DNA from: a virus
Length of the DNA stretch: 64,000 nt
Strand: one strand, 5' to 3'
Virus record (IMG/VR): IMGVR_UViG_3300032018_000004
Coordinates: 1 to 64,000 of that record
This document shows, piece after piece, positions 1 to 64,000 of the stretch; positions within the stretch are counted from its first letter, which is position 1; every line of letters begins with the position of its first letter. Under the pieces are notes generated by a model that was not told where the DNA came from, did no database searches, and was given only the letters and a program-made list of their open reading frames with translations. The translations under genes were made by a program, and so were the position numbers.

Positions 1-290
1 GATTGCTTTATCTGTACCATAGCCAGCCGCTGCAAGAGCGTATCTTGCTGTGCCTACTCCAGTAGTATCTGTGGCTACTACGCCTAAGTTGTTGACCAGA
101 TTTGTCATTGAGACATATGAACCTGTAGAGCCATAGCCAAAGATTGCTTTATCTGTACCATAGCCAGCCGCTGCAAGAGCGTATCTTGCTGTGCCTACTC
201 CAGTAGTATCTGTGGCTACTACGCCTAAGTTGTTGACCAGATTTGTCATTGAGACATATGAAGTTGTATAGCCATAGCCAAAGATTGCTT
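1..290 (-). repeat. 141-bp tandem repeat inside the tail fibre gene
   Basis: The string beginning GATTGCTTTATCTGTACC at position 1 recurs at 142, and a third, diverging copy starts at 283, so the period is exactly 141 bp (47 codons). The two complete copies are almost identical in DNA, including silent positions. This points to recent duplication or ongoing gene conversion. The array continues past the left edge. Confidence 0.9.
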
Positions 291-1878
291 TTTGGGTGGT
301 GGAATATGTTGATGCAAAAGTAGCAAGTACGATATTCTTAATCCTGCAAGTGGTAGAGGTGAGCATTTCAACATCAAACGTCATCCCTGCGTGAGTGACA
401 ATACTTGCCATACCCTGCGTGATGATCAAATCAGTTGTATGGTGCGTGATTATTCCCGCCCCTAAACACCGTCGATGGTATGTTACCCCAGCCGTACCAT
501 TAAAGGCTCCGATGGTTGCGGACGTATCGGATAAAGTGCCATTTAAGGACACTCCCAAGGTAGTAGTGGTTGCTCGTGTGTCAGCGGAAACAGTTTGGTC
601 TACCTGCTGGACATTGCCTGCTGCTACGCCAATCGGCACCCCGTCTTTCAACAACTTTCCCGTTGTCCCATTAAACCGAGCAAGACTATCCGCCGTACTA
701 GAAGATGGACCAACTACATCCCCATTGCCTGCTCCAGCAGCGCCTTTTGCGGAATAGTCAATTGAGCATTCTTCAGTATTTGTGAACCCAGAGCCAGAAA
801 GAAAAGTCACTCCAACGGTGAACCACCCGGTGTTATTCGTAACAGAGGTTATTGTGAATATTCCAAATGATGTATCTGCATTGGCATTTGAACTTATAAG
901 AATTGTGCTTCCAACAGTCCAAGCAGTCAGGAAGGCCGATACATCAGCCGAGGCTTCCGCCAAAGAATCAATGTAAATATTTGCTACTGAACCAATAGTG
1001 GCATTATCGAATCTAAAGATTCCGGCTCCAGGATCAGAGGCCGTAGTAGTAGAAGAAAATGAATACCTTAATCCCCCCTTATCCCCTTGAACTCCCGTAG
1101 AACCAGTTGAACCCGTAGCGCCTTTGTAGTTCTTCCATAATCCGGCAAAATCAGATACAATAGGAGGCGATAGGGGAGTCGTGGTAGATTTGACGGCAAT
1201 GTAATCGAGTGCGGAATTGAAAGTGTTGCTGAACCCGGTTCCATCAGCGGCAGAAGCATAAGCAACGTAAACATAACCCGTACTACCTGTAGCGCCAGTA
1301 GTGCCAGCAATACCAGAAATTGAAACATTCCATGCTACTATTGTTCCTGAACCACCTATGGCTACAACACTTACAATTAATACCCCAGTCAGATTAGCAT
1401 AGCTAGTGACCTGACCAAACATATAATTTGCATTATTTGCTTGATCTACAATGGAGATATATTGACCTTTCTGAAACATCTTTCCAGTTTCTACAGTGAG
1501 AGTTTTGCTCCCGGTTCCAATAGTTAATGAGGTAGTAGATGTAGAAATTAGAGTAGTTTTTGTATCAATCATTTCAAAAGCACGTTTGATGATTGTAGCT
1601 GTTTCTATATCCCCCTTCACAGGATAAGGATATCCCTGAACTGGGGTGAAATCTCTAGAAATAGCATAAACGGCTGCTGCATTTGTTGTTCCAGCATAAA
1701 CAGAAGATAAAGTTATATGAGTATTGTCTGTAATGGAAGCGACTTCGTAAGTAACGCCATCATCTATAACAACAAATAAATCTCCTGCTGCAATTTCAGC
1801 TAACCACAAAGTTCCTGTGCCTACTATAGCGGCAGAACCATTTGTTACAGAAACTGTTCCTGTTTTATATTGTGCCAT
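1..1878 (-). CDS. Tail fibre protein with collagen-like stretches and 47-residue repeats (3' end cut by window edge)
   Basis: An uninterrupted minus-strand frame starts with ATG at 1878 (MAQYKTGTV) behind an AAAGG-type ribosome site and is still open at base 1, giving at least 626 residues. Residues about 187-199 and 249-268 contain collagen-like Gly-X-Y runs such as GATGSTGSTG, common in phage fibres. The last part repeats a 47-residue unit containing DKAIFGYG and NNLGVVATDTTGVGTARY. It is the first gene after the tail-tip hub and two small tip-associated genes, the usual place for receptor-binding fibres. Repeats of 40-50 residues could form propeller blades or a fibrous shaft; this is inference. 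The true end lies outside the window. Confidence 0.85.
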   Translation of the reverse strand, partial: MAQYKTGTVSVTNGSAAIVGTGTLWLAEIAAGDLFVVIDDGVTYEVASITDNTHITLSSVYAGTTNAAAVYAISRDFTPVQGYPYPVKGDIETATIIKRAFEMIDTKTTLISTSTTSLTIGTGSKTLTVETGKMFQKGQYISIVDQANNANYMFGQVTSYANLTGVLIVSVVAIGGSGTIVAWNVSISGIAGTTGATGSTGYVYVAYASAADGTGFSNTFNSALDYIAVKSTTTPLSPPIVSDFAGLWKNYKGATGSTGSTGVQGDKGGLRYSFSSTTTASDPGAGIFRFDNATIGSVANIYIDSLAEASADVSAFLTAWTVGSTILISSNANADTSFGIFTITSVTNNTGWFTVGVTFLSGSGFTNTEECSIDYSAKGAAGAGNGDVVGPSSSTADSLARFNGTTGKLLKDGVPIGVAAGNVQQVDQTVSADTRATTTTLGVSLNGTLSDTSATIGAFNGTAGVTYHRRCLGAGIITHHTTDLIITQGMASIVTHAGMTFDVEMLTSTTCRIKNIVLATFASTYSTTQKAIFGYGYTTSYVSMTNLVNNLGVVATDTTGVGTARYALAAAGYGTDKAIFGYGSTGSYVSMTNLVNNLGVVATDTTGVGTARYALAAAGYGTDKAI

Positions 1879-1900
1879 TTGTTATTTGCCTTTGTTTAAA

Positions 1901-2596
1901 TTAGTCATAGTCTGTACCGTTTATTATAGGAACAGCGAATGTTCCTCCTTCTCCACCATATCTTGAGACTGGGGGGTATGGGGTCGCTAAATGTAAATAT
2001 AAGTAATTTTCTAGCTTTATTCCACCCGCTGTATAATAATTTAGTCCTCTATAATACCAATCTTCATATCCCCCACCACGGACTAGCTGGAAGAACGAAT
2101 TCATTTGGAGAAATGCAGGCTTTGAAAAGTTTGTGAATGATGCCGTAGCCCCATTGTTATTAGAAATGGACGCTATTTCTCTCACCGATCCAAATTTCCC
2201 CCAACCAGAATCAAAAATAAGCACGCTTGATGCATTATACACTCTAAGGCCATATGTTTCGGATGATGGTGAATTATTAGATGGGTTAGAAAACCAGTAA
2301 ACATCAGCCGCTGTAGGAGAATTCAAAATAACTCTAGCATTCCAATAGCCGCCAGAAGCAGTAATTTGGTTAAGGTGTGTCACAACCCCAGAAGCGTTCG
2401 CTACAAAACAACAAGGCATTGGCATAGCAGAAGAAACAGGGCCAGTATTTGTATATGAATAATAAGATGACCCTAATGATGTCAATTGGGAAGGGGTTGA
2501 ATTGCTACCCTTCCCCATAAATAGCATTGCAGGAACTGTATCAGAAACTAACACTGACGAATCTACATTACTTAAAATCTCTAATCCGTAGCTCAT
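1901..2596 (-). CDS. Tail-tip or fibre-associated protein, unknown function
   Basis: A 231-residue protein of mixed beta-rich composition without membrane segments. Its first residues (MSYGLEIL) resemble those of the next upstream gene product (MAYGLELY), so the two share an N-terminal module, probably for docking to the tail tip. It overlaps the upstream gene by four bases and lies between the J-like hub and the fibre. No enzymatic motif is seen. A receptor-binding or fibre-capping role fits the context but is inferred. Confidence 0.75.
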   Translation of the reverse strand: MSYGLEILSNVDSSVLVSDTVPAMLFMGKGSNSTPSQLTSLGSSYYSYTNTGPVSSAMPMPCCFVANASGVVTHLNQITASGGYWNARVILNSPTAADVYWFSNPSNNSPSSETYGLRVYNASSVLIFDSGWGKFGSVREIASISNNNGATASFTNFSKPAFLQMNSFFQLVRGGGYEDWYYRGLNYYTAGGIKLENYLYLHLATPYPPVSRYGGEGGTFAVPIINGTDYD

Positions 2597-2895
2597 TTAT
2601 AAAATACCAAAATCGTAGACGGGTTATTTTGGTAAGTTGGACCCATTTCTGTTATAGTAAAATATGTCCATGAAACAACATATCCACTTACGCTTACTGT
2701 ATGACTACCTCCAAAATTTTGAGGAACTACCAATGCTAGTAATGTAAATCCAGAAGGAAGTATTCCTGTGTAGTCTTTACTGCTTGATTCGGTTTCGGCA
2801 ACAGAAATTGCTTCATATTGCCTCCATCCAACCGCATATGTGCTAGATAAAGCCAAAACTCCAGATGCGGTATATAATTCCAGCCCATATGCCAT
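2593..2895 (-). CDS. Small tail-tip-associated protein, unknown function
   Basis: A 100-residue protein beginning MAYGLELYTASGV, the same N-terminal signature as the 231-residue neighbour. Its start overlaps the last base of the J-like hub gene and its end overlaps the next gene, so the three are translationally coupled. It may be a short version of the neighbour, with the shared domain plus one beta domain. Function is not recognised. Confidence 0.7.
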   Translation of the reverse strand: MAYGLELYTASGVLALSSTYAVGWRQYEAISVAETESSSKDYTGILPSGFTLLALVVPQNFGGSHTVSVSGYVVSWTYFTITEMGPTYQNNPSTILVFYK

Positions 2896-5800
2896 TATGC
2901 CAAATTCCCTAATTTAATTCTTAAAGTCCCAAAAGAGTCGTAAACTTTAGTCCCATTCTCGGTTATTTCAGTTCTTGCCCCAGAAGTAGCCGATTTAACA
3001 TTTAATTTTCCAGCAAAAGTCAAATCTGTCCCGTTGTAAGATAAATAATTGTTAGCATCTACTCCGCTAAAATAAAATGTCCCGTCACTTTTTATATATG
3101 TTTTCCATGAAGTGCTCCAGAATCCCATATATGTACTGGACAGATACAGCCCAGCACTGGATTGAGCACCTAAAGTTGCTGGAAAATCTGAAAAATTAGA
3201 GAAACCAGAAGAACCAGAAGATATGGACAAAATCCCACGGTAACTCATTACTCCTGTTGTCTCATCCCAGTTCCATCCATTACCAGTTGGAGAGCCGACA
3301 GACATTTGTGCTTTCGCACCAGCAGTTCTACCAAGCCACCAACCGTTGCCAGTGTTATATGCTGTTTGTCCACTTCTTATTTGTCCTCCGTTCCCAACAA
3401 TAAAATCCTTGCCTGTAAAGGAGCCACTTAAAACTTTATCTAAAACCAATTCTTTGATTTCAGCACTTTCAACTTGTTGTGTTACAACCTCAACTTCAAC
3501 AGATGCAGACCCGTCATAATCAAATCCGTCAAAGGCTTGCATCGCAACATAATAAGAAGTTCCTGTTGTTAATTGCGTTCCTCCAGTCAATGCATCAATA
3601 ATTATGGTGGTGTCTGGGCCTTCATATACAATAGTCGTTGCATCTTTTGTGAATGAAGGAGTTTTAGAAACCCAAACTCTAACACCTTTCCAATCCAAGT
3701 CGGTCGGTTGAATATATGACAAGAATATATTTTTAAAAGAAGTTCTAGTAGAAATTCCAGTTGGCGTGGCAGGAGCGGGATTAGTTACTGTCATTTTTGC
3801 TGGAAGATATGAAAGCTGATTCTGCTTCCCACGCATATATACTTCTATCGTGAATGTTCTAAATGCACCCCCATCTTCTACATTTTTTTCATAAATATAG
3901 GTATATGAGTTATCCACGACATGCTCAGTTCTTAGAAGAGTAGCACCATTATAAATTCTTACTTCATAATCTTTGAAAAACAAATCCAATGAACCATCAT
4001 CAATCCCAAACCCACTTTCATCTATATCATAAGAGTTGCTTATAGATGCTGCTCTCCATACAAACTTAGCGTGTTTACCAGTAAACTCCTCGCTGTTATT
4101 CGACCCAAATAATTCAAGCCCACTAACCCTTGGCAATAATACAGGAGCATCGGTTGATCCAGTCACTAAATGGTCCAATTGGTATGTCCAACCAGAAGTC
4201 AATGCTGCTGAAAGATACCTAACCCTAATATCATAAGAAATCCCGTTTTCAACATTCACCAAATACAAACTTGTTGTTCCAGCAGGAAACACCTGAGAAG
4301 TATAAGGTCCAACAGAATTTGCGACCCTATATTGACACTCAATGGAAGATATGTTTTCTATTTTCCCGCTTGGTGGAGTTAACTCAACAAGAATTCTTGC
4401 AGTTGCGGGGTCAACTAAATTGTCCAACAACGCTCTTTTGTCAGAAGCAACTGAATAAATAACAGGATCGGGCAATGTTAATTTTGCAGTCAATGGAGAA
4501 ACGAATGCTGGAATTGTTCCTGCGTCAGCATTATAAATAGCAGATGCTAAATCAACGCAATTAAGTCTTGCTGTTAAGTCACCACTAGGCTCGATTGATT
4601 TAATTATACAATCGATTGCCTCGCTTCCAGATTCACCGAACATAACCAAATCGCCCACTGCTGGAGCAGAAGCTATCAATGTAGGCGTTGCGAGAGTAAA
4701 TGTGCTTGTGTCTCCAGCAACGGTGTTTACTGTTAATAAAACGCTTGCTCCACTAGACTGTCTTGCACGAACACAATAATACTTACCAGCCTCCATAGTG
4801 AACAATTCATCTGTCGTTATTGTTTGGACATATCCAGCATTGGTGGTTATAGACTTAACCCTTCCAGCCCCTAATCCAGTCAACAAAACATCGTGAGAGA
4901 ATTTTATCAAATCTCCCCTAGTGCAGACTAAATATTCCACATCAACATTAAAACTATATGTTTCTAATCGCAATCTTGAAGATGCAATATGGTATCTTCC
5001 ATGCTTCCATGCTAAATCAGAAGTGGTGATACCAACCAAATTTAATGTTTCAAACTTCGTAGCATTTACTGACGAATATCCATCGTCGTAAACAATTCTT
5101 TCGTCTTCTCTATATCCATTGCTCTCATTTATAAATTGAACTTTCCACCCATGAATTGGAGTAACAAAATCTTTCTTCGCAGAAAAACCCCAGGAATTTT
5201 TAGGAGTGAAATGCTGAACTGGAACTGTTTTTAGATAATCATAAACAACCCCTATTCTCCCATCTATCCTAGTAATTGATGCCCGACCAGCAGAACAAAT
5301 CATTGCTAGTGTTTCCCACACAGATGAACGATAGTCCTTTACATGATTAAATGTAAAGCCATTCGCTGCGCAAAAGACATGCCAATTTTGCAAAGTAGTC
5401 AAATCTATAAGGGAATCTGCCAATGGGCGATGATTAGCGACCCCTTGCAAAACATATCTTAAAATACTTGCTGGGTTGCTCGTAGCTCTTGATACCCAGG
5501 TAGACGATCCCGCATCCCAATCAAGGCACCTTAATTGACATAAAGCATTAAATTGATCTACAACGCCATTAAGTTGTTCAGTGGCCTTAATTCTGACTGC
5601 GACTAAAGCAGATTTTGTTGTAAGGTTTATGGGTGTTATATGTTTGATTGTTCTTAAAATTGTCCAATATGAATCATCAAGTATTTTAGAATCAGTGGTA
5701 TCGGCAGTAATCCTGGTTAGTCTCACATCGTATTGACCTGTAGTTACAGACCATTTTAATGACTTTCTTATAACTGTCGATCTTTTTTCAGATACCAAAA

Positions 5801-6755
5801 ATGCACCAGCAGACGACCAAAACCCCGTTCCTGTTGGGGCATAATCTACCTGGATATTTACAGTTCTTACTGTTTTACTACCATCGTCATTGAATTGGAC
5901 TAAACCTTGGAACGTGATATCTACTGATATTTCATCAGCATCAATTTGTGTTGTTCTGGTTTGCGCCCCCCCCGAATTTGTGACATTAATAGAAAGAGAG
6001 TCTTCATAGATATCATTTGTATAAATAGTGGGAACCCCATCTCCAGGATCACCCTTAAATATTTCATATTCGACATTATCATAAGAACTGATAGCTGTTT
6101 CGCCAATTTTCAAATCAGTAATATCTAATGGCCCATATCCAAAATCAAACAGCAATCTTAAATACTGGTCATCGCCAACAACTTCTGTATAGGGAACAGC
6201 CCCATAAGGAGGTGTAAATCTATGTTTCCCTAAAATTTGAGGACGAACGCCATATGGAGAAATAGTGTTTCTTGACCCAGAAATGGAATACTGTTGGCTT
6301 TCTGACTCAGTTCCCCCGCGCAAAGCAGGCATATCTGGCAATGGTGGTGGAAAAAAGGAATTAGCTGCAAGAGAACCCACTACCATTACGGCGGCACCGG
6401 CAATCGTAGCTCCCCACCCCCCGGCCACAAATGTACCTCCTGCTCCGCCAGTGACATATGCGGAAGCAGCAATAACCGCAATCATCATTATGGTACGCAG
6501 GGGGTTCTTTCCCCCGCCGCCACCTCCAGAAGGAATGACCCGGACTGTTACCAAATCTCCAGAAACAACAATCCTGTCGTAAGAGTTGCTATTGACATAA
6601 GCCCCGTTAATTGCTACTCTAACATTAACAAAATCAACGATTCCAGAATTGGCTATAACTTCGTTGACTGATTTTCCCTCTACATCAACCCTGTCTATCC
6701 TTTGAACGGAGAATGGGCTTGGGCATGTAGAAACTCTTACTGGATTATTTTTCAT
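2895..6755 (-). CDS. Tail-tip central hub / host-specificity protein, lambda gpJ type
   Basis: 1,286 residues. The N-terminal third has the gpJ layout: a short beta domain, a glycine run (about residues 75-82), strongly hydrophobic helices (about 88-135, many Ala/Gly/Val), then the conserved hub region. The middle carries fibronectin-III-like segments (about 790-1080). The C-terminal part is glycine- and serine-rich and probably contacts fibres or receptor. In lambda-like phages this trimer closes the tail tip and determines host range. It follows the NlpC/P60 gene with an 11-base overlap, matching the lambda K-I-J order (no I-like gene is seen between). Family call is firm; receptor is unknown. 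Confidence 0.92.
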   Translation of the reverse strand: MKNNPVRVSTCPSPFSVQRIDRVDVEGKSVNEVIANSGIVDFVNVRVAINGAYVNSNSYDRIVVSGDLVTVRVIPSGGGGGGKNPLRTIMMIAVIAASAYVTGGAGGTFVAGGWGATIAGAAVMVVGSLAANSFFPPPLPDMPALRGGTESESQQYSISGSRNTISPYGVRPQILGKHRFTPPYGAVPYTEVVGDDQYLRLLFDFGYGPLDITDLKIGETAISSYDNVEYEIFKGDPGDGVPTIYTNDIYEDSLSINVTNSGGAQTRTTQIDADEISVDITFQGLVQFNDDGSKTVRTVNIQVDYAPTGTGFWSSAGAFLVSEKRSTVIRKSLKWSVTTGQYDVRLTRITADTTDSKILDDSYWTILRTIKHITPINLTTKSALVAVRIKATEQLNGVVDQFNALCQLRCLDWDAGSSTWVSRATSNPASILRYVLQGVANHRPLADSLIDLTTLQNWHVFCAANGFTFNHVKDYRSSVWETLAMICSAGRASITRIDGRIGVVYDYLKTVPVQHFTPKNSWGFSAKKDFVTPIHGWKVQFINESNGYREDERIVYDDGYSSVNATKFETLNLVGITTSDLAWKHGRYHIASSRLRLETYSFNVDVEYLVCTRGDLIKFSHDVLLTGLGAGRVKSITTNAGYVQTITTDELFTMEAGKYYCVRARQSSGASVLLTVNTVAGDTSTFTLATPTLIASAPAVGDLVMFGESGSEAIDCIIKSIEPSGDLTARLNCVDLASAIYNADAGTIPAFVSPLTAKLTLPDPVIYSVASDKRALLDNLVDPATARILVELTPPSGKIENISSIECQYRVANSVGPYTSQVFPAGTTSLYLVNVENGISYDIRVRYLSAALTSGWTYQLDHLVTGSTDAPVLLPRVSGLELFGSNNSEEFTGKHAKFVWRAASISNSYDIDESGFGIDDGSLDLFFKDYEVRIYNGATLLRTEHVVDNSYTYIYEKNVEDGGAFRTFTIEVYMRGKQNQLSYLPAKMTVTNPAPATPTGISTRTSFKNIFLSYIQPTDLDWKGVRVWVSKTPSFTKDATTIVYEGPDTTIIIDALTGGTQLTTGTSYYVAMQAFDGFDYDGSASVEVEVVTQQVESAEIKELVLDKVLSGSFTGKDFIVGNGGQIRSGQTAYNTGNGWWLGRTAGAKAQMSVGSPTGNGWNWDETTGVMSYRGILSISSGSSGFSNFSDFPATLGAQSSAGLYLSSTYMGFWSTSWKTYIKSDGTFYFSGVDANNYLSYNGTDLTFAGKLNVKSATSGARTEITENGTKVYDSFGTLRIKLGNLA

Positions 6756-7137
6756 ATCTATAGTATCCCAAAATCCTATTCTTCCACATTACAGAATTTA
6801 TATTTTCTATTGTAACGTTCGACCCTTTTAGACAATGGATAAATAGTCCATCATCTAAATAAACACCACAATGCATGGGTTGGCCTTTCAATCTAATTAA
6901 AATAGCATCAAACTTATGTGGGGTTTTGACTTCTAACCACTTTACTTTTTCTTGATTAATCAATTGACTCAATTCAATCTCGTCCTCAGAGCTTGCATAG
7001 TCCTCCACATAAGTAGGGACCATTATTCCACATTCTGTCAAATATATTAAATATAGCAAGCCCCAACAATTAACCCCTTCAAAATCCAATCCATGGTCTT
7101 TGTACGGAATAGAAATATATTTATTTAAAAAATCCAA
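6745..7137 (-). CDS. NlpC/P60-family tail-assembly peptidase, lambda gpK-like
   Basis: 130 residues. The catalytic cysteine sits in GVNCWGLLYL (C24) and candidate histidines in QPMHCGVYL (H89) and LFIHC (H101), the NlpC/P60 Cys-His arrangement. The protein corresponds to the NlpC half of lambda gpK, without the Mov34 domain. Such proteins sit at the tail tip and are thought to cut peptidoglycan stems during entry or mature the tip. It lies between the DUF1833 gene and the J-like hub. Confidence 0.9.
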   Translation of the reverse strand: MDFLNKYISIPYKDHGLDFEGVNCWGLLYLIYLTECGIMVPTYVEDYASSEDEIELSQLINQEKVKWLEVKTPHKFDAILIRLKGQPMHCGVYLDDGLFIHCLKGSNVTIENINSVMWKNRILGYYRYEK

Positions 7138-7602
7138 TTAGAACAAACCAGGATGTGTTGAAGGGATGAAAGACTCTGCTGGATATGGCTCAGACGATAA
7201 ATTTTGGATTGTCAATGCTCCAGAAACAGTTAAATCGTCATATTGAACGTCAGTCAATTCAAAATATGGGAATGACGCTTCTACTGTATTAACATCAGAC
7301 GACAGAACAATTTCTATTGTTACGCTTGGTGGAGTAGATACAGCCCTTATAGTTTGTCCAATTTCTCTACTGACATTATCTATGGTCAATCTTGCCGCTG
7401 GCGGGGTTTCTCCATCATCAGTAGGCAATACCATATCAAATGGTAATGAAATAAATAAATTCGATCTACTAGTTGTATTAACAGCATCAGACGTTACCCT
7501 GATCGGAGTTGCTAAATTAACATGGTCAATCGTTATCAAAATTAAAAACGCTACTGATGTTTCTTGAGCATTTACTGCTTGTTTCATTGAAAGAGATGTC
7601 AT
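7138..7602 (-). CDS. DUF1833-family minor tail protein, gpL position
   Basis: 154 residues with features of the phage DUF1833 family: an N-terminal NAQET followed by LILITIDH, central ARLTIDNVSREI, and the terminal HPGLF. Members occupy the place of lambda gpL and form part of the tail-tip ring. The stop is next to the start of the NlpC gene and the start overlaps the previous gene by four bases, so the tip genes are coupled. No catalytic residues are expected. Confidence 0.85.
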   Translation of the reverse strand: MTSLSMKQAVNAQETSVAFLILITIDHVNLATPIRVTSDAVNTTSRSNLFISLPFDMVLPTDDGETPPAARLTIDNVSREIGQTIRAVSTPPSVTIEIVLSSDVNTVEASFPYFELTDVQYDDLTVSGALTIQNLSSEPYPAESFIPSTHPGLF

Positions 7603-7949
7603 GGCATTTGCTCTAACTTTAAATTAACATTCCAGTAATTACCAGAAGACAAAGAATATTCAGGAGGGGCAACAAATCTAAACGACTTTGAAGAATTAGT
7701 TCTTGGGTCGGTCATAGTGAATGATGCAGAACCGCCAACAGTTGTTGTGACATAAAATGTGTCAAGATACCCTATTTGGGCGGAAGATAGCAAATAAGAT
7801 ACACTAATTGGCCTCACATTTGCAGTAAACCGTCTTCTAATTTTGGCAGGTCCAGCATCCATAGAAGTTCTTATGGTTGTATCTGGTGGGGATTCTGAAA
7901 ATCCACTACGGAGAGGCAATGCCGGTAAGGTTGAGGGCCAAGATGACAT
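7599..7949 (-). CDS. Minor tail protein, probable gpM / distal-tail analogue
   Basis: 116 residues, beginning MSSWPSTLPALPLRSGF and with a central IRRRFTANVRPISVSYLLS. This Trp/Pro-rich start plus an RRRFT core is typical of small tail-tip proteins found directly after the tape measure and before DUF1833 proteins. It would form the ring joining the tail tube to the hub. Assignment is by position and overall pattern, not by a diagnostic motif. Confidence 0.7.
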   Translation of the reverse strand: MSSWPSTLPALPLRSGFSESPPDTTIRTSMDAGPAKIRRRFTANVRPISVSYLLSSAQIGYLDTFYVTTTVGGSASFTMTDPRTNSSKSFRFVAPPEYSLSSGNYWNVNLKLEQMP

Positions 7950-7952
7950 ATA

Positions 7953-10900
7953 TTACCTCATCGCCAATTGTGGTTTCATTCCAAATGTATCCTTCAATGC
8001 TCTTGCCACTGGGCCTCCGGATTTAATGTCACCAGCCACGGCTTCTCCTATTTGAATAGTAAGTGATTTCCCTCCACTTGCAGTTTTGCCTTCTTTTGTC
8101 TCTACTTTTTCAGACCCAAAATTATTTACAATCACGCTCATTGTTCCACCAGAAGCCGACTCTGAATTACTCCCCCTAAACCTATTGGCAATATCAGCAG
8201 GGAGAACCATTTCTCTTTCATGCAATTGAGTTACTGGATTTGTCCCGGCAGGGATATCATATCCACCAGCAGCAGAGGCCATAGAAAATGAAGAAGAGGT
8301 TCCAACCATTGAATCATAAGAGCCGACATAAGATGTATTTGGGGCGGCGGCAGAAGTTATCCCGCCACCGCCTCCAAACATCCCCGCAATAGCCCCACCA
8401 AGAGTTCCTAGGAGGGAAGAAGAATTTTCTGCTAATGGACTGGTTATTGATTGTTGGATTTGAAATCTAATCAAATCAGTTATCATACTGTCAATCATAC
8501 TGGAGAAGTCCAGCTTCCCGGTTTTTACAAAATTTACTAAAGCATCTTCCATCCCCTTAAATGCTTTTTCTACGGATGCTCCTGCTGTTTTAAATGCATT
8601 GGTGGTAGAATTGGCATAGGTATCTAATCCAGATTGTGCTCCCATCACCCAATTATCATTCATGGTGGAAATGGTTTCGTAATATTCAGCCCACATCTCT
8701 GCCGAAATTCCAGATGCTTCTTTCTGGATATCGGTCATTTTATCCCAACTTTTCTTCCACTGTTCCAAATCAATCAACACTCGATTTTCTTTATTCTCTT
8801 CTTTGCTTCCGGGGAGATTAGTCACTTTCCACTTTGCCATTCCCTTCTGCAAATCCCCAATTGCTTTTTCTCCGGTGATAGATTTTGCCTTTCCCATCAT
8901 TTCATCAAATTTATCTAATTTTGTATAAATTTCATCCAATTGAGCTGCCGTAACAGTTGCTGAACTCCCAGCCTTAAACATTGCCTCTTCAAATGCATTT
9001 CCCCAATTTAATAACTGTTCTGTTTCTCCTGGAGCGCCTTCTAGGGATTCAAGTTTAGTTTTTAGGTTATCGTAGTATTTATCAGCGTCGGAATTGGCTT
9101 TATTTAATTCCTTTCTAGAATCAGCTCCTTTTGCTTCTTCAGTAACCATTCCCTCATATGCTTTCTTAAATCTATCAAATTGTTCTACAGACATTCCTAA
9201 CTCTTTTCTATATGAATCACTTGCAAATTTAGAGCGCCAAATAGCCTCTTGCGATTTTTCTTGTTCAAGATTCATGGAATGAAGAGAAGTTATTGTTCCT
9301 TCAATAGACTTAGAAGCTGAATCCCATTGTTGTTTTGATTTTTCACCCAACTTATTAGAGTCAATTGTATCTGCTGCTTTTCTTGCATCGGCGATCCACT
9401 TATTTAATGTATTTGAGGCTAACTCTCCACCACCATTCATTTCTTTAACTTCTGTTGCAAACTCACCTGTTGCTATCTTCAATTCAAGAGTTGCCCTTGC
9501 GCTATCTTTTATTTTTTCCGATTGCTTTTGCAATTGCTTTAAATAAGAATCCATTCCTGAATCTTTTGTGATATTGGCAACATCAGAAGAGGATAGAAAA
9601 TTTTCCTCCTTATTTCCTAAAATGTTTGAAGTGGAAAAATTAGAGCGATTTAGAAAATCAGATGGGGCAGAAGAAGTCATTGTCCCAGAACTCAACGGAC
9701 CCTGATACGAAGAAAGATTAAAGTTTTTAGCCAAGGCTTCTGACTTTTCTCTTGTTTCCCGCCCCCTTGGTACTTCTCCTCCACCAGTACTTAATAAAAA
9801 CTTATTAAATATATCCAACCAACTACCTTTTTCAGGCTCCTTATTTAATTCCTTTCTAAGATTACTAACCCAACTTAAATCAGGCTTGACTCCAGAAATT
9901 CTCTCTATCATAGCAGCCCAAGAATCAAGATTCGCTTGGGATGAAACCTCATCATTCAGAGCTTTCATTTTTGCCTTAACTTCGTCAAGTCCATTCGAGG
10001 TTTGATAAATTGCTTCTATTTTATCATAATAATCTTTTGTACTCTGCGTTGCTTTAATCGTTTCTTGGGTAGTCTCACTTATGGAATCTTTTATTTTCAT
10101 AATTCCATAAATAGCAGCGGCTGCCGCTGCTGCTATAAAAATAGGATTTAATAATGTCGCCGCCGTAAAAGCTATCATTGCGTCTTGAGCCAGCATTGTT
10201 CCTAATGTTAATGTCTCAATAATGGAGACACCATATTCAATAGCTACAAAAATTGGACCTGCAATCAAAGCTATCTTCCCTAACTCTGCTCCCCAATTAA
10301 CTATATTCTTTAGAAAATCAAGAGAGGACTTCCCAACGTCAATTATCATTTGTGCTGTAGGAGTTAAAAACCCCTCGGAATCCATTAAATTTCTATTCCA
10401 TTCTTTCGCAGTTTGGACAAGGGAATCATATGTTGGTTTGAACATACCACGAAGAATGCGAGTATGGATTGTTTCCATTGTGGAGCCTATTACAGCCCAT
10501 GTATTCTCCAAATCTTGTGCAGCGGGTCCAAAACCAGCAAGCAACTGACCCACATTTTCAAGAACGGTTCCTTGCTGTTTCCATAATTTAATGTGTTCTT
10601 TAATTTGCGGATCAATCCCTTTCAAAGTCTGGACAAGAATATTCTGGTCTCTGACTTGTCCTTGAGACAAGGCTCTAATTTCCTGACGCATCTGAATTTC
10701 TTGATTCTGCCCCTGAGTCAAAAGTTTCAATGCATTCGCAATATTTACGAAACCGTCTAATGAAGCTTTATTTGTGGTGTCAATTTTGATTCCACCCTTA
10801 ATAAACTGTTCCGCCATGGTTGTCAAATCTTTACCAGTTGCGATAGTTCTGGCATCTAAAATTTCCATAGTCTGAACAAGGTTCTGCGCTTCAATTTTCG

Positions 10901-11354
10901 CTTTGTCGTAAATAGTAGATGCATTTGTCGAAGTTAGATTCTTATCAAAGGTGGTTAAGAATGCGGACATAGATGCAACTTTCAATTGGTAATCTTCTAC
11001 CGCTGCAAGACCACCAGTGAATTCATCCCTCACCCCACGCAATGCAACATACACACCAGAAATTGCGGCAGTAGCAATAGCAAACCCTGGAGCGGCAGCA
11101 AGGATATTTTTAGAAGACTCCATGGTTTTTTCAATATAAGAACGATTAGCTTTATGAAATTTTTCCTCTTCTGCCAACCGCTGTTGGTTCATTCTTTTCT
11201 TGAAAGCAAGAGTTGCTTCATCACTGGATTTTTGCGTGGCTTCAATACCAGAGATGGTCTTTTCCGTTTCAGATTTTATCCTACTTAGGCCAGAACGAAA
11301 TTCCCTATCATCCAATTTAAGCTCAACATATATTGACCCAAGACTTCCCGCCAT
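7953..11354 (-). CDS. Tail tape measure protein
   Basis: 1,133 residues from the ATG at 11354, which has TAGGAG eight bases upstream; a GTG three bases earlier is possible. The protein is largely helical, with coiled-coil N-terminal and central regions and a hydrophobic block at about residues 370-430 rich in Ala, Ile and Leu, as in tape measures that insert into the host membrane. The C-terminal part has a Gly/Ser-rich region. It is the longest non-fibre gene in the tail module and follows the G/GT chaperones. If the usual ratio of about 1.5 angstrom per residue applies, the tail would be about 170 nm (inference). Confidence 0.93.
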   Translation of the reverse strand: MAGSLGSIYVELKLDDREFRSGLSRIKSETEKTISGIEATQKSSDEATLAFKKRMNQQRLAEEEKFHKANRSYIEKTMESSKNILAAAPGFAIATAAISGVYVALRGVRDEFTGGLAAVEDYQLKVASMSAFLTTFDKNLTSTNASTIYDKAKIEAQNLVQTMEILDARTIATGKDLTTMAEQFIKGGIKIDTTNKASLDGFVNIANALKLLTQGQNQEIQMRQEIRALSQGQVRDQNILVQTLKGIDPQIKEHIKLWKQQGTVLENVGQLLAGFGPAAQDLENTWAVIGSTMETIHTRILRGMFKPTYDSLVQTAKEWNRNLMDSEGFLTPTAQMIIDVGKSSLDFLKNIVNWGAELGKIALIAGPIFVAIEYGVSIIETLTLGTMLAQDAMIAFTAATLLNPIFIAAAAAAAIYGIMKIKDSISETTQETIKATQSTKDYYDKIEAIYQTSNGLDEVKAKMKALNDEVSSQANLDSWAAMIERISGVKPDLSWVSNLRKELNKEPEKGSWLDIFNKFLLSTGGGEVPRGRETREKSEALAKNFNLSSYQGPLSSGTMTSSAPSDFLNRSNFSTSNILGNKEENFLSSSDVANITKDSGMDSYLKQLQKQSEKIKDSARATLELKIATGEFATEVKEMNGGGELASNTLNKWIADARKAADTIDSNKLGEKSKQQWDSASKSIEGTITSLHSMNLEQEKSQEAIWRSKFASDSYRKELGMSVEQFDRFKKAYEGMVTEEAKGADSRKELNKANSDADKYYDNLKTKLESLEGAPGETEQLLNWGNAFEEAMFKAGSSATVTAAQLDEIYTKLDKFDEMMGKAKSITGEKAIGDLQKGMAKWKVTNLPGSKEENKENRVLIDLEQWKKSWDKMTDIQKEASGISAEMWAEYYETISTMNDNWVMGAQSGLDTYANSTTNAFKTAGASVEKAFKGMEDALVNFVKTGKLDFSSMIDSMITDLIRFQIQQSITSPLAENSSSLLGTLGGAIAGMFGGGGGITSAAAPNTSYVGSYDSMVGTSSSFSMASAAGGYDIPAGTNPVTQLHEREMVLPADIANRFRGSNSESASGGTMSVIVNNFGSEKVETKEGKTASGGKSLTIQIGEAVAGDIKSGGPVARALKDTFGMKPQLAMR

Positions 11355-11369
11355 CACTCAACTCCTATA

Positions 11370-11684
11370 TCAAGAAGATTTCTCTTCGCGTTCAAATCTA
11401 ACGATATTTTCATAAACACGAAGCACCTTCAAAAATGTATCAAATCTATCATCTACATCAAATTCATCAATCAATCGCCAAACTGGTTCATGCATCAATC
11501 CAGCACTCACTGGCTCACTCATTCCTCCGCCAACCCAAATTCTCTGGTCTTGAACCAGCCCCCATATCCTTGCGGCATTGATGTTTTCAGGAAGCAAGTC
11601 GGGGAGACATTCACTACAAGGAGGTTCCTGATCCTTCATGGCATACACATCTCTACAAGCTCTACAATCGGGCTTGGTCTGCAC
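11370..11684 (-). CDS. Tail assembly chaperone, T part of a G-T frameshift product
   Basis: The open frame 11684-11370 encodes 104 residues with a C..C and C..C cluster at its head (CRACRDVY, PPCSECLP). Its only nearby start is a GTG without a convincing ribosome site. Reading through from the upstream chaperone by a -1 shift at GGGAAAC enters this frame without a stop (LIDYTER, then VQTKPD), giving a fusion of about 249 residues. This mirrors lambda G/GT, where the fusion coats the tape measure during tail assembly. Independent translation from GTG cannot be excluded. Confidence 0.8.
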   Translation of the reverse strand: MQTKPDCRACRDVYAMKDQEPPCSECLPDLLPENINAARIWGLVQDQRIWVGGGMSEPVSAGLMHEPVWRLIDEFDVDDRFDTFLKVLRVYENIVRFEREEKSS

Positions 11685-11701
11685 ACGCTCCGTGTAGTCG
11701 A

Positions 11702-12118
11702 TCAGTTTCCCAATATTTGCCCACCAATTTCATCAATCTTGCCCTGGAGATTTGTCAAATGTGCAGAGACCCATGCTGAAAAGGAAGGCTCGCCATTCAT
11801 CAGAAGCTTCTTGTTTCCAAGATTGCAAGGAATAGCATTGCCGTCAGGCTCCACAAGATTCCAATTTGCGATTTGGTAGTCAAGGAAAAGGTCATTGAAC
11901 TGAGTGATCTTTTCTTCTGGAATGTCAAGGTCTGAGACAGATTCCATCTTTTTGGAAATGGTATTTACGATGTACTTCGTCTTAGGCTTCATTCCAATGG
12001 TCTTGCGGAACTCCTCCATCTTGTCTCCAGAAACAAGGCGAAGCTCTACCCATTCTTCCCCGTCCTCATCGTAGTTAAATCTAGTTGAGGGATTGAGATT
12101 TTTAAGATCGATAGACAT
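11702..12118 (-). CDS. Tail assembly chaperone, gpG-like
   Basis: 138 residues, start ATG 12118 with AAAGGAG upstream. It is a small acidic/basic mixed helical protein (MSIDLKNLNPSTRF) in the canonical place between the major tail protein region and the tape measure. The last codons are TTG GGA AAC TGA, so the stop falls immediately after a -1 slippery heptamer. It acts as the abundant, non-shifted partner to the longer G-T product. Sequence similarity to lambda gpG is not obvious; the call rests on position plus the frameshift architecture. Confidence 0.82.
   Translation of the reverse strand: MSIDLKNLNPSTRFNYDEDGEEWVELRLVSGDKMEEFRKTIGMKPKTKYIVNTISKKMESVSDLDIPEEKITQFNDLFLDYQIANWNLVEPDGNAIPCNLGNKKLLMNGEPSFSAWVSAHLTNLQGKIDEIGGQILGN
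11705..11711 (-). promoter_or_regulatory. Programmed -1 ribosomal frameshift site GGGAAAC
   Basis: On the minus strand the reading frame is TTG GGA AAC TGA, so GGGAAAC has the X-XXY-YYZ form in the right phase (G GGA AAC), close to lambda's GGGAAAG in gene G. A -1 slip leads in frame into the 104-residue downstream ORF and no stop intervenes. Nothing downstream was folded to look for a stimulatory structure. Confidence 0.85.
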
Positions 12119-12147
12119 ATGTACTCCTTTTGTGGTATTTAATAAAA

Positions 12148-12312
12148 CTATTTTCTTGGGATTGATACAGTTGCTGTAAAAACACCCAATGCTAATAGTG
12201 CGTCACGCAATACATTCACGAAATCGGCAACTGGTGCCATCTTTAAAAACACCAATGCCGCCCAGGTCGTGAGAAGAAGTCCAGCGGCAATCATTTTATG
12301 GAGTGGTGTCAT
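12148..12312 (-). CDS. Small two-helix membrane protein
   Basis: 54 residues (MTPLHKMIAAGL at the start). Two hydrophobic stretches, residues 7-22 and 37-50, predict a hairpin membrane protein. The ATG lies inside the last codons of the HNH gene (AATGACACC), a 17-base overlap. The gene therefore probably belongs to the original tail module, and the HNH gene was added in front of it. Function unknown. Confidence 0.6.
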   Translation of the reverse strand: MTPLHKMIAAGLLLTTWAALVFLKMAPVADFVNVLRDALLALGVFTATVSIPRK

Positions 12313-13213
12313 TTTGTTCCGAATTCAATAATTTGTTAAGGATATTGTATTGATACTCAATTTCTTTATGCTTCTTTTCGTGACACTCCTTGCAAAGAGT
12401 CATCCCGTTCTTTATATCCCAAAGAACATCGCATTCTAAAGCTTTATCCAAAGACTCTATATTGTTGTCAAATAATATCTGAATAAATGGGACTAAATGG
12501 TGAGCATTTAAATCGCCACCAGTAGTTTTCCCACAATCCTGGCAGATATAAATATCTCTTTTGTATACTTCATTTCTCCAAGTTTTATAGGCTGAAGAAC
12601 CCCTAATTAAATCAATTAACTTCTTCTCTTTCCTCTTCCAATTAGTTACGTCAAAACCCCTAAATTTTGCTTGAGAAAGAGACATCTTATCTTTTGATTC
12701 TTTAGAGTGTTTCTTTCCTTTCATGCCACGACAATGATTTTCTCCAGACGGTATTCTTGGGTCATCATTCGCCGTTAATCCAGCATTCCATCCAGGTATT
12801 CCTTTATGGCCGTCACTCATTCTCTTCAAAGTCTCTTCAGACCGATCCCGATGATGGTGAGTCTTTATATATTTATTTCCGTATTCAGCAAGTTCCCCAC
12901 ATCCACAAGCACACAGTGTTCTTTGAGACTCTTTCTCATTGTTCCGTGTCTCTATTTGTTTGTTTCTTTTATCTCTTTGGACATCATTCCATTTGGTCCC
13001 TAGTCTTGATTGTCTAATTTTTTCTTTAGCTTCATCAGAAAGCTTCTTCCCTTTCATAGAGGAGTTCTTCAATAATGTCTCAGATATTTTTCTTTTAGAC
13101 TCTTCTGAATGTTTAAAATTATTTGCTCTGTGGCAATGCCCTCTGGCATAATCTACATGAACTAATGTACCACAACCGCACTTGCATATTTTTTTCTTAA
13201 TTCTTTTACCCAT
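12296..13213 (-). CDS. HNH homing endonuclease with NUMOD3-type DNA-binding repeats
   Basis: 305 residues. Zinc-type CKCGCG near the N terminus and CACGCG at about residue 100; four NUMOD3-like helices with the pattern SEESKRKISE / SDEAKEKIRQ / SEETLKRMSD / SKESKDKMSL; and a C-terminal HNH motif (DLNAHHLVPF, then NGMTLCKECHEKKH). These are free-standing homing nucleases that nick intron-less sites and copy themselves. The gene splits the major tail protein from the tail chaperones and has a strong AGGAGG site. A structured RNA motif (13245-13293) lies just upstream. Confidence 0.9.
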   Translation of the reverse strand: MGKRIKKKICKCGCGTLVHVDYARGHCHRANNFKHSEESKRKISETLLKNSSMKGKKLSDEAKEKIRQSRLGTKWNDVQRDKRNKQIETRNNEKESQRTLCACGCGELAEYGNKYIKTHHHRDRSEETLKRMSDGHKGIPGWNAGLTANDDPRIPSGENHCRGMKGKKHSKESKDKMSLSQAKFRGFDVTNWKRKEKKLIDLIRGSSAYKTWRNEVYKRDIYICQDCGKTTGGDLNAHHLVPFIQILFDNNIESLDKALECDVLWDIKNGMTLCKECHEKKHKEIEYQYNILNKLLNSEQNDTTP

Positions 13214-13244
13214 AGTATTCCTCCTATGAAATCCATAATAAAAT

Positions 13245-13293
13245 GAGGGAAGAGATGGATTAAGTCTCTTATCGGATGGCCGTCCTATCCCTC
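13245..13293 (-). ncRNA. Three-way-junction RNA motif, copy A (after major tail protein)
   Basis: Read on the minus strand the element is P1 (GAGGG/CCCTC), AUA, P2 (GG...CC), GAU, P3 (AAGAGA/TCTCTT), with P3 abutting P1. The same plan with different stem sequences recurs at 23665-23716 and 29344-29390, so base pairing is conserved while sequence varies. It starts 27 nt after the stop codon of the major tail protein and ends 31 nt before the HNH start. Role unknown; RNA processing, stability or protein binding are all possible. Confidence 0.75.
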
Positions 13294-13320
13294 AAAACCT
13301 GTCAAATAATAAACACTACA

Positions 13321-13743
13321 TTATACTCTTGCAAGCCCACCTGAGACCTTGCAAGAAAAACTAGCTGTCATAAGCGCTGAACGATCCGCTCCAATTTCCC
13401 ATGAAGTGATATAAACCCCTGACCCTGTGATGCTTGTATAGGCAGGGGTGTAATATGATTGAGAATTTAGCCAAAATTTAATAGATGTTAGAAGAGTCGC
13501 ATTTTCATTTGCGGTCCTCAACACATCCTGACCTGCCGTATCTGCTGGGTCAAACAAACCATTAAAACTAATAGTGCCACCATCTAGCAGTCCCATTTTA
13601 TATTTTTTATAGGTATCGCCAAAAGCCGTTTCTTCGAGCTGATCTGAACTCATCCCACTCAAAGACCACGTGCCCATTAATGAAATCACGCTATCTCCAG
13701 TCCCTACAGTTACCTTTGCTCCGTTACCTCTTTGACTAGCCAT
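13321..13743 (-). CDS. Major tail tube protein
   Basis: 140 residues, beta-rich, starting MASQRGNGAKVTVGTGD and ending in SFSCKVSGGLARV. Central DGGTISFNGLFDP and a long beta-hairpin match the tail-tube fold of siphophages. Position is as expected, before the tail chaperones, from which it is now separated by the HNH gene. Its 3' flank holds the structured RNA motif shared with the portal and major capsid genes. Such proteins form hexameric rings stacked on the tape measure. Confidence 0.85.
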   Translation of the reverse strand: MASQRGNGAKVTVGTGDSVISLMGTWSLSGMSSDQLEETAFGDTYKKYKMGLLDGGTISFNGLFDPADTAGQDVLRTANENATLLTSIKFWLNSQSYYTPAYTSITGSGVYITSWEIGADRSALMTASFSCKVSGGLARV

Positions 13744-13755
13744 ATTTTATACCTC

Positions 13756-14382
13756 CTAATTATTATTCTTCATTAAAGCTTTATGCAACTTATATGTATT
13801 CCAATCGACGGAAAGGCTACCGATATGTCCAATGCCCAATGTCGTATCTACAAAAATCCTATATCCCGCTTTCTTTAATTTGATACAAAACCCTATATCT
13901 TCACCAATGGGTCTACCATCTTCTCCAACTGTAAATTCGAACCAAGGCATTTCTGTTTTTAGAAAGACCTCTGTTTTGAAAAGGACACACCCTGTTCCCG
14001 TTGCGTCAACTTCGACTAATTCATTATCTAAAATTTCTTCATCCGGGACTGGCAGATATTTTCCCGGTAATCCCCGATAAAGAAGAGGGTCAAAGGGGGG
14101 GTAGCGCCTGTGGATAAGGCCACCAACCACCGGCAAATCATGTTTCAATAGTTTCGTGATAGTCTGAGGGCCGTAAGACTGGTCAGTATCTAACATGATT
14201 AAATGAGTGCAGCCAGAACCTAGTGATTGTTGAACAATACTATTTCTAACTGCCTCAATTGTCATGCCTGGATACTGGGGGCGAAGGTAAACAAAATCAG
14301 GCTTCTCCATTTTAACCCAGCTATCGAGAAAAACGGTATGGACATGATCTGACGTTAATGGCACCCCTATACCCAACTTCAT
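13756..14382 (-). CDS. Glycosyltransferase, GT-A fold
   Basis: 208 residues from ATG 14382; the start overlaps the previous stop (TGATG). A nucleotide-sugar DxD-type motif is seen in HLIMLDTDQSYG (about residue 65), followed by VGGLIHRRYPP, ATGTGCVLFK and a C-terminal GEDIGFCIKLKKAGY region with the putative catalytic base. These features fit a GT2-like enzyme. It is the last gene of a five-gene cassette placed directly before the major tail protein, so virion or host surface sugars are likely acceptors (inference). Confidence 0.8.
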   Translation of the reverse strand: MKLGIGVPLTSDHVHTVFLDSWVKMEKPDFVYLRPQYPGMTIEAVRNSIVQQSLGSGCTHLIMLDTDQSYGPQTITKLLKHDLPVVGGLIHRRYPPFDPLLYRGLPGKYLPVPDEEILDNELVEVDATGTGCVLFKTEVFLKTEMPWFEFTVGEDGRPIGEDIGFCIKLKKAGYRIFVDTTLGIGHIGSLSVDWNTYKLHKALMKNNN

Positions 14383-15164
14383 CAATTTATCTCCCCAATA
14401 AATTCCAAAACTTCTTTCTTAGATTTACCTTGCAATTTCAGGTAATATATGGTCTTATTTATTCTCAATCTCTTTTCAAAATCTGGTATATTAAAAGCCG
14501 AATCATGTGCTTGGTGCAACGTCAACAAATCATCAGCCAGATAAAATGGGATATTATTTCTCTTTACCGTTTCTCTAAAGTCATCATCATCGTAGGCAAC
14601 TCCAAGAGAAAACATCTCATCAAAACCACCAATTCTTTCATATTGGACTTTTGAAATTGTGCTACAAAAATGAAACATTGCATTCCTATGTTTTGAATGC
14701 TGATACCACATTTGAGGTTCAAAATAGAAGTTTTCTATATCACCTTCCAATTCATTATAATTCACGACATTTAAACAAGAACATACCACATATTGATCTT
14801 TGTTCTCTGCAAATGCTTTATCTAACCCCTCTAGCACATTCCCATGGTGCATGACTTCTGGGTTAGTTATTACAATAAATTCACCTCTTGCCTTTTCAAC
14901 TCCTAAATTAAACAAAGGGGAAGGGTTATAACAATCAAAGAATTCAGATTCTATACATACCTTATCGGCACAATCATCAAAAAACTTTAATGTTTTTAAC
15001 AACTTCTCGTGTTCTTCTGCGTCTTTTCTGTTCTTCACATCTTCAACAATTACCAATTCATAATCATCACGATCTTTATAGTGATGGATGAACGAAGCAA
15101 TTGTGTTCTTCAACTGTTCCGATCTTTTTAAATATGGCATTACTATTGAGTATTTTTTACTCAC
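14382..15164 (-). CDS. GT2-like glycosyltransferase
   Basis: 260 residues, GTG start at 15164 behind GGGAGAG. The N terminus (YSIVMPYLKRSEQLKNTI) and ELVIVED strand are typical of GT-A family 2 enzymes. NLGVEKARGEFIVITNPEV supplies the metal-binding strand in a degenerate form, and GGFDEMFSLGVAYDDDDF is the acceptor-side motif. It overlaps the next cassette gene at both ends and contains a sigma-28-like promoter sequence within its coding region. Confidence 0.82.
   Translation of the reverse strand: MSKKYSIVMPYLKRSEQLKNTIASFIHHYKDRDDYELVIVEDVKNRKDAEEHEKLLKTLKFFDDCADKVCIESEFFDCYNPSPLFNLGVEKARGEFIVITNPEVMHHGNVLEGLDKAFAENKDQYVVCSCLNVVNYNELEGDIENFYFEPQMWYQHSKHRNAMFHFCSTISKVQYERIGGFDEMFSLGVAYDDDDFRETVKRNNIPFYLADDLLTLHQAHDSAFNIPDFEKRLRINKTIYYLKLQGKSKKEVLEFIGEIN
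14961..14989 (-). promoter_or_regulatory. Sigma-28-type promoter inside a glycosyltransferase gene
   Basis: Minus strand: TAAAGTTT (14989-14982), 12-base spacer, GCCGATAAG (14969-14961). This is one of eight such pairs in the window. It could drive the last glycosyltransferase and the major tail protein. It lies in coding sequence, so chance fit to the codons (LKFFDDCADKV) remains possible. Confidence 0.6.
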
Positions 15165-16011
15165 AAATCTCTCCCATTAATTTAAGCAAAAAAATGTCTT
15201 CGGACTCTTTAATATTATCTTTTGTTACTATGTTTTCATATTTTGATGTGCTATTTGCCCCTGCGTACCAATGAACTCCTATTGTCTTCTCCATAAATTG
15301 GTATTGGATTTTCTCAAATAAAGAATCTGCTTGGCTCCATGCAAAGGGATAAATAGCCACAAATGGAATGTTTAAAATGTTAGATTCGCACCTTTCATTA
15401 AATTCTCCAAATTTCAATTTATTATGATGAAAAAAATGTAAGAATAAGTTACTACCAAGCGATTGATATTCAAGCTCTTTGTTTTTTGACTCCTCCAAAG
15501 CTATCCCAAGCAAATAACTAAAAACCATGCTATTCGGAGTAGACATTAAAAACCCTATGCTATGATACCCCCCAGAAAAACAAAAGCAGGCATTTTCTCC
15601 GGGACCAATAGATTTTATATGCAATTCATCCATTGACTTCAAATATAGAATATCAAAATCACTCCAAACTCCTCCTTCGGTTGAAAGAATATATAGCCTT
15701 AAAATATCTGATTTATGAACTTCAGAACATAATTCACCAATGTTAAAAATAGAAAAATCAAATTCTACGACATCAGTATTTGCAATACCAGATAGATCGG
15801 CAAAGCAGTCTTCCCCTTGGTATTCATAACTTTTTTGCTCCTTACTGCCCCAAGATTCCGCTAAAGAAATCTCATTTGAACAATAAACTTTTATCTTCCA
15901 ATCTGGGTTCAAAATTGAAAATGATTTAACAGTTAAGTACTTCATATAGGAAAGTTTTTTATTTCTTCCCCAATACAAATGAAGAATCTTTGGGATGTTT
16001 AAATCTACCAT
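15157..16011 (-). CDS. Glycosyltransferase, GT32 / DXD sugar-binding type
   Basis: 284 residues. The start IPKILHLYWGRNK and the motif KSDILRLYILSTEGGVWSDFD, holding the DXD metal site SDFD, are hallmarks of the GT32-like (Gly_transf_sug) family. C-terminal HWYAGANS contributes a further conserved histidine region. It is an intracellular enzyme that would move a sugar from a nucleotide donor to an acceptor. It sits between the methyltransferase and a GT2-like gene with four- to eight-base overlaps, showing one translational unit. Confidence 0.85.
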   Translation of the reverse strand: MVDLNIPKILHLYWGRNKKLSYMKYLTVKSFSILNPDWKIKVYCSNEISLAESWGSKEQKSYEYQGEDCFADLSGIANTDVVEFDFSIFNIGELCSEVHKSDILRLYILSTEGGVWSDFDILYLKSMDELHIKSIGPGENACFCFSGGYHSIGFLMSTPNSMVFSYLLGIALEESKNKELEYQSLGSNLFLHFFHHNKLKFGEFNERCESNILNIPFVAIYPFAWSQADSLFEKIQYQFMEKTIGVHWYAGANSTSKYENIVTKDNIKESEDIFLLKLMGEICE

Positions 16012-16566
16012 TTATTTTTTACATTTTATAAAAAAGAAAGCTCCATCAAAAAGTTCTTCCATAAAACACACGCTACTGTAATACTCTCCTAGTTTTTTCA
16101 TCCACCACTCTTTATTTTCTTGGATGGGGTGTAACTCGATGTCAAGCATTCTATCTGAATGATTTGCAATCCCAAATAATGCTATTAATGATATAGAAGA
16201 AATACATTTCAATGTCTCATCGATATCTTCAATAGATATATGCTCAAGCATATCATTGCAAAGCACATTATCAAATCTCTTTTTTGATTTGCAAAATGTC
16301 ACGATGTCAGAACATTTATGAGGAACGTCACTCAAAAATTTATTGCAACACTCTTTACTAATTTCAACCCCAAACGCCTCAACACCCATATCCAAAGCCA
16401 TCTTCAAATTATGCCCAGAGCCACAACCTATATCAAGCAATGTCCCTTCAAGGCATGACAAATATGCTGAAATTGGCTCATCTTTTTTATCATGCCTTGA
16501 GGACGAATAACTATTATACGCTGGAATTTCTTTATAAATTTTATCGTATATTTCTTTATTATTCAT
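16012..16566 (-). CDS. Class I SAM-dependent methyltransferase
   Basis: 184 residues. Motif I is LLDIGCGSGHNLKMA (about residues 41-55), the acidic residue after strand 2 is in GVEIS, and motif IV-like VLCNDMLEHI follows. This is the short UbiE/methyltransf-11 type fold. Substrate is not evident. In this cassette it could cap a glycan or modify a sugar precursor. Its ATG overlaps the radical-SAM stop codon (ATGA). Confidence 0.85.
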   Translation of the reverse strand: MNNKEIYDKIYKEIPAYNSYSSSRHDKKDEPISAYLSCLEGTLLDIGCGSGHNLKMALDMGVEAFGVEISKECCNKFLSDVPHKCSDIVTFCKSKKRFDNVLCNDMLEHISIEDIDETLKCISSISLIALFGIANHSDRMLDIELHPIQENKEWWMKKLGEYYSSVCFMEELFDGAFFFIKCKK

Positions 16567-17540
16567 ATAAAATTCACATGAGTTAAATCTTTCATCATGG
16601 CTCCTAATATTTCATTATAGTTTTTATAATAGCAAATTTCACATATTTTCCCATTAACAGGAATGTGGCTTCTTGCAATAATATCTTTTAGATCAAATAC
16701 GCTTCCAAGATTCAATTCAACAGGAAGTTTTTTGGGCGCGTCCTTCTTATAGTATTGACTTCCGCAACAACTATATACTTGATAATCCGCACTTATTACT
16801 GGTTTTAAAAAACAAATATAGCAATCACCACCTTGTTCTGGATGTTCTCTGTTTTGATAAATAACTAAGCTATCATCAGCGCCAAAAGCGGTCACAATAT
16901 TTTTAATCCTAACCATATCAATTTCTTCGGGGTTAAATAAATCTGCCACCAATCTAACATGAGTAAAATTATGATCATTCGCAAAATTAATACATCTCAA
17001 AATCCCATAGATATTAGGAGTTTTGGAAACAACATAGCTAAACGCCCAGTCAACATCGGGGGCTGACTTAATTACCTCTTTCAATTTCTCTTCATAATTA
17101 TCCGTGAATGGGCGAAAATCAGCATGGCTAATCCGGCACCAAGTCACCTTATTTAATATTTCTGGTTTTATGTTGTCCAGAGCAAGGCCATTGTCCACAA
17201 GACCAACTTCAATACCTGACTGGATAAAATACTCAATAATTTCATTAATATTAGGATGCAGACAAGGGCTTCCGCCACCAGTAATCGTTACTGCTCTTGT
17301 TCCCAAATCCTTGCAAATGTCAATAATCTCCATCGCCTTAAACAAAGACATTTCAATTTCTCTGTCTTCGTTAGCGCAACTACAGAATGGGCATTTGAGA
17401 TTACATTTGTTTGTCGGGATAAATTGGATATGGATTGGGGGAATTTTTTTACTGTCATTGATGGAACTAATTACCCTTTCGTCACGCAATAACTTCACTG
17501 GTAGTGTATCAGCAGCGGTAAAACTTAACTTGTCAGACAT
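16563..17540 (-). CDS. Radical SAM enzyme with C-terminal cysteine cluster
   Basis: 325 residues. The radical-SAM cysteines are in CNLKCPFC (C46, C50, C53), followed by the GGG-type SAM contact TITGGGSPCLHP. The C-terminal third has CYICFLKP, SCCGS and ICEICYYKN, an arrangement like SPASM/twitch domains that hold auxiliary Fe-S clusters. Such enzymes act on peptides, sugars or modified nucleosides. It leads the glycosyltransferase cassette inside the virion operon. The substrate is unknown; a virion protein or an activated sugar are the natural candidates. Confidence 0.88.
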   Translation of the reverse strand: MSDKLSFTAADTLPVKLLRDERVISSINDSKKIPPIHIQFIPTNKCNLKCPFCSCANEDREIEMSLFKAMEIIDICKDLGTRAVTITGGGSPCLHPNINEIIEYFIQSGIEVGLVDNGLALDNIKPEILNKVTWCRISHADFRPFTDNYEEKLKEVIKSAPDVDWAFSYVVSKTPNIYGILRCINFANDHNFTHVRLVADLFNPEEIDMVRIKNIVTAFGADDSLVIYQNREHPEQGGDCYICFLKPVISADYQVYSCCGSQYYKKDAPKKLPVELNLGSVFDLKDIIARSHIPVNGKICEICYYKNYNEILGAMMKDLTHVNFI

Positions 17541-17551
17541 TTACTCTCCAT

Positions 17552-17728
17552 TTATTTTCTGCACCTTTTAATTGACTTATTCAAGCGTTCTATCGCAGCA
17601 TCTAACAATGCGGAATCAATGTTGGGGTTTTGCATTCTGACAAGTTTAGCATAATATAAAACTTCAAGCATAGCATTAACAGTATCATGACAACAAATAT
17701 TGCATGGTGCTTCAAATTGTGAATCCAT
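17552..17728 (-). CDS. Small Cys-containing protein, unknown
   Basis: 58 residues (MDSQFEAPCNICCHD at the head, lysine-rich end). The ATG at 17728 has AAGGA seven bases upstream. That ribosome site overlaps the -10 of a sigma-28-like promoter, so a transcript from this promoter would be nearly leaderless. The gene fills the gap between the tail terminator and the radical-SAM gene. No function recognised. Confidence 0.55.
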   Translation of the reverse strand: MDSQFEAPCNICCHDTVNAMLEVLYYAKLVRMQNPNIDSALLDAAIERLNKSIKRCRK

Positions 17729-17735
17729 CAATAAT

Positions 17736-17764
17736 CCTTATCGGAATATGATTAGAAAACTTTA
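17736..17764 (-). promoter_or_regulatory. Sigma-28-type promoter before the glycosylation cassette
   Basis: Minus strand: TAAAGTTT (17764-17757), 11-base spacer, TCCGATAAG (17745-17737). It stands between the tail terminator gene and the cassette that starts with the 58-residue ORF and the radical-SAM gene. Confidence 0.65.
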
Positions 17765-18181
17765 AGACTTTTGCAAAATTATCTCATATTCTACTTGATA
17801 TGTCCATTCCTTTACCACGTTGTCCCAAAATGGACCTAGCACGTTATATCTCTCTACTTTTATATCATTCCATCCGGTTACTGTTATATCACAATTATCA
17901 AAATGAGATTTAAGGTATTCAAGAATTGTTCCAGCTTCCGAAGATGAATTTATGATATTAGAGTGAATGTTAAAAGCAACCTTGACAATTTCAAAGTTCG
18001 AAGCGTTTGTTGATTGGGCGTTTAGGTAATAATCTGGTTTGTCATGTATGAAGAAGTAGACAACGTATGGATATACAGCGGCATCTGCTGCTTTAACGAA
18101 GTAGAAACGATCAGCAATGGCTGTTTTAAAATTACTTGCAACTTGTGATCTTGAGTAGATTGCTGTAGAAAGCGCATTCAT
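17762..18181 (-). CDS. Tail terminator / tail completion protein (DUF3168-like)
   Basis: 139 residues starting MNALSTAIYSRSQ, with YPYVVYFFIHDKPDYY and a C-terminal WTYQVEYEIILQKS. This alternating strand pattern and size fit gpU/DUF3168-like tail terminators, which cap the tail tube and join it to the head. It follows the HK97-gp10-like protein with a four-base overlap, as in many siphophages. Confidence 0.75.
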   Translation of the reverse strand: MNALSTAIYSRSQVASNFKTAIADRFYFVKAADAAVYPYVVYFFIHDKPDYYLNAQSTNASNFEIVKVAFNIHSNIINSSSEAGTILEYLKSHFDNCDITVTGWNDIKVERYNVLGPFWDNVVKEWTYQVEYEIILQKS

Positions 18182-18639
18182 ATCTTATGTTTCTCGACTA
18201 GATTTAAGATTTCATCTTCTGCATCGTAAAGTGCTGGGCGAAGGAATGGGCGCTTATCTGGATTTGTACTTGTCCCTAATTCATGCCACAACCCTTTAGC
18301 TTCTTTGGTCCCTACATGCCCCACAGCCTCTTGCCCACTAGCAGGGGCATCAATCCCCTCAACATCGGATGCTGGACCCAACCCACCAGTTTTGCCGCTA
18401 GAGGTTGCATAGCTTATTGAATCCTTCAATTCTTCTGTGTCTGGGGCGGGAGGGGCAGGAGCTGCTGAAGCTTGGTGCATTCCACCACCAGGTCGCCTTG
18501 ACCGATACATTTCACCCGTTCCCGCAACCATAGAATCTTTAGCTTTTTGAGTCACCAGTTCACAAGCATCCTCAATGATAGCGTTTTCCGCCATTTGAAC
18601 GGCACTTAAAACCGCTACATCATTCCAAACCGCTCTCAT
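18178..18639 (-). CDS. HK97 gp10-family head-tail joining protein
   Basis: 153 residues. The C-terminal signature LWHELGTSTNPDKRPFLRPAL is diagnostic for HK97-gp10-like proteins; the middle is an unusually Ala/Pro/Gly-rich linker (residues about 50-70). It acts at the head-tail interface. Order (connector, head closure, lipoprotein, gp10-like, terminator) is standard apart from the inserted lipoprotein. Confidence 0.85.
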   Translation of the reverse strand: MRAVWNDVAVLSAVQMAENAIIEDACELVTQKAKDSMVAGTGEMYRSRRPGGGMHQASAAPAPPAPDTEELKDSISYATSSGKTGGLGPASDVEGIDAPASGQEAVGHVGTKEAKGLWHELGTSTNPDKRPFLRPALYDAEDEILNLVEKHKI

Positions 18640-19058
18640 TTAAGCAATTTCTCCCCACCCACAACTGCCCCTGCACCTAAAGCTGCCGCCGCAATCCCAG
18701 GAGCTACTAAAGCTGGAGCCAAGGCAGGAATGAACGGGGCAAGCGCCGTGGTCACAGCAGCCTTTACAGCCCCGTCAATTGCTTCTTTCAAAGCTCCAGA
18801 AGCAATTGCTTGCCCCTCAAAAGCTTTAACCCCCTGTTCGTTTAAATCAACTGTATAGTCATTACCTCTCTTTTCAATATGAGCCACAAGAGAAGAAATC
18901 TCCTTCCCGTTATCTACTACCACCTCGCAACAACTCATTTCTCCAGTCGTATGGTTTGTAACAAATGGTTTAACTGAATAATGAGCAGTACCAGCGTTTT
19001 GAAGAGAAGCGCACCCACAAAATGTAAAAAGAAAAACAACAACAAGTATTTTCTTCAT
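18636..19058 (-). CDS. Phage lipoprotein within the head-tail operon
   Basis: 140 residues. A signal peptide (MKKILVVVFLFTFCGC) ends at a lipobox-like FCGC, predicting lipidation at Cys17. The mature part has an Ala/Pro/Gly-rich hydrophobic C terminus (about 105-138) that could insert in a membrane. It overlaps both flanking head-tail genes by four bases, so it is made with the late proteins. Candidate roles are superinfection exclusion or a lysis/envelope function; neither is shown. Confidence 0.75.
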   Translation of the reverse strand: MKKILVVVFLFTFCGCASLQNAGTAHYSVKPFVTNHTTGEMSCCEVVVDNGKEISSLVAHIEKRGNDYTVDLNEQGVKAFEGQAIASGALKEAIDGAVKAAVTTALAPFIPALAPALVAPGIAAAALGAGAVVGGEKLLK

Positions 19059-19375
19059 TCTACTTTCCTCAGTGTTATTTGTAAAAATCTGTTCTTTAAA
19101 GCAACATCTTCTGGTTCTGCAATAATTTCATAAAGCTTCGCACCATTTCTGACGCGATCTTTAGTTGTAATATTCAACCCATCTTTATATTTCATCATCA
19201 GAATGTAAGTAGTTGAAACCCTTGTAGAATCACCAATAAATTTCTCCCACCCTTCAACCCTAGTCAATGTTCCCCTGATATTTTCTACATCAGTCCACAC
19301 AGTTACAAATCCGCCAGCGCCGTCACTAGCATCCGTTCTTCTCTGAATTTGAAAAATCGCTTTTGGACCTGCCAT
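19055..19375 (-). CDS. Head closure / head-tail adaptor protein (SPP1 gp16-like)
   Basis: 106 residues. IQRRTDASDGAGGFVTVWTD near the N terminus and a conserved GTLTRVEGWE core match the phage head-tail joining family. It closes the connector channel after DNA packaging. It shares one base with the upstream connector gene and overlaps the lipoprotein gene. Confidence 0.85.
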   Translation of the reverse strand: MAGPKAIFQIQRRTDASDGAGGFVTVWTDVENIRGTLTRVEGWEKFIGDSTRVSTTYILMMKYKDGLNITTKDRVRNGAKLYEIIAEPEDVALKNRFLQITLRKVE

Positions 19376-20529
19376 TATACTTTAACCTTCCTATATTTAA
19401 AGAGAATTCTAATGACTTCTTTAGGAAGTGATTCTTCTTTATCAAATGATGCCCAAATATTGTGGGCGCGATATTCTTTCAATCCAAAACTATCATCATC
19501 CCTCTTGTTATAAAAAAACTGAGCGAGAATCTTAACTGCAAGTTTCAAATCACTTGGCATATTCACTGAGGTGAACCCAGCGGTGTAGTCAATATAAATA
19601 TTTCCCGCTCCACAAGGCCATCCAGAATATTTTATCAACTGCCCTCTATCTAAATAGGTATCAAAATCAGAAATTGGATTATCTGGTTTTTTTAAGTAGC
19701 ACCAATTATTATCAATTGCACTTAACCCATATGTCTCAATCAATTCTGTGGACTTTACAGCCCCGTAGATGGACGAATTAAGTTTTGCTTCCCACCCATT
19801 GCCAAGAAGGTTAATCGCAGCCACAATGGCGTTTAAGGTGGTGTTAGAGGTGAACGTGACAGTAGCATCGGCAACACCATCAAACACAAGCCTCAACCCC
19901 GTAGGAAGAACAGAAACAGAAGCATATGAGTAAGTGTTTGTATTCTTTACACTAATCACATCTATCTCGCCAATTGCAACCCTATCTATTGCCGTTACAG
20001 GGAAATTATCAATATTGAGAATTGGGCTTCCATTTCCATCATATTTTTCTTTCCTGTATGATGTTTCTTCAAATGTCCTTCCACAATATTCTGAAGCAAT
20101 CTGTTCTGCTGCATCCTTGATAGAAGAAACAACTTGACTAGGGTCTCCGGTTTCAATATCTGAAGTAATTGTCTGGGTGGCTGTTTTGCTTGCCGTGAAT
20201 CCAACAGTTAGCCCAGCATCAGAAAGCGCATGATTATAGGCTATCGTTTTCCCAGTTCCGGCGTTTATGGAAAATTTCATTGTTCCGGGGCTATACGTCA
20301 CAGCAAAGATGATTGTCCCTGTTCCAGTTAGAGTGAGATTGGCATTCATTTTTGTTTGAATTTCTGTTGCTAATCCAGTGCCATTATAATTCCCATCTGC
20401 TAAATTAATATCTACTGGTCCACCAGAAGACGAAGTTACATTTAGCGTGTTATTTGACGGAGTTATGATGAAATATGATGTCTCTATTCCCAAAAATTCA
20501 AGAACTTCATCAAGAGTGGTGATTGCCAT
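19375..20529 (-). CDS. Head-tail connector (gp6/gp15-like) with inserted beta domains
   Basis: 384 residues, far longer than the usual 100-200 for this family. The first helix MAITTLDEVLEFLGIE and the later SIKDAAEQIASEYCGRTFEE plus the final LKLAVKILAQFFYNKRDDD are connector elements. Between the first and second helices (about residues 18-118) is an extra beta-rich segment (VDINLADGNYNGTGLATEIQ). A second insertion spans about 185-265. The insertions probably project from the connector ring, where they could decorate the neck. Confidence 0.78.
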   Translation of the reverse strand: MAITTLDEVLEFLGIETSYFIITPSNNTLNVTSSSGGPVDINLADGNYNGTGLATEIQTKMNANLTLTGTGTIIFAVTYSPGTMKFSINAGTGKTIAYNHALSDAGLTVGFTASKTATQTITSDIETGDPSQVVSSIKDAAEQIASEYCGRTFEETSYRKEKYDGNGSPILNIDNFPVTAIDRVAIGEIDVISVKNTNTYSYASVSVLPTGLRLVFDGVADATVTFTSNTTLNAIVAAINLLGNGWEAKLNSSIYGAVKSTELIETYGLSAIDNNWCYLKKPDNPISDFDTYLDRGQLIKYSGWPCGAGNIYIDYTAGFTSVNMPSDLKLAVKILAQFFYNKRDDDSFGLKEYRAHNIWASFDKEESLPKEVIRILFKYRKVKV

Positions 20530-20536
20530 TTCCTAA

Positions 20537-20905
20537 TTACCTCAAGTAGATGATTGTTTTGCCACCCTTGTTGATGCCAGCGTTGGTTACAGACAAAGAC
20601 AAGGTGCTGTTCACGACAGCCCCTACGCCATGAGTATAGTCTTTGATAGTCGGAACTGCGTTTGAAAGATTAGCCCCAAGCCCATGGAGAACATCAACTC
20701 CGTCACTATCATTCACCACAACATCATAAAGAGTTGTTGGCTGTGTACCACCACCATCTGGAAGCTGAATTACCCTCTGAACCATTCCAGTAAACGGGCT
20801 GGTTGTGGTTGATGTAGCATTACCTGATCCATCTGAAAGCCAAGTAAATGCAACTTTTTTAACAGAAAAAACAGTTAGTTCTGATTTTGTCACTGTGCCA
20901 GCCAT
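20537..20905 (-). CDS. Predicted virion protein, unknown
   Basis: 122 residues, beta-rich (MAGTVTKSELTVFSVKK), with no cysteine and few charged patches, like small capsid-decoration proteins. It lies between the connector and a 267-residue structural-looking gene. No family is recognised. Confidence 0.6.
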   Translation of the reverse strand: MAGTVTKSELTVFSVKKVAFTWLSDGSGNATSTTTSPFTGMVQRVIQLPDGGGTQPTTLYDVVVNDSDGVDVLHGLGANLSNAVPTIKDYTHGVGAVVNSTLSLSVTNAGINKGGKTIIYLR

Positions 20906-20971
20906 ATATTTATCTCCTAATTTAATTTAACAAGCTATATAATTATATTTGGTTATGTTACCTAAATCCAT

Positions 20972-21775
20972 CTAATTCTGTATTACCAATAAATGAAAAG
21001 CTATATCACACCTTGGGCTTCCGGTGATTACCGATGGAATAACCGAAGCCTTAATGAGGCTACCACCTGGACATTTCTGAGAATGTATTTTTTTTTCACT
21101 GCTAGTATTTAGAGCAAGGTATATAATCGAATTAAAATGGTAAACTGAGCTGACAGTATGATCATCTGCAAATACGGTTGCTCTTAGCCGTATATCCATA
21201 TCTTGATTGATTGCCGATCCCCACCACCCAGTTAAATATGCAGAGTAGCCAGTTGGCACTTTGTATCTCCCAGATAATGACCTATTTCCACCTGCTCGTA
21301 TAAACTCAACCGTAGTTGCTTCTATAGCAACGCCATTCGTTGATGATATGGTTATGGCCCCTGCGCTAGTCTCTGCATTTCCAGTAAGACTCGCAACCTC
21401 CATCCACTGAATGAAGCTATAGCCTGCCCCGATGTTTACAGGCGTTGTGCCTGTTAAAGTTTTAGTTACTACTTGTTGATTGCCACTCACATCCAAGTAC
21501 ACAATTCGTACTGTTACAGCCCCGGCACCACCAGCCGCATCACTCGCTGATGTACTGACCAGATAATAAGTTGTGCCAGATAAGGGAGTATTCAACAGAC
21601 TTTGCCCACCCACTAAATAATTACATATATCTTGAAACGTAGTGGCCGAATTAAAAGTAGTACGTCTCCCCAAAATGGAAACCACATTGGCTATTTTCCC
21701 ATTAAAATACCCTGTGTGTGAAATCTGAAAATCTTCACTGGCGATATCATTTCTTTCATTAAAAATGGTTGTCAT
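20972..21775 (-). CDS. Predicted virion protein, unknown
   Basis: 267 residues, Ser/Thr/Gly-rich with alternating hydrophobic strands, typical of beta-sandwich virion proteins. It is adjacent to the 97-residue Ig-like gene (no gap between stop and start). A head-fibre or decoration role fits the position but has no motif support. Confidence 0.6.
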   Translation of the reverse strand: MTTIFNERNDIASEDFQISHTGYFNGKIANVVSILGRRTTFNSATTFQDICNYLVGGQSLLNTPLSGTTYYLVSTSASDAAGGAGAVTVRIVYLDVSGNQQVVTKTLTGTTPVNIGAGYSFIQWMEVASLTGNAETSAGAITISSTNGVAIEATTVEFIRAGGNRSLSGRYKVPTGYSAYLTGWWGSAINQDMDIRLRATVFADDHTVSSVYHFNSIIYLALNTSSEKKIHSQKCPGGSLIKASVIPSVITGSPRCDIAFHLLVIQN

Positions 21776-22069
21776 TTACTGACTCAACCTTACAGTTGCA
21801 ACGCCGCTAACAAATTCTCCCAACTTAGTGCCAATGCGATAGAAAACACCAGCTTCTGGCTCAAATCCATATTCTTGGGCATTGCTAACAAAAGTCTTGA
21901 CATCAAACCAAGTGTCTCCAGAGTCGAAACTTCTTTGAACTGTCAAAGTGGCACTCCATGTTCCAGAAATAGATACATTAAAATGACCAGTCAATTCAAC
22001 GCTATCGGTAAATAAATTATCAGAGTTGATGACTCTATCTATTTTCTTTTTTGGTCTATTCAGAGCCAT
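21776..22069 (-). CDS. Small Ig-like virion protein
   Basis: 97 residues. The core GTWSATLTVQRSFDSGDTWF is a common beta-sandwich pattern in phage decoration and fibre knob proteins. The N terminus is lysine-rich (MALNRPKKKIDR). Likely exposed on the virion (inference). Confidence 0.6.
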   Translation of the reverse strand: MALNRPKKKIDRVINSDNLFTDSVELTGHFNVSISGTWSATLTVQRSFDSGDTWFDVKTFVSNAQEYGFEPEAGVFYRIGTKLGEFVSGVATVRLSQ

Positions 22070-22202
22070 GTTTACCCTCTTGGATTATTGGCTGAAAAAC
22101 GTCGTTCAAAACCTTACCGCTTAAATCAAAATAAACTTTCCTCCGACCTCTTTGAAAAAAAGACAAAAGAAAGTTTACAATTTTATCAATCATATTTTTC
22201 AT
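22056..22202 (-). CDS. Possible small basic protein
   Basis: 48 residues (MKNMIDKIVNFLLSFFQ at the head, then RGRRK). One hydrophobic helix is followed by a basic patch. It overlaps the next gene by 14 bases. The ribosome site is weak, so this call is tentative. It fills most of the gap after the intrinsic terminator. Confidence 0.35.
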   Translation of the reverse strand: MKNMIDKIVNFLLSFFQRGRRKVYFDLSGKVLNDVFQPIIQEGKHGSE

Positions 22203-22236
22203 ATTATTCTATTCAACTATTATTTTTATATCCCTA

Positions 22237-22270
22237 TAAAGAAAAACAGGGAGGGTTTCCCCTCCCCATC
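22237..22270 (-). terminator. Intrinsic terminator
   Basis: Minus strand: GGGAGGG, GAAA loop, CCCTCCC, then TGTTTTTCTTT. A 7-bp GC stem with a tetraloop and U-tract directly after the 145-residue gene. It would end or reduce transcription coming from the capsid block. Confidence 0.85.
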
Positions 22271-22282
22271 AAATTCTAAAAA

Positions 22283-22720
22283 CTAAGCTTGTCTAGCCCA
22301 AATACCAACCATTTCCTGAATAATCCAACCATCAACGCCATCCGCAACAATCTTGATCATATCACCAAGTTTTGCAGTTGCCTTAGTATTGATAATTGCT
22401 TTATTATCAGCAGCGGTAATACCACAACCCTGGAACTTATCAATAGCAGCAGGAGCAACAGTCACTGCAACGGTACCGTTTGCGCCAGCGTTTACAAAAG
22501 TATACGAAAGGCCAGCAGCGGTAGAGGGAAGAGTGATAGTCTTAGCATCAGTATCGATATATGTCCGATAGCCACAATCGACAGCGGCTACGGTAGTGTC
22601 TGCACTGAGAGTCTGAACTTTTACAGCATCACTATCTTTTGAAACAGGTTTACCAGTTGCAACTACCTTGGTTACAAGTTCACCAGCATTCCAAACACTT
22701 TTAACTTTAGTTACAGGCAT
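22283..22720 (-). CDS. Probable capsid decoration protein
   Basis: 145 residues, Ala/Val/Thr-rich beta pattern with one Cys pair (DCGYRTYIDTDAKTITLP; FQGCGITAADN). The gene is preceded by AGGAGGAT and followed by a strong terminator, suggesting high expression. Position three genes after the major capsid gene suits a decoration or head-fibre role. No family confirmed. Confidence 0.6.
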   Translation of the reverse strand: MPVTKVKSVWNAGELVTKVVATGKPVSKDSDAVKVQTLSADTTVAAVDCGYRTYIDTDAKTITLPSTAAGLSYTFVNAGANGTVAVTVAPAAIDKFQGCGITAADNKAIINTKATAKLGDMIKIVADGVDGWIIQEMVGIWARQA

Positions 22721-22768
22721 AATTTATCCTCCATGCGGATTTAACCGCTTATAGGGAGATGGTTCCCC

Positions 22769-23041
22769 CTATTTAATTTTCTTCGGCCTTCTAGCTTTCT
22801 TAACAGCTTTCGCTGATTTGTCAACTGGTGCTGCCGAAATCATTTTGTTATTAGGCGGTTCATCAATTGATTTTGTTTTAACCTCTTCTCTGAATCCCAC
22901 AAAGTCTCCCACGAATTCAACGGTCCCTCTTCCTTTCAGTTCGTTTGCTTTCACTTCAATTATAGAAAGAAGAGAACCTTCTGGATTGCCCATCCATTCA
23001 GATAGAAATTTAACTTTTACAAATTTATTCTGCCTAATCAT
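22769..23041 (-). CDS. Small protein with lysine-rich tail
   Basis: 90 residues. Residues 1-45 look like a compact domain (FVKVKFLSEWMGNPEGSLLS). The last 25 residues are basic (KKARRPKKIK), suggesting nucleic-acid contact or head-interior location. It sits among virion genes. Function unknown. Confidence 0.6.
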   Translation of the reverse strand: MIRQNKFVKVKFLSEWMGNPEGSLLSIIEVKANELKGRGTVEFVGDFVGFREEVKTKSIDEPPNNKMISAAPVDKSAKAVKKARRPKKIK

Positions 23042-23120
23042 ATTTTACCTTTTAAATTTTTAAAACTAGGGCTACTCAGACGGTAGCCCCATCTCCTTCA
23101 AGTCTTGCTTGATGAGTTAA

Positions 23121-23606
23121 TTAAACAATTGCAGTTGGGGAAACTTCCTGAACAACACGGCCCTTGGAAAGCAGACAGGTGATCGATCCACTAACCGGAC
23201 TATTTACAACTTCAGTTGCTTTTACCCGAACATATTTATTAGTACCGCTAAGAGAAGCAGAATTCACTTCTACGGCGTATACCTGATCAGTCCCGGCAGT
23301 GGTGGTAAAGCCAGACGCGGTTGCAGTCTGCATATCACCCCAAGTGTCACCAGTAGTGCATACCCAATAAACAAAGGGAATTGCAGTTGCAGTGCCAGGA
23401 ACAACGGTATCGCAAGACTCTACGGTAATGGTAGCGGTGCCAGTTGCACCAGCGGCCTTCTGAATGATAAAAGTTGCGTTCTCATACTTACCAAGATTGA
23501 TAATGTCCGTTGCTGGAGTACCATTGAACAAGTCGTCATAAGCAGCCGCACTTGCAGCAGGAAGTGCATTTACCACATGAACATTCTGAAAAAATCTTCC
23601 ACCCAT
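23121..23606 (-). CDS. Predicted major virion accessory (decoration) protein
   Basis: 161 residues, beta-rich, with ATFIIQKAAGATGTATITVE and a C-terminal GRVVQEVSPTAIV. It directly follows the major capsid gene, with the three-way-junction RNA motif in the gap. The GGAGG ribosome site is strong. A capsid-surface protein is the most likely role by pattern and position. Confidence 0.65.
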   Translation of the reverse strand: MGGRFFQNVHVVNALPAASAAAYDDLFNGTPATDIINLGKYENATFIIQKAAGATGTATITVESCDTVVPGTATAIPFVYWVCTTGDTWGDMQTATASGFTTTAGTDQVYAVEVNSASLSGTNKYVRVKATEVVNSPVSGSITCLLSKGRVVQEVSPTAIV

Positions 23607-23664
23607 AATTTATTCCTCCATATATTTTATAAAATTCTTTTTATTATTTACCCCAAATCAAACA

Positions 23665-23716
23665 GTGCGGAAATCAGCCGGGAGAGTTGCTGACTTATCG
23701 GTTCCCCTATCCGCAC
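23665..23716 (-). ncRNA. Three-way-junction RNA motif, copy C (after major capsid protein)
   Basis: Minus strand: P1 GTGCGG/CCGCAC, AUA, P2 GG...CC closed by GGAA, GAU, P3 AAGTCAGC/GCTGATTT. The stems differ from copies A and B but keep complementarity, and the junction strands AUA and GAY are the same. It begins 11 nt after the major capsid stop codon. Unlike A and B it has no HNH gene behind it. Confidence 0.78.
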
Positions 23717-23727
23717 CTAACTAAAAA

Positions 23728-24975
23728 CTATCGTGTTGCCAACGCCACAAACGGAGAAAGCGTATCGCTGGTAGCTTCAGGAGGTACCAATGCCTGTGGC
23801 ATCCAACTTTGACCCGCAACATAAAATGCAAATCTAAATGCTTGCTGGTCATTTTCAAATTTAATATGCATAGAGGTATCAAAACGCATACCTTCACTAC
23901 CAGCGAGCATACCAAGCAAATACTGCTTCATGTTGACAAGCATGATGTCGCCAACAGTACCAAGAGACTTAGCATGATGGCTGAACACAATTGGCAATCC
24001 AAACAAGGTCGCGAAAGGAACGCCAGCCGCGCCATTTGCAGGCATAAAGACAGGAACTCCGCCTGTGCCGACAGCGAGGCTCATCGATGCAAGCTGGGGA
24101 AGGGTATTCGGATTGACAACCCAAACAGCATTAGAAGGGTCAAGACAACGAGAATACATCTTGATTACATTTTCCCAAAGAATGGTAGTTGAAGCTTGAC
24201 CAGTTTCAGCAGTTACGGAAACTAGAGCAGGAGCATTGAGTACACCCTGAGGCTGACCTGCCCCAGTGCCCTTTAGAATTACCCGATTCATTTCATAGTT
24301 GAAGCCATCAACAAAACCCTCACGAAGAATGTTCTCCATAGACATCGGAGAAAACCGGAGAATTTCATCAGAAGCGTAGGCAAGGCCAGTTACTTTATGA
24401 AGGGTAAGGTTGATATAGCCAAGCTTGACACTCTTGGGAGTAAGAGCTTCTTCCTCGTCAGTCCAATTCCAAGCTACATTGCCATAAACCAAATTCCCGG
24501 ATTTGTCGAAGCCATTGACATAGGGGATTTTAACAACATTGCTCTGCATGGGAATCTGAGTACAACGAGCCATCAGTTCATTCTTCTCACGGGAAGCAAC
24601 AAGCAATTCCTGACGAAATTCTTCAGGAACTACATAGCCGCCAGATTCACCATCAGAAACATTCTGAGACGGGGTGCCAGCAGCCTTGGTACAAACAGAC
24701 TCCCAATCGCCCAACTCTTTAGAAACCTTGCGAAAGCCACTTTGTGCAGCCTTTGCAACATCAAGGGCAAAGTGAGAGAAAGACTTGAATCCAGCCTTCT
24801 TATCCACCAATTTCTCGCCAACAACAATCCGCTTCTCTACTTCACCTACAGCTTCCTTAATCTTTGCATCAATCTCAGCAGCCATAGCCTCACGATCTTC
24901 AGCCATCACGCCCTTAACCGCCTCAACAGTGGTGTCCTTTACAAGGGCTTCAAATTCACTTTTTTCCATTGACAT
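23728..24975 (-). CDS. Major capsid protein, HK97 fold
   Basis: 415 residues. Residues 1-60 are coiled-coil, like a delta domain removed at maturation. The HK97-type core begins near ESGGYVVPEEFRQELL (110-125); a GTGAGQPQGVLN motif (236-247) is typical of this family. It follows the protease-scaffold gene and has a GGAGGAATAA ribosome site. It builds the icosahedral shell. Confidence 0.93.
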   Translation of the reverse strand: MSMEKSEFEALVKDTTVEAVKGVMAEDREAMAAEIDAKIKEAVGEVEKRIVVGEKLVDKKAGFKSFSHFALDVAKAAQSGFRKVSKELGDWESVCTKAAGTPSQNVSDGESGGYVVPEEFRQELLVASREKNELMARCTQIPMQSNVVKIPYVNGFDKSGNLVYGNVAWNWTDEEEALTPKSVKLGYINLTLHKVTGLAYASDEILRFSPMSMENILREGFVDGFNYEMNRVILKGTGAGQPQGVLNAPALVSVTAETGQASTTILWENVIKMYSRCLDPSNAVWVVNPNTLPQLASMSLAVGTGGVPVFMPANGAAGVPFATLFGLPIVFSHHAKSLGTVGDIMLVNMKQYLLGMLAGSEGMRFDTSMHIKFENDQQAFRFAFYVAGQSWMPQALVPPEATSDTLSPFVALATR

Positions 24976-25126
24976 ATTTTATTCCTCCAGATTTTTTGTT
25001 TTTATTTCAATCACTTACGGCCTAATATCTCTTAAATATCTCTAGCCAGATTGAATTTTTTATTGACATCCCCGCATATTTTATGTAATGTTAAATTGGG
25101 GATATATGCCTTTTGTTTTATTTATA

Positions 25127-26533
25127 TTAAAAAATGATGCCTTTTGCCTTTTTGATTCTTTCTTCTACGAGATCACTAATTGATTGAGTTTTAGATTTTG
25201 CAGAGAGAACTGATTCGATTACCATCTTTTTAACATCTTCTGGTGTAAAATCCAGATCAATCGTTTGTTTTTTAATTTCAAAATCAATTACATCTTTTTC
25301 TTTCACTTTCTCTGTATATACCTTATCGGCATTTTCTTCAGGAAACTTTAATGTTTTTTCAATCTTTTCGTCAACATACGCACGAATTGATTTAATTTCT
25401 TCAAGAATTTCTTGGAATTTATCGATATCACTTTTGGTGGCAGTTTCTGTTTCTTTAGAATCGATTATCTTTTCTTCTGTATTATCTTCCTGATTATCAA
25501 TAACCATGGTTTCTTTTGTTTCTTCCTGAACGTCCAATGATTTCTTCGTTGGCTTGTCGCAACCTTCATATTGGGGGCAATTTTCTCCATCACAACTACC
25601 GTCTTCCCCATCACAAGGCATAGCATCCTTTTCAGATTTTTCTTCCGCTGCATCTTCTACAACTTCAGTCATTTCTGTTTTTTCTTCGGTTGATTCTGTC
25701 TTTTCTTCGGATGATTCGTCAGAAAAGCTTCCCCAATCTTTCTCCATTGCTTTCCGCAATTTACTCTCTTCGTCTTTAAGGGCGAGAGAAATTTTTTCTT
25801 CCATGGCATCTCTCATCTTGGACATATTGCCTTCGCATTTTTGGGAAACGCTGAGGCTCCCATCCTCATTTTTGACCAATGGCATATAGCCCTCGATATC
25901 AATATGACCAATTACTTTTGCTTTTTCTTCGGTGGGTTCGGAAGTAAGCTCGATGTATTCTTTTGAGTCTTTTAGTTTTTCAACCATTGATTTTACTTCA
26001 GCAGATTTGATTTCCCCCCTCTCTAGGGAGGCGACCATTGATTTAGCCCCGTTAATGATGGTCGCGGAGGGATTCGCTGGTATTGTTACACATGATAATT
26101 CGAGAAGTTCACACTCTTCATATACAGTACAAGGGACTTTCCCATTTTTATCAACATATTTCTGGCTCTTTTCATTGTCATATATTCTAACTGGTCGAAA
26201 TCCAACTGAAAAACTTGACATGAAACCATTTTTGTAAAGAGAATAAATCTCATTTCCCGCTTCCGTATCTGCGAACTTGATTTTGAATTTCAAACCATTA
26301 GAGTCAGTCTTTTGCCAAATAGATTTCGCAACTGGGAGTGACCAGTAATCATGATTTACCAAAATTACTGGATTCATTCTATAATTCTTCAATCCTTCTT
26401 CCGTCCAAGCAGAAGCAAGAATCATTTCATTATGCCTATCGACCTCATTGGTAGATGCATAGCAAACAATTGAGTTTTCATCGTCCAACATTTCGCTTTT
26501 TTGTGCATACGCGAACATTTTATTTTCAGCCAT
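25127..26533 (-). CDS. Prohead protease fused to a scaffold-like region
   Basis: 468 residues. Residues 1-170 are an S78-type prohead protease with catalytic H61 (NHDYW) and serine in SSFSVGF (S109). Residues about 200-468 are very acidic and helical (runs of Glu/Lys, DEESKLRKAM, EEKTEMTEVVED), as in scaffold domains that fill the procapsid and are cut away. A CDGEDGSCDGENC segment (about 310-322) adds an unusual cysteine cluster. A protease-scaffold fusion is known in several HK97-like phages. Confidence 0.88.
   Translation of the reverse strand: MAENKMFAYAQKSEMLDDENSIVCYASTNEVDRHNEMILASAWTEEGLKNYRMNPVILVNHDYWSLPVAKSIWQKTDSNGLKFKIKFADTEAGNEIYSLYKNGFMSSFSVGFRPVRIYDNEKSQKYVDKNGKVPCTVYEECELLELSCVTIPANPSATIINGAKSMVASLERGEIKSAEVKSMVEKLKDSKEYIELTSEPTEEKAKVIGHIDIEGYMPLVKNEDGSLSVSQKCEGNMSKMRDAMEEKISLALKDEESKLRKAMEKDWGSFSDESSEEKTESTEEKTEMTEVVEDAAEEKSEKDAMPCDGEDGSCDGENCPQYEGCDKPTKKSLDVQEETKETMVIDNQEDNTEEKIIDSKETETATKSDIDKFQEILEEIKSIRAYVDEKIEKTLKFPEENADKVYTEKVKEKDVIDFEIKKQTIDLDFTPEDVKKMVIESVLSAKSKTQSISDLVEERIKKAKGIIF
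25322..25350 (-). promoter_or_regulatory. Sigma-28-type promoter upstream of the capsid gene
   Basis: Minus strand: TAAAGTTT (25350-25343), 12-base spacer, GCCGATAAG (25330-25322). It lies in the 3' part of the protease gene, about 350 bases before the major capsid start, a suitable place to boost capsid synthesis. Activity is unproven. Confidence 0.65.
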
Positions 26534-26554
26534 CTAAATTCCTCCTATCTTACA

Positions 26555-26773
26555 TTAAAATAATTGCATTGAATCAAATATGTAGTTTGATCTAATTTGT
26601 TTTATTACATTTCCTTGTTCAATGCCACAGCAATATTCTTCTCCGTTTTGACATACAGATTTTATTTGTTTGTCTTTATAAATAGGGCAAAAATCATGAT
26701 TTACAGGCTCAAATTGCCCATGTGTGTTCATCTTTATTCTTACTAGGTGGTAAATTTGGGTTTTATTTGCCAT
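26555..26773 (-). CDS. Small Cys-containing protein, unknown
   Basis: 72 residues starting MANKTQIYHLVRIKMN. CPIYKDK and EEYCCGIEQ provide three cysteines that could bind zinc. One base overlap with the upstream gene. Unknown function between the phosphoesterase and the protease. Confidence 0.6.
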   Translation of the reverse strand: MANKTQIYHLVRIKMNTHGQFEPVNHDFCPIYKDKQIKSVCQNGEEYCCGIEQGNVIKQIRSNYIFDSMQLF

Positions 26774-27081
26774 TAACTTCTTCTACATAGAAAATTCATC
26801 AAACGTCTTGAGATAGATATGATATTATCAAAATATCTCCAATCCCCTTTTAATTCTGGGACCACTAAATTTTCATCTTCTTTAATTTCTACTAATTTAA
26901 ATTTCTTAAATAGTTTTACCAATTCTCCATCTTTAATTTCTGGAGTGTCTGGATAGTATTCACATGAAATAGTCAACAAGCTATCAACTTCGCATTCCAT
27001 ATTGAATTTCTTACAACGCTTTGGTAACCCAAGAATTTTAATTAAATCAGTTACTTCTTTGCTATGCCCATTAAAAGCCAT
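26773..27081 (-). CDS. Conserved-looking small protein, unknown
   Basis: 102 residues (MAFNGHSKEVTDLIKILGLPKRC). The N-terminal part resembles a short helical domain found with the recognition pattern of small phage head-gene neighbours, but no family is recognised. Coupled to flanking genes by a one-base gap and one-base overlap. Confidence 0.6.
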   Translation of the reverse strand: MAFNGHSKEVTDLIKILGLPKRCKKFNMECEVDSLLTISCEYYPDTPEIKDGELVKLFKKFKLVEIKEDENLVVPELKGDWRYFDNIISISRRLMNFLCRRS

Positions 27082-27082
27082 T

Positions 27083-27859
27083 TCAGTTCTCCCTCACCAT
27101 TCTCATTTTCTCCAAAGTGGTTGTTTCCATGTCGAATCTTCCTGGCTTAAATGAATCAAGAAGCACTAACCCCTTCCAGTATTCAATTATCCGACCATGA
27201 ATATAATCCTCTTCATCCTCAAAGAAACAACCAACAACCAGCACCTGTTGAAGATCATCCTGACCGTGACGCTTAAAATTTTCTTCTGCTTTACAATGCG
27301 TATGCGCGAATACAACACTACCAAACATTACTTGACTAACTTTCTTTGTTATATTAACACCAGAGATTTCTTTTGCCTTATTGAAAGGAATGTGGGTGAA
27401 GGCAATATCATTTATGTAGTAGTATTCACGATATGGAATAAATTTAATTCCACGCTCTCTCAATTTTAAGTCCTGATCTACGCTAACCAAACCCTCAAAT
27501 GTTGGATCGCTCTCAAGGTATCTGTCGAGGCGATTCTCGTGATTTCCATTCAAATAAATAATTTCTGGCCGATAAATTTTTTCTTTATTTTTCCTTTGTC
27601 TATCTTGCAACTCATTCAATGGGTAAAAAATAATATCAAGTGCTTTATTTCCAGTATCGATTTCTTTCTTGTACCTTTTCCCTTCCATTTTCATACGCTT
27701 ATCTCTATCCCAACCAGACAAGCACTGAAAAGTTAAAAAATCCCCCATAAAAACAATATAATCCGGCTTTTTTTCGATGATATATTGACCTAGATATAAA
27801 AACCTATCCAAATCATCATCCGCTGAAACGTGACAGTCGCCTATCGGCAAAATTAACAA
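27083..27859 (-). CDS. Calcineurin-like metallophosphoesterase
   Basis: 258 residues, TTG start at 27859 behind GGGAGAG. All blocks of the family are present: PIGDCHVS (D-x-H), FMGDFL, LNGNHENR (GNHE) and VFAHTHC (H-x-H type). These enzymes use two metals to cut phosphodiesters or phosphomonoesters. The large family also covers nucleases and cyclic-nucleotide hydrolases. Position between portal and protease is unusual; it could act on host signals or on DNA. Substrate unknown. Confidence 0.88.
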   Translation of the reverse strand: MLILPIGDCHVSADDDLDRFLYLGQYIIEKKPDYIVFMGDFLTFQCLSGWDRDKRMKMEGKRYKKEIDTGNKALDIIFYPLNELQDRQRKNKEKIYRPEIIYLNGNHENRLDRYLESDPTFEGLVSVDQDLKLRERGIKFIPYREYYYINDIAFTHIPFNKAKEISGVNITKKVSQVMFGSVVFAHTHCKAEENFKRHGQDDLQQVLVVGCFFEDEEDYIHGRIIEYWKGLVLLDSFKPGRFDMETTTLEKMRMVREN

Positions 27860-28311
27860 GTCTTTCTCTCCCTATTAAGATTTAAATTGCTGAATCCAAC
27901 CAATTGCTCTCTTGCAATTCTACTCGCATCATTCTTCCTGTAATTATTCCAAGCAACCCACCCTCCAATTCTTAAAGCCCTATAAATTACAGCTCTCTGC
28001 CATTTAGATACACCAAGGACATCCATTGCTTCTAACAGTAATTGGTCACTTGCTTTCTGCGACCCCAAAAGATTCGTTTTATAGAGATGATCATGTAGTA
28101 CAGCGGCCTTGCCATATTGCCCCCAAGGAGAGAGGATGTTTTGGACTATTCCTGGTATGCTTGCGCCATCAGTGATGAACCCAATCGGCACCTCTATAAT
28201 CTGTTTAGAGAGCATTCCCCCGACACGGTAGCGGAAATGCTCTCTAAGATAGAAGGTTTCAGATTCTCCGTCAACTGGGGTGAGGAGGAGTTGGGTTGTA
28301 AAACTAGACAT
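27853..28311 (-). CDS. DUF1353-family phage protein
   Basis: 152 residues. The family core is plain: GFITDGASIP, then AAVLHDHLY and VIYRALRIGGWVAWN. The conserved His/Asp residues suggest a metal-dependent hydrolase, possibly acting on peptidoglycan, but the activity of DUF1353 is not settled. Overlaps the phosphoesterase gene by seven bases. Confidence 0.88.
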   Translation of the reverse strand: MSSFTTQLLLTPVDGESETFYLREHFRYRVGGMLSKQIIEVPIGFITDGASIPGIVQNILSPWGQYGKAAVLHDHLYKTNLLGSQKASDQLLLEAMDVLGVSKWQRAVIYRALRIGGWVAWNNYRKNDASRIAREQLVGFSNLNLNRERKTC

Positions 28312-28314
28312 TAA

Positions 28315-29307
28315 TTAACATCCTTTATGATCATGGCAGTCTTCGCATGTTATCAGTTGATGTGACATGTTATCTGCCTCGCTTATGTATTTAGATACCA
28401 TCATATTGTGATGGATAATTAATTCAGATTGCTGTTTCTCTTTTCCGCATTTATCGCAGAAATTATACCCGAATTCGTCTGTCTGCAATTCAAGCAGTGC
28501 CTGACGATTTACGGGTTGGTTGCAACGAGCTTGTTTTGCTACGTTCCTTAAAGATTTAGGGGTGTTCACTGTTCCAAATATATCGCACTCCTGCTTGCAC
28601 TTTTCAGAACAATAGAGTCTATTTTCTCCTCTTAAAACACCACTTAATGCACCTATTCTCCATCTAATTTCCGCATTCGTTACGGGAAAATATTCCTTAC
28701 AATGAGTGCACCTACACCATAATTCGTTATCCCCTACTAATATTGGCTCTTCTTCAATGGTTAATCTTACTGCATATGTAGAATAATTTGCAATTTTATT
28801 TCTATGGTTTCTGTCTCTTTCTATTATAATTTCCCTATTCTTCTTCCGGTATTCCTTGGTCTTTACTTCTATTATTTTTTTATTGTTATTATAATATTTG
28901 TTTGATTTATCTATAATTGCTTCAGAATTTCTTTGATAATACTCTTTTCTCCGCGCTACAAATTCTTTATCGTGTTTATTAATTAAATATTTTTTATTTA
29001 GTTTCTTTTTTATTATTTCCCTATTTTTAACCCGATATTTATTAAAACATTCTTTGCAAATATAGCAAAGCCCATCTTTACTTCTATTGTCTTTATAAAA
29101 TCTATTTATATTTTCAACTACATTGCAGCGACTGCATCTCTTCAATCCATCTGGTAAAATTTCTTTTGGTGGATGCTTTCTTATTCTGGCATTACGGCAC
29201 TGTTTACATTCATTTCTCCTTCCATCTTTTGAATCTTTCCTTTTATAAAATTCATTTAACCATTTTTCAATTTTACACTTTCTACAAACTTTTACTTTCG
29301 TTTTCAT
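28315..29307 (-). CDS. HNH endonuclease with tandem zinc fingers
   Basis: 330 residues. Two N-terminal four-cysteine units (CRKCKIEKWLNEFY...ECKQC and CSRCNVVENINRFY...CKEC), a long Lys/Tyr-rich helical linker, a third unit (CRCTHCKEYFPV ... YCSEKC), and a C-terminal HNH-type site (ELIIHHNMMVSKY...LITCEDCHDHK). It is a free-standing homing-type nuclease inserted between the DUF1353 gene and the portal, directly behind RNA motif copy B. Confidence 0.87.
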   Translation of the reverse strand: MKTKVKVCRKCKIEKWLNEFYKRKDSKDGRRNECKQCRNARIRKHPPKEILPDGLKRCSRCNVVENINRFYKDNRSKDGLCYICKECFNKYRVKNREIIKKKLNKKYLINKHDKEFVARRKEYYQRNSEAIIDKSNKYYNNNKKIIEVKTKEYRKKNREIIIERDRNHRNKIANYSTYAVRLTIEEEPILVGDNELWCRCTHCKEYFPVTNAEIRWRIGALSGVLRGENRLYCSEKCKQECDIFGTVNTPKSLRNVAKQARCNQPVNRQALLELQTDEFGYNFCDKCGKEKQQSELIIHHNMMVSKYISEADNMSHQLITCEDCHDHKGC

Positions 29308-29343
29308 TATATACCTCTGTAGTATATTCTGATTAATTAAATG

Positions 29344-29390
29344 GTGGAAATTGGTTCAGAATACCAACTTGTCGGACGCCTCCTATCCAC
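29344..29390 (-). ncRNA. Three-way-junction RNA motif, copy B (after portal)
   Basis: Minus strand: P1 GTGG/CCAC, AUA, P2 GGA/TCC closed by GGCG, GAC, P3 AAGTTGGT/ACCAATTT. It begins 21 nt after the portal stop codon and precedes an HNH gene by 36 nt. Same layout as copies A and C. Confidence 0.76.
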
Positions 29391-29411
29391 GCATTGCTCT
29401 AATTATAATCA

Positions 29412-30800
29412 TTATTTGTATTTTGTCAATAATTCCTTCATTTTTTCTGGGGAATGAATATTATTACCGCCAATTGAGCCTTTAGTCACCCTGCTTAAAA
29501 TTTCATCAATTACCGTTGTATTCAACTGGAGTAGAGGTTCATCAAAACGAGAATCAAACGGAATTTTCCCATCTTCTTTTCTAATTTCATTTATAGTTTC
29601 AAGACCATTTTGAACATATTTTACTTGTTTATTTAATTTAAACTCATCATCTTCTGGAACGCAATTATCAAACTTTACGAACAGGCGATCAGAGTACCTT
29701 GGAATTAATTTTTCATTCAACTTCTCTTGAAATCGTTGGAGCCTTGGCTGAATTGTAGAACTCAAGTAGAGCCAAGTAGCTCCTTGAAGGTTAGCTCTAT
29801 TGCTATCTTTTGAGTACATAGACAAACTTATTCCATAACTATTCAAAATTTGCTCTTTTACGAACTCTCTTCCTCCAAGGTGGGCCATTTCCTTTGGGGA
29901 CACAGACAAAGCCTTATATTTAAGTCCATGATCAAGCAACGGCTGTTTCCCGGCGTTTCTTGGTCCACTAAAAGCCTGTTGTATCTCGGTTTTCAACCGC
30001 TCGAACTCATGATCCCCAAGCTCTTGGTCTGTTTCAAATAACCCAGAGAGACTATTCCCGCCATTTCTAAACATTGCTTCTTCATATTCATTAATTGACC
30101 TATCAAGTCCATATATATCAGACACAGAAGAAAATGGAGAATATCCATAATATTGACTTTTGGGATTCGCCATTTTAAAATGAATAACTTCTGATTCTTC
30201 TAATAAGACTTCATTTTGGCCTTTAATATATTTATAGCCAGAAATAAATTTTTGAGCATCAGGAATAATTTTGCAAAATTGAGGGGGGATTGTCCAAATT
30301 TCTTTAGGTGTCCCAAATTTATCTGAAAGAATATTCCAGTAGCAATTGCCTGTAAGTTCCTGCCAAAGTTGAGTCATTTCAAATAAATCGAATGTGTTCA
30401 TGAACGGATTCACATTACGCATTAAAGTATGGTAAGGATGTTCTAGCACCTCTTCAAATTCTACTGCCTTCCTCACAGCAGGAATATTGGACAAGAAGGC
30501 ATTTTCCCTTATCCCAATCTCCTGAGCCTTACTTACTGCTCTAGTAGGATAACCTTTTAAACTTCCTTTATTGTTCTTTGCAACGTAGAGACGCAGGGGA
30601 ACATTAGCCACCGTAGTCGCATTTTTTGAACTCGCTACATACACCCAACTTCTATAAGCATTTATCATGCTATAGAAGTCATCATCGCTATACAACCCCC
30701 TGCCGTATTGCCAACTATTCAATTGCGGCAATGGTGATTTTCTGACAGGATAGTTTCCCGCCTTCCTCGCCTTTATCTCAAAATCAAACGGTGATCCCAT
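29412..30800 (-). CDS. Portal protein, HK97 type
   Basis: 462 residues. The family features WQELTGNCYWNIL, PQFCKIIPD, VIHFKMANPKSQYYGYSP and ILNSYGISLSMYS correspond to the HK97/SPP1 portal wing and stem. The protein forms the dodecameric ring through which DNA enters the head. Start ATG 30800 follows GAGG. Confidence 0.93.
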   Translation of the reverse strand: MGSPFDFEIKARKAGNYPVRKSPLPQLNSWQYGRGLYSDDDFYSMINAYRSWVYVASSKNATTVANVPLRLYVAKNNKGSLKGYPTRAVSKAQEIGIRENAFLSNIPAVRKAVEFEEVLEHPYHTLMRNVNPFMNTFDLFEMTQLWQELTGNCYWNILSDKFGTPKEIWTIPPQFCKIIPDAQKFISGYKYIKGQNEVLLEESEVIHFKMANPKSQYYGYSPFSSVSDIYGLDRSINEYEEAMFRNGGNSLSGLFETDQELGDHEFERLKTEIQQAFSGPRNAGKQPLLDHGLKYKALSVSPKEMAHLGGREFVKEQILNSYGISLSMYSKDSNRANLQGATWLYLSSTIQPRLQRFQEKLNEKLIPRYSDRLFVKFDNCVPEDDEFKLNKQVKYVQNGLETINEIRKEDGKIPFDSRFDEPLLQLNTTVIDEILSRVTKGSIGGNNIHSPEKMKELLTKYK

Positions 30801-30805
30801 ATATT

Positions 30806-31138
30806 TTAAACCTCAAGAGCTTGATTTACTTTTACACGATTTCTCAAAAAATCTTCGTGAAATGATTTGTTCAAAAATTCTTTCTTTTCAATATCAAAAT
30901 ATTCGCAATGAATATAGAGTTTGCATTCGTTGAGTGTTGCTACTTTATTTATAAAATTTTCACTTGAAGAGTAGTCAAGGACATAAAATTCAATCCCATT
31001 ATATTCAACCATCATCCCTCTTGGAAATGAGTATTGCAATGTCTCTTCATAGAATTTGAATTCCACTTTTCTTTCTTGAATTGGAAATAGGAGTGATCTT
31101 AAAATAAAGAAGATGTGTTTTAGAGATTGGAGATTCAT
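30806..31138 (-). CDS. Unknown protein between terL and portal
   Basis: 110 residues (MNLQSLKHIFFILRSLLF). An N-terminal hydrophobic/basic helix is followed by an acidic alpha-beta part. ATG has AAAGGAC upstream. It lies five bases before the portal gene. No family recognised. Confidence 0.6.
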   Translation of the reverse strand: MNLQSLKHIFFILRSLLFPIQERKVEFKFYEETLQYSFPRGMMVEYNGIEFYVLDYSSSENFINKVATLNECKLYIHCEYFDIEKKEFLNKSFHEDFLRNRVKVNQALEV

Positions 31139-31155
31139 TTTGTCCTTTAAAAAGT

Positions 31156-31231
31156 TGGAGCTGGCAGCAGGAATCGAACCCGCGACAATCTACTTACAAG
31201 GCAGAGGCTCTACCGACTGAGCTATACCAGC
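31156..31231 (-). tRNA. tRNA-Thr (anticodon UGU)
   Basis: Complete cloverleaf on the minus strand: acceptor GCTGGTA/TGCCAGC, D arm with AGCTCAGTCGGTAGAGC, anticodon stem TCTGC/GTAGA with loop CTTGTAA, T arm GCGGG/CCTGC with TTCGATT, and an encoded CCA end. The anticodon TGT reads ACA threonine codons. The gene starts four bases after the terL stop, so tRNA processing would cut the late mRNA here. Confidence 0.95.
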
Positions 31232-31234
31232 CAT

Positions 31235-32971
31235 TTATATTAGCCTTACCCTTGGTGTCGCTTGCTCATAGAAACACATTCTTAAAGCAGCAAATTTATC
31301 GTCACTATTCCCATTTATTTTCTTCTTTACTGTCTTTTTATCGCTTACTTTAATTTTTCCAGAATTTTGATCTTCTCCATAGTCATATGCCATCATCTGC
31401 TCTTTCAATTCTGGATCATCTGGAATCATTGCGGAAGGCTCTTTCTTTAACCATTCGGCAACTTTCCACGCAAGCTCGTCGCGAATCAGACCAAATCTGC
31501 CTATATCACACTTCTTATCGCTTGGAGCAGAAACATAAATCTTTTTTACATTAAAGTGTTGACGAATCATTTCTTTATGACAAATTGGGCATTTAAAGAA
31601 ATCTTCGTCTGTATATGTTTTATCAACACCTTCGCATTCAGAGTTACAGCATTTCCAGTAAAACATTCTGGAAATTTTTGGAGGGATAGCAGCGCCAATT
31701 CCGTCGCTTTCTACATTGATCTGTTGACCGTCTAATTCAGCAGATATCTTTGCTATTTTGTCGGCAGATAAATCAACATCAATCCCACGCCACATGTCGA
31801 AGCCAGCGACATAGTTGCCATACTTCTTAGCTACACAACTATTGTCAGTTCCTTCATCTGCTATATCACAACCAAGAATTGGCTTGATTCCCTTAATTGC
31901 ATCTTTCCCGTATTGAGCGGTATATAATTTCCATCTTGTTACCGCATTATCAATATCGGTTTCGGAGAATAGAGAATTTGCAGTGCTGGTGGGATACAGG
32001 CCCAACACTTTATACGAAAATGCAGAATTAATTATCCTGCGCCATCCACCTTCAAGCGGTGGATACTCTTTGCCAGATGGAGATATGGCAATACAACCAA
32101 CTAAAAATTCCGGTACTTCAAAACAAGATGAATCTGGCTCTTCATCTTCCTTTAGAGGAATTGTCCAATCGTAAATACGCTCTACTGTTTTATCTCTCGA
32201 AACAGCCCCAGGAATTACATTTTCTCCGGTCATGACATTCGGATGAGCGAACGCGCTCAGGATTATTACATTTGCCCTTTGGTTCTTTACTTGATCATAT
32301 ATCCATCCAGAGCGTCTTTTAGGGTTATAAAGATTTAACTGCCTACTCCCATCACCTGATAAACAACCATCTTCCCCTCTAAATACCTCATTCGGGATGG
32401 CATCGCATTCATCATTCACAAAAAGTAAAAATGGGGCGTGAGAACCTGAGAATTTAGACTCTCTCTCCTCTTCGCTGCCGGAAGTAGGAACAGTCTTACC
32501 AAGAATAAAATGTTTGTTACTTCCTTCTGATTCTTCACCTTCTTTGTAACTTACATCATCTGTTATTTTAAGAGTGAGAATTTTATCTGTCTTGAAAAGT
32601 TTTCTGTTGGCAAGAACCATATCATTGATTTCGCTAAACAGTTTGCTTTTCAAATTCTCCTCTGGTGGTGCAGCAGTAGCAATTACCTGTGACTGTGGGA
32701 AGCACTTGTACCACCATGCAGAAACAGCGGCAGCGATGTACGTCTTCCCAACTCCCGTGGCTGATTGGCAAACAGTTACTTTGTTGTCCCTGACCGACTC
32801 TGCAATGATGACAAGATCAGGAGGGATATTTGCAATCCCTAATTCCTCTCTAAAGAATCCAACGGGATCGCTCTGGTATTGTGTTAGATCATTTCCAAGA
32901 GAGTTTTTAATCTCATCTTCGCCAAATGCCTTAATCAAGCTATCTAAGGCGGCATCGTCAAATTCAGTCAT
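31235..32971 (-). CDS. terL: Terminase large subunit with zinc-knuckle insertion
   Basis: 578 residues. ATPase: Walker A SATGVGKT (70-77) and Walker B FLLFVNDECD (181-190). The nuclease part shows GCDIADEGTD with the first acidic residue D369 and a following VESDGIG (420-426). Between nuclease strands is an extra four-cysteine element (CCNSEC at 441-446, CPIC at 461-464), probably binding zinc. The enzyme translocates and cuts DNA into the portal. Gene order terS-terL-portal is standard. Confidence 0.92.
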   Translation of the reverse strand: MTEFDDAALDSLIKAFGEDEIKNSLGNDLTQYQSDPVGFFREELGIANIPPDLVIIAESVRDNKVTVCQSATGVGKTYIAAAVSAWWYKCFPQSQVIATAAPPEENLKSKLFSEINDMVLANRKLFKTDKILTLKITDDVSYKEGEESEGSNKHFILGKTVPTSGSEEERESKFSGSHAPFLLFVNDECDAIPNEVFRGEDGCLSGDGSRQLNLYNPKRRSGWIYDQVKNQRANVIILSAFAHPNVMTGENVIPGAVSRDKTVERIYDWTIPLKEDEEPDSSCFEVPEFLVGCIAISPSGKEYPPLEGGWRRIINSAFSYKVLGLYPTSTANSLFSETDIDNAVTRWKLYTAQYGKDAIKGIKPILGCDIADEGTDNSCVAKKYGNYVAGFDMWRGIDVDLSADKIAKISAELDGQQINVESDGIGAAIPPKISRMFYWKCCNSECEGVDKTYTDEDFFKCPICHKEMIRQHFNVKKIYVSAPSDKKCDIGRFGLIRDELAWKVAEWLKKEPSAMIPDDPELKEQMMAYDYGEDQNSGKIKVSDKKTVKKKINGNSDDKFAALRMCFYEQATPRVRLI

Positions 32972-32977
32972 AAAATC

Positions 32978-33187
32978 CTATAGTCTGTTCGCAACTAAAT
33001 ATGCGCCGCGCTTAATTACCTTAACACAATCACTGGCTTTCTGAATTGTTCTATGACCACCAACACAATCGCACAATGGGATAACATCTTCCTCTGTTAC
33101 AAAGAAAGCCCTAAAATAATTCATCGAGAAATTATCACCGAAATGAAAACATCGGATTAGAAAATCTATCCCAAGATCAGAGTACAT
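32978..33187 (-). CDS. Small protein between terS and terL, unknown
   Basis: 69 residues (MYSDLGIDFLIRCFHFGDNF) with three further cysteine/histidine positions (PLCDCVGGHR). It shares a single base with the upstream gene. Function not recognised. Confidence 0.55.
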   Translation of the reverse strand: MYSDLGIDFLIRCFHFGDNFSMNYFRAFFVTEEDVIPLCDCVGGHRTIQKASDCVKVIKRGAYLVANRL

Positions 33188-33375
33188 TATTTATTCTCTT
33201 TAATTTCTGAAGAATCATCACGAAGAAAAGTAGGAATTACATTCTCCATCTTAGCAAAATGCAAGAAATTATTATCCGTGGTATGAAATGTCATTATTCC
33301 CTTTTTCCACATCTCCCAATCTTGTTCAACTTCAAGATATAGAATCCTATCAGTTCCTTTTTCAAAAAATCTCAT
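33187..33375 (-). CDS. Small protein, unknown
   Basis: 62 residues, starting MRFFEKGTDRILYLEVEQDW. It overlaps the end of terS by four bases and the next gene by one, so it is translated with them. No function is recognised. Confidence 0.55.
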   Translation of the reverse strand: MRFFEKGTDRILYLEVEQDWEMWKKGIMTFHTTDNNFLHFAKMENVIPTFLRDDSSEIKENK

Positions 33376-34058
33376 TTATTTCCACCTATGCGCCTAGCTA
33401 ACGAGACCCGAATGTTGTCTTGTGTTTCTTGGGGGAGCATTGCAAGAAACTGCTTAAAATCGACTGGCAATGTTCTCTCTGCATCTTTATCAAATAACCC
33501 TAAATTCTTGGAAAGAGCATCAAGGCCATAATTCTTCTGGAGCAATCGATAACTTTTTGGATTCCCCTTTCGGTCATATACAATATCTTGGATTGCTGCT
33601 GCTTGTTCGCGTGTCAATTTCTGTATTGGCTTTAGAACACCTTCTTCATCATAATAATCTTGGAGATTGCTATAGGCAACCGAAGCATATTCAGTTAAGA
33701 CACGCTCTTGAGTGATTTGAAGCTTCTTGGTGATCTTCTTCTGCCTATTCTCAATTTCCCGTTTCACACGCGGGATTGTGAGAAGCCTTCGTCCAAACAC
33801 AGCGGCGTTCCAAATAGGCCATCCAGCCTCTTGCGCTGCCTTTTCCTCGTTGTAGTGAATCACATATTCATTACAGAATCGCTCAACCTTGAAGGGGAGT
33901 TCATCCTTGTCTGTGATGCCATCTAATTCTTTGACTGCTGCAATATATTCTTCAGGTTCGTATGGTTGAGTTTGAATTATCTCTAATTCAGTGTCAATAT
34001 ATTCTTGTTTTACAGCAGTTTTTTCTTTTTTAGAGACTCTTTTTGGTTTTTCAATCAT
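33372..34058 (-). CDS. terS: Terminase small subunit (Terminase_2-like)
   Basis: 228 residues from ATG 34058, chosen over an upstream TTG because the ATG lies just before the stop of the preceding gene. The DNA-binding part is VERFCNEYVIHYNEEKAAQEAGWP with the following helix AAVFGRRLLTIPRVKREIE. The oligomerisation part and a C-terminal region contacting the large subunit follow. It recognises packaging sites and regulates TerL. Confidence 0.87.
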   Translation of the reverse strand: MIEKPKRVSKKEKTAVKQEYIDTELEIIQTQPYEPEEYIAAVKELDGITDKDELPFKVERFCNEYVIHYNEEKAAQEAGWPIWNAAVFGRRLLTIPRVKREIENRQKKITKKLQITQERVLTEYASVAYSNLQDYYDEEGVLKPIQKLTREQAAAIQDIVYDRKGNPKSYRLLQKNYGLDALSKNLGLFDKDAERTLPVDFKQFLAMLPQETQDNIRVSLARRIGGNK

Positions 34059-34230
34059 TAAATTCTTCAATTATCTCTTTTAAAACGTCGATAAATCCCT
34101 CAAATTCTTCCTTTCTAATCATAGCAATCGCTTCTGATTCAGGAAAAAACTCAATAAATTCTTCCATTTTTACGATTTCTTCTTCGTAATTTTCGATTGT
34201 TTCTTCTATTTTTTCTAAAATTTCGTTCAT
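34051..34230 (-). CDS. Small acidic coiled-coil protein
   Basis: 59 residues, MNEILEKIEETIENYEEE at the head; nearly all helix with heptad-like Ile/Glu spacing. It overlaps the terS start by eight bases and is the first gene behind a sigma-28-like promoter. A GGAGGAAG stretch lies about 20 bases before the ATG, farther than usual. Function unknown. Confidence 0.55.
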   Translation of the reverse strand: MNEILEKIEETIENYEEEIVKMEEFIEFFPESEAIAMIRKEEFEGFIDVLKEIIEEFND

Positions 34231-34273
34231 CTTATTTAAGTTTTCACACTTCCTCCGTTAAATTTATATATAT

Positions 34274-34302
34274 CTTATCGGCATTTTACTTAAAAAACTT
34301 TA
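34274..34302 (-). promoter_or_regulatory. Sigma-28-type promoter before the terminase genes
   Basis: Minus strand: TAAAGTTT (34302-34295), 12-base spacer, GCCGATAAG (34282-34274), in non-coding sequence. It stands about 45 bases upstream of the coiled-coil ORF that leads terS-terL-portal, the natural start of a late operon. Confidence 0.8.
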
Positions 34303-34334
34303 ATAATTTGTTGTATTTATGTTATATGAGCTTT

Positions 34335-34526
34335 TTACCAATGAATATGATCAAGACTTCCTTCATGGTAATCAGAGGTATAATCATATTCTACCATTTT
34401 TCTTCTATGACACTTAGGAATTCTTGAACCATTACTCGTTTTAGTTTTTCTGCACTGCTCGCAAATAAAAATATTCCCGATTAAATGAGCGTCTGAACCA
34501 TCGAACAATTGATCAAAACTTTTCAT
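34335..34526 (-). CDS. Small zinc-binding-like protein
   Basis: 63 residues with ICEQCRKTKTSNGSRIPKCH, a C..C...C.H pattern. GGAAG lies before the ATG, which overlaps the upstream stop (ATGA). Unknown role at the head of the late region. Confidence 0.6.
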   Translation of the reverse strand: MKSFDQLFDGSDAHLIGNIFICEQCRKTKTSNGSRIPKCHRRKMVEYDYTSDYHEGSLDHIHW

Positions 34527-34696
34527 ATCTCTTCCTTCCCTCGTTCAAAATCTTTTAAAATCCTAAGAGAATCTTCTTCCTCAAACCTACTCTTTCTCGA
34601 TTTTCCAAATCTGTCTCTAATTTTGATCTTTTTCTTTGATTTATTGCTATGATCTCTTTTCTCTCTTGCATCTTCCTCAAAATCTTCCTGAAACAT
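34523..34696 (-). CDS. Small highly charged protein
   Basis: 57 residues, MFQEDFEEDAREKRDHSNKS at the head, mixed Lys/Arg/Glu throughout. AGGAGATTAGG precedes the ATG. It is separated by one base from the upstream gene and overlaps the next by four. It may bind nucleic acid or protein; nothing specific is visible. Confidence 0.6.
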   Translation of the reverse strand: MFQEDFEEDAREKRDHSNKSKKKIKIRDRFGKSRKSRFEEEDSLRILKDFERGKEEI

Positions 34697-34697
34697 C

Positions 34698-35042
34698 CTA
34701 ATCTCCTGAAATATTATTCTCTTCTCCGATATTTACATTGCATTCCTTATTCCCATCCCAAATCATTGTCCCATATTCCCAATCACCTTGGTTTAGGTAG
34801 TGGCAAAATCCATTCTGCTCTTGAGGCTTCTTTAAGACTAAACTCCAGTACGGGCAATAGTGCGTTTCTTGGCTATACGATGAAACTGAGTGGGTGAAAT
34901 AGCATTTTGTCCCAAGTGGGATGTAGGTTGGGTTTGATTCGATAGAAGTTTTAATGTTTTTATCTCTTCCTGGGCATGTATTACAATCTGAGTGGTCATA
35001 GTATGGGTCATTTCTATTAAAGCATTGTCTTGTGCAGGACAT
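34698..35042 (-). CDS. Cysteine-rich protein, unknown
   Basis: 114 residues with about nine cysteines (CTRQC, DCNTCPG, THYCPYW, GFCHYL). It has GGAGG and is the first leftward gene behind two promoters, one sigma-70-like and one sigma-28-like. Metal binding is probable. Function unknown. Confidence 0.65.
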   Translation of the reverse strand: MSCTRQCFNRNDPYYDHSDCNTCPGRDKNIKTSIESNPTYIPLGTKCYFTHSVSSYSQETHYCPYWSLVLKKPQEQNGFCHYLNQGDWEYGTMIWDGNKECNVNIGEENNISGD

Positions 35043-35068
35043 TTAAATCCTCCAGTTCAATTTCACAT

Positions 35069-35097
35069 ACTATAATCACAATATATTCTTTTGTCAA
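35069..35097 (-). promoter_or_regulatory. Sigma-70-type promoter, leftward
   Basis: Minus strand: TTGACA (35097-35092), 17-base spacer, TATAGT (35074-35069). It would start transcription about 20 bases before the first leftward gene and complements the sigma-28-like site further upstream. Confidence 0.75.
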
Positions 35098-35131
35098 GTC
35101 GTTTAAATATCTTTTCTAGCCTATACAATCA

Positions 35132-35160
35132 CTTATCGGAATATTTCATTAAAAACTTTA
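35132..35160 (-). promoter_or_regulatory. Sigma-28-type promoter, leftward
   Basis: Minus strand: TAAAGTTT (35160-35153), 12-base spacer, TCCGATAAG (35140-35132). It is one half of a divergent pair with the rightward site at 35212-35239. Confidence 0.75.
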
Positions 35161-35211
35161 ATTTATTTTGTTTCTTTAGTTGACTTTTCTAGCCTAGTGA
35201 TTACTTTTCGT

Positions 35212-35239
35212 TTAAGTTTTCGGTAGAAATGCCGATAAG
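35212..35239 (+). promoter_or_regulatory. Sigma-28-type promoter, rightward
   Basis: Plus strand: TTAAGTTT (35212-35219; one change from the common -35), 11-base spacer, GCCGATAAG (35231-35239). Transcription would begin near 35246 and cover the structured region before the first HNH gene. Confidence 0.65.
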
Positions 35240-35245
35240 GTGTAG

Positions 35246-35717
35246 AAATCCATCATTCCTTGTACTTAATGGTGAACAGACGGTTCTTGATTTTAACTTA
35301 CTGATCCGTACCACGCCGGAAGTGGTGAAAAAGTAATGCGAGGTTGCGCTTATCCGGCAAAAGAATCACACAGCCCTCAAGACGTAATATGGGACGGGGT
35401 TACGGAAGAGATAATCAGCAAATAGCTGGTGTTAAATCCAAAACAGGCTTACGTATACGATGCCGTGAAAGCGGTGAGTGCTTGGGACACTTTAAAAACT
35501 CGCCTGATAATTCGTGTGATTCTTTCTTAGCTTGTTGACTTCTATTCCTATCGGAAGGGATAACAAGGAGTTCTTAATTAGTCGTTGTATAAATAATATA
35601 GGTTGTATAGTAAAAGAATATAAACTACTATCTACTTAATATTATATACATCGGTGCGTAAGTCCCGAAATAGGTTTAAAATTAGATAATAACAAATACT
35701 AAAAGAAAGAGAAGTAT
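35246..35717 (+). ncRNA. Candidate structured leader RNA or free ncRNA
   Basis: No convincing gene occupies these 470 bases. A perfect 12-bp long-range helix (AAAGAATCACAC 35360-35371 with GTGTGATTCTTT 35514-35525) encloses about 140 nt. A 6-bp GC helix (GCCGGA 35315-35320 with TCCGGC 35353-35358) stacks next to it. Smaller hairpins include CAGC/GCTG (35418-35430 region), GGTGAG/CTCGCC (about 35474/35500) and TATTCC/GGGATA (about 35544/35558). It lies behind a rightward promoter. Identity unknown; a large phage ncRNA or intron remnant are options. Confidence 0.55.
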
Positions 35718-36329
35718 ATGGCAAAGTGGAAAACTAAGGAAGATAGACAAAAATTTTATAACTCTATAGAATGGAAAGCTATCAAGGAGAATCTGTTTTC
35801 TGTAAGAGGACGGAAATGTGAAATTTGCGGGAAGACAGAATCAATCCAAGTTCACCACTTAACTTATGACAGGTTTGGCGGAAACGAAGAATTAACCGAC
35901 CTAAAAATATTGTGTGGGTTTCATCACATGGAAGAGCATGGACTTATTTTCAATAACAATAGTCGCTGTGTTAGCCTTGGGTTAATGTACGTTGACATTG
36001 TTGACGATCTAGTTGCTGGATTGTTGTTGTCTCAAATTATTTATTGGCATCTACCAGGGAAAACCGGCCAAACAAAATTAAGAATCCTGAAAGAAGACAG
36101 GAAATGGCTTGCTAAAAGAAGACAAGATTGGTTTGATGAATGTAGAATAACTATTCGTCAATATGTCAGAGCAATTAAAATCTTGGAAGATATGAATATT
36201 GTTGTGACAAAGATTTTTAAATTTAACGGAGAGCCAACCGTACACATTTCATTAAATCAAGATATATTTTTAGGGTTAGTAGAAAAGTATTTAAACAACC
36301 AACCAGTTGAGAATGACGATGGCGAATAA
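35718..36329 (+). CDS. HNH endonuclease fused to a winged-helix-like domain
   Basis: 203 residues. Residues 1-75 are an HNH domain: RGRKCEICG, IQVHHLTYDRFGG, LKILCGFHHMEEH. Residues 85-195 (VDDLVAGLLLSQIIYWH ... RITIRQYVRAIKILEDMNIV) resemble the winged-helix DNA-binding module of phage and plasmid replication initiators. The fusion is unusual; the protein may be an endonuclease targeted by, or derived from, a replication protein. It leads the rightward genes. Confidence 0.78.
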   Translation: MAKWKTKEDRQKFYNSIEWKAIKENLFSVRGRKCEICGKTESIQVHHLTYDRFGGNEELTDLKILCGFHHMEEHGLIFNNNSRCVSLGLMYVDIVDDLVAGLLLSQIIYWHLPGKTGQTKLRILKEDRKWLAKRRQDWFDECRITIRQYVRAIKILEDMNIVVTKIFKFNGEPTVHISLNQDIFLGLVEKYLNNQPVENDDGE

Positions 36330-36711
36330 GTTTTACGACAGCAAAGAGTGGGCAGTTATAAAGAATGACCTTTTCATGATAAGAGGGAAGAAGTGCGAGA
36401 TTTGTGGGAGCACTGTGAGAATAAATGTCCACCACTTGAGTTATAAGAATTTTGGCGGGAATGAAGAACCAGAAGATTTGATCGTTCTATGCAGGATATG
36501 TCATGAAGGCGAACATGGGATTGTAAGACCAACTACAATTAGTAAAACTGCTAAAAGGAAAGCAGCGAGAAGAGAACGGCTTCGCCTTAAAAGAATACGG
36601 CAAAGAGAAGGCCGTGCTGAATGGGAATTGTCGCAAGAAGTTAAGAGAAAGAGATTTGAAACGAAACTAATTATAAGAAGAGTTGGATCAGACGATATAA
36701 TTAGAAAATAG
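36319..36711 (+). CDS. HNH endonuclease, paralogue of the upstream gene
   Basis: 130 residues from ATG 36319 (MANKFYDSKEW). RGKKCEICGSTVRINVHHLSYKNFGGNEEPEDL parallels the HNH domain of the upstream protein nearly position by position, followed by CRICHEGEH; the C-terminal part is a basic Arg-rich helix instead of a winged helix. It overlaps the previous gene by 11 bases. Tandem duplication is likely. Confidence 0.82.
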   Translation: MANKFYDSKEWAVIKNDLFMIRGKKCEICGSTVRINVHHLSYKNFGGNEEPEDLIVLCRICHEGEHGIVRPTTISKTAKRKAARRERLRLKRIRQREGRAEWELSQEVKRKRFETKLIIRRVGSDDIIRK

Positions 36712-36719
36712 GAGGCACT

Positions 36720-36827
36720 ATGTTTAACTACCTATGCAGAAAATGTAATACAGTGTTTAGTTCAGTCCAAGGAACAATAGCTAATATCTGCCCATGTTGT
36801 GGTGGAGATGCAGTGAGGGTGGAATGA
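36720..36827 (+). CDS. 35-residue zinc-ribbon protein
   Basis: MFNYLCRKCNTVFSS at the head and ICPCCGGD later give a CxxC...CxxC ribbon. GGAGG is ideally spaced before the ATG. The stop overlaps the next start (ATGA). Very small but well supported. Confidence 0.7.
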   Translation: MFNYLCRKCNTVFSSVQGTIANICPCCGGDAVRVE

Positions 36828-37040
36828 AAACTAAAATAATACCACTCCTTATTTTTACTATTTGCCTTAAACCTAAATCAAGAACCCTTGGATGCCTCTT
36901 CTCAATTCTATCTTCCACGGTCAAAGCAAGAAAATAAGAAACAAATGGCGATCTATCCGAATTTCACGCTTGACATTTCTGAAATAAATGGTAATACTGA
37001 GTTGACTGGTGGTAGCATAAGATTAAGCTTTAGATTTTAG
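36824..37040 (+). pseudogene. Frameshifted secreted small protein
   Basis: The frame from ATG 36824 gives a signal-peptide-like MKTKIIPLLIFTIC and then stops at 36937. One base out of phase, from CTTAAACC onward, the coding pattern continues to 37040 and ends in IRLSFRF, an outer-membrane-strand-like terminus. Joining the two gives a plausible exported protein of about 71 residues. One extra base near CCTTAAACC explains the break. Real decay or a sequencing indel are both possible. Confidence 0.5.
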
Positions 37041-37047
37041 GATAATT

Positions 37048-38070
37048 ATGGACGAAGGAATTAATGTTTTAAGTTTGTTTGACGGAATGAGTTGTGGGCA
37101 GATAGCATTAGAAAGGGCGGGAATAAAAGTTAAAAATTATTTTGCTAGTGAAATTGATAAATACGCTATTAAGGTAACTCAATCTAATTACCCAAATACA
37201 ATTCAGCTAGGAGATGTGACAAAAGTAGATAGTTCTAATTTACCTAAAATTGATTTGTTAATTGGTGGCAGCCCATGCCAGGGATTTAGCTTTGCTGGAA
37301 AACAACTGAATTTCGAGGATGTTAGGAGTAAGCTCTTCTTTGAATATGTTCGTCTTTTGAAAGAATTAAATCCTAGATATTTCTTGCTTGAAAATGTTAG
37401 GATGAAAAAAGAAAGTAAAGATATTATTTCTGAATATTTAGGATTTGAACCGATTGAAATAAATTCTGCATTGGTTTCTGCGCAAAATAGAAAAAGATTA
37501 TATTGGACGAATATACCTAATGTTGAGCAACCGGAAGATAATGGTATTTTTCTTAAAGACATTATTGAGAATGGGCTTATTGATAGAGATAAAAGCTATT
37601 GCGTAGATGCAAATTATTTTAAAAGGGGGAATCTGAAAAGTAACTTTTCAGATTGTAGAAGGCAATTAGTTTTTGAGAAACCTCATGGATGGAATAAGGG
37701 TGGAGTACAAGAGAAGGATAAATTTGGTTCTCTGAGGGAATGCACTAACGGAAATTATGCTGTATATGATAGCCAACGATGCGTCCAAACAGGAGAAGCC
37801 GACTTAAATGGATTTGACTGTATAAAAAGAACTTACGATATTTCTGGTAAGTGTCCGACACTTACCACTATGACAGGAGGACATAGAGAACCTAAGATAA
37901 CTTTATCAGAAATGAAGTGGCGTAAATTAACCCCAATCGAGTGCGAAAGATTACAAACAGTGCCAGATAATTACACAAATTATGTTTCAAATGCTCAAAG
38001 ATATAAAATGCTAGGGAATGGTTGGACGGTAAACGTAATTGTGCATATTTTTAAAAACATAGAGATTTGA
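37048..38070 (+). CDS. DNA (cytosine-5-)-methyltransferase
   Basis: 340 residues. Motif I LSLFDGMSCGQIAL, motif IV GGSPCQGFSFAG with nucleophile C77, motif VI LLENVRMK, motif VIII SAQNRKRLYWTNIP, and motifs IX/X LTPIECERLQTVP and KMLGNGWTVNVI. The ENV-M-K-SK-IISEYLG region resembles the DNMT3-like branch found in phages. No restriction partner is visible, so self-protection against host enzymes is the likely role. Confidence 0.93.
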   Translation: MDEGINVLSLFDGMSCGQIALERAGIKVKNYFASEIDKYAIKVTQSNYPNTIQLGDVTKVDSSNLPKIDLLIGGSPCQGFSFAGKQLNFEDVRSKLFFEYVRLLKELNPRYFLLENVRMKKESKDIISEYLGFEPIEINSALVSAQNRKRLYWTNIPNVEQPEDNGIFLKDIIENGLIDRDKSYCVDANYFKRGNLKSNFSDCRRQLVFEKPHGWNKGGVQEKDKFGSLRECTNGNYAVYDSQRCVQTGEADLNGFDCIKRTYDISGKCPTLTTMTGGHREPKITLSEMKWRKLTPIECERLQTVPDNYTNYVSNAQRYKMLGNGWTVNVIVHIFKNIEI

Positions 38071-38071
38071 T

Positions 38072-38377
38072 ATGAGTAAGTGTGTTAAACAAGATGTCGT
38101 AGCAATTATAAAGAATAGAAATAAAATATTTATAGGAATTAATTCTTGTAATAATCCTCAATTTGTTTGCCCAAGAGACAATATGCCGTCTGGCATTGGA
38201 TATGAGTTATGCAAATCTATATGTAGGCAAACTAATCATGCTGAAGTAAACGCTTGTATAAATGCAGGAGAATATGCTAGTGGGGCTACCTTATATTTAA
38301 TTGGGCATTCTTATTGTTGTGATGATTGCTTGCAAATAATGAAAGAGTATGGTATTAAGGAAATTATAATTCTATGA
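38072..38377 (+). CDS. Cytidine/deoxycytidylate deaminase-like protein
   Basis: 101 residues. The zinc-dependent deaminase signature is present: NHAEVNAC (H56, E58) and YCCDDC (C83, C86). It is shorter than typical dCMP deaminases (about 150-190) but keeps core strands and helices. It begins one base after the cytosine methyltransferase stop, suggesting joint work on cytosine nucleotides. Substrate could be dCMP or a free base/nucleoside. Confidence 0.8.
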   Translation: MSKCVKQDVVAIIKNRNKIFIGINSCNNPQFVCPRDNMPSGIGYELCKSICRQTNHAEVNACINAGEYASGATLYLIGHSYCCDDCLQIMKEYGIKEIIIL

Positions 38378-38386
38378 GGTTCTAAA

Positions 38387-38812
38387 ATGAAAAAATTATT
38401 AACCCTTATATTTTTCCTGAACGCAACTATCGCCCATGCAAGTGGCTATGGAGACCTGAATGATGTCGAGTACGTAAAAAATTACGATGGAGATACAATC
38501 ACATTCAACATCAAATCAGTCCATCCTATAATTGGAGACAAAATCCCAATCAGGGTAAATGGCATTGACACTCCAGAGATTAAAGGAAAATGCGAGAAAG
38601 AATCTATACTTGCAAAAAAAGTTAAGGAATTTGTGAAACAGGAAATGAAACAAGCCAAGACCATTAACCTAAGAAATATCAACAGGGAAAAGTATTTCAG
38701 AATCCTTGCAGATGTTGAATATGACAATAAACTTCTTTCACAAGAATTGATTAAAAGAAATATGGCTGTTGAGTATCACGGCGAAACAAAACTTAAAAAC
38801 TGGTGTGAATGA
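38387..38812 (+). CDS. Secreted thermonuclease (SNase-like)
   Basis: 141 residues. An N-terminal signal peptide (MKKLLTLIFFLNATIAHA) precedes an SNase fold: NYDGDTITF, RVNGIDTPEIKGKC and INREKYFRILADV with the catalytic Asp/Arg/Glu set. It should act outside the cytoplasm on DNA or RNA. In a phage this could block DNA entry of rivals or recycle nucleotides (inference). Confidence 0.88.
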   Translation: MKKLLTLIFFLNATIAHASGYGDLNDVEYVKNYDGDTITFNIKSVHPIIGDKIPIRVNGIDTPEIKGKCEKESILAKKVKEFVKQEMKQAKTINLRNINREKYFRILADVEYDNKLLSQELIKRNMAVEYHGETKLKNWCE

Positions 38813-38813
38813 G

Positions 38814-38996
38814 ATGGGAATAGGATGCAAATATCTAGGTGGAACAAAACTTCTGAAATATGTTGTTCATAGGAATAAATACAAATGGGATTTAAAACCT
38901 AAGTATCAACCTGACAAAGATGATAAAGAACCAACCTTGTGGCCTCTTGTATGGGCTTTACTTGGATTTATATTCCTAATCTCACTCTTAAAATAA
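38814..38996 (+). CDS. Small C-terminal-anchored membrane protein
   Basis: 60 residues from ATG 38814 (MGIGCKYLGG). A Lys/Asp-rich middle is followed by one membrane helix (LWPLVWALLGFIFLISLL). Starts one base after the nuclease stop. Function unknown. Confidence 0.6.
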   Translation: MGIGCKYLGGTKLLKYVVHRNKYKWDLKPKYQPDKDDKEPTLWPLVWALLGFIFLISLLK

Positions 38997-38998
38997 TC

Positions 38999-39027
38999 TT
39001 GACATAATCCAGAACATTTCCTATAAT
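38999..39027 (+). promoter_or_regulatory. Consensus sigma-70 promoter
   Basis: TTGACA (38999-39004), 17-base spacer, TATAAT (39022-39027): both boxes match the bacterial housekeeping consensus in full. Initiation near 39034 would lead into the 37-residue gene. A strong constitutive (early) promoter. Confidence 0.88.
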
Positions 39028-39051
39028 CAGAACAAATAGGGGGTGGTAGTA

Positions 39052-39165
39052 ATGCTAGGATTCACATATAGGCAAATGAACAAGAACATTCAAAATCCTT
39101 CTCCTCCAATGCCAGGGTGGTTGAAGGCTATATTATGGATATTGGCGATCATAGAATTATTATGA
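39052..39165 (+). CDS. 37-residue membrane peptide
   Basis: MLGFTYRQMNKNIQNPSP, then a membrane helix (WLKAILWILAIIELL). GGGGGTGG precedes the ATG and the consensus promoter lies just upstream. The stop overlaps the next start (ATGA). As first product of a strong promoter it may be a host-takeover or regulatory peptide; unproven. Confidence 0.6.
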   Translation: MLGFTYRQMNKNIQNPSPPMPGWLKAILWILAIIELL

Positions 39166-39419
39166 CAAAACTAAATGAAGTACACGTTGATATTAGCATT
39201 GATGATAGGATTCAGAGAAAGGAAACTTTCTGTTGCCCTAATTGTAAACACTCATGCTTGTATACAAATGGAGTCCAAAAAAATACAGAGCGTGGATTTT
39301 TCAATGTGGAGTCTTTCGCTGAACGAAATATGGGGACATTTATAGAACAACACTATGTTTATGGGTGCCCAAACTGTAAAATGTTATTTCATAGTTTTAT
39401 GCCTATTCCGAGCATTTGA
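39162..39419 (+). CDS. Zinc-ribbon protein, unknown
   Basis: 85 residues from ATG 39162. Two CPNC knuckles (TFCCPNCKHSC and YGCPNCKMLF) frame the protein, predicting one zinc site. Translationally coupled to the membrane peptide. No catalytic motif. Confidence 0.65.
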   Translation: MTKLNEVHVDISIDDRIQRKETFCCPNCKHSCLYTNGVQKNTERGFFNVESFAERNMGTFIEQHYVYGCPNCKMLFHSFMPIPSI

Positions 39420-39453
39420 ACTTTTTCAACCAGAAAATAAATATTATAATATT

Positions 39454-39524
39454 TTGACATCCAGTATTCAGAATCTGGTTTATTTCCTACGTTAAGACCC
39501 ATACCCATGGATAAGATTGGGTAT
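39454..39524 (+). promoter_or_regulatory. Dyad symmetries in intergenic control region
   Basis: TTGACA (39454-39459) is followed directly by a near-palindrome CCAGTATTC/GAATCTGG (39461-39478), then by ATACCCA (39501-39507) paired with TGGGTAT (39518-39524). The first could be an operator next to a -35 box, the second a hairpin. No clear -10 is seen at the right distance. Confidence 0.4.
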
Positions 39525-39584
39525 AACCTGTATATTATATTTGTTTAATGATTTTATAATGAATGTGTTATGAAAAGGATTATT

Positions 39585-39839
39585 ATGGCAAGAAGTCCAA
39601 TTGAAATGATGATAGATAAGGGTTGTGGGTTGGAAATTGGATGGGAACTAAAAATACCTCCCAGTGATCTCGTAACACTTTGTTGTCCTATTTGTAAAAA
39701 AGAAAAGATGGTTGATAGAGAAGACCATGATTTGCCAGGAACTGTTGTAGTAGAAGTATATTGTCGGGATTGCCCTATGGATGGATTCGAGGAAGTTCAT
39801 TGTTACCGTTTAGACGGCACGGAGATTTTAGATGGGTAG
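39585..39839 (+). CDS. Zinc-binding small protein, unknown
   Basis: 84 residues from ATG 39585, which has AAAGGA five bases upstream; an ATG at 39570 is also in frame. TLCCPICKKEK and VYCRDCPMD make a two-knuckle zinc site. Unknown role. Confidence 0.6.
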   Translation: MARSPIEMMIDKGCGLEIGWELKIPPSDLVTLCCPICKKEKMVDREDHDLPGTVVVEVYCRDCPMDGFEEVHCYRLDGTEILDG

Positions 39840-40261
39840 TAATGTTATTACTTGAAAAAAGATTTTATAACATCCGGTTAAGGTAGTTACCGAGATTGAA
39901 GTGTTTTGAATTTGAAAATATAAAATGGTGTGAATAATGCCGAGCCTCCCATATAGGGGGTGGGGTGTTCGGTAAATAAAGCCCCATACCCCCTGATACC
40001 CTGCCTCCCCACAGGAGGTTACAGGAGCGTCACCACGCCACGTTTACACCTCTAGCCATACATCCCTACACTATAGCCCTAGCACGTCACCTTGCACGCT
40101 CTATGATCCCTAGAACGCGATACGCCCCTGTATGCCCTGCTATTGCTATACACTAGTCATGCACTCATGCACTCATGCACTCATGCACTCATGCACTCAT
40201 GCACTCATGCACTCATGCACCTAGCATCATGCACCTAGCATCATGCACCTAGCATCATGCA
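39840..40261. other. Non-coding, hairpin- and repeat-rich region; candidate replication origin
   Basis: No gene is supported. The plus strand is C-rich from about 39980 to 40320, unlike its AT-rich neighbours. A strong hairpin joins GGGGGTGGGG (39956-39965) to CCCCATACCCCC (39982-39993), followed by CCTC/GAGG pairing near 40003-40017. Iteron-like tandem repeats end the block, and AT-rich DNA follows at 40440-40600. These are origin-like features, but no initiator site is recognised. Confidence 0.4.
40158..40255 (+). repeat. Tandem repeats: CATGCACT x7 and a 14-bp unit x3
   Basis: CATGCACT is repeated seven times without change (40158-40213), then CATGCACCTAGCAT three times (40214-40255). The 14-bp unit contains the 8-bp core. 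The array ends just past the stop of the leftward 53-residue gene. Perfect short units suggest recent slippage; iteron or terminator-like use are options. Confidence 0.92.
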
Positions 40262-40423
40262 CTATCCTAGCAACGCCCTAAACAAAGGTTCATATACCAC
40301 CACTATACGCTTGGCCCCTTCCTTGCTCATGCCTAGCTTCATCAACCGTGCCCATATATGCAGCGGGTTGGTATAGTGACGTACTGTATCGAGTGTGCTT
40401 ATGTGTAGTGTTGTAGTTGTCAT
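40262..40423 (-). CDS. 53-residue leftward protein with perfect expression signals
   Basis: MTTTTLHISTLDTVRHYTNP at the head, basic end. AAGGAGGG lies at ideal distance before the ATG and a full-consensus promoter is at 40471-40499. It is the only minus-strand gene in this part of the rightward region apart from the TnpB-like gene. Its downstream flank is the tandem repeat array. It could be a repressor or replication control protein, but no motif shows it. Confidence 0.6.
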   Translation of the reverse strand: MTTTTLHISTLDTVRHYTNPLHIWARLMKLGMSKEGAKRIVVVYEPLFRALLG

Positions 40424-40470
40424 GGCGTTTCCCTCCTTTCTTTGTGTGATCTAATACATCTCTTTATTTT

Positions 40471-40499
40471 ATTATATTAAATGATACATACTTTGTCAA
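40471..40499 (-). promoter_or_regulatory. Consensus sigma-70 promoter, leftward
   Basis: Minus strand: TTGACA (40499-40494), 17-base spacer, TATAAT (40476-40471). Both boxes match consensus. It points at the 53-residue leftward gene. Confidence 0.88.
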
Positions 40500-40586
40500 T
40501 GGGTAGTAGCGTTATTAAACTTATTCAATGATATTGCATACTTAATTTAATTCTACAAAATAAATGCATTTAATAAATAAAAATGC

Positions 40587-40613
40587 TTGACTCTATATAT
40601 GGATATGGTAAAA
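40587..40613 (+). promoter_or_regulatory. Possible promoter with repeated ATGGATRTGGTAAAA core
   Basis: TTGACT (40587-40592) is followed by ATGGATATGGTAAAA (40599-40613). Nearly the same 15-mer recurs at 40826-40840, again about 25 bases before a ribosome site. The pair may be promoters of the next two small genes. Moderate evidence only. Confidence 0.4.
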
Positions 40614-40657
40614 AGAAGGCAAGAGCATTAAATATTACTAAATAAGGAGATAAGGCA

Positions 40658-40813
40658 ATGGAAGCATATGACCGAGTAAAACAGGCAAGGATTGAAGGGA
40701 AGGCCACTTATCTCAATGGAGCCAACTATGTTGATTGCCCTTACCCTGCACACACTGCTGAGTGGAGAGCATGGAGAGAGTTTTACCGCATGGCAAAACG
40801 TGGGCGTATTTAG
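40658..40813 (+). CDS. Ribosome modulation factor / CrpP-like small protein
   Basis: 51 residues. YDRVKQARIEGKATYLNG then VDCPYP and AEWRAWREFYRMAKRG follow the Rmf/CrpP pattern (AxxxG, CPY, WxxGW-like end). AAGGAG precedes the ATG. In bacteria Rmf dimerises ribosomes; small phage homologues exist with unclear roles. Identity is by pattern only. Confidence 0.6.
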   Translation: MEAYDRVKQARIEGKATYLNGANYVDCPYPAHTAEWRAWREFYRMAKRGRI

Positions 40814-40863
40814 TTATATTAAACAATGGATGTGGTAAAACGTAGTCAAGAGGAGAGACGACA

Positions 40864-40941
40864 ATGCTTAAATTGATCCTGGCAGTGGTAGCAGTTGGCG
40901 CATGGGCAGATGTAATCGCATTACTCAATAAAATGTTTTAA
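40864..40941 (+). CDS. 25-residue hydrophobic peptide
   Basis: MLKLILAVVAVGAWADVI followed by a short polar end. AGGAGAG lies before the ATG and the next ribosome site overlaps its stop. One membrane helix. Very short, so only tentative. Confidence 0.45.
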   Translation: MLKLILAVVAVGAWADVIALLNKMF

Positions 40942-40953
40942 GGAGATACGGCA

Positions 40954-41154
40954 ATGAGCAGAGCAAAGGCAAAGATAGCTAAACAGGATAATGGGACGTT
41001 TCTTGTCAGGCTGTATGTCAATGGAGTCTGCTCCCCCTACTCTGACACTATATGTAACACCCTTGAGGAAGCACAAAAGGCAGCTGGGAACATGGAAGAG
41101 AGAAGCAAGCGGCACGATACATACAGGAAGAACAAACACGGAAGGAGGTACTAG
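40954..41154 (+). CDS. Small basic protein, AP2/integrase-arm-like
   Basis: 66 residues. KIAKQDNGTFLVRLYVNGV with NTLEEAQKAAGNMEERSKR resembles the three-strand-plus-helix DNA-binding arm seen in AP2 domains and tyrosine integrases, but there is no integrase body. AAGGAG spaced well before the ATG. Likely nucleic-acid binding (inference). Confidence 0.6.
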   Translation: MSRAKAKIAKQDNGTFLVRLYVNGVCSPYSDTICNTLEEAQKAAGNMEERSKRHDTYRKNKHGRRY

Positions 41155-41156
41155 AA

Positions 41157-41312
41157 ATGCCGAACCATTGCACTTACAAGAATTGCCCAAAATATCTTGT
41201 TTGCTCAGTTAAGATCGAGCCGGGATGTGTTCCGGTATGTAAGCCGGTAGAGAATAGGGAGTTGGTGAACATTGCAGCTCAAATATTAACCTTGCTGTAC
41301 ATTGCAGAATAG
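41157..41312 (+). CDS. Small cysteine-containing protein
   Basis: 51 residues with C...C...C...C...C (HCTYKNCPKYLVCSV, GCVPVC). AAGGAGGT is a perfect ribosome site. Probably binds metal; unknown role. Confidence 0.6.
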   Translation: MPNHCTYKNCPKYLVCSVKIEPGCVPVCKPVENRELVNIAAQILTLLYIAE

Positions 41313-41321
41313 GGGGAGAAA

Positions 41322-41474
41322 ATGAAAAGCCGATACTACCAGGCCAGGATAAAAGGTACAGATATATGGATTCGACTATTGACGTATTTCCCGGATTCTG
41401 ATAAATATCTATGTAGGACGGGAAAGCGAAAAGAGTTTTTCTGGTCAGACGAATTAACAGACTTTTGCGATTAA
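41322..41474 (+). CDS. Small protein, unknown
   Basis: 50 residues beginning MKSRYYQARIKGTDIW. The ATG follows GGGGGAGAAA. Mixed alpha-beta composition. No function recognised. Confidence 0.5.
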   Translation: MKSRYYQARIKGTDIWIRLLTYFPDSDKYLCRTGKRKEFFWSDELTDFCD

Positions 41475-41497
41475 AAACAAATTAAGGAGATTGAGAG

Positions 41498-41779
41498 ATG
41501 GAAAGGATCACAGAGAAGATGCTACAAATGAGAATTGACAGACTAAACACGATAACCGAAAACCCGCTTACGCCATACAGCAAGGGCGAGGACGGGAAAC
41601 ACCGGGCAAACGTGGGAAACTATCGCCTTGATATTGCTTATGGTGGTTATGCACTGGAACAAATGTGCAATGACGGGGGCGGAGTCAATAGCGTCTTGAG
41701 TAGGGGAACAAAGAGGGAATTGTTTGACAAGCTTTGCGCTCTTATCCGAGGCATTGAGATTGGAAGAGGCCAACAATGA
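41498..41779 (+). CDS. Conserved small phage protein
   Basis: 93 residues. The block NVGNYRLDIAYGGYALEQM with GGGVNSVLSRGTKRELFDKL is a pattern seen in many phage accessory proteins of unknown function. AAGGAG lies before the ATG. The stop overlaps the next start. Confidence 0.7.
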   Translation: MERITEKMLQMRIDRLNTITENPLTPYSKGEDGKHRANVGNYRLDIAYGGYALEQMCNDGGGVNSVLSRGTKRELFDKLCALIRGIEIGRGQQ

Positions 41780-41913
41780 TCTACCCACTATCAATAATAA
41801 TCATCATTGGATTTTTTGTATTGCTCGACCTAATGCTATACGCCGCTGAAGTATTCCAGAAAAACCAGGACTGGAAAAACGGGGTGCGGCAATGTGGGCG
41901 CTGGAAGTGGTAG
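41776..41913 (+). CDS. 45-residue membrane protein
   Basis: One N-terminal membrane helix (LSIIIIIGFFVLLDLMLY) and a basic Trp-containing tail (CGRWKW). Starts with ATGA overlap on the preceding gene. Function unknown. Confidence 0.6.
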   Translation: MIYPLSIIIIIGFFVLLDLMLYAAEVFQKNQDWKNGVRQCGRWKW

Positions 41914-41917
41914 CATT

Positions 41918-41947
41918 TTGTAATATTAAATAAATATTTTGTACACT
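41918..41947 (+). promoter_or_regulatory. Possible promoter with TTTTG before the -10
   Basis: TTGTAA (41918-41923), 18-base spacer, TACACT (41942-41947), with the ATTTTG stretch found before the -10 of four other putative promoters. It would serve the 80-residue gene. Confidence 0.45.
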
Positions 41948-41963
41948 AAATGAGGTGGCAATT

Positions 41964-42206
41964 ATGAAACAGCTTTTAAAGGAAAACGGTTTTCCCACAA
42001 AATACGGCTACGCCTGCGGGTATGGAAAGGAAGAATGGTCAGAAGATAAAAAAAGGAGAAAAACAATCTTTGAGGATGATTCCCATAATTGTATAAACGT
42101 GAGGTGGGAAGATGATAGTGGCTATCACTGGGAACAGTTTTTTTACTGGGACGGAGCAGGGGCAGCAAAGAGAGCGGAAAAACTCTATAAAAGTATTAAA
42201 ATGTAA
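41964..42206 (+). CDS. Small acidic/aromatic protein, unknown
   Basis: 80 residues from ATG 41964 (MKQLLKENGFPTKYGYACG), GAGGTGG upstream. Rich in Trp, Tyr and Lys; the C-terminal helix AAKRAEKLYKSIKM resembles the end of the 77-residue neighbour (YAVKRAEKLIDSIGG). The two may be diverged duplicates. Confidence 0.6.
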   Translation: MKQLLKENGFPTKYGYACGYGKEEWSEDKKRRKTIFEDDSHNCINVRWEDDSGYHWEQFFYWDGAGAAKRAEKLYKSIKM

Positions 42207-42218
42207 TAAGGGGGCAAT

Positions 42219-42290
42219 ATGAGAACCGAAACGACAACCAGAACATTGTACTTTTTCAATGAATTTACAGAAGATGGAAAACTCGCATAA
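42219..42290 (+). CDS. 23-residue peptide, possibly a truncated gene
   Basis: MRTETTTRTLYFFNEFTEDG then stop. Longer phage proteins often begin with a similar TETTTRTLY-FxEL stretch, so this looks like a fragment that lost its C-terminal part. A GGGGGCA stretch lies before the ATG. Low confidence as a functional gene. Confidence 0.4.
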   Translation: MRTETTTRTLYFFNEFTEDGKLA

Positions 42291-42312
42291 CTAACAAATA
42301 AAGGGGAAGAAA

Positions 42313-42546
42313 ATGAAAAAAGAGTATTCATTATCTACACAAATAGGATGGAAGGAAACAACTTTCGAGAAGGCAGAAGATGCATATTATACAAATAACA
42401 CACACTTCCCGGCGCAGATAAACAATGACCTGCTGCAATCTCTAATCGAGCTAATTGACAAGATAAAGTATTTCCCTGGGGAGTTGTCCAAGGATCATTA
42501 TGCGGTGAAACGTGCCGAAAAATTAATTGATAGCATTGGAGGGTGA
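42313..42546 (+). CDS. Small protein, unknown
   Basis: 77 residues, MKKEYSLSTQIGWKETTFEK at the head; helical second half with YAVKRAEKLIDSI. GGGGAAG before the ATG. Related in its final helix to the 80-residue gene at 41964. Confidence 0.6.
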   Translation: MKKEYSLSTQIGWKETTFEKAEDAYYTNNTHFPAQINNDLLQSLIELIDKIKYFPGELSKDHYAVKRAEKLIDSIGG

Positions 42547-42551
42547 AGAAA

Positions 42552-42752
42552 ATGAGACAAGACATTTGTAATATATGCGGGAAAGATAAATACAATCCAT
42601 ATCGCTCATATGACGAGAAAGGGAACATTGTACAAGGTTGCGTATCTTCCTTCCACGACAATTCGCTTGTTCCTTGTAGCAATAATTCATATTGGCATAA
42701 CAGGAAAGAGGCAAAGGCGATTAGAAAAAACCTAAAGAAATATGGTTGCTAA
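42552..42752 (+). CDS. Small zinc-finger-like protein
   Basis: 66 residues from ATG 42552, GGAGGGTG upstream. ICNICGKDK, QGCVSSFHDN and PCSNNSYWHN give a C-C-C-H-C-H set consistent with zinc binding. It is the last gene before a terminator. Confidence 0.6.
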   Translation: MRQDICNICGKDKYNPYRSYDEKGNIVQGCVSSFHDNSLVPCSNNSYWHNRKEAKAIRKNLKKYGC

Positions 42753-42765
42753 ACAAAACAATCAT

Positions 42766-42803
42766 GGCCCCTCAGCTTGACGGATGAGGGGCTTCCTTTT
42801 ATT
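42766..42803 (+). terminator. Intrinsic terminator
   Basis: CCCCTCA (42768-42774) pairs with TGAGGGG (42785-42791) and is followed by CTTCCTTTTATTT. A 7-bp GC stem and T-rich tract right after the small-gene cluster. Confidence 0.85.
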
Positions 42804-42870
42804 TCCTATAGGTAGATATGGCAATAGACAAAGACTGCTGATACAAGCCTTCCTGTACGTTTTATAAGGG

Positions 42871-42943
42871 TATAGTTTCCAGCTATCCGGTGCAAGGCCG
42901 GTGAAGTGGTGCATTAAAATTGCTGCACTGGAAACTAAAGTAT
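42871..42943 (+). ncRNA. Candidate three-way-junction RNA
   Basis: TAGTTTCCAG (42873-42882) pairs perfectly with CTGGAAACTA (42928-42937), enclosing two hairpins: CCGG/CCGG with loop TGCAAGG (42887-42901) and an imperfect GTGGTGCA/TGCTGCAC (42906-42928). No gene lies here. The GGTGCAAG loop resembles short conserved loops of some riboswitches and ribozymes, but the rest of their cores is missing. Unidentified. Confidence 0.5.
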
Positions 42944-43005
42944 ACAATTCTATTGTTTTACCCTCAAGCAACATCCCTAATTGATCTATTCCATTTCGTA
43001 TAACT

Positions 43006-43073
43006 AATTCCAAAAGACATAACTACATTCGTGTGAATTGTTTTTGGAATTACATAACTGATTGTGTGTGAAT
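43006..43073 (+). repeat. 10-bp inverted repeat and duplicated ACATAACT...TGTGAAT motif
   Basis: AATTCCAAAA (43006-43015) pairs with TTTTGGAATT (43042-43051). The loop holds ACATAACTACATTCGTGTGAAT (43017-43038), and a near copy follows at 43052-43073. Related strings occur after genes at 45834, 48964 and 49597. Role unknown. Confidence 0.6.
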
Positions 43074-43405
43074 TTTTCCGGGGTGCAGCAATTTTGCTTC
43101 AGTGCATCAAAAAGTATGCAACATAACGGGAAGTGTGTGGCCTGCCCTATACACTAAATCATTACACTATATTACACTATATTACAGGATTTCTTCGCCT
43201 GAATTTAGGGAAGCATATACACTAAATTACAGGATCATTACAGGTAAAAGATTCTTACTGACAACCTGAATTAATGAACTCTATAACGCCATTCTTTTCC
43301 CTCTTAATAGAACATTACACACTATCTCTCTATGGTTCAATCATACCTATTCCCCTTCCTAGTTATCCTATTGTGATATTCTTCTATTTTGTATTACATT
43401 ATCTC
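43074..43405. other. Intergenic stretch without genes
   Basis: No supported gene. It holds short direct repeats of the type TTACACTATA (about 43162-43184) and TACACTAAAT (43151, 43216), each followed by TTACAGGAT. These resemble decayed duplicates. Nothing else is recognised. Confidence 0.5.
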
Positions 43406-43434
43406 TTGCATTTTGTTTTAATTAAATATACAAT
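43406..43434 (+). promoter_or_regulatory. Possible sigma-70 promoter
   Basis: TTGCAT (43406-43411), 17-base spacer, TACAAT (43429-43434). It lies about 300 bases before the next gene and may be one of two promoters for it. Confidence 0.45.
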
Positions 43435-43653
43435 ATATCTATGTTGCGTTTAGTGGAATGATTTAGTTTTATTGTTGTCTTAAATGCAATGGTATAGGTT
43501 TACCTTACTTTTTAAAATTAGTGGGGAATTGGGGAATTAAGTGGTAATTTGTGCCAGAATAGTTGAAAGAATAGAAATTAGTTTTTGTAAGTTATTGATT
43601 TTATTGAAAATGAATTTAGTTTTAGAATATTCAATTTAGTTTTAGGAAATGTA

Positions 43654-43682
43654 TTGCAAAATGAATTTAGATTTTGTATATT
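43654..43682 (+). promoter_or_regulatory. Early-type promoter with TTTTG before the -10
   Basis: TTGCAA (43654-43659), 17-base spacer ending in ATTTTG, TATATT (43677-43682). The same ATTTTG plus TATAYT layout recurs at 44259-44287 and 48490-48518. Confidence 0.6.
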
Positions 43683-43738
43683 GAAATTGTAAATAGGATT
43701 TAGTTATTTAAAATAGATTTGGAGGATTGAAATGAAAA

Positions 43739-44254
43739 ATGAAATTAGAAATGGGTAACAAATACTTGGTAGTAAACGTAGCTCCTTACAATCCTTATAC
43801 TGGGCATTCTAAAGTCGAGCCTAAGTTCCTTGAACTGACCGTCTTCGAGGAACGTACAGATGCCAACGGCGAGTTCACTGGCGAAGTCGGTACTGGCTAT
43901 CTAGCCCGTGGAAGTGATGGAAAGATATATGGTTTAAACTACCCAACCGTCAATGAAGGATACGGGGATACATCTTGGCGCAGATATTGTACCGACAAAG
44001 ATTTCCTTGCATTGACTGAGGGACAGAAGGAACAATTCATCATTGACTTATACTGGCGTGACGTAACATACTACCAGTGTCCAGCAGAACCAGATTTTGT
44101 GAAAGGCCATGACTACTTGGCTTTTTGTAATGTTCACCAAATACTCCACTACAAACGTGATTCTTGCTTCTACTGCCAAATTAAACCAGAAATGCGGAGA
44201 AAAGTTGAAATGAATATGAACGAACATAAGTGGGTAGGATGGTATGCGGAATAA
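43739..44254 (+). CDS. Unknown protein with C-terminal zinc knuckle
   Basis: 171 residues from ATG 43739; another ATG in frame is at 43751 and an out-of-frame ATG at 43732 is closer to GGAGG. The first 110 residues are beta-rich (MGNKYLVVNVAPYNPYTGHS); the end has YLAFCNVHQILHYKRDSCFYCQIKP, a C.H...C..C zinc-type site. Unknown function. Confidence 0.65.
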   Translation: MKLEMGNKYLVVNVAPYNPYTGHSKVEPKFLELTVFEERTDANGEFTGEVGTGYLARGSDGKIYGLNYPTVNEGYGDTSWRRYCTDKDFLALTEGQKEQFIIDLYWRDVTYYQCPAEPDFVKGHDYLAFCNVHQILHYKRDSCFYCQIKPEMRRKVEMNMNEHKWVGWYAE

Positions 44255-44258
44255 ATCC

Positions 44259-44287
44259 TTGATTTTCTCAGCCTCATTTTGTATACT
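44259..44287 (+). promoter_or_regulatory. Early-type promoter with TTTTG before the -10
   Basis: TTGATT (44259-44264), 17-base spacer ending ATTTTG, TATACT (44282-44287). It lies just before the 154-residue gene. Confidence 0.6.
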
Positions 44288-44342
44288 TAAATCATGGAAA
44301 AGGAATTTAGATTTTGTTAAATTAAATAGGAGGGATTTAGAC

Positions 44343-44807
44343 ATGTTTTCTATCATTAGCGAAACAAAAATTGAAAAGGGTATTTTCTTCAGATCACCGA
44401 TCCAGAAAGTTCAAGTGGAAACGTATTTAGGGGAAGCTTATTCCTGGGTAGATAATGCAAAGCGTCTTGTTATCCCATACCTACTCAATATGGACAAATA
44501 CAGTCATTTTAAAGAGATTATTGAAGATGACGACCTTGCTGGTCTTGTCGTTAGGGTTTTTGCCTCCCCAATATATTTCAAGCGTTATGTTCGGACAGCA
44601 ATTCACAAGTTCAAAAATCATCCCGATGGTTTGCTTGAGATTCGAGTTTTTGGAGAAGAACCCTTTAAGAATAATTGCTCTGGTGCATGTATCTGTGAAA
44701 AGGCCATTTTTGTTTTCGACAACGAGAAGAAAGAAACAGTCAAGACTTATGGCTCATTTCACTATTACTACAAACATGTTGTAGAAGCTGAATTCGGAAT
44801 TAAATAA
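44343..44807 (+). CDS. Unknown protein
   Basis: 154 residues from ATG 44343, chosen for GGAGGG at proper distance; an in-frame start 99 bases earlier would cover the promoter. MFSIISETKIEKGIFFRSP at the head, with later NNCSGACICEKAIFVFDNE. Alpha-beta composition, cysteines in one cluster. No family recognised. Confidence 0.6.
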   Translation: MFSIISETKIEKGIFFRSPIQKVQVETYLGEAYSWVDNAKRLVIPYLLNMDKYSHFKEIIEDDDLAGLVVRVFASPIYFKRYVRTAIHKFKNHPDGLLEIRVFGEEPFKNNCSGACICEKAIFVFDNEKKETVKTYGSFHYYYKHVVEAEFGIK

Positions 44808-44821
44808 TAGAGGATTCAACC

Positions 44822-45124
44822 ATGAAAAAATCTAAATTCAATTGCATAAACATGAATAAGGAATTGTTTGAAGTCTCTGGCTATGTCTCTGAGCATTTCG
44901 GGATTCATAAAGTTAGCATCAGAGGTGGAACATTGTGGGATGTAACACATCTTAAAACAGGTGGGGCAATTGTTCCATTTGAATTAAAGAAGAAAGCCAG
45001 GGAGTTTGTTGGCAGGCTGGAAAATGAAACACCTACAATCCCCTGGCAGGATATGACTCTTGAGAATTGTTACATGAACACAGAAATTATTCGCCAGAAC
45101 AGAGATATTGTCTTGGGTTATTGA
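44822..45124 (+). CDS. Unknown small protein
   Basis: 100 residues (MKKSKFNCINMNKELFEVSG). Central HKVSIRGGTLWDVTHLKTGG suggests a beta-hairpin domain. AGAGGATT precedes the ATG. Function unknown. Confidence 0.6.
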   Translation: MKKSKFNCINMNKELFEVSGYVSEHFGIHKVSIRGGTLWDVTHLKTGGAIVPFELKKKAREFVGRLENETPTIPWQDMTLENCYMNTEIIRQNRDIVLGY

Positions 45125-45158
45125 AAACAAACATAACAATCAAATAGGAGATAAAAGA

Positions 45159-45839
45159 ATGAAACTCTACAAATTGACAAAACAAGATGGCACTACTCAT
45201 GATGGATATAAATATGGAATTATTGGTAAAATTCATAAAAAAGAAGAAAAACATAACCCCCGACTTTGTTCTTCTGACGTCTTTCACGCCTACAAGAATA
45301 TTAATTTAGCTTTTCTATTAAATTCCAACCATGCCAATATTAATAACCCTGTTTTGTGGGAGATTGAAGGAGATATTTGTTGCGAAGATTTTGGGAAGGT
45401 TGGTTCTTTCCAACAAAAAGTTATTGGTAAAATAAATTATCCCAAATGGGTGAATTCCGATAGAGATAATAAAGTCAGAGTTTTATTTGCTATTCTCTGC
45501 GCTGAATCAGTTTATCCTTTATGGGAAAAATATAATGGAAAAGATAAGCGGGTTTTGGAGGCTATTTTAGCAGCACGGGAATATCTAAAAAACCCAAGCA
45601 GCGCTGCTGCTGCTGCTGCTGCTGCTGCTTATGCTGCTGCTGCTGCTGCTGCTTATGCTTATGCTGCTGCTGCTGCTTATGCTGCTGCTTATGCTGCTGC
45701 TGCTGCTTATGCTTATGCTGCTTATGCTGATGCTGCTGCTGCTGCTGCTGCTGCTGATGCTGCTTATGCTTATGCAGCTTATGAGATCGACTTCTGTGAA
45801 TTGGCAGATAGATCGGTTATTGAAAATGGATTTACATAA
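45159..45839 (+). CDS. DUF7666-like phage protein with Ala/Tyr-rich low-complexity region
   Basis: 226 residues from ATG 45159 with GGAGAT upstream. The first 130 residues follow a pattern known from phage accessory proteins: MKLYKLTKQDGTTHDG, SSDVFHAYKNINLAFLLN, VLWEIEGD, RVLFAILCAESVYPLWEKY. The region from about residue 147 to 206 is almost only Ala with Tyr and a few Asp, coded by GCT runs. The family commonly carries Ala-rich tails, but the Tyr-spaced pattern here is extreme. Function unknown. Confidence 0.7.
   Translation: MKLYKLTKQDGTTHDGYKYGIIGKIHKKEEKHNPRLCSSDVFHAYKNINLAFLLNSNHANINNPVLWEIEGDICCEDFGKVGSFQQKVIGKINYPKWVNSDRDNKVRVLFAILCAESVYPLWEKYNGKDKRVLEAILAAREYLKNPSSAAAAAAAAAYAAAAAAAYAYAAAAAYAAAYAAAAAYAYAAYADAAAAAAAADAAYAYAAYEIDFCELADRSVIENGFT
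45598..45775 (+). repeat. GCT/GCTTAT microsatellite within the Ala-rich gene
   Basis: Runs of GCT interrupted by TAT, encoding AAAAYAAAAY-type sequence. In-frame slippage would change the length of the low-complexity segment without destroying the gene. Confidence 0.95.
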
Positions 45840-45875
45840 CTATATCATGTGAATTTTTTAGAAAAGGAGACCAAA

Positions 45876-46367
45876 ATGGGCGTTTCAGCAAAGATAATCA
45901 CAAATGCAAAATATAATGCGGAAGATGTAGAAACCATTCTTGAGAATATGGATGGAGTGGCTAATCTAAAAATGCGATCAACGCATGCTTGCTCATACAC
46001 AATCCTAGATTTTGAATTTAAGCAATATGAAGATAGCGAAGTTGAACAACGCCAGATGAACATTTTCACAAACTCAAATGAATACGGGTTGCCACACACA
46101 ATGATTGATCTTGGAGCATGGGGAAGTGCCGAATTCATCCTTGAAAAGATTTGGAAGGTTCTTGGTGGGTTTTATTGCAAGAATGATTGTAAAGACGTTT
46201 GGGAGAATTGTGCTGGCTCTTTATCAGAGACAAATGGATTTCCGTACTTCATCAAAAAAGCATTATTGAGTGGAACAATGAAGAATGAAAATGATGGGAA
46301 GGGCTTGATCCAGTTTATTTCTGACTGGAAAGAAAGAATTGGGCATGGAACTAATGTTGTATTTTGA
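45876..46367 (+). CDS. Unknown protein
   Basis: 163 residues from ATG 45876, preceded by AAAAGGAG. MGVSAKIITNAKYNAEDVE leads into an alpha-beta protein with a CKNDCKDVWENCAG cluster near residue 115. No recognised family; context is a series of accessory genes. Confidence 0.6.
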   Translation: MGVSAKIITNAKYNAEDVETILENMDGVANLKMRSTHACSYTILDFEFKQYEDSEVEQRQMNIFTNSNEYGLPHTMIDLGAWGSAEFILEKIWKVLGGFYCKNDCKDVWENCAGSLSETNGFPYFIKKALLSGTMKNENDGKGLIQFISDWKERIGHGTNVVF

Positions 46368-46369
46368 TC

Positions 46370-46398
46370 TTGACATTTAAATATACAAAATGTAAAAT
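46370..46398 (+). promoter_or_regulatory. Sigma-70-type promoter
   Basis: TTGACA (46370-46375), 17-base spacer, TAAAAT (46393-46398). It lies 40 bases before the 103-residue gene. Confidence 0.75.
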
Positions 46399-46437
46399 GG
46401 ATTTCTAAATACTGGACTGAGAATTAAGGAGGTTAAT

Positions 46438-46749
46438 ATGAATTATATCATTTCTATTCAAGGGAAGATAATGGTGAATGATCCTTTCGTTATTTATCAA
46501 TGCGAAAATATCGTCTTAGTTTCTCTTGATTTAAAAAGCAAATATGCCGAATTGGATTATATCGGTGCGGACAATAACATCCCATTTGTTATTTTGAAAT
46601 CTACAGAATCAACAATTAACGAGAACCAAGAAGTAAGTCTTGGTAATTATACGGAAATTCAATTTCCAGATTTGGATGGTTGGGACATATGGGCGACTTC
46701 TATTGGGGGATATACACTTAATATTTGTTTTGTAAAAGAAAAGGAATAA
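46438..46749 (+). CDS. Unknown small protein
   Basis: 103 residues, acidic, with AAGGAGG before the ATG. MNYIISIQGKIMVNDPFVIY at the head; beta-rich. First gene behind the promoter at 46370. Function unknown. Confidence 0.6.
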   Translation: MNYIISIQGKIMVNDPFVIYQCENIVLVSLDLKSKYAELDYIGADNNIPFVILKSTESTINENQEVSLGNYTEIQFPDLDGWDIWATSIGGYTLNICFVKEKE

Positions 46750-46753
46750 CCAA

Positions 46754-46993
46754 ATGCAAACCACAATTAAAGAAATGGCAAACACATTTTCAATCAATGG
46801 GATAATCCCCAACAAGGCAGAGCTAGGAATCCTCCTGAAATTCGCACAAGCCTCTGGAGAGGCGAAGGTTGCAGGACACGAACCTAATTTTGGAAGAAAG
46901 GGAAGGCCGGGAATTGTGTGGGAGATTTCAAACAATCTGAATTTCAAGATCGTTAAACGTGGGAAGTTGATGCCTAAGAAGAAGGAGAAGTGA
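46754..46993 (+). CDS. Small basic protein, unknown
   Basis: 79 residues (MQTTIKEMANTFSINGIIP). The C-terminal half is Lys/Arg-rich with GRKGRPGIVWEIS. The fold could be a small winged helix, since an N-terminal helix pair is followed by a basic strand region. Not recognised. Confidence 0.55.
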   Translation: MQTTIKEMANTFSINGIIPNKAELGILLKFAQASGEAKVAGHEPNFGRKGRPGIVWEISNNLNFKIVKRGKLMPKKKEK

Positions 46994-46995
46994 AG

Positions 46996-47613
46996 ATGCA
47001 TTGTCATTGTGAAGTTATTATGCCCCCGACAAACGACATTCAAAAAACCATAACTGAAATTCTCGAACCGTTTAATGAGAAAAACGAGGAGAATTCATCC
47101 GGGCATCCATTCTTCAATTGGTTTGTTATCGGAGGAAAATGGGCCGGGACAAAAGAGACATGTAGATATGATACCGACAAAATCGACTTGTTTTGTAAAC
47201 GATTGGAGGAAGCGAAGGTAACTGTTTCTGGAATTCAATTTGGAAAGCAAGAATTATCTTCCAAAAGTCAGATACCTATTGTTGACAAGATGTGGAACGA
47301 TCTTTTCCCCACGGAGAATGGGGAAATAACGCCCTGCCCTATTTGTATGTTTGATGAAATCCCGGATAGTCTTTCATGTTCGCGGGTAATTATTGCTGCT
47401 CCTTCTCATAACGGAGAATCTATTGAGGCAAAATTTATGATTTGTGAAGATCAGTGGAATGGAGTAAACCACATGCCTATCGAGTGGGATGGGAAAGTAA
47501 AACAAGCAATTAAGATGTTCACTGATAAATTCAAAACATACAGTCCTGAATATGTGAAGACAATAATGCCACAATCGAACTGGATATGTGTCACGATTGA
47601 CTATCATTCATAA
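46996..47613 (+). CDS. Unknown protein with cysteine motif
   Basis: 205 residues from ATG 46996 behind AAGGAG. MHCHCEVIMPPTNDIQKTI at the head; central HPFFNWFVIGGKWAGT and GEITPCPICMFDEIP. The WFVIGGKWAG stretch is found in several uncharacterised phage proteins. No catalytic assignment. Confidence 0.62.
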   Translation: MHCHCEVIMPPTNDIQKTITEILEPFNEKNEENSSGHPFFNWFVIGGKWAGTKETCRYDTDKIDLFCKRLEEAKVTVSGIQFGKQELSSKSQIPIVDKMWNDLFPTENGEITPCPICMFDEIPDSLSCSRVIIAAPSHNGESIEAKFMICEDQWNGVNHMPIEWDGKVKQAIKMFTDKFKTYSPEYVKTIMPQSNWICVTIDYHS

Positions 47614-47628
47614 ATAGGAGAAGTGATA

Positions 47629-47845
47629 ATGGATAATGAAATTCTAATCTTAAAGGAAGATGGAAAGGCCAAGGTCAAAATAACCAATGCGAAATTAAAG
47701 CTGGGATGAGAGGTGGATTTGTAATAACAAGCCAAATTGATAAGGAATATCCCGACTTATTTTGCTCAGAGCCATATGTTGATTAAGTCCCTTTGATATT
47801 GTGAATGGTGGGGTTTATAAAGGAAATGTAGTAGGATGGCTTTAA
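47629..47845 (+). pseudogene. Small gene broken by two frameshifts
   Basis: Three short frames in series (47629-47709, 47706-47786, and an open frame to 47845 ending NGGVYKGNVVGWL) read like one protein of about 72 residues interrupted twice. The start has TAGGAGAAG upstream. Either decayed or affected by sequence errors. Confidence 0.45.
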
Positions 47846-47859
47846 TTACGATTTAACCC

Positions 47860-47888
47860 TTGACAAAACACAAAACATTTCTTAGAAT
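47860..47888 (+). promoter_or_regulatory. Sigma-70-type promoter
   Basis: TTGACA (47860-47865), 17-base spacer, TAGAAT (47883-47888). It precedes the 119-residue gene by about 80 bases. Confidence 0.75.
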
Positions 47889-47966
47889 ATAATTAAAGGG
47901 CAATATAGCCCCATGTAGTGCCAGCAGTTTAAAAACGTCAAACTCAATCTATAAGGAGGAAAAGTC

Positions 47967-48326
47967 ATGACGAATCTGGCAGTAGTCGAAAGAACCATTG
48001 AGCAGGTAAATGAAGCAAAGATCAACAACAAATTCCGGCTCACTCCTGGGAGATTGAATGAGGTTTTTGAATTTCTGAAAATCCCGTACAAGACTTCCAG
48101 CCGTAAGATCGGGAAAGGAAGTAGGGTGTACGAATTGGAGAACAAGAAGGGCACAACCATTGCTTTCAATTCCATGAAGGATTTGCTCTATTCTACTCCA
48201 ATTGCAAAAGCCATTCAGAAGAGGGCGAAGGCTCAGATGACCATTGTGGAGAACTTCTTCGCTGATCTGAATGGGGAGAAGAAGCACAGGAAGGTTAGAA
48301 AGCCTTCTCTGGTGAAAGCTGCATAG
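47967..48326 (+). CDS. Basic DNA-binding-like protein, unknown
   Basis: 119 residues, MTNLAVVERTIEQVNEAKI at the head, strongly basic end (KHRKVRKPSLVKAA). TAAGGAGG before the ATG. The LTPGRLNEVFEFLKIPYKTSSRK part could be a helix-turn-helix. Flanked by its own promoter and a possible terminator, so it is a monocistronic unit; a regulatory role is plausible. Confidence 0.6.
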   Translation: MTNLAVVERTIEQVNEAKINNKFRLTPGRLNEVFEFLKIPYKTSSRKIGKGSRVYELENKKGTTIAFNSMKDLLYSTPIAKAIQKRAKAQMTIVENFFADLNGEKKHRKVRKPSLVKAA

Positions 48327-48430
48327 GTTTAGAGTTTGTCTGGTGGGAGCGCCCAAGCTGGCGGCGGTGATGTCTAGTCAACATTGCGATGAAGTGTGAC
48401 AGCTTCTACTCCAACCTGACAATTTGTTTA

Positions 48431-48470
48431 ATGCCGTTCTTGGAGAAATCTTTGGGCGGCATTTTTATTT
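48431..48470 (+). terminator. Probable intrinsic terminator
   Basis: ATGCCG (48431-48436) pairs with CGGCAT (48457-48462), followed by TTTTATTTTC. The loop is long (20 nt), so strength is uncertain. Confidence 0.5.
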
Positions 48471-48489
48471 TCAAAATTAGATTTTGTTG

Positions 48490-48518
48490 TTGATTTGAGG
48501 ATTAACATTTTGTATATT
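48490..48518 (+). promoter_or_regulatory. Early-type promoter with TTTTG before the -10
   Basis: TTGATT (48490-48495), 17-base spacer ending ATTTTG, TATATT (48513-48518). It precedes the 134-residue coiled-coil gene by about 40 bases. Confidence 0.6.
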
Positions 48519-48559
48519 GAATTATAGATTTTAGATTATTTGACGATAAGGAGAAGGAA

Positions 48560-48964
48560 ATGAAAAAGAAAATTGATCCAAACATTTACCCAATAATCGA
48601 ACAAGCAATCGACAAAGCGGCAGAAATTAGTTCCAAAATCAAACAACTCGAAAAAGAAATCGAGCCATTGAAGAAAGAGATTGAAAAATTCGTGAGGGAT
48701 AACTACACAGATAGGGAAATTCTGGTTGGTGTAACTCTTTCAGGTCAAAACGGAATTGATAAGATTGCAGGATCAGAAAAACGAGCAGACGCAAAACCTG
48801 ACGCTGTTTTTGAGTACCTGGATAAGAAAGGATTGGGAGATCGGTTCCTCGATTTGGTGAAGGTCCAAGTAAAATGTCTTGATGATCTCGTTGGTGCTGA
48901 GAAGTCTCATGAGTTCCGGCCAGTTATTGGGATTCAGATGCGCCAATCATTGAGTTTGAAATAA
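48560..48964 (+). CDS. Coiled-coil protein, possible nuclease-inhibitor-like
   Basis: 134 residues. Residues 10-50 form a long heptad-rich helix (AAEISSKIKQLEKEIEPL) followed by a compact alpha-beta domain. The long N-terminal helix resembles Gam-like or host-nuclease-inhibitor proteins, but similarity is not specific. GGAGAAGG precedes the ATG. Confidence 0.55.
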   Translation: MKKKIDPNIYPIIEQAIDKAAEISSKIKQLEKEIEPLKKEIEKFVRDNYTDREILVGVTLSGQNGIDKIAGSEKRADAKPDAVFEYLDKKGLGDRFLDLVKVQVKCLDDLVGAEKSHEFRPVIGIQMRQSLSLK

Positions 48965-48989
48965 CATAACTATTAAAAGGAGAAATAAA

Positions 48990-49592
48990 ATGAGAACTTT
49001 GGTTTTGACAGAAAAGGATTTTAAGAAAAGAGAAGATGGCTATAAAGAGTATAATGGGAATGAAGATTTTTCTAAATTTGAGGGGAATCTTGAGATTGAA
49101 ACTAGTGGATGTTTCTTCTTTAAGGAGATATTCGTATCAGGCCATTTATGGATTAAAGCCGGTGGTTCCATTAAAGCCGGTGGTTCCATTAAAGCCGGTG
49201 GTTCCATTGAAGCCGGTGGTTCCATTGAAGCCGGTGGTTCCATTGAAGCCGGTGATTCCATTAAAGCCGGTGATTCCATTAAAGCCGGTGATTCCATTAA
49301 AGCCGGTGATTACATTGAAGCCGCAAGAGGTGGGATTTGTTGTGGGCTGACGATAACCTGTAATGGAATTTTGAAATTTGCATTGAAATTATTCGCCGGG
49401 GTTTCCCCTCATTCTTGGAATTCAAATTGCAAAAATACCGTGACTTGCGGGAAGCTTGAAGGTAATGTTGTTTATGGAACAGTTGTTGAAACAGGGATTA
49501 AGGTAGAAAAAGAAACCATTAATATCGGAGGAAATGTTTATGAAGTCACGGAAGAATTGAAAAATGCTTTGGAAAATTTGAAGAAGATTTGA
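48990..49592 (+). CDS. Hexapeptide-repeat protein (predicted beta-helix)
   Basis: 200 residues. Residues about 55-111 are nine and a half copies of a six-residue unit (I-K/E-A-G-G/D-S), predicting a short parallel beta-helix. Related phage proteins with GDIKAGG-type units exist with no known role. The flanks, SGCFFFKEIFVSGHLWIKA and later ARGGICCGLTITCNG, continue the solenoid pattern less regularly. GGAGAA before the ATG. Confidence 0.7.
   Translation: MRTLVLTEKDFKKREDGYKEYNGNEDFSKFEGNLEIETSGCFFFKEIFVSGHLWIKAGGSIKAGGSIKAGGSIEAGGSIEAGGSIEAGDSIKAGDSIKAGDSIKAGDYIEAARGGICCGLTITCNGILKFALKLFAGVSPHSWNSNCKNTVTCGKLEGNVVYGTVVETGIKVEKETINIGGNVYEVTEELKNALENLKKI
49152..49322 (+). repeat. 18-bp tandem repeat (nine and a half copies)
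   Basis: Unit ATTAAAGCCGGTGGTTCC with mostly silent or AAA/GAA and GGT/GAT changes. Copies fall in sub-blocks, which suggests stepwise duplication. Length change keeps the frame. Confidence 0.95.
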
Positions 49593-49619
49593 AGTAACAT
49601 AACTACAAGGATGTGAATC

Positions 49620-49826
49620 ATGTTCAAACTCATAAACCAAAACGAAAATCATGACTTCTATTATGAACCAGAAGGACCACTCTTCAATATTGTCCCGAAA
49701 GGCGATCCGTGCGGATTCGGTGGATATAAATCATGCGTGACGGTTATGAAGAAGTTTGGGTATGATGCAAATTGGTCAAGAGAAATTGCAGCTAGGGAAA
49801 AATTCATGGGGATTAAGAAGAAATAA
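49620..49826 (+). CDS. Unknown small protein
   Basis: 68 residues, MFKLINQNENHDFYYEPEG at the head, a GFGGYKSCVTVMKKFGYDA middle and a Lys-rich end. The ATG follows AAGGATG. No function recognised. Confidence 0.55.
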   Translation: MFKLINQNENHDFYYEPEGPLFNIVPKGDPCGFGGYKSCVTVMKKFGYDANWSREIAAREKFMGIKKK

Positions 49827-49971
49827 CTAGAGTAGGCAGAATTTAGAGGTATAGAGCCTCGTATTTGGACGATTGATGGGTAAGTAATAGGGAAGGATAT
49901 TAATCTCTGAAGTCGGCTAATTTGAGCGTGTATGATAGCTTAAATTTGATTTCCTTTAAAACATTAGGAAA

Positions 49972-50277
49972 ATGAGGCAAAACATGAGACTACTTGAAGA
50001 CGAATTCAATCGCCGTGGCTTTAGATATAAATTAATTTGCAAGAATTCTAAGGCTTTTTGCTATCAGATCAGTGATGGAAATGATCTAAGAGGATTTGAA
50101 GTTTTCAAGAAAAAGATTTCTAAACCAGCAACAACCGTTATGAATGGCGTTGAAATTAGTTTTGAAGAATGTGAACGATTTCCTGGGAATAATGATTTTG
50201 GTTCATGGGCTTGGAGTTATATCACATTGCCTTATGCTATGAAACGATTTGAATCAATTAAAATTGGGGAGAAATAA
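49972..50277 (+). CDS. Unknown small protein
   Basis: 101 residues (MRQNMRLLEDEFNRRGFRY); an in-frame ATG at 49984 is an alternative start. Alpha-beta composition without motifs. The preceding 145 bases contain no gene. Confidence 0.55.
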   Translation: MRQNMRLLEDEFNRRGFRYKLICKNSKAFCYQISDGNDLRGFEVFKKKISKPATTVMNGVEISFEECERFPGNNDFGSWAWSYITLPYAMKRFESIKIGEK

Positions 50278-50278
50278 A

Positions 50279-50488
50279 ATGAGTAAAATAAAATGTTGCG
50301 ATGATTGCGATCGTTTTTTGGAAGTAGAAAAAATAGGAGAAGAGGGTTTTTCTGAAGGAATATGCCAAAGATTTCCTCCTGTCTTGGTTTATGCAGACAC
50401 TCATCTTTATCCTGACGGATGGGAACAACCTATGGTTAGAGGGAATTGCCGTTGTGGGGAATTTTTAGAGAAGGCGGCTGGGATTTGA
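50279..50488 (+). CDS. Small zinc-binding-like protein
   Basis: 69 residues from ATG 50279. KCCDDCDRF, EGICQRFPP and GNCRCGEFL give a C..C...C...C.C set. GGGGAGA before the ATG. Its stop overlaps the helicase start (TTGA). Confidence 0.6.
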   Translation: MSKIKCCDDCDRFLEVEKIGEEGFSEGICQRFPPVLVYADTHLYPDGWEQPMVRGNCRCGEFLEKAAGI

Positions 50489-51846
50489 AAATCTCCCTAA
50501 AAAGAATTGACCCAACATGCCTTCAAATACTTTCTGGATTAGATCAAATCAAGGAGTGTCTTTCCTATAAGTCTGAAATATGGGTTAAGGGTCCGTTCAA
50601 AAAACACAAGAAAATCATAACTAAAGATTTTGTATACGGAAAGAAAGAAAAATTCGTATATGCAGGATTTGAAAATAGAATTTCAGATTATGCAAAGAGA
50701 AGAGATATTGAATTTGAAGTGATTGGGGAAAGAGAAATCCTGACTCCGGTAAGGAAGCCGGAATTGGAGGGGATAACTCTAAGAGACTACCAATTACAGG
50801 CTGTAGAAGAAGCATTTAGACATCAGCAAGGGATCATACAAGCCGGGACGGGCACAGGCAAGAGCTATATGGCGATGGCAATTTGTTCCCGTCTTAAAAA
50901 TCCAAGCGTTCTTTTTCTTGTTCCGAATCTTGATCTTGCTACACAAATCACTAATGATTTCAAGAAGTTCGGATATGATGTTTCTAAGTTGGGTGGTGGA
51001 GAAAAAGAAATCAAACATCATATTGTTGTTTCTACCATCCAAACATATTCCAGATTAAATTTAGTAGAATTATCTTGCAATTATGATTTAGTAATTGTGG
51101 ATGAAGTTCATCTTGCTTCTGCGAAGAACGCGACCCTAGAAAAAATACTAAGCACATGCCTTGCTCCAATGAGGATTGCTTTTTCCGCAACCGTTCCAAA
51201 AGAGAATGAAAGGAAACTTGTGCTGGAGGGGTTGTTTGGTCCGATTATATTTGATATGGGTATTAAAAAAGGAATTGAAATGGATATATTAGCAACCCCA
51301 ACCTTAAAGTTGTTAAGAATCCCAATTAGCAAATCTATAGATGAAAAAATAAGTCAAGAGAAAACTTACAAAGCTGCCTATAAATACGGGATTGTTGAGA
51401 ATGATTCTCGGAATAGAATTATTGCTAGCACAGCGAAGTTGTTGACAGATGAGGGGAAGATTTGTATAATTTATGTGAATGAAATAGAACACTTAAATAG
51501 AATCTCCAGAGAATTGGACAAGTTGGGGGTTATTCATAAAAAAGTTCAGGGTGTTTTAGAGGGAAGTGATAGAGAAACAATTATCTCTAATTTTAAATCT
51601 AGGAGATTGAAGTGTGTTGTGGCAACCATATGGAAAGAAGGGACTGATATTCCAGTATTGGATGTGGTAATGTTGGCCGGTGGAGGAAAAGCCGAAAGAA
51701 CTCAATTGCAAATATTTGGTCGTGGATTCAGGAAGGCAGAAGGGAAGGATGGGGTTTTGATTTACGATTGTGTTGACTGTTATAAATATCTGGCTGTTCA
51801 TTTTGCAATTAGGATCAATTTATATTTGGAACTAGGTTGGATTTAG
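50485..51846 (+). CDS. SF2 DNA helicase, UvsW/RAD25-like
   Basis: 453 residues, TTG start at 50485. N-terminal DNA-binding part, then LRDYQLQAVEEAF (Q-motif), Walker A IQAGTGTGKSY, motif Ia LVPNLDLATQ, motif II VIVDEVH, motif III FSATVP, and in the second RecA domain CVVATIWKEGTDIPVLD and QIFGRGFRKAEG (motif VI). Phage enzymes of this type remodel forks and unwind R-loops, moving replication from origin- to recombination-driven modes. Confidence 0.9.
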   Translation: MKISLKRIDPTCLQILSGLDQIKECLSYKSEIWVKGPFKKHKKIITKDFVYGKKEKFVYAGFENRISDYAKRRDIEFEVIGEREILTPVRKPELEGITLRDYQLQAVEEAFRHQQGIIQAGTGTGKSYMAMAICSRLKNPSVLFLVPNLDLATQITNDFKKFGYDVSKLGGGEKEIKHHIVVSTIQTYSRLNLVELSCNYDLVIVDEVHLASAKNATLEKILSTCLAPMRIAFSATVPKENERKLVLEGLFGPIIFDMGIKKGIEMDILATPTLKLLRIPISKSIDEKISQEKTYKAAYKYGIVENDSRNRIIASTAKLLTDEGKICIIYVNEIEHLNRISRELDKLGVIHKKVQGVLEGSDRETIISNFKSRRLKCVVATIWKEGTDIPVLDVVMLAGGGKAERTQLQIFGRGFRKAEGKDGVLIYDCVDCYKYLAVHFAIRINLYLELGWI

Positions 51847-51894
51847 AGTTGACAACCGGAAAGATATTTAGTTCGATATCTAAAGAGAAGAAAT

Positions 51895-52050
51895 ATGGAA
51901 CAACCAAAATTGACCAAGAAAGAGTGGGAGCAGTTGCTTGAGTATGTTGAAAGGGCCAATGGGTGGTATTATCCTGATTTGAGAGGTGGGTTCTGGACTC
52001 GCCACCACAGAATTCTTGATTTTGTAACCCGTATGACAAAGGGAGAATAA
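51895..52050 (+). CDS. Small protein, unknown
   Basis: 51 residues, MEQPKLTKKEWEQLLEYVE at the head, then WYYPDLRGGFWTRHHRI. Mostly helical. The stop is directly before the next ATG. Function unknown. Confidence 0.5.
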   Translation: MEQPKLTKKEWEQLLEYVERANGWYYPDLRGGFWTRHHRILDFVTRMTKGE

Positions 52051-52113
52051 ATGAATAAAAATCAGTGGGATGAAATTAAAGTAGCTCTCAACAAGGGAGG
52101 AGAAAAATTATGA
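52051..52113 (+). CDS. 20-residue peptide, tentative
   Basis: MNKNQWDEIKVALNKGGEKL. It starts right after the previous stop and its stop overlaps the next start. It could serve as a coupling leader. Weak evidence. Confidence 0.3.
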   Translation: MNKNQWDEIKVALNKGGEKL

Positions 52114-52283
52114 TGACTGAAGAGGAAAAAGAATTGTACGATAGTTTTAGGGAAGAGGTAGAAAAATGTTATGAAGTTGCAAATTCTTTATGCCAGATAA
52201 ATCCAGAAATTTATGGGACTTGGGTTGGTTCCCCAAGTGAAAGAATAAAGGCACAACTTAAATTTATGAACATTCTTAAATAG
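52110..52283 (+). CDS. Small acidic protein, unknown
   Basis: 57 residues (MMTEEEKELYDSFREEVEKC) with GGAGGAGAA before the ATG. Mostly helical; two cysteines. An alternative ATG lies three bases on. Function unknown. Confidence 0.5.
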   Translation: MMTEEEKELYDSFREEVEKCYEVANSLCQINPEIYGTWVGSPSERIKAQLKFMNILK

Positions 52284-52293
52284 AGGAGTAAAC

Positions 52294-52485
52294 ATGCCAG
52301 TTTGGGACATCTACACCTACACAATGCTAGTCTACACAATTTTCGGGTTCTTATGGGGAATGAAGCTTGTACCATTGGCAAAAACACAAGGGCAAAGATG
52401 GATAACATTAGGAGTTGGAGGACCGCTAATTTGGATTTTGTTTATGTATTACTTGACACGTGTGGTGATATTTGATAAGAAGTAG
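52294..52485 (+). CDS. Small two-helix membrane protein
   Basis: 63 residues with hydrophobic helices at about 7-27 and 40-57 separated by a short basic turn (KTQGQRW). GAGGAGT upstream. Holin-like size but far from the lysin gene; function unknown. Confidence 0.55.
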   Translation: MPVWDIYTYTMLVYTIFGFLWGMKLVPLAKTQGQRWITLGVGGPLIWILFMYYLTRVVIFDKK

Positions 52486-52495
52486 GTAAGAGTTT

Positions 52496-52603
52496 GAGAT
52501 TGGTAATGCAACGGAGCATCTTTGTGTACACACTGGCTATGGCAGATAAACGAATGCGTTGATTTCTGCGAAAGTTTGCAGGTTCGAGTCCTGCCCAATC
52601 TCA
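52496..52603 (+). tRNA. tRNA-like element with abnormal anticodon region
   Basis: GAGATTGG (52496-52503) pairs with CCAATCTC (52595-52602), and a perfect T arm (GCAGG TTCGAGT CCTGC) plus a D-type arm (ATGC AACGGA GCAT) are present. The middle does not form a normal anticodon arm: it holds a long extra hairpin (GCAGA/TCTGC with AACG/CGTT inside). Length is 108 nt and CCA is not encoded. It may be a degenerate or insertion-bearing tRNA, or a tRNA mimic. Confidence 0.45.
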
Positions 52604-52629
52604 ATTTTAATTAAACGAGGGTAATTGTA

Positions 52630-53055
52630 ATGAAATTTTATGATTCAAATGGGGTTTTAGATAAATTAAAAACTTCAATTTTCAATAAAACTTCGACAAA
52701 TAAAGAATGCTCGGGTTTGATTTTTTATGATAACGATGGGAACCAATTCGCCCCATTTGATGTAGAAAAAAGAATGAAGAAACTTGAAAGCAAAATATTG
52801 AATGAGGAAATAAAAATGAAAAAGATTATTTTGAACGGCAGTACAGACGAGGTTCATATTAAAGATGTTGATGTGAATAGGCCGATTTTTGTGAAGAAGG
52901 ATGGGCGATTGATTGGAATTGTATGTAAGGAAATTCATACCACTCATTGTGGAATTTATAATGGGAGGAGCAATGCTTGTTCTTCTCACTATAATCTTCA
53001 TGATCTTATTCAGAACTATTCACAGTATGGCTATACCTTTCATGTGGAGGACTGA
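52630..53055 (+). CDS. Unknown protein
   Basis: 141 residues, MKFYDSNGVLDKLKTSIFNK at the head; a Lys-rich coiled segment near residues 45-62 and a C-terminal part with HTTHCGIYNGRSNACSSHYN. GAGGG before the ATG. Not recognised. Confidence 0.55.
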   Translation: MKFYDSNGVLDKLKTSIFNKTSTNKECSGLIFYDNDGNQFAPFDVEKRMKKLESKILNEEIKMKKIILNGSTDEVHIKDVDVNRPIFVKKDGRLIGIVCKEIHTTHCGIYNGRSNACSSHYNLHDLIQNYSQYGYTFHVED

Positions 53056-53057
53056 AA

Positions 53058-53324
53058 ATGGAAACACTATTTATTGCAGCGATCATTGCACTACTACCGG
53101 CGTATATCGCACAATCTAAGGGATATGTCGCGTGGAAATGGTATTTGTACGGCTTCCTTCTCTGGATTATCGCCTTTCCCCATTCATTATTTCTGAAGAG
53201 GAATCTTGAAGTCATGGCGGAAGAAGATGGGTTGGTGAAATGCCCGTATTGCGCTGAGTTCGTCAAGAAGGAGGCAATCAAGTGCAGGCATTGTCAGAGT
53301 GATTTGGTGGAGAAGGTGGCGTGA
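53058..53324 (+). CDS. Membrane protein with C-terminal zinc ribbon
   Basis: 88 residues. Two hydrophobic helices (METLFIAAIIALLPAYIA and WYLYGFLLWIIAFPHSLF) precede a zinc ribbon KCPYCAEFVKKEAIKCRHC. This short membrane-plus-zinc-ribbon type is common in bacteria. Function unknown. Confidence 0.65.
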   Translation: METLFIAAIIALLPAYIAQSKGYVAWKWYLYGFLLWIIAFPHSLFLKRNLEVMAEEDGLVKCPYCAEFVKKEAIKCRHCQSDLVEKVA

Positions 53325-53539
53325 TGGAAGACAATTTTCGAGAAAGAATATTTTCGGGTTGGGTTGAAAAGTACAGGGATAAATTCAATGACGCAACTAT
53401 ATTTGGAATTCCAATCTCCGAATTGAATGAAGACGAGCTGAGAGCGTCAATTTGTTTTCAAATGGATGATGGAAAGCAGAAAGCAGAAAGCAAAAGTAGA
53501 GAACGCGAAATGTGGAAATTATTTAATAGGAGAAAATAG
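53324..53539 (+). CDS. Small protein, unknown
   Basis: 71 residues from ATG 53324, overlapping the previous stop by one base (TGATG). MEDNFRERIFSGWVEKYR at the head and a charged C terminus. Function unknown. Confidence 0.5.
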   Translation: MEDNFRERIFSGWVEKYRDKFNDATIFGIPISELNEDELRASICFQMDDGKQKAESKSREREMWKLFNRRK

Positions 53540-53540
53540 G

Positions 53541-53846
53541 ATGAGCAATTTTTGGAATTGTAATAGAGAAATTGTGATTAAGCATGTTGTAGATATGGAA
53601 TCACTAGAAAGGAAAATCAAAAGTATCGAAACTCGACTTCTGCAACTTGAATGCAGTCATCCAGAAGTCGAGTTTTATAGAGAGAGAAATGAGTATAATT
53701 GGAGTATTTTCCACTTTTATAAAAAATGCAAGAGATGTGATAAGGTTTTGATGTCAACTAATTATGAGAAGGAATGGCTGGTTGAGAAAGCAGGAGATTT
53801 AGAAAAGAAGCAGAATGCTATCATGAATCAAATTAACGGGATGTAA
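53541..53846 (+). CDS. Unknown protein with helical start and cysteines
   Basis: 101 residues from ATG 53541 behind AGGAGAAAATAGG. Residues 15-40 form an amphipathic helix (MESLERKIKSIETRLLQLE); YKKCKRCDKVLM gives a C..C site. May bind zinc and dimerise. Function unknown. Confidence 0.55.
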   Translation: MSNFWNCNREIVIKHVVDMESLERKIKSIETRLLQLECSHPEVEFYRERNEYNWSIFHFYKKCKRCDKVLMSTNYEKEWLVEKAGDLEKKQNAIMNQINGM

Positions 53847-53847
53847 A

Positions 53848-54798
53848 ATGGTAGAAGATTACGAATTCCATACTGAAATTAATGAATTGAAAAGCAGAAT
53901 CGAGAGTCTTGAGTATAAAGTCGAAGATTTGCAGAGAGATATCTTAAACAGGCAAGAAGAACCAATAGCAGATTTAACACAACCAACACCAGATTTAACA
54001 CAACTAACACCTAAATTGAATAGAAAGATAAAACCACTTGCCACAAAGAAACCTAAACCCGTTGCCAAAGTTCCAGAAGATGTTCAAAAGATAATCAATT
54101 TCTGGAACAGTCTTGGATTGCGGCAGCACTCTAACCCAAATGCCAAAATTTATCTTGAAATTGTTAAGATGCTAAAAAAGTTGATGAATGCAAAATTCTT
54201 TGAATCAACTTCGCCATATGCAAAATATGCCGGAACTGAATTCACACCAAAACAAATTATGGATTCAATTCACCAATTCTCATTTGCTGCTCTTAATTTT
54301 AATTACAAACCACAAGGATCATTTAAGGAAACTCTAAAGAAGACAAGCCTCCAGGATTTTTTATATAATAATAGGATTGACAAATCCTTCTTTATTGAGT
54401 ACCATGAAAATGAAGCTAAGTTATTGGCTGAATCAGATAAGATGGTTGATGATCCCGATCCAGAACAAACCATGATTCTGAAAGATGTTTGGGTGAAACA
54501 AATTTTGAAGGATATTGCTCCCAATTCATGGTCAACATTCCAGGAGCGTGATTTCAGGAAATGCTCAAAAGAAATTGGTGTTTGGTTCGGTAATAATGGA
54601 AAGAAGATCGGGAATTATTGGAACGTGAATGGCGATACGGTCATGCACAAGAGGAAGAGGGCAGAACTTTTGATGAGTTGCTTGTTGAGTTCAGTGAATG
54701 AGGATGTTACAAAATTAACCGTTTCTCATTTAGCATATCCAAGCACATTTAATGAGAAATTTCCGAAGTACTTGAATCAACAGGGGGTTTTGGAATGA
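53848..54798 (+). CDS. Possible replication accessory protein, unknown
   Basis: 316 residues. Residues 5-40 form a coiled coil, followed by a Pro/Thr-rich linker (PTPDLTQLTPKLN) and a Lys/Pro stretch. The C-terminal 230 residues are a globular alpha-helical domain with two Trp-rich sites (SWSTFQERDFRK, IGVWFGNNGKK). Size, layout and place among replication genes fit an initiator or helicase loader, but no AAA+ motif is seen. Identity open. Confidence 0.5.
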   Translation: MVEDYEFHTEINELKSRIESLEYKVEDLQRDILNRQEEPIADLTQPTPDLTQLTPKLNRKIKPLATKKPKPVAKVPEDVQKIINFWNSLGLRQHSNPNAKIYLEIVKMLKKLMNAKFFESTSPYAKYAGTEFTPKQIMDSIHQFSFAALNFNYKPQGSFKETLKKTSLQDFLYNNRIDKSFFIEYHENEAKLLAESDKMVDDPDPEQTMILKDVWVKQILKDIAPNSWSTFQERDFRKCSKEIGVWFGNNGKKIGNYWNVNGDTVMHKRKRAELLMSCLLSSVNEDVTKLTVSHLAYPSTFNEKFPKYLNQQGVLE

Positions 54799-54995
54799 TT
54801 GAGAAAAAATGTCATGCTGTTTTATATCATGGGCCAGGGCACCAAAGCAGCACAAAATGCCAAATAACTGGACCTCATTCAATACATAGGGCAGAGTATG
54901 GAGGCTATAGACAGGTGGCGTATTGGATCGGTGATGAAAAATTTACTGGGTATTTTGATGAGCCACCAACAGAGCCAGAATGGGATTATGAATAG
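54795..54995 (+). CDS. Small protein, unknown
   Basis: 66 residues (MIEKKCHAVLYHGPGHQSST) with C/H residues that could bind metal (KCHAVLYHGPGH, KCQITGPHSIH). It overlaps the previous gene by four bases. Such short phage proteins often occur next to replication genes. Confidence 0.55.
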   Translation: MIEKKCHAVLYHGPGHQSSTKCQITGPHSIHRAEYGGYRQVAYWIGDEKFTGYFDEPPTEPEWDYE

Positions 54996-55130
54996 CCCTC
55001 AAGGAACAAGATAGAGATACCCGCCATGCTTGTGCGGAAGCGGTTATTGGACTATCAGAGCGTCAATTTGGTGGTGAGATAAATAAAAGTGAAGCACACG
55101 CTGCATGTATGAATGCGATTGCTTTATAAA
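54988..55130 (+). pseudogene. Frameshifted small gene
   Basis: ATG 54988 opens only nine codons. One base out of phase the sequence reads ALKEQDRDTRHACAEAVIG and on to HAACMNAIAL, stop 55130. This resembles short phage proteins with RHACAEAV...HAACMNA. A single-base change near CCCTCAAGG would restore it. Confidence 0.4.
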
Positions 55131-55142
55131 GGAGAGGGTATT

Positions 55143-55237
55143 ATGTTCATCATGAAGTAATTAATGATTTGGTTTTAGAAGCAATTAAGAAAAGTAAACC
55201 TATTTTCACAAGCATTCAAGGTACTTATTGTAGGTGA
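55143..55237 (+). pseudogene. Frameshifted very small ORF
   Basis: GGAGAGG and ATG 55143 lead into a stop after five codons. The -1 frame carries VHHEVINDLVLEAIKKSKP to 55237. A good ribosome site for a frame that does not open suggests an indel. Weak. Confidence 0.3.
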
Positions 55238-55242
55238 AAAAT

Positions 55243-55326
55243 ATGAAAAGTAGAACTAAATGGCTGACATTTCTAACTGCACTTTGGTTTGTGATAATAA
55301 TGACTCTTTTGTGGTTGGCTAAATAG
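55243..55326 (+). CDS. 27-residue membrane peptide
   Basis: MKSRTKWLTFLTALWFVIIM: a basic head and one membrane helix. GGTGAAAA lies before the ATG. Tentative because of size. Confidence 0.4.
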   Translation: MKSRTKWLTFLTALWFVIIMTLLWLAK

Positions 55327-55335
55327 GAGGGGAAC

Positions 55336-55476
55336 ATGCCTATAGATATATTTGTAGAGAAAATTGTTCTATCATTAGTATTTTGTGGGTTTGGTATATA
55401 TTGTTTGCATTTGACCAGGGGCAATAATGGGATGTGGCAAACAATATTAAGGCTTGCAATTATATGGTTTTCCTAA
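55336..55476 (+). CDS. Small membrane protein
   Basis: 46 residues with hydrophobic stretches at about 9-25 and 36-46. AGGAGGGG precedes the ATG. It is close to the lysin and may be a holin-type protein, although it is shorter than most holins. Confidence 0.5.
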   Translation: MPIDIFVEKIVLSLVFCGFGIYCLHLTRGNNGMWQTILRLAIIWFS

Positions 55477-55488
55477 ATAGGAGAAAAA

Positions 55489-55698
55489 ATGGAGATTAGT
55501 AAAGAATGCATTGAAAACTTAATTAATGGGGCAGCGCTGAACGGGCCTGGAATATTAAGCCATTATGAAGCAAGCTTAATTTTTAAGATTGCACTAGAAA
55601 GAATATCGCCCGACAAAAATATAGGTGAATTGGCTATTGAAATCTTGAGGGAGTTATTTCCGGCCACAAGACCAATAGGAATATTGAATAATGACTAG
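55489..55698 (+). CDS. Small protein before the lysin, unknown
   Basis: 69 residues (MEISKECIENLINGAALNG), mostly helical. TAGGAG before the ATG. It overlaps the lysin gene by eight bases, so both are co-translated. Function unknown. Confidence 0.55.
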   Translation: MEISKECIENLINGAALNGPGILSHYEASLIFKIALERISPDKNIGELAIEILRELFPATRPIGILNND

Positions 55699-56245
55699 CC
55701 AAAATCAAAAATCTCTCTGGCTCTTTGGAATCGCTTTCTACATTCTAATTGCAATTGGATTCATGCAAGCAGAGAAGAAGGCCGATAAGCTCCAAGAGCA
55801 AGTAGATACACTAACAAATGAACTAAGTGGGAATTATAACCTTGACTTTTACTGGACAGATAATGTAAAATTATCAGCACCAGAAGAACATATCCTCGCT
55901 AAGAACATTTATTACGAATCTGGGGTTGAAGGATATGATGGAAAGCTTGCTGTTGCCCAGGTGACATTAAACAGACTAGAATCTGGAAAATGGGGGAATA
56001 CGATAAAGGAAGTCGTGTATTCCCCAAACCAGTTTTCCTGGACATTGAAGAAGAAACAGGAAGAGCCGAATGGGGTGTTGTGGGAAGAGAGTAAGCGTGT
56101 TGCTAGAGACTTCAATAGGGGATTAAGGATTAAGGAATTGGATTCAGCAACATCATATCATTCTGATTCGGTTAAGCCTGGGTGGGCTGTTTATGGTGAG
56201 CCAATCATTAAGATTGGAAAGCACATTTTTTATAGACAGTCATAA
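55691..56245 (+). CDS. Cell wall hydrolase, SleB-type lysin with N-terminal anchor
   Basis: 184 residues. A membrane helix at about 9-25 (LWLFGIAFYILIAIGFM) is followed by a short coiled linker and a Hydrolase_2/SleB domain: AKNIYYESGVEGYDGKLAVA with the likely catalytic E76, VTLNRLESG, YSPNQFSW and SYHSDSVKPGW. The enzyme cleaves peptidoglycan glycan strands. The helix could be a signal-anchor that delays release, as in SAR endolysins (inference). Confidence 0.87.
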   Translation: MTSQNQKSLWLFGIAFYILIAIGFMQAEKKADKLQEQVDTLTNELSGNYNLDFYWTDNVKLSAPEEHILAKNIYYESGVEGYDGKLAVAQVTLNRLESGKWGNTIKEVVYSPNQFSWTLKKKQEEPNGVLWEESKRVARDFNRGLRIKELDSATSYHSDSVKPGWAVYGEPIIKIGKHIFYRQS

Positions 56246-56246
56246 A

Positions 56247-57365
56247 TTATCGAAATAATTCACTTTCTTTGTTAGAGGAACTATAAATGCCTCTATTGTG
56301 GATATTAATAGCGCCGTTTGACTTATCAACTACGCCACATGAAGAACAGGTTTGGCTTGTATATGCTGGATCAACGGAGAGAAGATAGAAACCTTCTTCT
56401 TCAGACCGTAATGCCAGTTTAGCCAGAACCTGCTTGTAAGACCAATATTGAAGTCTGTTTTTAAATTTAGTATTTAGTTTCGATTTGTATTTTACATTCT
56501 TAAGGTCTTCAACCACTACGAGATTATACGACCCAAGGTCGATGTTGTTTACAATTTGGTTAGTGAGATTTTTCTTGTGGATTAGTAGCTGTTTATAGTT
56601 CTTAGAGCCTCGTTTTTTGTCGGCAAGTTTTGCATAAATCTGTTTTAATTCCTCACCATAGTGAAAGCCATTTGAATCAGAAATTAACTTATTATAGCCG
56701 CAATCCAACCCGATTGATTTGCCATGTTGTTTTACTTGTGCTTGTTCTTTCTCATAGAAAAATGTGACGTAGAAATTTCCATTGATTTTAGATAATTGAA
56801 TAGTATTTTTTCGAGTCCAATCTTTAAATTTCAAACTATTCTTGTGCTGTTTAATTGGGACATTAATTGTTTGGTATAGGCGCTTATCTTTCTTATACGG
56901 AGTAGTTATCCTAATAAATGAGTCAAATGAACTGCTTTCCTTAATGTTCCATAAATGATATCCTAAATTTATTGAAATAGTTTTTACGTCAATTTTAATA
57001 CGTTTCAAATAATTAATGTTTAGTTCTGAATATTTCTTATTTAAAAACGATTGATGGATATCCTTTATCTTACACTTGGTATAAAGTTTCTGATATCGCT
57101 TGAATGTTTTGTTTTTTGTGTATTTTAGATTTGAGCGGATTATTTCAGAAGCTGTTTTATAGGATAACTCTTTCCACGAACTATATTCAAAAACATCATT
57201 ATGGAGATCTTTGCATGACATTAACTTCTTGAGTGGCAACTCGCCTTTGACGATGAGATCGATATACAAAATTACACACTGCTTAAAGTCCTCATGAATC
57301 TTTTCGAGGAGGGCAAGTTTGCGTTTATTTGCGAATTTAAGAGTATGTTTAGATGATCTTATCAT
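56247..57365 (-). mobile_element. TnpB-like protein lacking second zinc knuckle and RuvC-III acid
   Basis: 372 residues, IS605/IS200 OrfB family. RuvC-I: SIGLDCGYNK with D221. RuvC-II: LVVVEDLKNV with E286. First zinc knuckle: TSQTCSSCGVVDKSN (C340, C343). Normal TnpB proteins then have a second CxxC and a D-x-N acidic site before a GAINI-type helix. Here KSN is joined directly to GAINIHNRGIYSS, so about 25-30 residues are missing without a frameshift. No tnpA is present. The stop lies one base beyond the convergent lysin stop. Nuclease activity is unlikely; it may be decayed or reused as an RNA-guided binder. Confidence 0.85.
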
Positions 57366-57404
57366 AATTATGTTGACTTTGGTTGAATTAATTATTATAG
57401 TATC

Positions 57405-57433
57405 TTATCGGCATAATTAACTAAAAACTTTAA
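57405..57433 (-). promoter_or_regulatory. Sigma-28-type promoter before the TnpB-like gene
   Basis: Minus strand: TAAAGTTT (57433-57426), 12-base spacer, GCCGATAAG (57413-57405). Transcription would start close to 57398, about 30 bases before the TnpB-like ATG. It lies in non-coding sequence. Confidence 0.78.
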
Positions 57434-57456
57434 TGAAATTAGAAAAGGAAATAACT

Positions 57457-57816
57457 ATGGGCTTGTCGTGCTCGTGTCCAGATTGGGATGGTGATGGGTG
57501 GTATTACATTCCAGCCAGTGAAGATTTCACAAAACTAAATACTAAAACTCGCAAACGGTGTTGTTCCTGTAAAGAGTTAATTGATGTTGGGGCTGATAGT
57601 TTGAAATTCAAGCGTTGTCGTGGGCCAATTTCCGATGTTGAAGAGCGTATTTGTGGAGATGAGGTTAGAATTGCCCCTTGGTATATGTGTGAGAAGTGTG
57701 GTGAGCAATACATGAATTTGGAAGACTTGGGCTATTGTATTTATATTGGAGACAATATGTTCCAGTTGTTGGAAGAATATAAGGAAATGCAGAAATGGAG
57801 GAGTGAAAATGCTTAA
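57457..57816 (+). CDS. Conserved phage zinc-binding protein
   Basis: 119 residues from ATG 57457 behind AAAAGGAAA; an earlier in-frame ATG (57433) overlaps the promoter-like element. MGLSCSCPDWDGDGWYY, then RKRCCSCKELIDVG and WYMCEKCGEQYMNL match a phage family of unknown function with three cysteine pairs. Probably binds zinc. Confidence 0.72.
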   Translation: MGLSCSCPDWDGDGWYYIPASEDFTKLNTKTRKRCCSCKELIDVGADSLKFKRCRGPISDVEERICGDEVRIAPWYMCEKCGEQYMNLEDLGYCIYIGDNMFQLLEEYKEMQKWRSENA

Positions 57817-58078
57817 ATACCTAACATTTTTCTTCTTGCTATTTCTGCTAATTTTGTGTATACCTTATTTATCAAATGCCCAGACATACACAGAGCCGGA
57901 TGAATACTACCAGAACATCCCTAAATTGAAAGACTGTCAAGAAATTGTAATTGATGAGCGTTTTATTGGTGGAAAACTGAGCAAGAAAACTATATGCTTT
58001 TGGGAAGTTAAGATTGCTTCTGGAGTTATGACATTCTGGAAGGAAATTGGGAAAGACCATTACGGATTTTGTGAATAG
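57809..58078 (+). CDS. Small exported protein
   Basis: 89 residues from ATG 57809 overlapping the previous gene by eight bases. Signal peptide LKYLTFFFLLFLLILCIPYLSNA, then a soluble part with three cysteines (LKDCQEIV, KTICFWEV, GFCE). Likely periplasmic or surface. Function unknown. Confidence 0.6.
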   Translation: MLKYLTFFFLLFLLILCIPYLSNAQTYTEPDEYYQNIPKLKDCQEIVIDERFIGGKLSKKTICFWEVKIASGVMTFWKEIGKDHYGFCE

Positions 58079-58087
58079 GGGAATGAG

Positions 58088-58294
58088 ATGAAGAGTTGGA
58101 TTGTTCGCAATGTTCCAGAGTTCCCGAAGCTAATGAAAATGAATAGCTGTGGATGTGTTGTCCTATTTATTAATAATTCTAAAGGGTTTGTAGTAAAATC
58201 TGATTTTGACGTGATTGATGATTACATGTATGAGGTTGGACATGAAAGTGACGAGTGGGAGATTTCTCAGTTTGTTTTTTTGACGGAATTATAA
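58088..58294 (+). CDS. Small protein, unknown
   Basis: 68 residues (MKSWIVRNVPEFPKLMKMN), alpha-beta, acidic end. GGGGAATGAG before the ATG. Not recognised. Confidence 0.55.
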   Translation: MKSWIVRNVPEFPKLMKMNSCGCVVLFINNSKGFVVKSDFDVIDDYMYEVGHESDEWEISQFVFLTEL

Positions 58295-58339
58295 AACTAC
58301 AGAATTGAGAAATAATAATTTTGTGAATAGGAGAGTGGG

Positions 58340-58449
58340 ATGGTAGAAACAGTTTTATCTCTTGCTTTGGAAATGGGGAAATGCCTTCTACATATATGAT
58401 GCTGAAATTTAAGAAATATCTTGAGAGTGTCGTGATTGAAAACATATAA
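58340..58449 (+). pseudogene. Frameshifted small gene at a G run
   Basis: ATG 58340 (AGGAGAG upstream) reads MVETVLSLALEMGK and stops soon. One extra base in the GGGG run would join it to the frame MPSTYMMLKFKKYLESVV ending at 58449, giving about 36 residues. Typical homopolymer-length break. Confidence 0.4.
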
Positions 58450-58460
58450 AGGTAAACACT

Positions 58461-58913
58461 ATGAATGAAATTCTTTTCCTACTAATTTTAGGCCATTTGT
58501 TTGGAGATTATTTGCTCCAGTCATATTGTCTTGCCGTCAATAAGAAGAAATATTCATTGATTGGTTGGAGTTCTGCAACTTATCATTGCCTTATTTATAC
58601 CACTACAATTTATGGATTTTTATTAATTGAGGGAATTAAATTAAATTTCATTCAATGCCTCTTAATTTTCCTGTCACATTTTATCATTGACAAGTTTCCA
58701 GTTATTGAATACTATATGAAAGTGATGGATATTAGAAGTTGGGATAGAGAGCTTCCTAAAACAGGCAATGGTGTAGATTTTGAAAATAAAGAACCAATTA
58801 CAATTATTCAATTAGTTACGACATCGTTTGGGTCGTTTGTTTATATTATGTGTGATAATACATTTCATTTATTCTTTATGTATTTAATTCTGAAATTCAG
58901 TATTGGAGTATAA
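58461..58913 (+). CDS. DUF3307-like membrane protein
   Basis: 150 residues. The head MNEILFLLILGHLFGDYLLQS and the following HCLIYTTTIYGFLL and FLSHFIIDKFP carry the His/Asp pattern of DUF3307 proteins found in phages and bacteria. Four membrane helices are likely. It ends one base before the adenylyltransferase fusion gene. Function unknown. Confidence 0.75.
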   Translation: MNEILFLLILGHLFGDYLLQSYCLAVNKKKYSLIGWSSATYHCLIYTTTIYGFLLIEGIKLNFIQCLLIFLSHFIIDKFPVIEYYMKVMDIRSWDRELPKTGNGVDFENKEPITIIQLVTTSFGSFVYIMCDNTFHLFFMYLILKFSIGV

Positions 58914-58914
58914 A

Positions 58915-59832
58915 ATGAAGGTAGTATATCCTGGCACATTTAACCCATTCACAATTGGACATAAATATGTTCTTGATCAGACGTGTCGTATGTTTGGTGG
59001 TGAAAATGTGACAATCTTATTGGCAGAGAATACAGAAAAAGATCAAGGATATTTTAAGTCCAGGAAAAGGCATATTGTCCCGGTACACAATAATGTCGAT
59101 TGTTATAAAGGTCTTACTACAGGTTATTGTTTTAAGAATGAAATAGAATTGATTGTTCGCGGGGTGAGAAATCAATCGGATTTCCAGAATGAATACAATA
59201 TGTCAAGTTGGAACAATGAACTATCAGATAATGATGTCAAGACTATTTTAATTCCATGCCCACCAAAATTGCAGAATATATCTAGCAGCGCCATTAGAAC
59301 CTTATATGATTGCGATGTAGACGTTAAAAAATATTTCTGCAATGATTATTCATATCATAGGTGGACAGTCAAGGAACCTAAATACAAAATTTATTTTGGC
59401 AAGATGGCAGTTGGCAAATCTAGCTTATTGAGTGGGGAAAAATATGTAGATTTTGACAAATTCATTTATAGCCAATTTTCTGTAGAGGAAGAGTCAAGAT
59501 ATAGGGAATTATTTTCTGATGCTATTAGAAAAAGAGATCATACTCAATATAATTTTGCAATTGATTCAATGTCTTTAAATATAGATAAAGTCAAATTATT
59601 CAAGGATGCTTTTAAAATTTCCAACACATTTGAAATATCGGCAATTGGGTCGTGGTTTGATGAAATTCCTATAGGAATCATAAGAGATGCAGAAATTATT
59701 AAGGTCGAATGTTCAGAAGAGGAACGGGTAAATAGGGCAATCAAAAGGGGCATAAGTATGGAAGATTTTGAAAATTTTAATTCTTTTTATAAAGACCCAC
59801 CATTTTGGGACAGGACAATAGTTAGTGAATAA
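58915..59832 (+). CDS. CoaD-like adenylyltransferase fused to a P-loop kinase-like domain
   Basis: 305 residues from ATG 58915 behind GGAG. Residues 1-145 follow phosphopantetheine adenylyltransferase: YPGTFNPFTIGH (nucleotidyltransferase site, H16), IVRGVRNQSDFQNEYNM and NISSSAIRTL. Residues 157-305 carry a P-loop, GKMAVGKSS (162-170), a VDFDKF acidic strand and a late Arg-rich segment RVNRAIKRGISMEDF, recalling dephospho-CoA kinase or nucleoside kinases. The first domain would make dephospho-CoA or a related AMP conjugate; the second could phosphorylate it. NadR-like NAD salvage is the alternative. Unusual in a phage. Confidence 0.75.
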   Translation: MKVVYPGTFNPFTIGHKYVLDQTCRMFGGENVTILLAENTEKDQGYFKSRKRHIVPVHNNVDCYKGLTTGYCFKNEIELIVRGVRNQSDFQNEYNMSSWNNELSDNDVKTILIPCPPKLQNISSSAIRTLYDCDVDVKKYFCNDYSYHRWTVKEPKYKIYFGKMAVGKSSLLSGEKYVDFDKFIYSQFSVEEESRYRELFSDAIRKRDHTQYNFAIDSMSLNIDKVKLFKDAFKISNTFEISAIGSWFDEIPIGIIRDAEIIKVECSEEERVNRAIKRGISMEDFENFNSFYKDPPFWDRTIVSE

Positions 59833-60736
59833 TTTTGATTTTCTAAAATACTTCTCTGATAAAGACCTAAGATATAAGACTTCTGGAAAAAATATCGGGG
59901 GAGACTGGGCGGCACTTTCGGACTGTTTTTTTTGTGGTAAAGAAAATTATCACCTAGCCGTGAATCAAAAAAAACAACAAATAAGTTGCTGGGTGTGCGG
60001 AAAACACACTACGACTGAACTAATAAAAGCAATCGAAAATTGTTCCTGGCAAAAAGCAAAACAAATCCTAGAACAATATTCCCTCACTCCAGACTCTATA
60101 CTGGATCAAGAGGAAGAGATTGAAATTGTAAGGCCAAATTCTTACAAACTTCCACAAGAATTTACAGAGCTATTTCCAAAAGAAGCTAAGGATTATCTGG
60201 TAAGGAGAAGATACGATTTTCTGACGCTGAGAAAAAAATACGGAATTCTATGGTCAGAAAATTTTGGAAGAGGCAAATTTAGAATTATCTTTCCTGTCTT
60301 TGAAAATAACAAAATTGTGAATTGGGTTGGAAGAGATATCACTGGCAATAAATCAATCATGCCATATATGTTTGAGAAGAACGAAGTGGCTTTAGTCCCA
60401 AGGAATGAGCTAATCTATAATCTTGATAACGTAAAAAATGAAAAGTGTGTGCTATTTGAAGGTTTGTTTAATGTATTAAGATTTGGGAATAATTCATTAG
60501 CTCTTTTGAGTCAGCAATTCACGAAACAACAGATCGTGAAATTGAAAAATAAAGGAATAAAGAAATTCTATATTTGTTTTGACAATGAAGAGAAGGCCCA
60601 GGAGAAAGCGAAATTGCTGGAAGGGTATCTCACCTGGGCAGATGAAATAAATTATATTGATTTACCAGAAAACGTGAATGATTTTGACGAGTTAGATGAC
60701 GAATCGGTAAATTATATTAAAAGGATGATATTTTGA
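59825..60736 (+). CDS. DNA primase, DnaG type with zinc and TOPRIM domains
   Basis: 303 residues, GTG start at 59825 overlapping the previous gene by eight bases. A zinc domain holds SDCFFCGKE and SCWVCGK (C34, C37, C55, C58). The catalytic part has CVLFEGLFNVLRFG (TOPRIM Glu) and FYICFDNEEKAQEKA (TOPRIM Asp/Glu in a D-x-E arrangement). It lacks a helicase domain; a DnaB-type helicase is encoded separately at 62573. It makes primers at the replication fork. Confidence 0.85.
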   Translation: MNNFDFLKYFSDKDLRYKTSGKNIGGDWAALSDCFFCGKENYHLAVNQKKQQISCWVCGKHTTTELIKAIENCSWQKAKQILEQYSLTPDSILDQEEEIEIVRPNSYKLPQEFTELFPKEAKDYLVRRRYDFLTLRKKYGILWSENFGRGKFRIIFPVFENNKIVNWVGRDITGNKSIMPYMFEKNEVALVPRNELIYNLDNVKNEKCVLFEGLFNVLRFGNNSLALLSQQFTKQQIVKLKNKGIKKFYICFDNEEKAQEKAKLLEGYLTWADEINYIDLPENVNDFDELDDESVNYIKRMIF

Positions 60737-61101
60737 AAACACCATATAGAGTAATGAAAGTTAATGAGTGGAAGAATCAACCCGCAATCACCCATAGAGT
60801 TGCCTGTATGTGCGGAAGCAAGGACTGCGATATGACGATTGATTTTGAGATTGACCATGGGTATTTAACACTTAATCTCTACAAACGAATGATTTTCAAT
60901 ACTTATGTTTGGGGAGAAAATAGATTTATCAGTTTTCTCAAAACATGGAAAAAGAAAATTGTAACTATTTTCAAGATTTTGTTCTATGGTTATCTTGAAA
61001 CTGAAGAGTGTTTGATTCTTCAAGGAGAAGATCATATTCAAGGGTTTATTGATGCTCTTGAGGAAGGAAGACAATTCATTGCTGAGAATAGGGAGAAATA
61101 G
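60733..61101 (+). CDS. Unknown small protein with cysteine cluster
   Basis: 122 residues, TTG start overlapping the primase stop with AAGGATG upstream. ITHRVACMCGSKDCDMTIDFE forms a C.C...C site; the rest is helical. Coupled to the primase gene, so it may assist replication. Unrecognised. Confidence 0.55.
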   Translation: MKTPYRVMKVNEWKNQPAITHRVACMCGSKDCDMTIDFEIDHGYLTLNLYKRMIFNTYVWGENRFISFLKTWKKKIVTIFKILFYGYLETEECLILQGEDHIQGFIDALEEGRQFIAENREK

Positions 61102-61103
61102 AA

Positions 61104-61325
61104 ATGGAATACAAAATCACGCCAATTGCTTATTCAGTTCATAATGCAAAAGAAAATCCTATTTATAGTGAAACAGCAATTCATGTTAAGATGGAAGATG
61201 AAGGGGCTGGGCCATTTATTGTGATAACTCAAGATGGGAGTGAAGAAAAAGAAATTCGTGTTGAGGTTGAGGAATTGGAGAAGATTCTTGAAGCTTCTAG
61301 GATGCTGTGTGGAGAGGGGAAATGA
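61104..61325 (+). CDS. Unknown small protein
   Basis: 73 residues (MEYKITPIAYSVHNAKENPI), beta-rich head and acidic helical end. GGGAGAAATAGAA before the ATG. Function unknown. Confidence 0.55.
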   Translation: MEYKITPIAYSVHNAKENPIYSETAIHVKMEDEGAGPFIVITQDGSEEKEIRVEVEELEKILEASRMLCGEGK

Positions 61326-61613
61326 TCATGGAGATGAAAAAACCAAAGCCCTGCCCGTTCTGTAATGCCATACCTCACACTTTTGAAGGTATGGGTGGAA
61401 CATGTGTACTGTTGGAATGAAGATGGTAGTTGCGGTCATCGTGGTATCATTATGACGTTGGGGGAATGGAACACCCGCACCCAACCAAAATATAAATGGA
61501 AAGACCAATATGAATGGATGAATGCCCACACCAAAATGTATAGAGGCGATAACGCGTCTGATTGTATGATGAATGCATTTAACGCTGGACGAGAATTAAA
61601 GGAGAATAAATGA
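61322..61613 (+). pseudogene. Lar-like restriction-alleviation gene with a frameshift
   Basis: Frame one (61322-61420) begins MIMEMKKPKPCPFCNAIPHT; frame two (to 61613) continues VWVEHVYCWNEDGSCGHRG and LGEWNTR. Together they form the Lar-type zinc motif KPCPFC ... C...C ... WNTR. One base too many in the TTTT near 61382 explains the break. If intact, Lar-like proteins reduce host type I restriction. Here it is either dead or a sequence error. Confidence 0.65.
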
Positions 61614-62233
61614 AAATTTTTGTAGGCAAATATTGTTCGTGGTGGGGAGCGTATCAGATTGCCGATCTCTTGCAGCATTTAGGAGTATCAGAAGATAGAT
61701 GCTATAAAATTGGGGAATGGCTTTCCAACACCAAACTCCAGACTTTTCTTGAATGGATTGATTCTAAAAAGAAGAGAGCAATAAATATTCATATTCACGA
61801 CTACGACATTTGGAGCGCAGATCATACCCTTTCCATTATCATATTGCCAATGCTCAAAATGATTCAAGAGGACAAGCATGGAGCACCATTTGTGGATGAT
61901 GAGGACGTTCCAGATGAATTGAAGTCAACCAATGCCCCACCTAAAAATAATGAATGGGATGTAGATTTGTTATGGTTCCAACGCTGGGACTGGGTGCTGG
62001 ACGAGATGATTTTTGCGATGTCCTCAATTTTAGATGATTCGTGGGAGGAAAAATTTCATTCTGGTAACATGGATTTAGTTTGGGAAAAGTGCGAGGGTTC
62101 TGATTTGTCTGAAATGAAGGATGGGCCAAATAATACCCATGTCTTTGATGCGGTAGGGTATAAAATTTATGCAGACAGAATTCAAAATGGGTGTAGGCTT
62201 TTGGGACGATATTTTCGCTCACTTTGGACCTGA
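61610..62233 (+). CDS. Conserved phage protein, unknown function
   Basis: 207 residues. WSADHTLSIIILPMLKMIQ, HGAPFVDDEDVP, WVLDEMIFAMSSI and RIQNGCRLLGRYFRSLW together match a widespread phage protein of unknown role. The many conserved Asp/Glu/Trp residues suggest a folded soluble domain with a metal site. It follows the Lar-like gene by a four-base overlap. Confidence 0.72.
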   Translation: MKIFVGKYCSWWGAYQIADLLQHLGVSEDRCYKIGEWLSNTKLQTFLEWIDSKKKRAINIHIHDYDIWSADHTLSIIILPMLKMIQEDKHGAPFVDDEDVPDELKSTNAPPKNNEWDVDLLWFQRWDWVLDEMIFAMSSILDDSWEEKFHSGNMDLVWEKCEGSDLSEMKDGPNNTHVFDAVGYKIYADRIQNGCRLLGRYFRSLWT

Positions 62234-62261
62234 TTTATTTCACTACTACACTTAAAATCGT

Positions 62262-62290
62262 TAAAGTTTTGATACATTTATGCCGATAAG
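62262..62290 (+). promoter_or_regulatory. Sigma-28-type promoter before the HTH gene
   Basis: TAAAGTTT (62262-62269), 12-base spacer, GCCGATAAG (62282-62290), in non-coding sequence. Initiation near 62297 would place GGAGGAAGG and the ATG at 62311 directly at the 5' end. Confidence 0.82.
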
Positions 62291-62310
62291 GTATATGAAG
62301 GAGGAAGGAT

Positions 62311-62517
62311 ATGACACCTATTACAAGGCTGTTATTTGAGTTTATTAAACAAAATAGAGATAGCAACAATCAACTCAAACTCAGCAATGAAGAGATTTCG
62401 GGTAAGCTTGAAGTGAACAAATCAAGTGTCTCCCGATGCGTGAAGCTGCTGAAATTAGAGGGGGTGATTTCAACGGCATACGATGATGACTTGAGGAGGA
62501 CTATCACGGTCCTCTAA
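62311..62517 (+). CDS. Winged-helix DNA-binding protein
   Basis: 68 residues. LSNEEISGKLEVNKSSVSRCVKLLKLEGVI is a helix-turn-helix with a following wing (STAYDDDLRRTITVL), as in Crp/MarR-type C-terminal domains. GGAGGAAGG before the ATG and a sigma-28-like promoter just upstream. As a stand-alone small regulator it could control replication or late genes. Confidence 0.75.
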   Translation: MTPITRLLFEFIKQNRDSNNQLKLSNEEISGKLEVNKSSVSRCVKLLKLEGVISTAYDDDLRRTITVL

Positions 62518-62572
62518 GAGATGAGGGGGTGGATGGGAAAGAAACTTAAAACAAGGAGAACTGTGATATCTT

Positions 62573-64000
62573 ATGACCGTTTCAATTAGGCCCAGATCAA
62601 TCGATCAAAATTCAGAAAAAAGCATTATCACTCAAATCATAACAGATACTGAATTCTGCTGCGCTATCCTCCCAATTGCCAAACAAGAATATTTTGAAAT
62701 TAAATATGCAAAAATTATTTTTGGATGGTGCAAAGATTATTATGATAAATATGAATCCGCTCCTGGGAAATATATCACTGATATTTTTAATACGAAGAAG
62801 AAAAAGCTCTCATCTGAGGATATAGAACTCTTAGAAGATTTCTTACAGGGTTTGTCAGGGAAGTATATTGAAGATGGGGAAAAAAGAAACAATAAATTTT
62901 ATATTGAAGAAGCTATAATTTATCTTAAAAAACAATCATATATGCGCTTGTCTGAAAATCTTGCTAGTTATGCGAAGCTTGGGGAAGTTGCAGAGTGTGA
63001 GAATCAATTAGTCAATCACAAAAAAGTAGAAGTATCTACTTCTATCGCCGTTAATTTGAATGATCCAGAAGTAGCAAAAAATATTTTAAAGAAGAGTGGG
63101 GAAAATAAACTATTTTCTCTTCCTGGCGCTATCGGCAAATTACTTGGAAATTTTGAATCTTCGAGGACATATGTTGTATTGGCTAAGAGCGGAATTGGCA
63201 AAAGCTGGTTCTTAACCGAATTGGCCCTTTGCGCTGCAATGAATAGAATTAAAGTAGTTATGGCAAATTGGGAAATGTCTCAAGAACAAGTAGCCAGTAG
63301 GTATTATAAGAGACTTACGGGGCTTGGGGATTCTGCTCAAAACTGGAACTACCCTTGCATTGATTGCCAAAAATCACAGATGGGCACTTGTAATATAAAA
63401 AGTAATAGAATCCCCCTTGTAAATTCTTCTGGAGAAATTCCATCATTTGAAGATTCAATATCTTCTGGATATGAGCCATGTAGTAAGTGTAGAAATGATC
63501 TAGATTTCAAGGCTGCTGTTTGGCATGAAAGTATTTACAGAGATGCTTTAAATACGGAGAAATTGACAAAAACACTTAGCGGGTTTGATTTAATGTTTGG
63601 GAAAGATATGGTTAGGTCAATCTGCTTCCCAAAGTTTTCTGCAACCATTTCTGATCTCGAAAGAGAAATTCTATCTCTCCAGTATAGGGAGGGATTTTTC
63701 CCGTCAGTGATTACCATCGACTACGATGCCCTGGTGCTCCCAGAAAGGTTTTACAGCGAACAAAGACACAACTCTGACGAAGTGTTTAAAAGCATTGGCA
63801 AACTATCTCACAAGTACGGTATTTGCATTTTTGTAGCCAGCCAAGTGAACCGTGAGGGTGCAAAAATGAAGTCGGCAAAAGTCACATCAATAGGGGATGA
63901 TTGGAGAAAAGTGCAACATGCAGATGGAATTTTTATTTTAAATCAGTCTGATGAGGAAAAACGTAATAAAATAATTAGGATAGGGCTTGGCAAAATGCGT
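62573..64000 (+). CDS. Replicative DNA helicase, DnaB-like, with zinc-knuckle insertion (3' end cut by window edge)
   Basis: An open frame from ATG 62573 to the right edge gives 476 codons without a stop. RecA-type core: Walker A VLAKSGIGKSWF (about residue 202-213), EMSQEQVASRYYKR after it, VITIDYDAL as Walker B, and CIFVASQVNREG. Between strands is a cysteine-rich insertion (NYPCIDCQKSQMGTC ... EPCSKCRND), not usual in DnaB. AAGGAG lies before the ATG. The protein unwinds DNA at the fork with the primase encoded upstream. Confidence 0.87.
   Translation, partial: MTVSIRPRSIDQNSEKSIITQIITDTEFCCAILPIAKQEYFEIKYAKIIFGWCKDYYDKYESAPGKYITDIFNTKKKKLSSEDIELLEDFLQGLSGKYIEDGEKRNNKFYIEEAIIYLKKQSYMRLSENLASYAKLGEVAECENQLVNHKKVEVSTSIAVNLNDPEVAKNILKKSGENKLFSLPGAIGKLLGNFESSRTYVVLAKSGIGKSWFLTELALCAAMNRIKVVMANWEMSQEQVASRYYKRLTGLGDSAQNWNYPCIDCQKSQMGTCNIKSNRIPLVNSSGEIPSFEDSISSGYEPCSKCRNDLDFKAAVWHESIYRDALNTEKLTKTLSGFDLMFGKDMVRSICFPKFSATISDLEREILSLQYREGFFPSVITIDYDALVLPERFYSEQRHNSDEVFKSIGKLSHKYGICIFVASQVNREGAKMKSAKVTSIGDDWRKVQHADGIFILNQSDEEKRNKIIRIGLGKMR

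Follow-up and report, generated by a model that had tools for sequence, protein, structure and literature searches.

A phage RNA family with a conserved three-way junction and a P3 loop complementary to two sites ahead of the next gene

A family of folded RNAs built on a conserved three-way junction recurs in more than 200 phage and prophage loci, and the loop of its third stem, L3 of P3, is in most members complementary to two short downstream sites, S4a and S4b. Three copies lie in the window, the whole stretch of 64,000 nucleotides that was analysed (positions 1 to 64,000 of IMG/VR virus record IMGVR_UViG_3300032018_000004). The fold, the two complementary targets, their placement relative to the start codon and the enrichment of endonuclease genes behind the RNA are features of the sequences themselves. 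From these features, the RNA is proposed, at a probability of roughly 0.65, to be a 5′-leader element whose antisense P3 loop would control translation of the next gene with a logic like that of the C4 RNA.

The three-way junction in the window and its relatives

Each of the three minus-strand elements follows the plan P1-AUA-P2-GAY-P3, with P3 abutting P1 (Table 1). The original prediction had described this plan and the individual stems correctly, and it had also placed the elements accurately at 27, 11 and 21 nt after the stop codons of the major tail protein, major capsid and portal genes (ORFs ending at 13321, 23728 and 29412, respectively). The core pattern has exactly three matches in the window and none in shuffled sequences, and a structural scan likewise returns three matches there, as against zero over 300 shuffles; chance is therefore excluded as the source of the pattern. 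The parent virus record of the window (80,974 bases) holds no further exact copy. Folding of the single window copies gives weak support, with z-scores of -1.0, -1.9 and -0.9; for copy 1, the minimum-energy prediction differs from the three-way junction. The case for the structure is one of sequence comparison rather than of thermodynamic folding.

Table 1. Positions of the RNA copies, their loop targets and neighbouring features in the window.
Feature	Position	Strand	Details
RNA copy 1	13245..13293	-	Core pattern match; R1 52.7 bits; P1 GAGGG/CCCTC, AUA, P2 GGA-CGGCCA-TCC, GAU, P3 AAGAGA/TCTCTT
Copy 1 loop L3	13256-13264		CTTAATCCA
Copy 1 S4a	13230..13235	-	TGGATT; complementary to copy 1 L3
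NUMOD3/HNH homing endonuclease gene	12296..13213	-	305 aa; behind copy 1
Small ORF	12143-12311	-	About 56 aa (MTPLHKMIAAG...); start overlaps the end of the endonuclease gene
RNA copy 2	23665..23716	-	Core pattern match; R1 48.4 bits; P1 GTGCGG/CCGCAC, AUA, P2 GG-GGAA-CC, GAU, P3 AAGTCAGC/GCTGATTT
Copy 2 loop L3			AACTCTCCCG
Copy 2 S4a-like site	23651..23655	-	TGGGG
Copy 2 S4b-like site	23615..23619	-	GGAGG, which is the Shine-Dalgarno sequence
Gene behind copy 2	23121..23606	-	161 aa; phrog_5707, function unknown; adjoins the capsid gene
RNA copy 3	29344..29390	-	Core pattern match; R1 49.4 bits; P1 GTGG/CCAC, AUA, P2 GGA-GGCG-TCC, GAC, P3 AAGTTGGT/ACCAATTT
Copy 3 loop L3			ATTCTGA
Copy 3 S4a	29326..29332	-	TCAGAAT; complementary to the whole of copy 3 L3
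Copy 3 S4b	29315..29319	-	CAGAG; overlaps the Shine-Dalgarno sequence
Endonuclease VII/HNH-like gene	28315..29307	-	330 aa; behind copy 3
Possible -10 box of copy 3	29402..29407	-	TATAAT, 11 nt before P1; read from sequence
tRNA-Thr (anticodon TGT)	31156-31231	-	Directly behind the start of a large-terminase-like gene region (ORF 31235-32971)

Relatives were collected by pattern and by covariance model. When viral contigs were first scanned with the pattern, 120 loci were found, about half of which have the complete structure with unrelated stem sequences; the other exact matches, without P1 and P3, were taken as chance. An alignment of 54 elements served to build a covariance model, R1. The homologues that the original prediction had named as support were found in number, often just after virion genes and with compensatory changes. 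Later scans relied on P2 and the junction sequence with no pairing condition on the P1 or P3 stems, and nearly every locus that they retrieved carries the whole element. Matches to R1 include Curvibacter phage P26059A, Dulem virus 33, Vibrio, Aeromonas and Psychrobacter phages, and phage vB_KsaM-C1. The bacterial loci fall mainly in Alphaproteobacteria, with some in Deltaproteobacteria and others in an Acidobacterium, a Planctomycete and a Kuenenia. Occurrence is sporadic: a search at reduced sensitivity detected the element in 3 of the 289 genomes scanned from one class. When two further consensus copies were compared with phage sequences by BLAST, no useful match was obtained. A 23-nt match in a Gordonia phage was rejected as chance because it falls within the coding sequence of an HNH protein and R1 had no match at that locus. 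About 2 kb from one R1 element, at L018:2344-2415, lies a RAGATH-18 RNA, the guide RNA of IS607 TnpB.

The covariation claimed for the three copies, in which changes on both sides of a stem keep its pairing, extends to the family, with 97-98% of cells paired. The first alignment, of 54 relatives, has 97.1% of cells paired and both-sided changes at 11 of 16 pairs, figures that are partly built in since these sequences had been pre-filtered for P1 and P3. Because that filter had shaped the set, covariation was assessed again on independently chosen loci, comprising 81 elements drawn from bacterial genomes and from named phages, nearly all retrieved through P2 alone; 97.8% of cells are paired as compared with 35-53% in slid controls, again with both-sided changes at 11 of 16 pairs. 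The junction bases are nearly invariant, and the stems and loop are variable. At one P3 position, the 81 sequences have 45 G-U and 35 G-C pairs, and this abundance of G-U favors a structure formed by RNA over a hairpin formed by DNA. A DNA-level hairpin for homing or recombination, or a self-cleaving ribozyme, would suit the compact conserved core and the mobile gene context; it is the least probable account of the element, as the targets described below are positioned relative to start codons. The ribozyme role suggested in the original prediction gained no support, and the three elements have no match to an Rfam ribozyme up to E=10.

The P3 loop and its two targets

In a test set of 142 non-redundant elements, L3 is complementary to the downstream sequence over a run of at least 5 bases in 118, as compared with about 29 when downstream sequences are swapped. 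The complementarity falls in two sharp peaks, both of which are repeated in an independent set of 98 elements. S4a starts mostly 6-12 nt after P1 (about 8) at a near-constant 14-15 nt from the junction, and S4b starts mostly 17-24 nt after P1, and its commonest end point is 7 nt ahead of the start codon, the position at which a Shine-Dalgarno sequence works. Both sites are present in 119 of the 142 elements, and in 90 of these 119 S4b overlaps or abuts a Shine-Dalgarno-like sequence, a signal that is partly generic anti-Shine-Dalgarno character because all Shine-Dalgarno sequences are purine-rich; the swapped controls retain that character. The two sites use overlapping L3 bases in 117 of 119, so their pairings are mutually exclusive. 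The mean pairing strength is equal (S4a -7.2 and S4b -7.2 kcal/mol), which leaves the winning pairing undecided at the level of sequence. The two-target complementarity is described here as new, and part of it may be known to those who described the Rfam family int-alpA, discussed below.

Of the three window copies, copy 3 conforms to this pattern. The S4a of copy 1 is strong, and no S4b of at least 4 pairs was found over the Shine-Dalgarno sequence of that copy (AGGAGG, 13220-13225); the S4b-like site of copy 2 is unusually distant from P1. Both of these copies count against the leader model. In a separate observation, copy 1 and the second, minus-strand copy of L029 have an identical L3 and an identical leader around S4a and the Shine-Dalgarno sequence, and differ in their stems and in the next gene, a likeness which suggests, from the sequences compared, that the loop and target have been exchanged as a module.

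Two exclusive pairings of equal strength are also the anatomy of a switch. An alternative explanation is a ligand- or protein-sensing cis switch, in which a factor from the phage or the host, bound at the conserved junction (GGAUAGG..CCGAYAAG..YUUCC), would choose between L3-S4a and L3-S4b. The near-invariance of the junction amid variable stems and loop is as expected for such a sensor; however, the invariant bases could merely serve folding, the 138 next genes share no common metabolic theme, and none suggests a ligand, so that this explanation is considered unlikely. The constant spacing of S4a from the junction would also accord with an exonuclease-blocking pseudoknot that protects the endonuclease mRNA from 5′ decay. 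Flaviviral xrRNAs have the same topology, a three-way junction with the P3 loop paired downstream of P1. Such a block is highly improbable here, as the likeness is merely topological, the second, equally strong target at the Shine-Dalgarno sequence is left without an explanation, and the abutting P1 and P3 would form a continuous 15-bp stack that would strain the L3-S4a pseudoknot.

The P2 loop has a feature of its own. Among distinct P2 types with loops of at least 5 bases, 25 of 29 have a central 4-nt palindrome, where 11 are expected and none of 5000 shuffles reached this count. A fresh scan found it in 9 of 14 new P2 types (4.4 expected, P = 0.006), and pattern matches without the structure had it in 3 of 10 (3.2 expected). 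Varied loops that remain self-complementary suggest loop-loop (kissing) dimers, and the excess could come in part from stems that extend inward. Many other elements have GNRA-like P2 tetraloops, which are unsuited to such kissing. It is tentatively conceivable that the RNA forms a homodimer through P2, with its two identical P3 loops filling S4a and S4b of one mRNA; such a dosage-sensing antisense dimer would silence the homing endonuclease in phages that carry it and release it upon entry into a naive genome. If this were true, the RNA would respond to its own copy number, an unusual form of control.

Downstream genes and mobility

The identity of the next gene was assessed with PHROG profiles on a systematic sample from the 138 next genes, as sorting them by regex lacked the necessary sensitivity. 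Of the 30 sampled, 14 are endonucleases. Across all 138, the profile tallies include 29 for endonuclease VII, 19 for homing endonuclease phrog_314, 16 for HNH_3 and 12 for GIY-YIG, with overlap, since one gene can match more than one profile. The remainder includes a Rha-type antirepressor, an AlpA-like excisionase/regulator, tail and head proteins, and unknowns; that about half of the downstream genes are not recognizable endonucleases is a further point against the leader model. Several loci (L017, L022, L025, L082, L119 and L238) have the RNA followed, in place of an endonuclease, by a recurring protein of unknown function (MALFVANLTK...), which is probably phrog_6737. The Rha-type regulator/antirepressor-like genes behind the RNA at L155:5643-6167 and L296:2010-2534 recall C4 and ant of phage P1.

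The RNA and the endonuclease gene vary in presence and absence among relatives, and some orthologous sites are without the RNA. In the close relative L435, whose tail protein is 87% identical to that of the window, the RNA is kept and the endonuclease gene is absent; the small ORF listed in Table 1 comes at once after the RNA there, and the loop is altered such that complementarity is no longer evident. A search of relatives of the gene downstream of copy 2 found no RNA, and copy 2 is probably a solo copy without an endonuclease gene. Cassettes on the strand opposite to their neighbors occur in L044, L085, L096, L425 and L434. A TATAAT-like box is enriched before P1, ending 6 and 4 nt upstream in 20 and 10 of 140 elements, respectively, against 0.6 per position. 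The opposite-strand cassettes, the patchy occurrence and the -10-like box of its own fit an autonomous mobile cassette.

The original prediction had tied the element to the virion genes that precede it. The placement is often as described, as same-strand upstream genes are often head or tail proteins with a median gap of 17 nt, and this would be in keeping with a 3′-UTR element of the upstream gene acting in mRNA stability, processing or capsid binding. The emphasis on the upstream gene was nonetheless wrong, because the loop has its complement in the ribosome-binding region of the gene that follows, of which the RNA would be the 5′ leader, and the element often has its own -10 box. Some of the RNAs come after opposite-strand genes, and relatives of the portal and capsid genes, when searched, had no such RNA. 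A 3′-UTR role is thus very unlikely, and nothing was found in favor of a capsid-protein binding site.

Relation to known RNA families and proposed function

Searches of Rfam gave no relevant match for the whole window at the gathering score or for the three elements up to E=10. The original prediction recognized no named family, which stands for the window copies insofar as they do not reach the gathering score of int-alpA (RF02996; 35.8 bits) and have no match to it at E=10, and does not stand for the element, which is related to int-alpA. Several R1 relatives score at or above that threshold (L098, L017, L425, L095, L013, L006 and L071), and Infernal aligns int-alpA base for base with the core of R1 relatives in the same three-way junction. 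These alignments contain the UA-G...C-GA-AAG core and the downstream G-rich segment of int-alpA, and the window copies share the R1 fold. By eye, int-alpA members in L126, L456, L458 and L460 also have a loop with two downstream targets. The core differs in having AUA and GAY where the int-alpA consensus has CUA and GAA. A divergent AUA/GAY variant, related to int-alpA and C4-like in working, is the best description of the window copies. Rfam labels int-alpA as an sRNA alone, and does not give a function.

C4 has three stems, is processed by RNase P and covers a ribosome-binding site with its b′ loop (PMC5320573). The C4 RNAs of P1/P7 and P4 resemble the present element in having three stems with a P3 loop antisense to a ribosome-binding region, and in the location of their targets, immediately after the RNA and shortly ahead of the following start codon. 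In the P1 record, C4 lies at 48343-48419; target a2 comes four bases after it, and b2 immediately precedes icd. Complementarity between the P3 loop and the ribosome-binding region of the next gene is found across the present family, and in the window it is clear for copy 3. In contrast, the antisense segment for a2 in C4 lies in the junction strand, whereas here there are 0 nt between P3 and P1. Membership in the C4 antisense RNA family (RF01695) was rejected, as the Rfam C4 model matches the P1 and P4 controls and not the elements; conversely, R1 has no match in phages P1 or P4. Structured RNA is also known to limit translation of the T4-type homing endonucleases I-TevI, mobE and segB (PMC3014915, PMC2988022); simple local hairpins serve there, while in the present family the loop of a conserved junction would reach the start site at a distance.

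According to the proposed leader mechanism, the transcript, often starting near its own promoter, would fold into the three-way junction and offer L3 as an antisense to S4b, which lies where ribosomes bind ahead of the next gene, a homing-type endonuclease gene in about half of the cases. Once L3 is paired with S4b, the 30S subunit would be kept from binding and the protein level would stay low, with S4a acting as a second copy of the target that competes for the same L3 bases. Folding order, RNA processing or dosage may set the choice between L3-S4a and L3-S4b, and hence whether the start site is open or shut; the action could be in cis, in trans or both. Processing by RNase P, as for C4, is possible. 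The repression and the switch are what we infer from the arrangement of loop and targets.

A function and a directly testable mechanism are thereby proposed for a widespread phage RNA family that has been listed merely as an sRNA candidate. The family is linked to freestanding endonuclease genes whose products belong to several unrelated types of nuclease, and a wider class of RNAs, all with an antisense loop directed at a start site, would take in the C4 immunity RNAs of phages P1 and P4.

Follow-up and report, generated by a model that had tools for sequence, protein, structure and literature searches.

In eukaryotes, phosphopantetheine adenylyltransferase (PPAT, CoaD) and dephospho-CoA kinase (DPCK, CoaE) are joined in one protein, CoA synthase (PMC6650551). 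Fusion to PPAT has also been informative in archaea, where the partner of PPAT led to a non-homologous DPCK, arCOG04076, described as a distant relative of thiamine pyrophosphokinases (PMC6650551). By the same logic, DPCK is the likeliest identity of a kinase joined to PPAT. A nucleotidyltransferase followed by a P-loop kinase is also the arrangement of NadR, which consists of an NMN adenylyltransferase (NMNAT) and then a ribosylnicotinamide kinase. The literature on CoA synthesis in phages is scarce, and a full-text search combining phosphopantetheine adenylyltransferase, dephospho-CoA kinase and phage returned nothing on the subject. The phage gene analysed here encodes a PPAT-type domain with a conserved active site, followed by P-loop and lid motifs. 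This architecture is known in kind as the PPAT-DPCK fusion, while the compact phage version with a divergent second half is new.

The gene lies in a virus contig of 80,974 bp (IMG/VR record IMGVR_UViG_3300032018_000004), the first 64,000 nucleotides of which form the window analysed here. It occupies positions 58915..59832 of the plus strand, which also holds its domains, its motifs and the two neighbouring genes given below, and fuses a PPAT-type domain to a P-loop domain in a protein of 305 aa. The open reading frame is single and intact, with 305 codons from the ATG at 58915 to the TAA stop at 59830-59832, and a Shine-Dalgarno-like GGAG is located at 58905-58908, 6 bases 5' of the ATG. The reading frame and the motifs quoted in the initial annotation were recovered as described, with YPGTFNPFTIGH at residues 5-16, RGVRNQSDF at 82-90, NISSSAIR at 121-128 and GKMAVGKSS at 162-170. 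Upstream, the stop codon of a gene for a DUF3307 membrane protein (58461..58913; Pfam PF11750 at 1.2e-9, phrog_2470 at 2.6e-14) ends at 58913, directly ahead of the ATG of the fusion gene. Downstream, the gene for a Toprim primase (59825..60736; phrog_47 DNA primase at 2.9e-37) starts at 59825 and overlaps the 3' end of the fusion gene by 8 bases. Positions 40-64 kb of the record had no close DNA match among 50,697 phage records, and the terminase of the record is about 32% identical to Salinibacter phage terminases, the best among the matches listed.

Several other features of the contig were recorded. A TnpB-like protein, recognized by eye, is encoded at 56247-57365 of the minus strand, inserted opposite to the direction of the early genes. 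An Imm5-like protein with a long repeat rich in alanine and tyrosine is encoded at 45108-45839, and tandem KAGGSI/KAGDSI repeats, possibly forming a beta-solenoid (the FapA match is weak), are found at 48990-49592. Beyond the window, positions 67802-71125 of the record hold an RNA-repair-like cluster composed of a CCA-adding enzyme with an HD domain, RlaP and an RNA ligase, and a DNA polymerase III alpha-like protein, again recognized by eye, is split over two ORFs at 73179-76480 with a gap at about 74132-74564.

Domain 1 (residues 1 to about 150; 58915..59364) is, near certainly, a PPAT-type enzyme, with PPAT activity predicted accordingly by family. The NCBIfam CoaD model TIGR01510 matched residues 3-141 over model positions 2-143 of 155 (E 1.3e-23, 83.7 bits), and although this score does not reach the equivalog cut-off of 103.3 bits, CoaD is the best family by far. 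The NadD model TIGR00482 gave 18.5 bits (E 0.0016) over 31 residues only, and Pfam CTP_transf_like matched at E 8e-9. A search of PDB sequences returned PPATs only, the best being the Thermotoga maritima enzyme 1vlh (E 3.5e-14), with the active-site motifs aligned. When domain 1 was compared with 32 other rows in the 33-row alignment A8, P6, G7, F9, P11, H16, K42, R85, D89, E93, S123 and S124 were invariant. The first five belong to the HxGH-family motif YPGTFNPFTIGH (residues 5-16; 58927..58962), which carries the catalytic-type His16; R85, D89 and E93 belong to RGVRNQSDFQNE (residues 82-93; 59158..59193), a PPAT-type RGxRxxxDFxxE motif; and the two serines belong to NISSSAIR (residues 121-128; 59275..59298), the nucleotide-binding ISSS motif.

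Structure prediction and phylogeny agreed with this assignment. AF2 run from the single sequence gave a pLDDT of 29.5, and with the 33-row alignment it gave a pLDDT of about 90 over most of residues 1-140. The resulting model was closest to solved PPATs, the best fold match being Escherichia coli PPAT 6ccq (Z 21.3, rmsd 1.8, 148 residues) as against a Z of 13.5 for the best NMNAT, Staphylococcus aureus NadD; the input alignment itself held PPAT rows, so that this fold result depends partly on the sequence result. In the tree, domain 1 fell with 22 PPATs and apart from 6 NadD sequences on a branch supported at 100/100, although an AU test did not reject its constrained placement on the NadD side (p-AU 0.185). 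Among the PPATs it sits in a poorly resolved, largely phage half of the tree. Family profiles, fold and tree thus bear out the initial annotation of the N-terminal half as PPAT. Compared with the bacterial enzymes of known structure (E. coli and T. maritima), domain 1 shares its whole extent, its fold, the HxGH-family motif, K42, RGxRxxxDFxxE and ISSS. It differs in being about 20-30% identical to them, in having a shorter stretch past the K42 loop, in scoring below the equivalog cut-off and in carrying a second domain.

The second domain (residues about 157-305; 59383..59829) is a divergent P-loop domain in which the Walker A motif, a DxD and the lid arginines align with those of phage CoaE (alignments A3 and A8). 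In Mycobacterium tuberculosis CoaE, Lys14, Asp32 and Arg140 are important residues (PMC3019153), and the phage CoaE positions that match them align with K168, D181 and R274 of domain 2 in A3 and A8. K168 is part of the Walker A segment GKMAVGKSS (residues 162-170; 59398..59424), which fits GxxxxGKS. D181, the counterpart of the catalytic Asp of CoaE, closes the DFD segment (residues 179-181; 59449..59457) and is invariant in A3. R274 lies in ERVNRAIKRG (residues 270-279; 59722..59751), a lid-like helix in which R271, R274 and R278 are all invariant in A3 and which is the segment of domain 2 scoring strongest against the CoaE profile. The LNxxxHPxI motif of the CoaE CoA domain is absent from domain 2. 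H91-P92 is invariant across the CoaE set A5, and the HP motif is likewise missing in phage CoaE of the L023 type.

Curated families did not recognize domain 2. No kinase family in Pfam or NCBIfam matched it even at E 10 with filters on, the CoaE models PF01121 and TIGR00152 had no match to it at E 10, and a CoaE model scan of the whole record found nothing. Close relatives were also absent, both from viral contigs searched with peptide patterns and from phages searched by tblastn to E 10, and among plasmids no match covered 80% of protein P0001. A CoaE profile built in this work scored domain 2 at 11.3 bits, while 200 composition shuffles reached 4.0 at most. The corresponding hhalign score was 35.0 against 19.1 for shuffles, or 29.1 for shuffles in which the Walker region was kept, and the excess over shuffles against CoaE profiles came mainly from the lid-like segment. 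When 491 natural ORF pieces were ranked by hmmsearch, domain 2 came next after the true CoaE pieces and ahead of all non-CoaE pieces, whereas in hhalign other P-loop proteins scored equal to or above domain 2 against CoaE. The best single relative, out of 33 comparisons, was a bacterial CoaE (L202; z 5.5 and 5.8), whose similarity covers the strand-lid-strand region.

The structure check that the initial annotation proposed for both halves was informative for the first one. Domain 2 was modelled by AF2 at a pLDDT of 40-74, only four CoaE-bearing rows of the alignment spanned that half, and the fold search was barely informative there. Since only domain 1 was confident in the 33-row prediction, the domain 2 model is unusable and we base no claim on it. 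Sequence by itself does not separate domain 2 from other P-loop proteins. Because the motifs are kept, the profile signal is weak and the HP motif is missing, we describe domain 2 as a likely P-loop kinase-like domain that falls short of established CoaE membership. The initial description of the C-terminal half as P-loop kinase-like is therefore upheld by the motifs and the weak profile similarity. Its further likening to DPCK stands in part, in that the genomic context described below (phage CoaE beside CoaD, and bacterial fusions) favours it, while neither a family match nor a confident structure was obtained for it. By this context, CoaE is our best single guess for domain 2, at about even odds.

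Scanning with the PPAT alignment revealed huge-phage loci in which the tblastn match extends from CoaD into the next gene. In two of these (L023 and L041) the gene after CoaD is CoaE by Pfam, at 1.9e-10 and 3e-10. When every CoaD locus was scanned for CoaE, the phage loci L011/L042/L036, L023-27/L041, L019, L021 and, weakly, L075 turned out to have it adjacent to CoaD; L099, which also belongs to the L023 group, has an adjoining CoaE as well. The arrangement thus occurs in about five phage lineages. Certain other huge phages have CoaE distant from CoaD, and one CoaE (L261) shares a contig with the CoaD of L035. Among 80 bacterial coaD loci, none had CoaE within the flank of up to 3 kb. The present gene shares with the huge-phage pairs (L023, L041, L099, L011, L042) the side-by-side placement of the two functions, the second being putative here, and in L023, L041 and L099 the pair moreover lies in one reading frame with a single stop in between. 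The pairs differ in consisting of two genes, whereas here there is one fused gene, and the CoaE of L023 and L041 is recognized by Pfam while the kinase half here is divergent. Recoding of the in-frame TAG between CoaD and CoaE of L023 and L041 was considered and judged unlikely, because the homologous L099 has TAA at that place and because an AAGGAG-like site lies ahead of the kinase start.

Fused genes were found in bacteria. In the phylum of genome G004, whose genomes measure 0.5-2 Mb, several members have the PPAT gene beside the DPCK gene and five have the two as a fusion, and the intact PPAT-DPCK fusions of these five small-genome bacteria (L230/L253, L248, L252, L255 and L256) appear in no account that our paper searches found. 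Two of them were scanned against curated cut-offs, and both halves exceeded these in each case (152 bits for PPAT and 106 bits for CoaE in L248; 155 and 90 bits in L256). The bacterial fusions have in common with the phage gene that PPAT comes first and the kinase second in one ORF, theirs being about 370-397 aa. Unlike domain 2, their CoaE half is canonical, and their PPAT half is not especially near phage domain 1. Another bacterial PPAT (L234, 871-1902, minus strand) carries, in the same chain, a P-loop domain that likewise goes unrecognized as CoaE. A scan of genome contigs detected CoaD genes and no further fusion of CoaD to a P-loop domain. HD-like domains, assigned by eye, occur behind CoaD in two phages (L008, L017), whose proteins had no Pfam HD match, and ahead of CoaD in seven loci from Mucilaginibacter and others (L118, L122, L124, L125, L126, L139, L155). 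The CoaD proteins with an HD-like domain (L008, L017, L118, L122) were set aside as another kind of fusion that offers no parallel. With eukaryotic CoA synthase the phage protein shares the domain pair and, presumably, the pair of steps. It is small, however, and its second domain is unrecognizable as CoaE by profile; the likeness drawn here is one of architecture. Going by the published description of arCOG04076, the archaeal PPAT-arCOG04076 fusion differs from the phage protein, whose domain 2 carries a Walker A P-loop.

The reading we favour, with a probability of about 0.5, is that the gene encodes a compact bifunctional enzyme finishing CoA, with PPAT and DPCK in one chain as a phage CoA synthase. 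Domain 1 would transfer AMP from ATP onto 4'-phosphopantetheine to give dephospho-CoA, a step strongly indicated at the level of its family. Domain 2, as a pared-down P-loop kinase whose lid is short and whose substrate-binding region is reduced, might then convert dephospho-CoA to CoA; for this step we draw on the logic of the fusion and on the weak similarity to CoaE. Produced together with replication genes, such an enzyme could maintain the CoA supply of the infecting phage or restore CoA from 4'-phosphopantetheine while infection proceeds. Both activities, the substrate of the kinase and the benefit to the phage are what we infer from the features observed.

A second reading, possible at odds well below even, couples PPAT to a P-loop kinase or NTPase of other substrate or role, so that only the PPAT step would belong to CoA synthesis proper. 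Candidates for domain 2 would in this case include a pantetheine or pantothenate kinase, which would supply PPAT with 4'-phosphopantetheine, and kinases acting on nucleotides or RNA. The failure of profiles to tell domain 2 from other P-loop proteins, the missing HP motif, the comparable bacterial fusion L234 and the RNA-repair genes elsewhere in the phage all fit such a role, while the recurrence of CoaD-CoaE pairing in phages and bacteria and the CoaE-like placement of lid and DxD in the alignment speak against it. A degenerate or regulatory C-terminal domain, sensing ATP or controlling oligomer formation with no phosphotransfer, is unlikely: domain 2 is short, ends directly after the lid and is very divergent in sequence, but it retains the Walker A motif, the DxD and the lid arginines, which would be unexpected in a decayed kinase.

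The initial annotation had also raised the NadR parallel and with it a role in NAD pools. Positions 77976-80621 of the record (15976-18621 of L236) encode PRPP-synthetase-like, Macro and NAMPT-like proteins. The NAMPT-like protein is 62% identical to an SPbetaL1 protein that we take to be Namat, and the PRPP-synthetase-like protein is 40% identical to the product of the gene just upstream of it, taken by position to be Adps; the SPbetaL1 record annotates both as hypothetical. In our reading of the alignment, the Namat-like protein has aromatic residues at both clamp-helix positions. These genes are likely a NARP1 NAD+ rebuilding module with Adps-like, Macro-domain and Namat-like proteins. NARP1 makes NAD+ from ADPR-PP and nicotinamide without an NMNAT step (PMC12774641), and so the main reason for expecting an NMNAT in the fusion gene is gone. 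The gene resembles NadR in having a nucleotidyltransferase followed by a P-loop kinase-like domain and differs from it in that the first domain is of PPAT type and not of NMNAT type, and a ribosylnicotinamide kinase identity of domain 2 found no kinase family match at E 10 with filters on. An NMN adenylyltransferase joined to a nicotinamide riboside kinase and acting with the NAD+ genes of the same phage is thus highly improbable, the AU result and the presence of those genes notwithstanding, given the CoaD over NadD scores, the fold and tree placement of domain 1 and a NARP1-type route that needs no NMNAT, and the NAD branch of the initial annotation found no support.

Returning to the CoA-finishing reading, the neighbouring CoaD and CoaE genes of larger phages make CoA rebuilding appear to be a recurrent and little-noticed phage activity. 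We tentatively suggest, as a doubtful but wider proposal, that phages repeatedly carry a CoA-finishing module of PPAT and DPCK, here fused and with a kinase half that would be a new minimal type of DPCK, and that this module may form, together with the NARP1-type module, a cofactor-rebuilding programme answering host attacks on cofactor pools. As a single small protein, the fusion allows both steps, and possibly a new kind of DPCK, to be tested directly, and its co-occurrence with an NAD+ rebuilding module makes the broader idea of cofactor rescue testable. A fused compact CoA synthase, together with CoaD-CoaE pairs in several phages, would suggest that some infections are limited by the supply of CoA or that hosts attack it.
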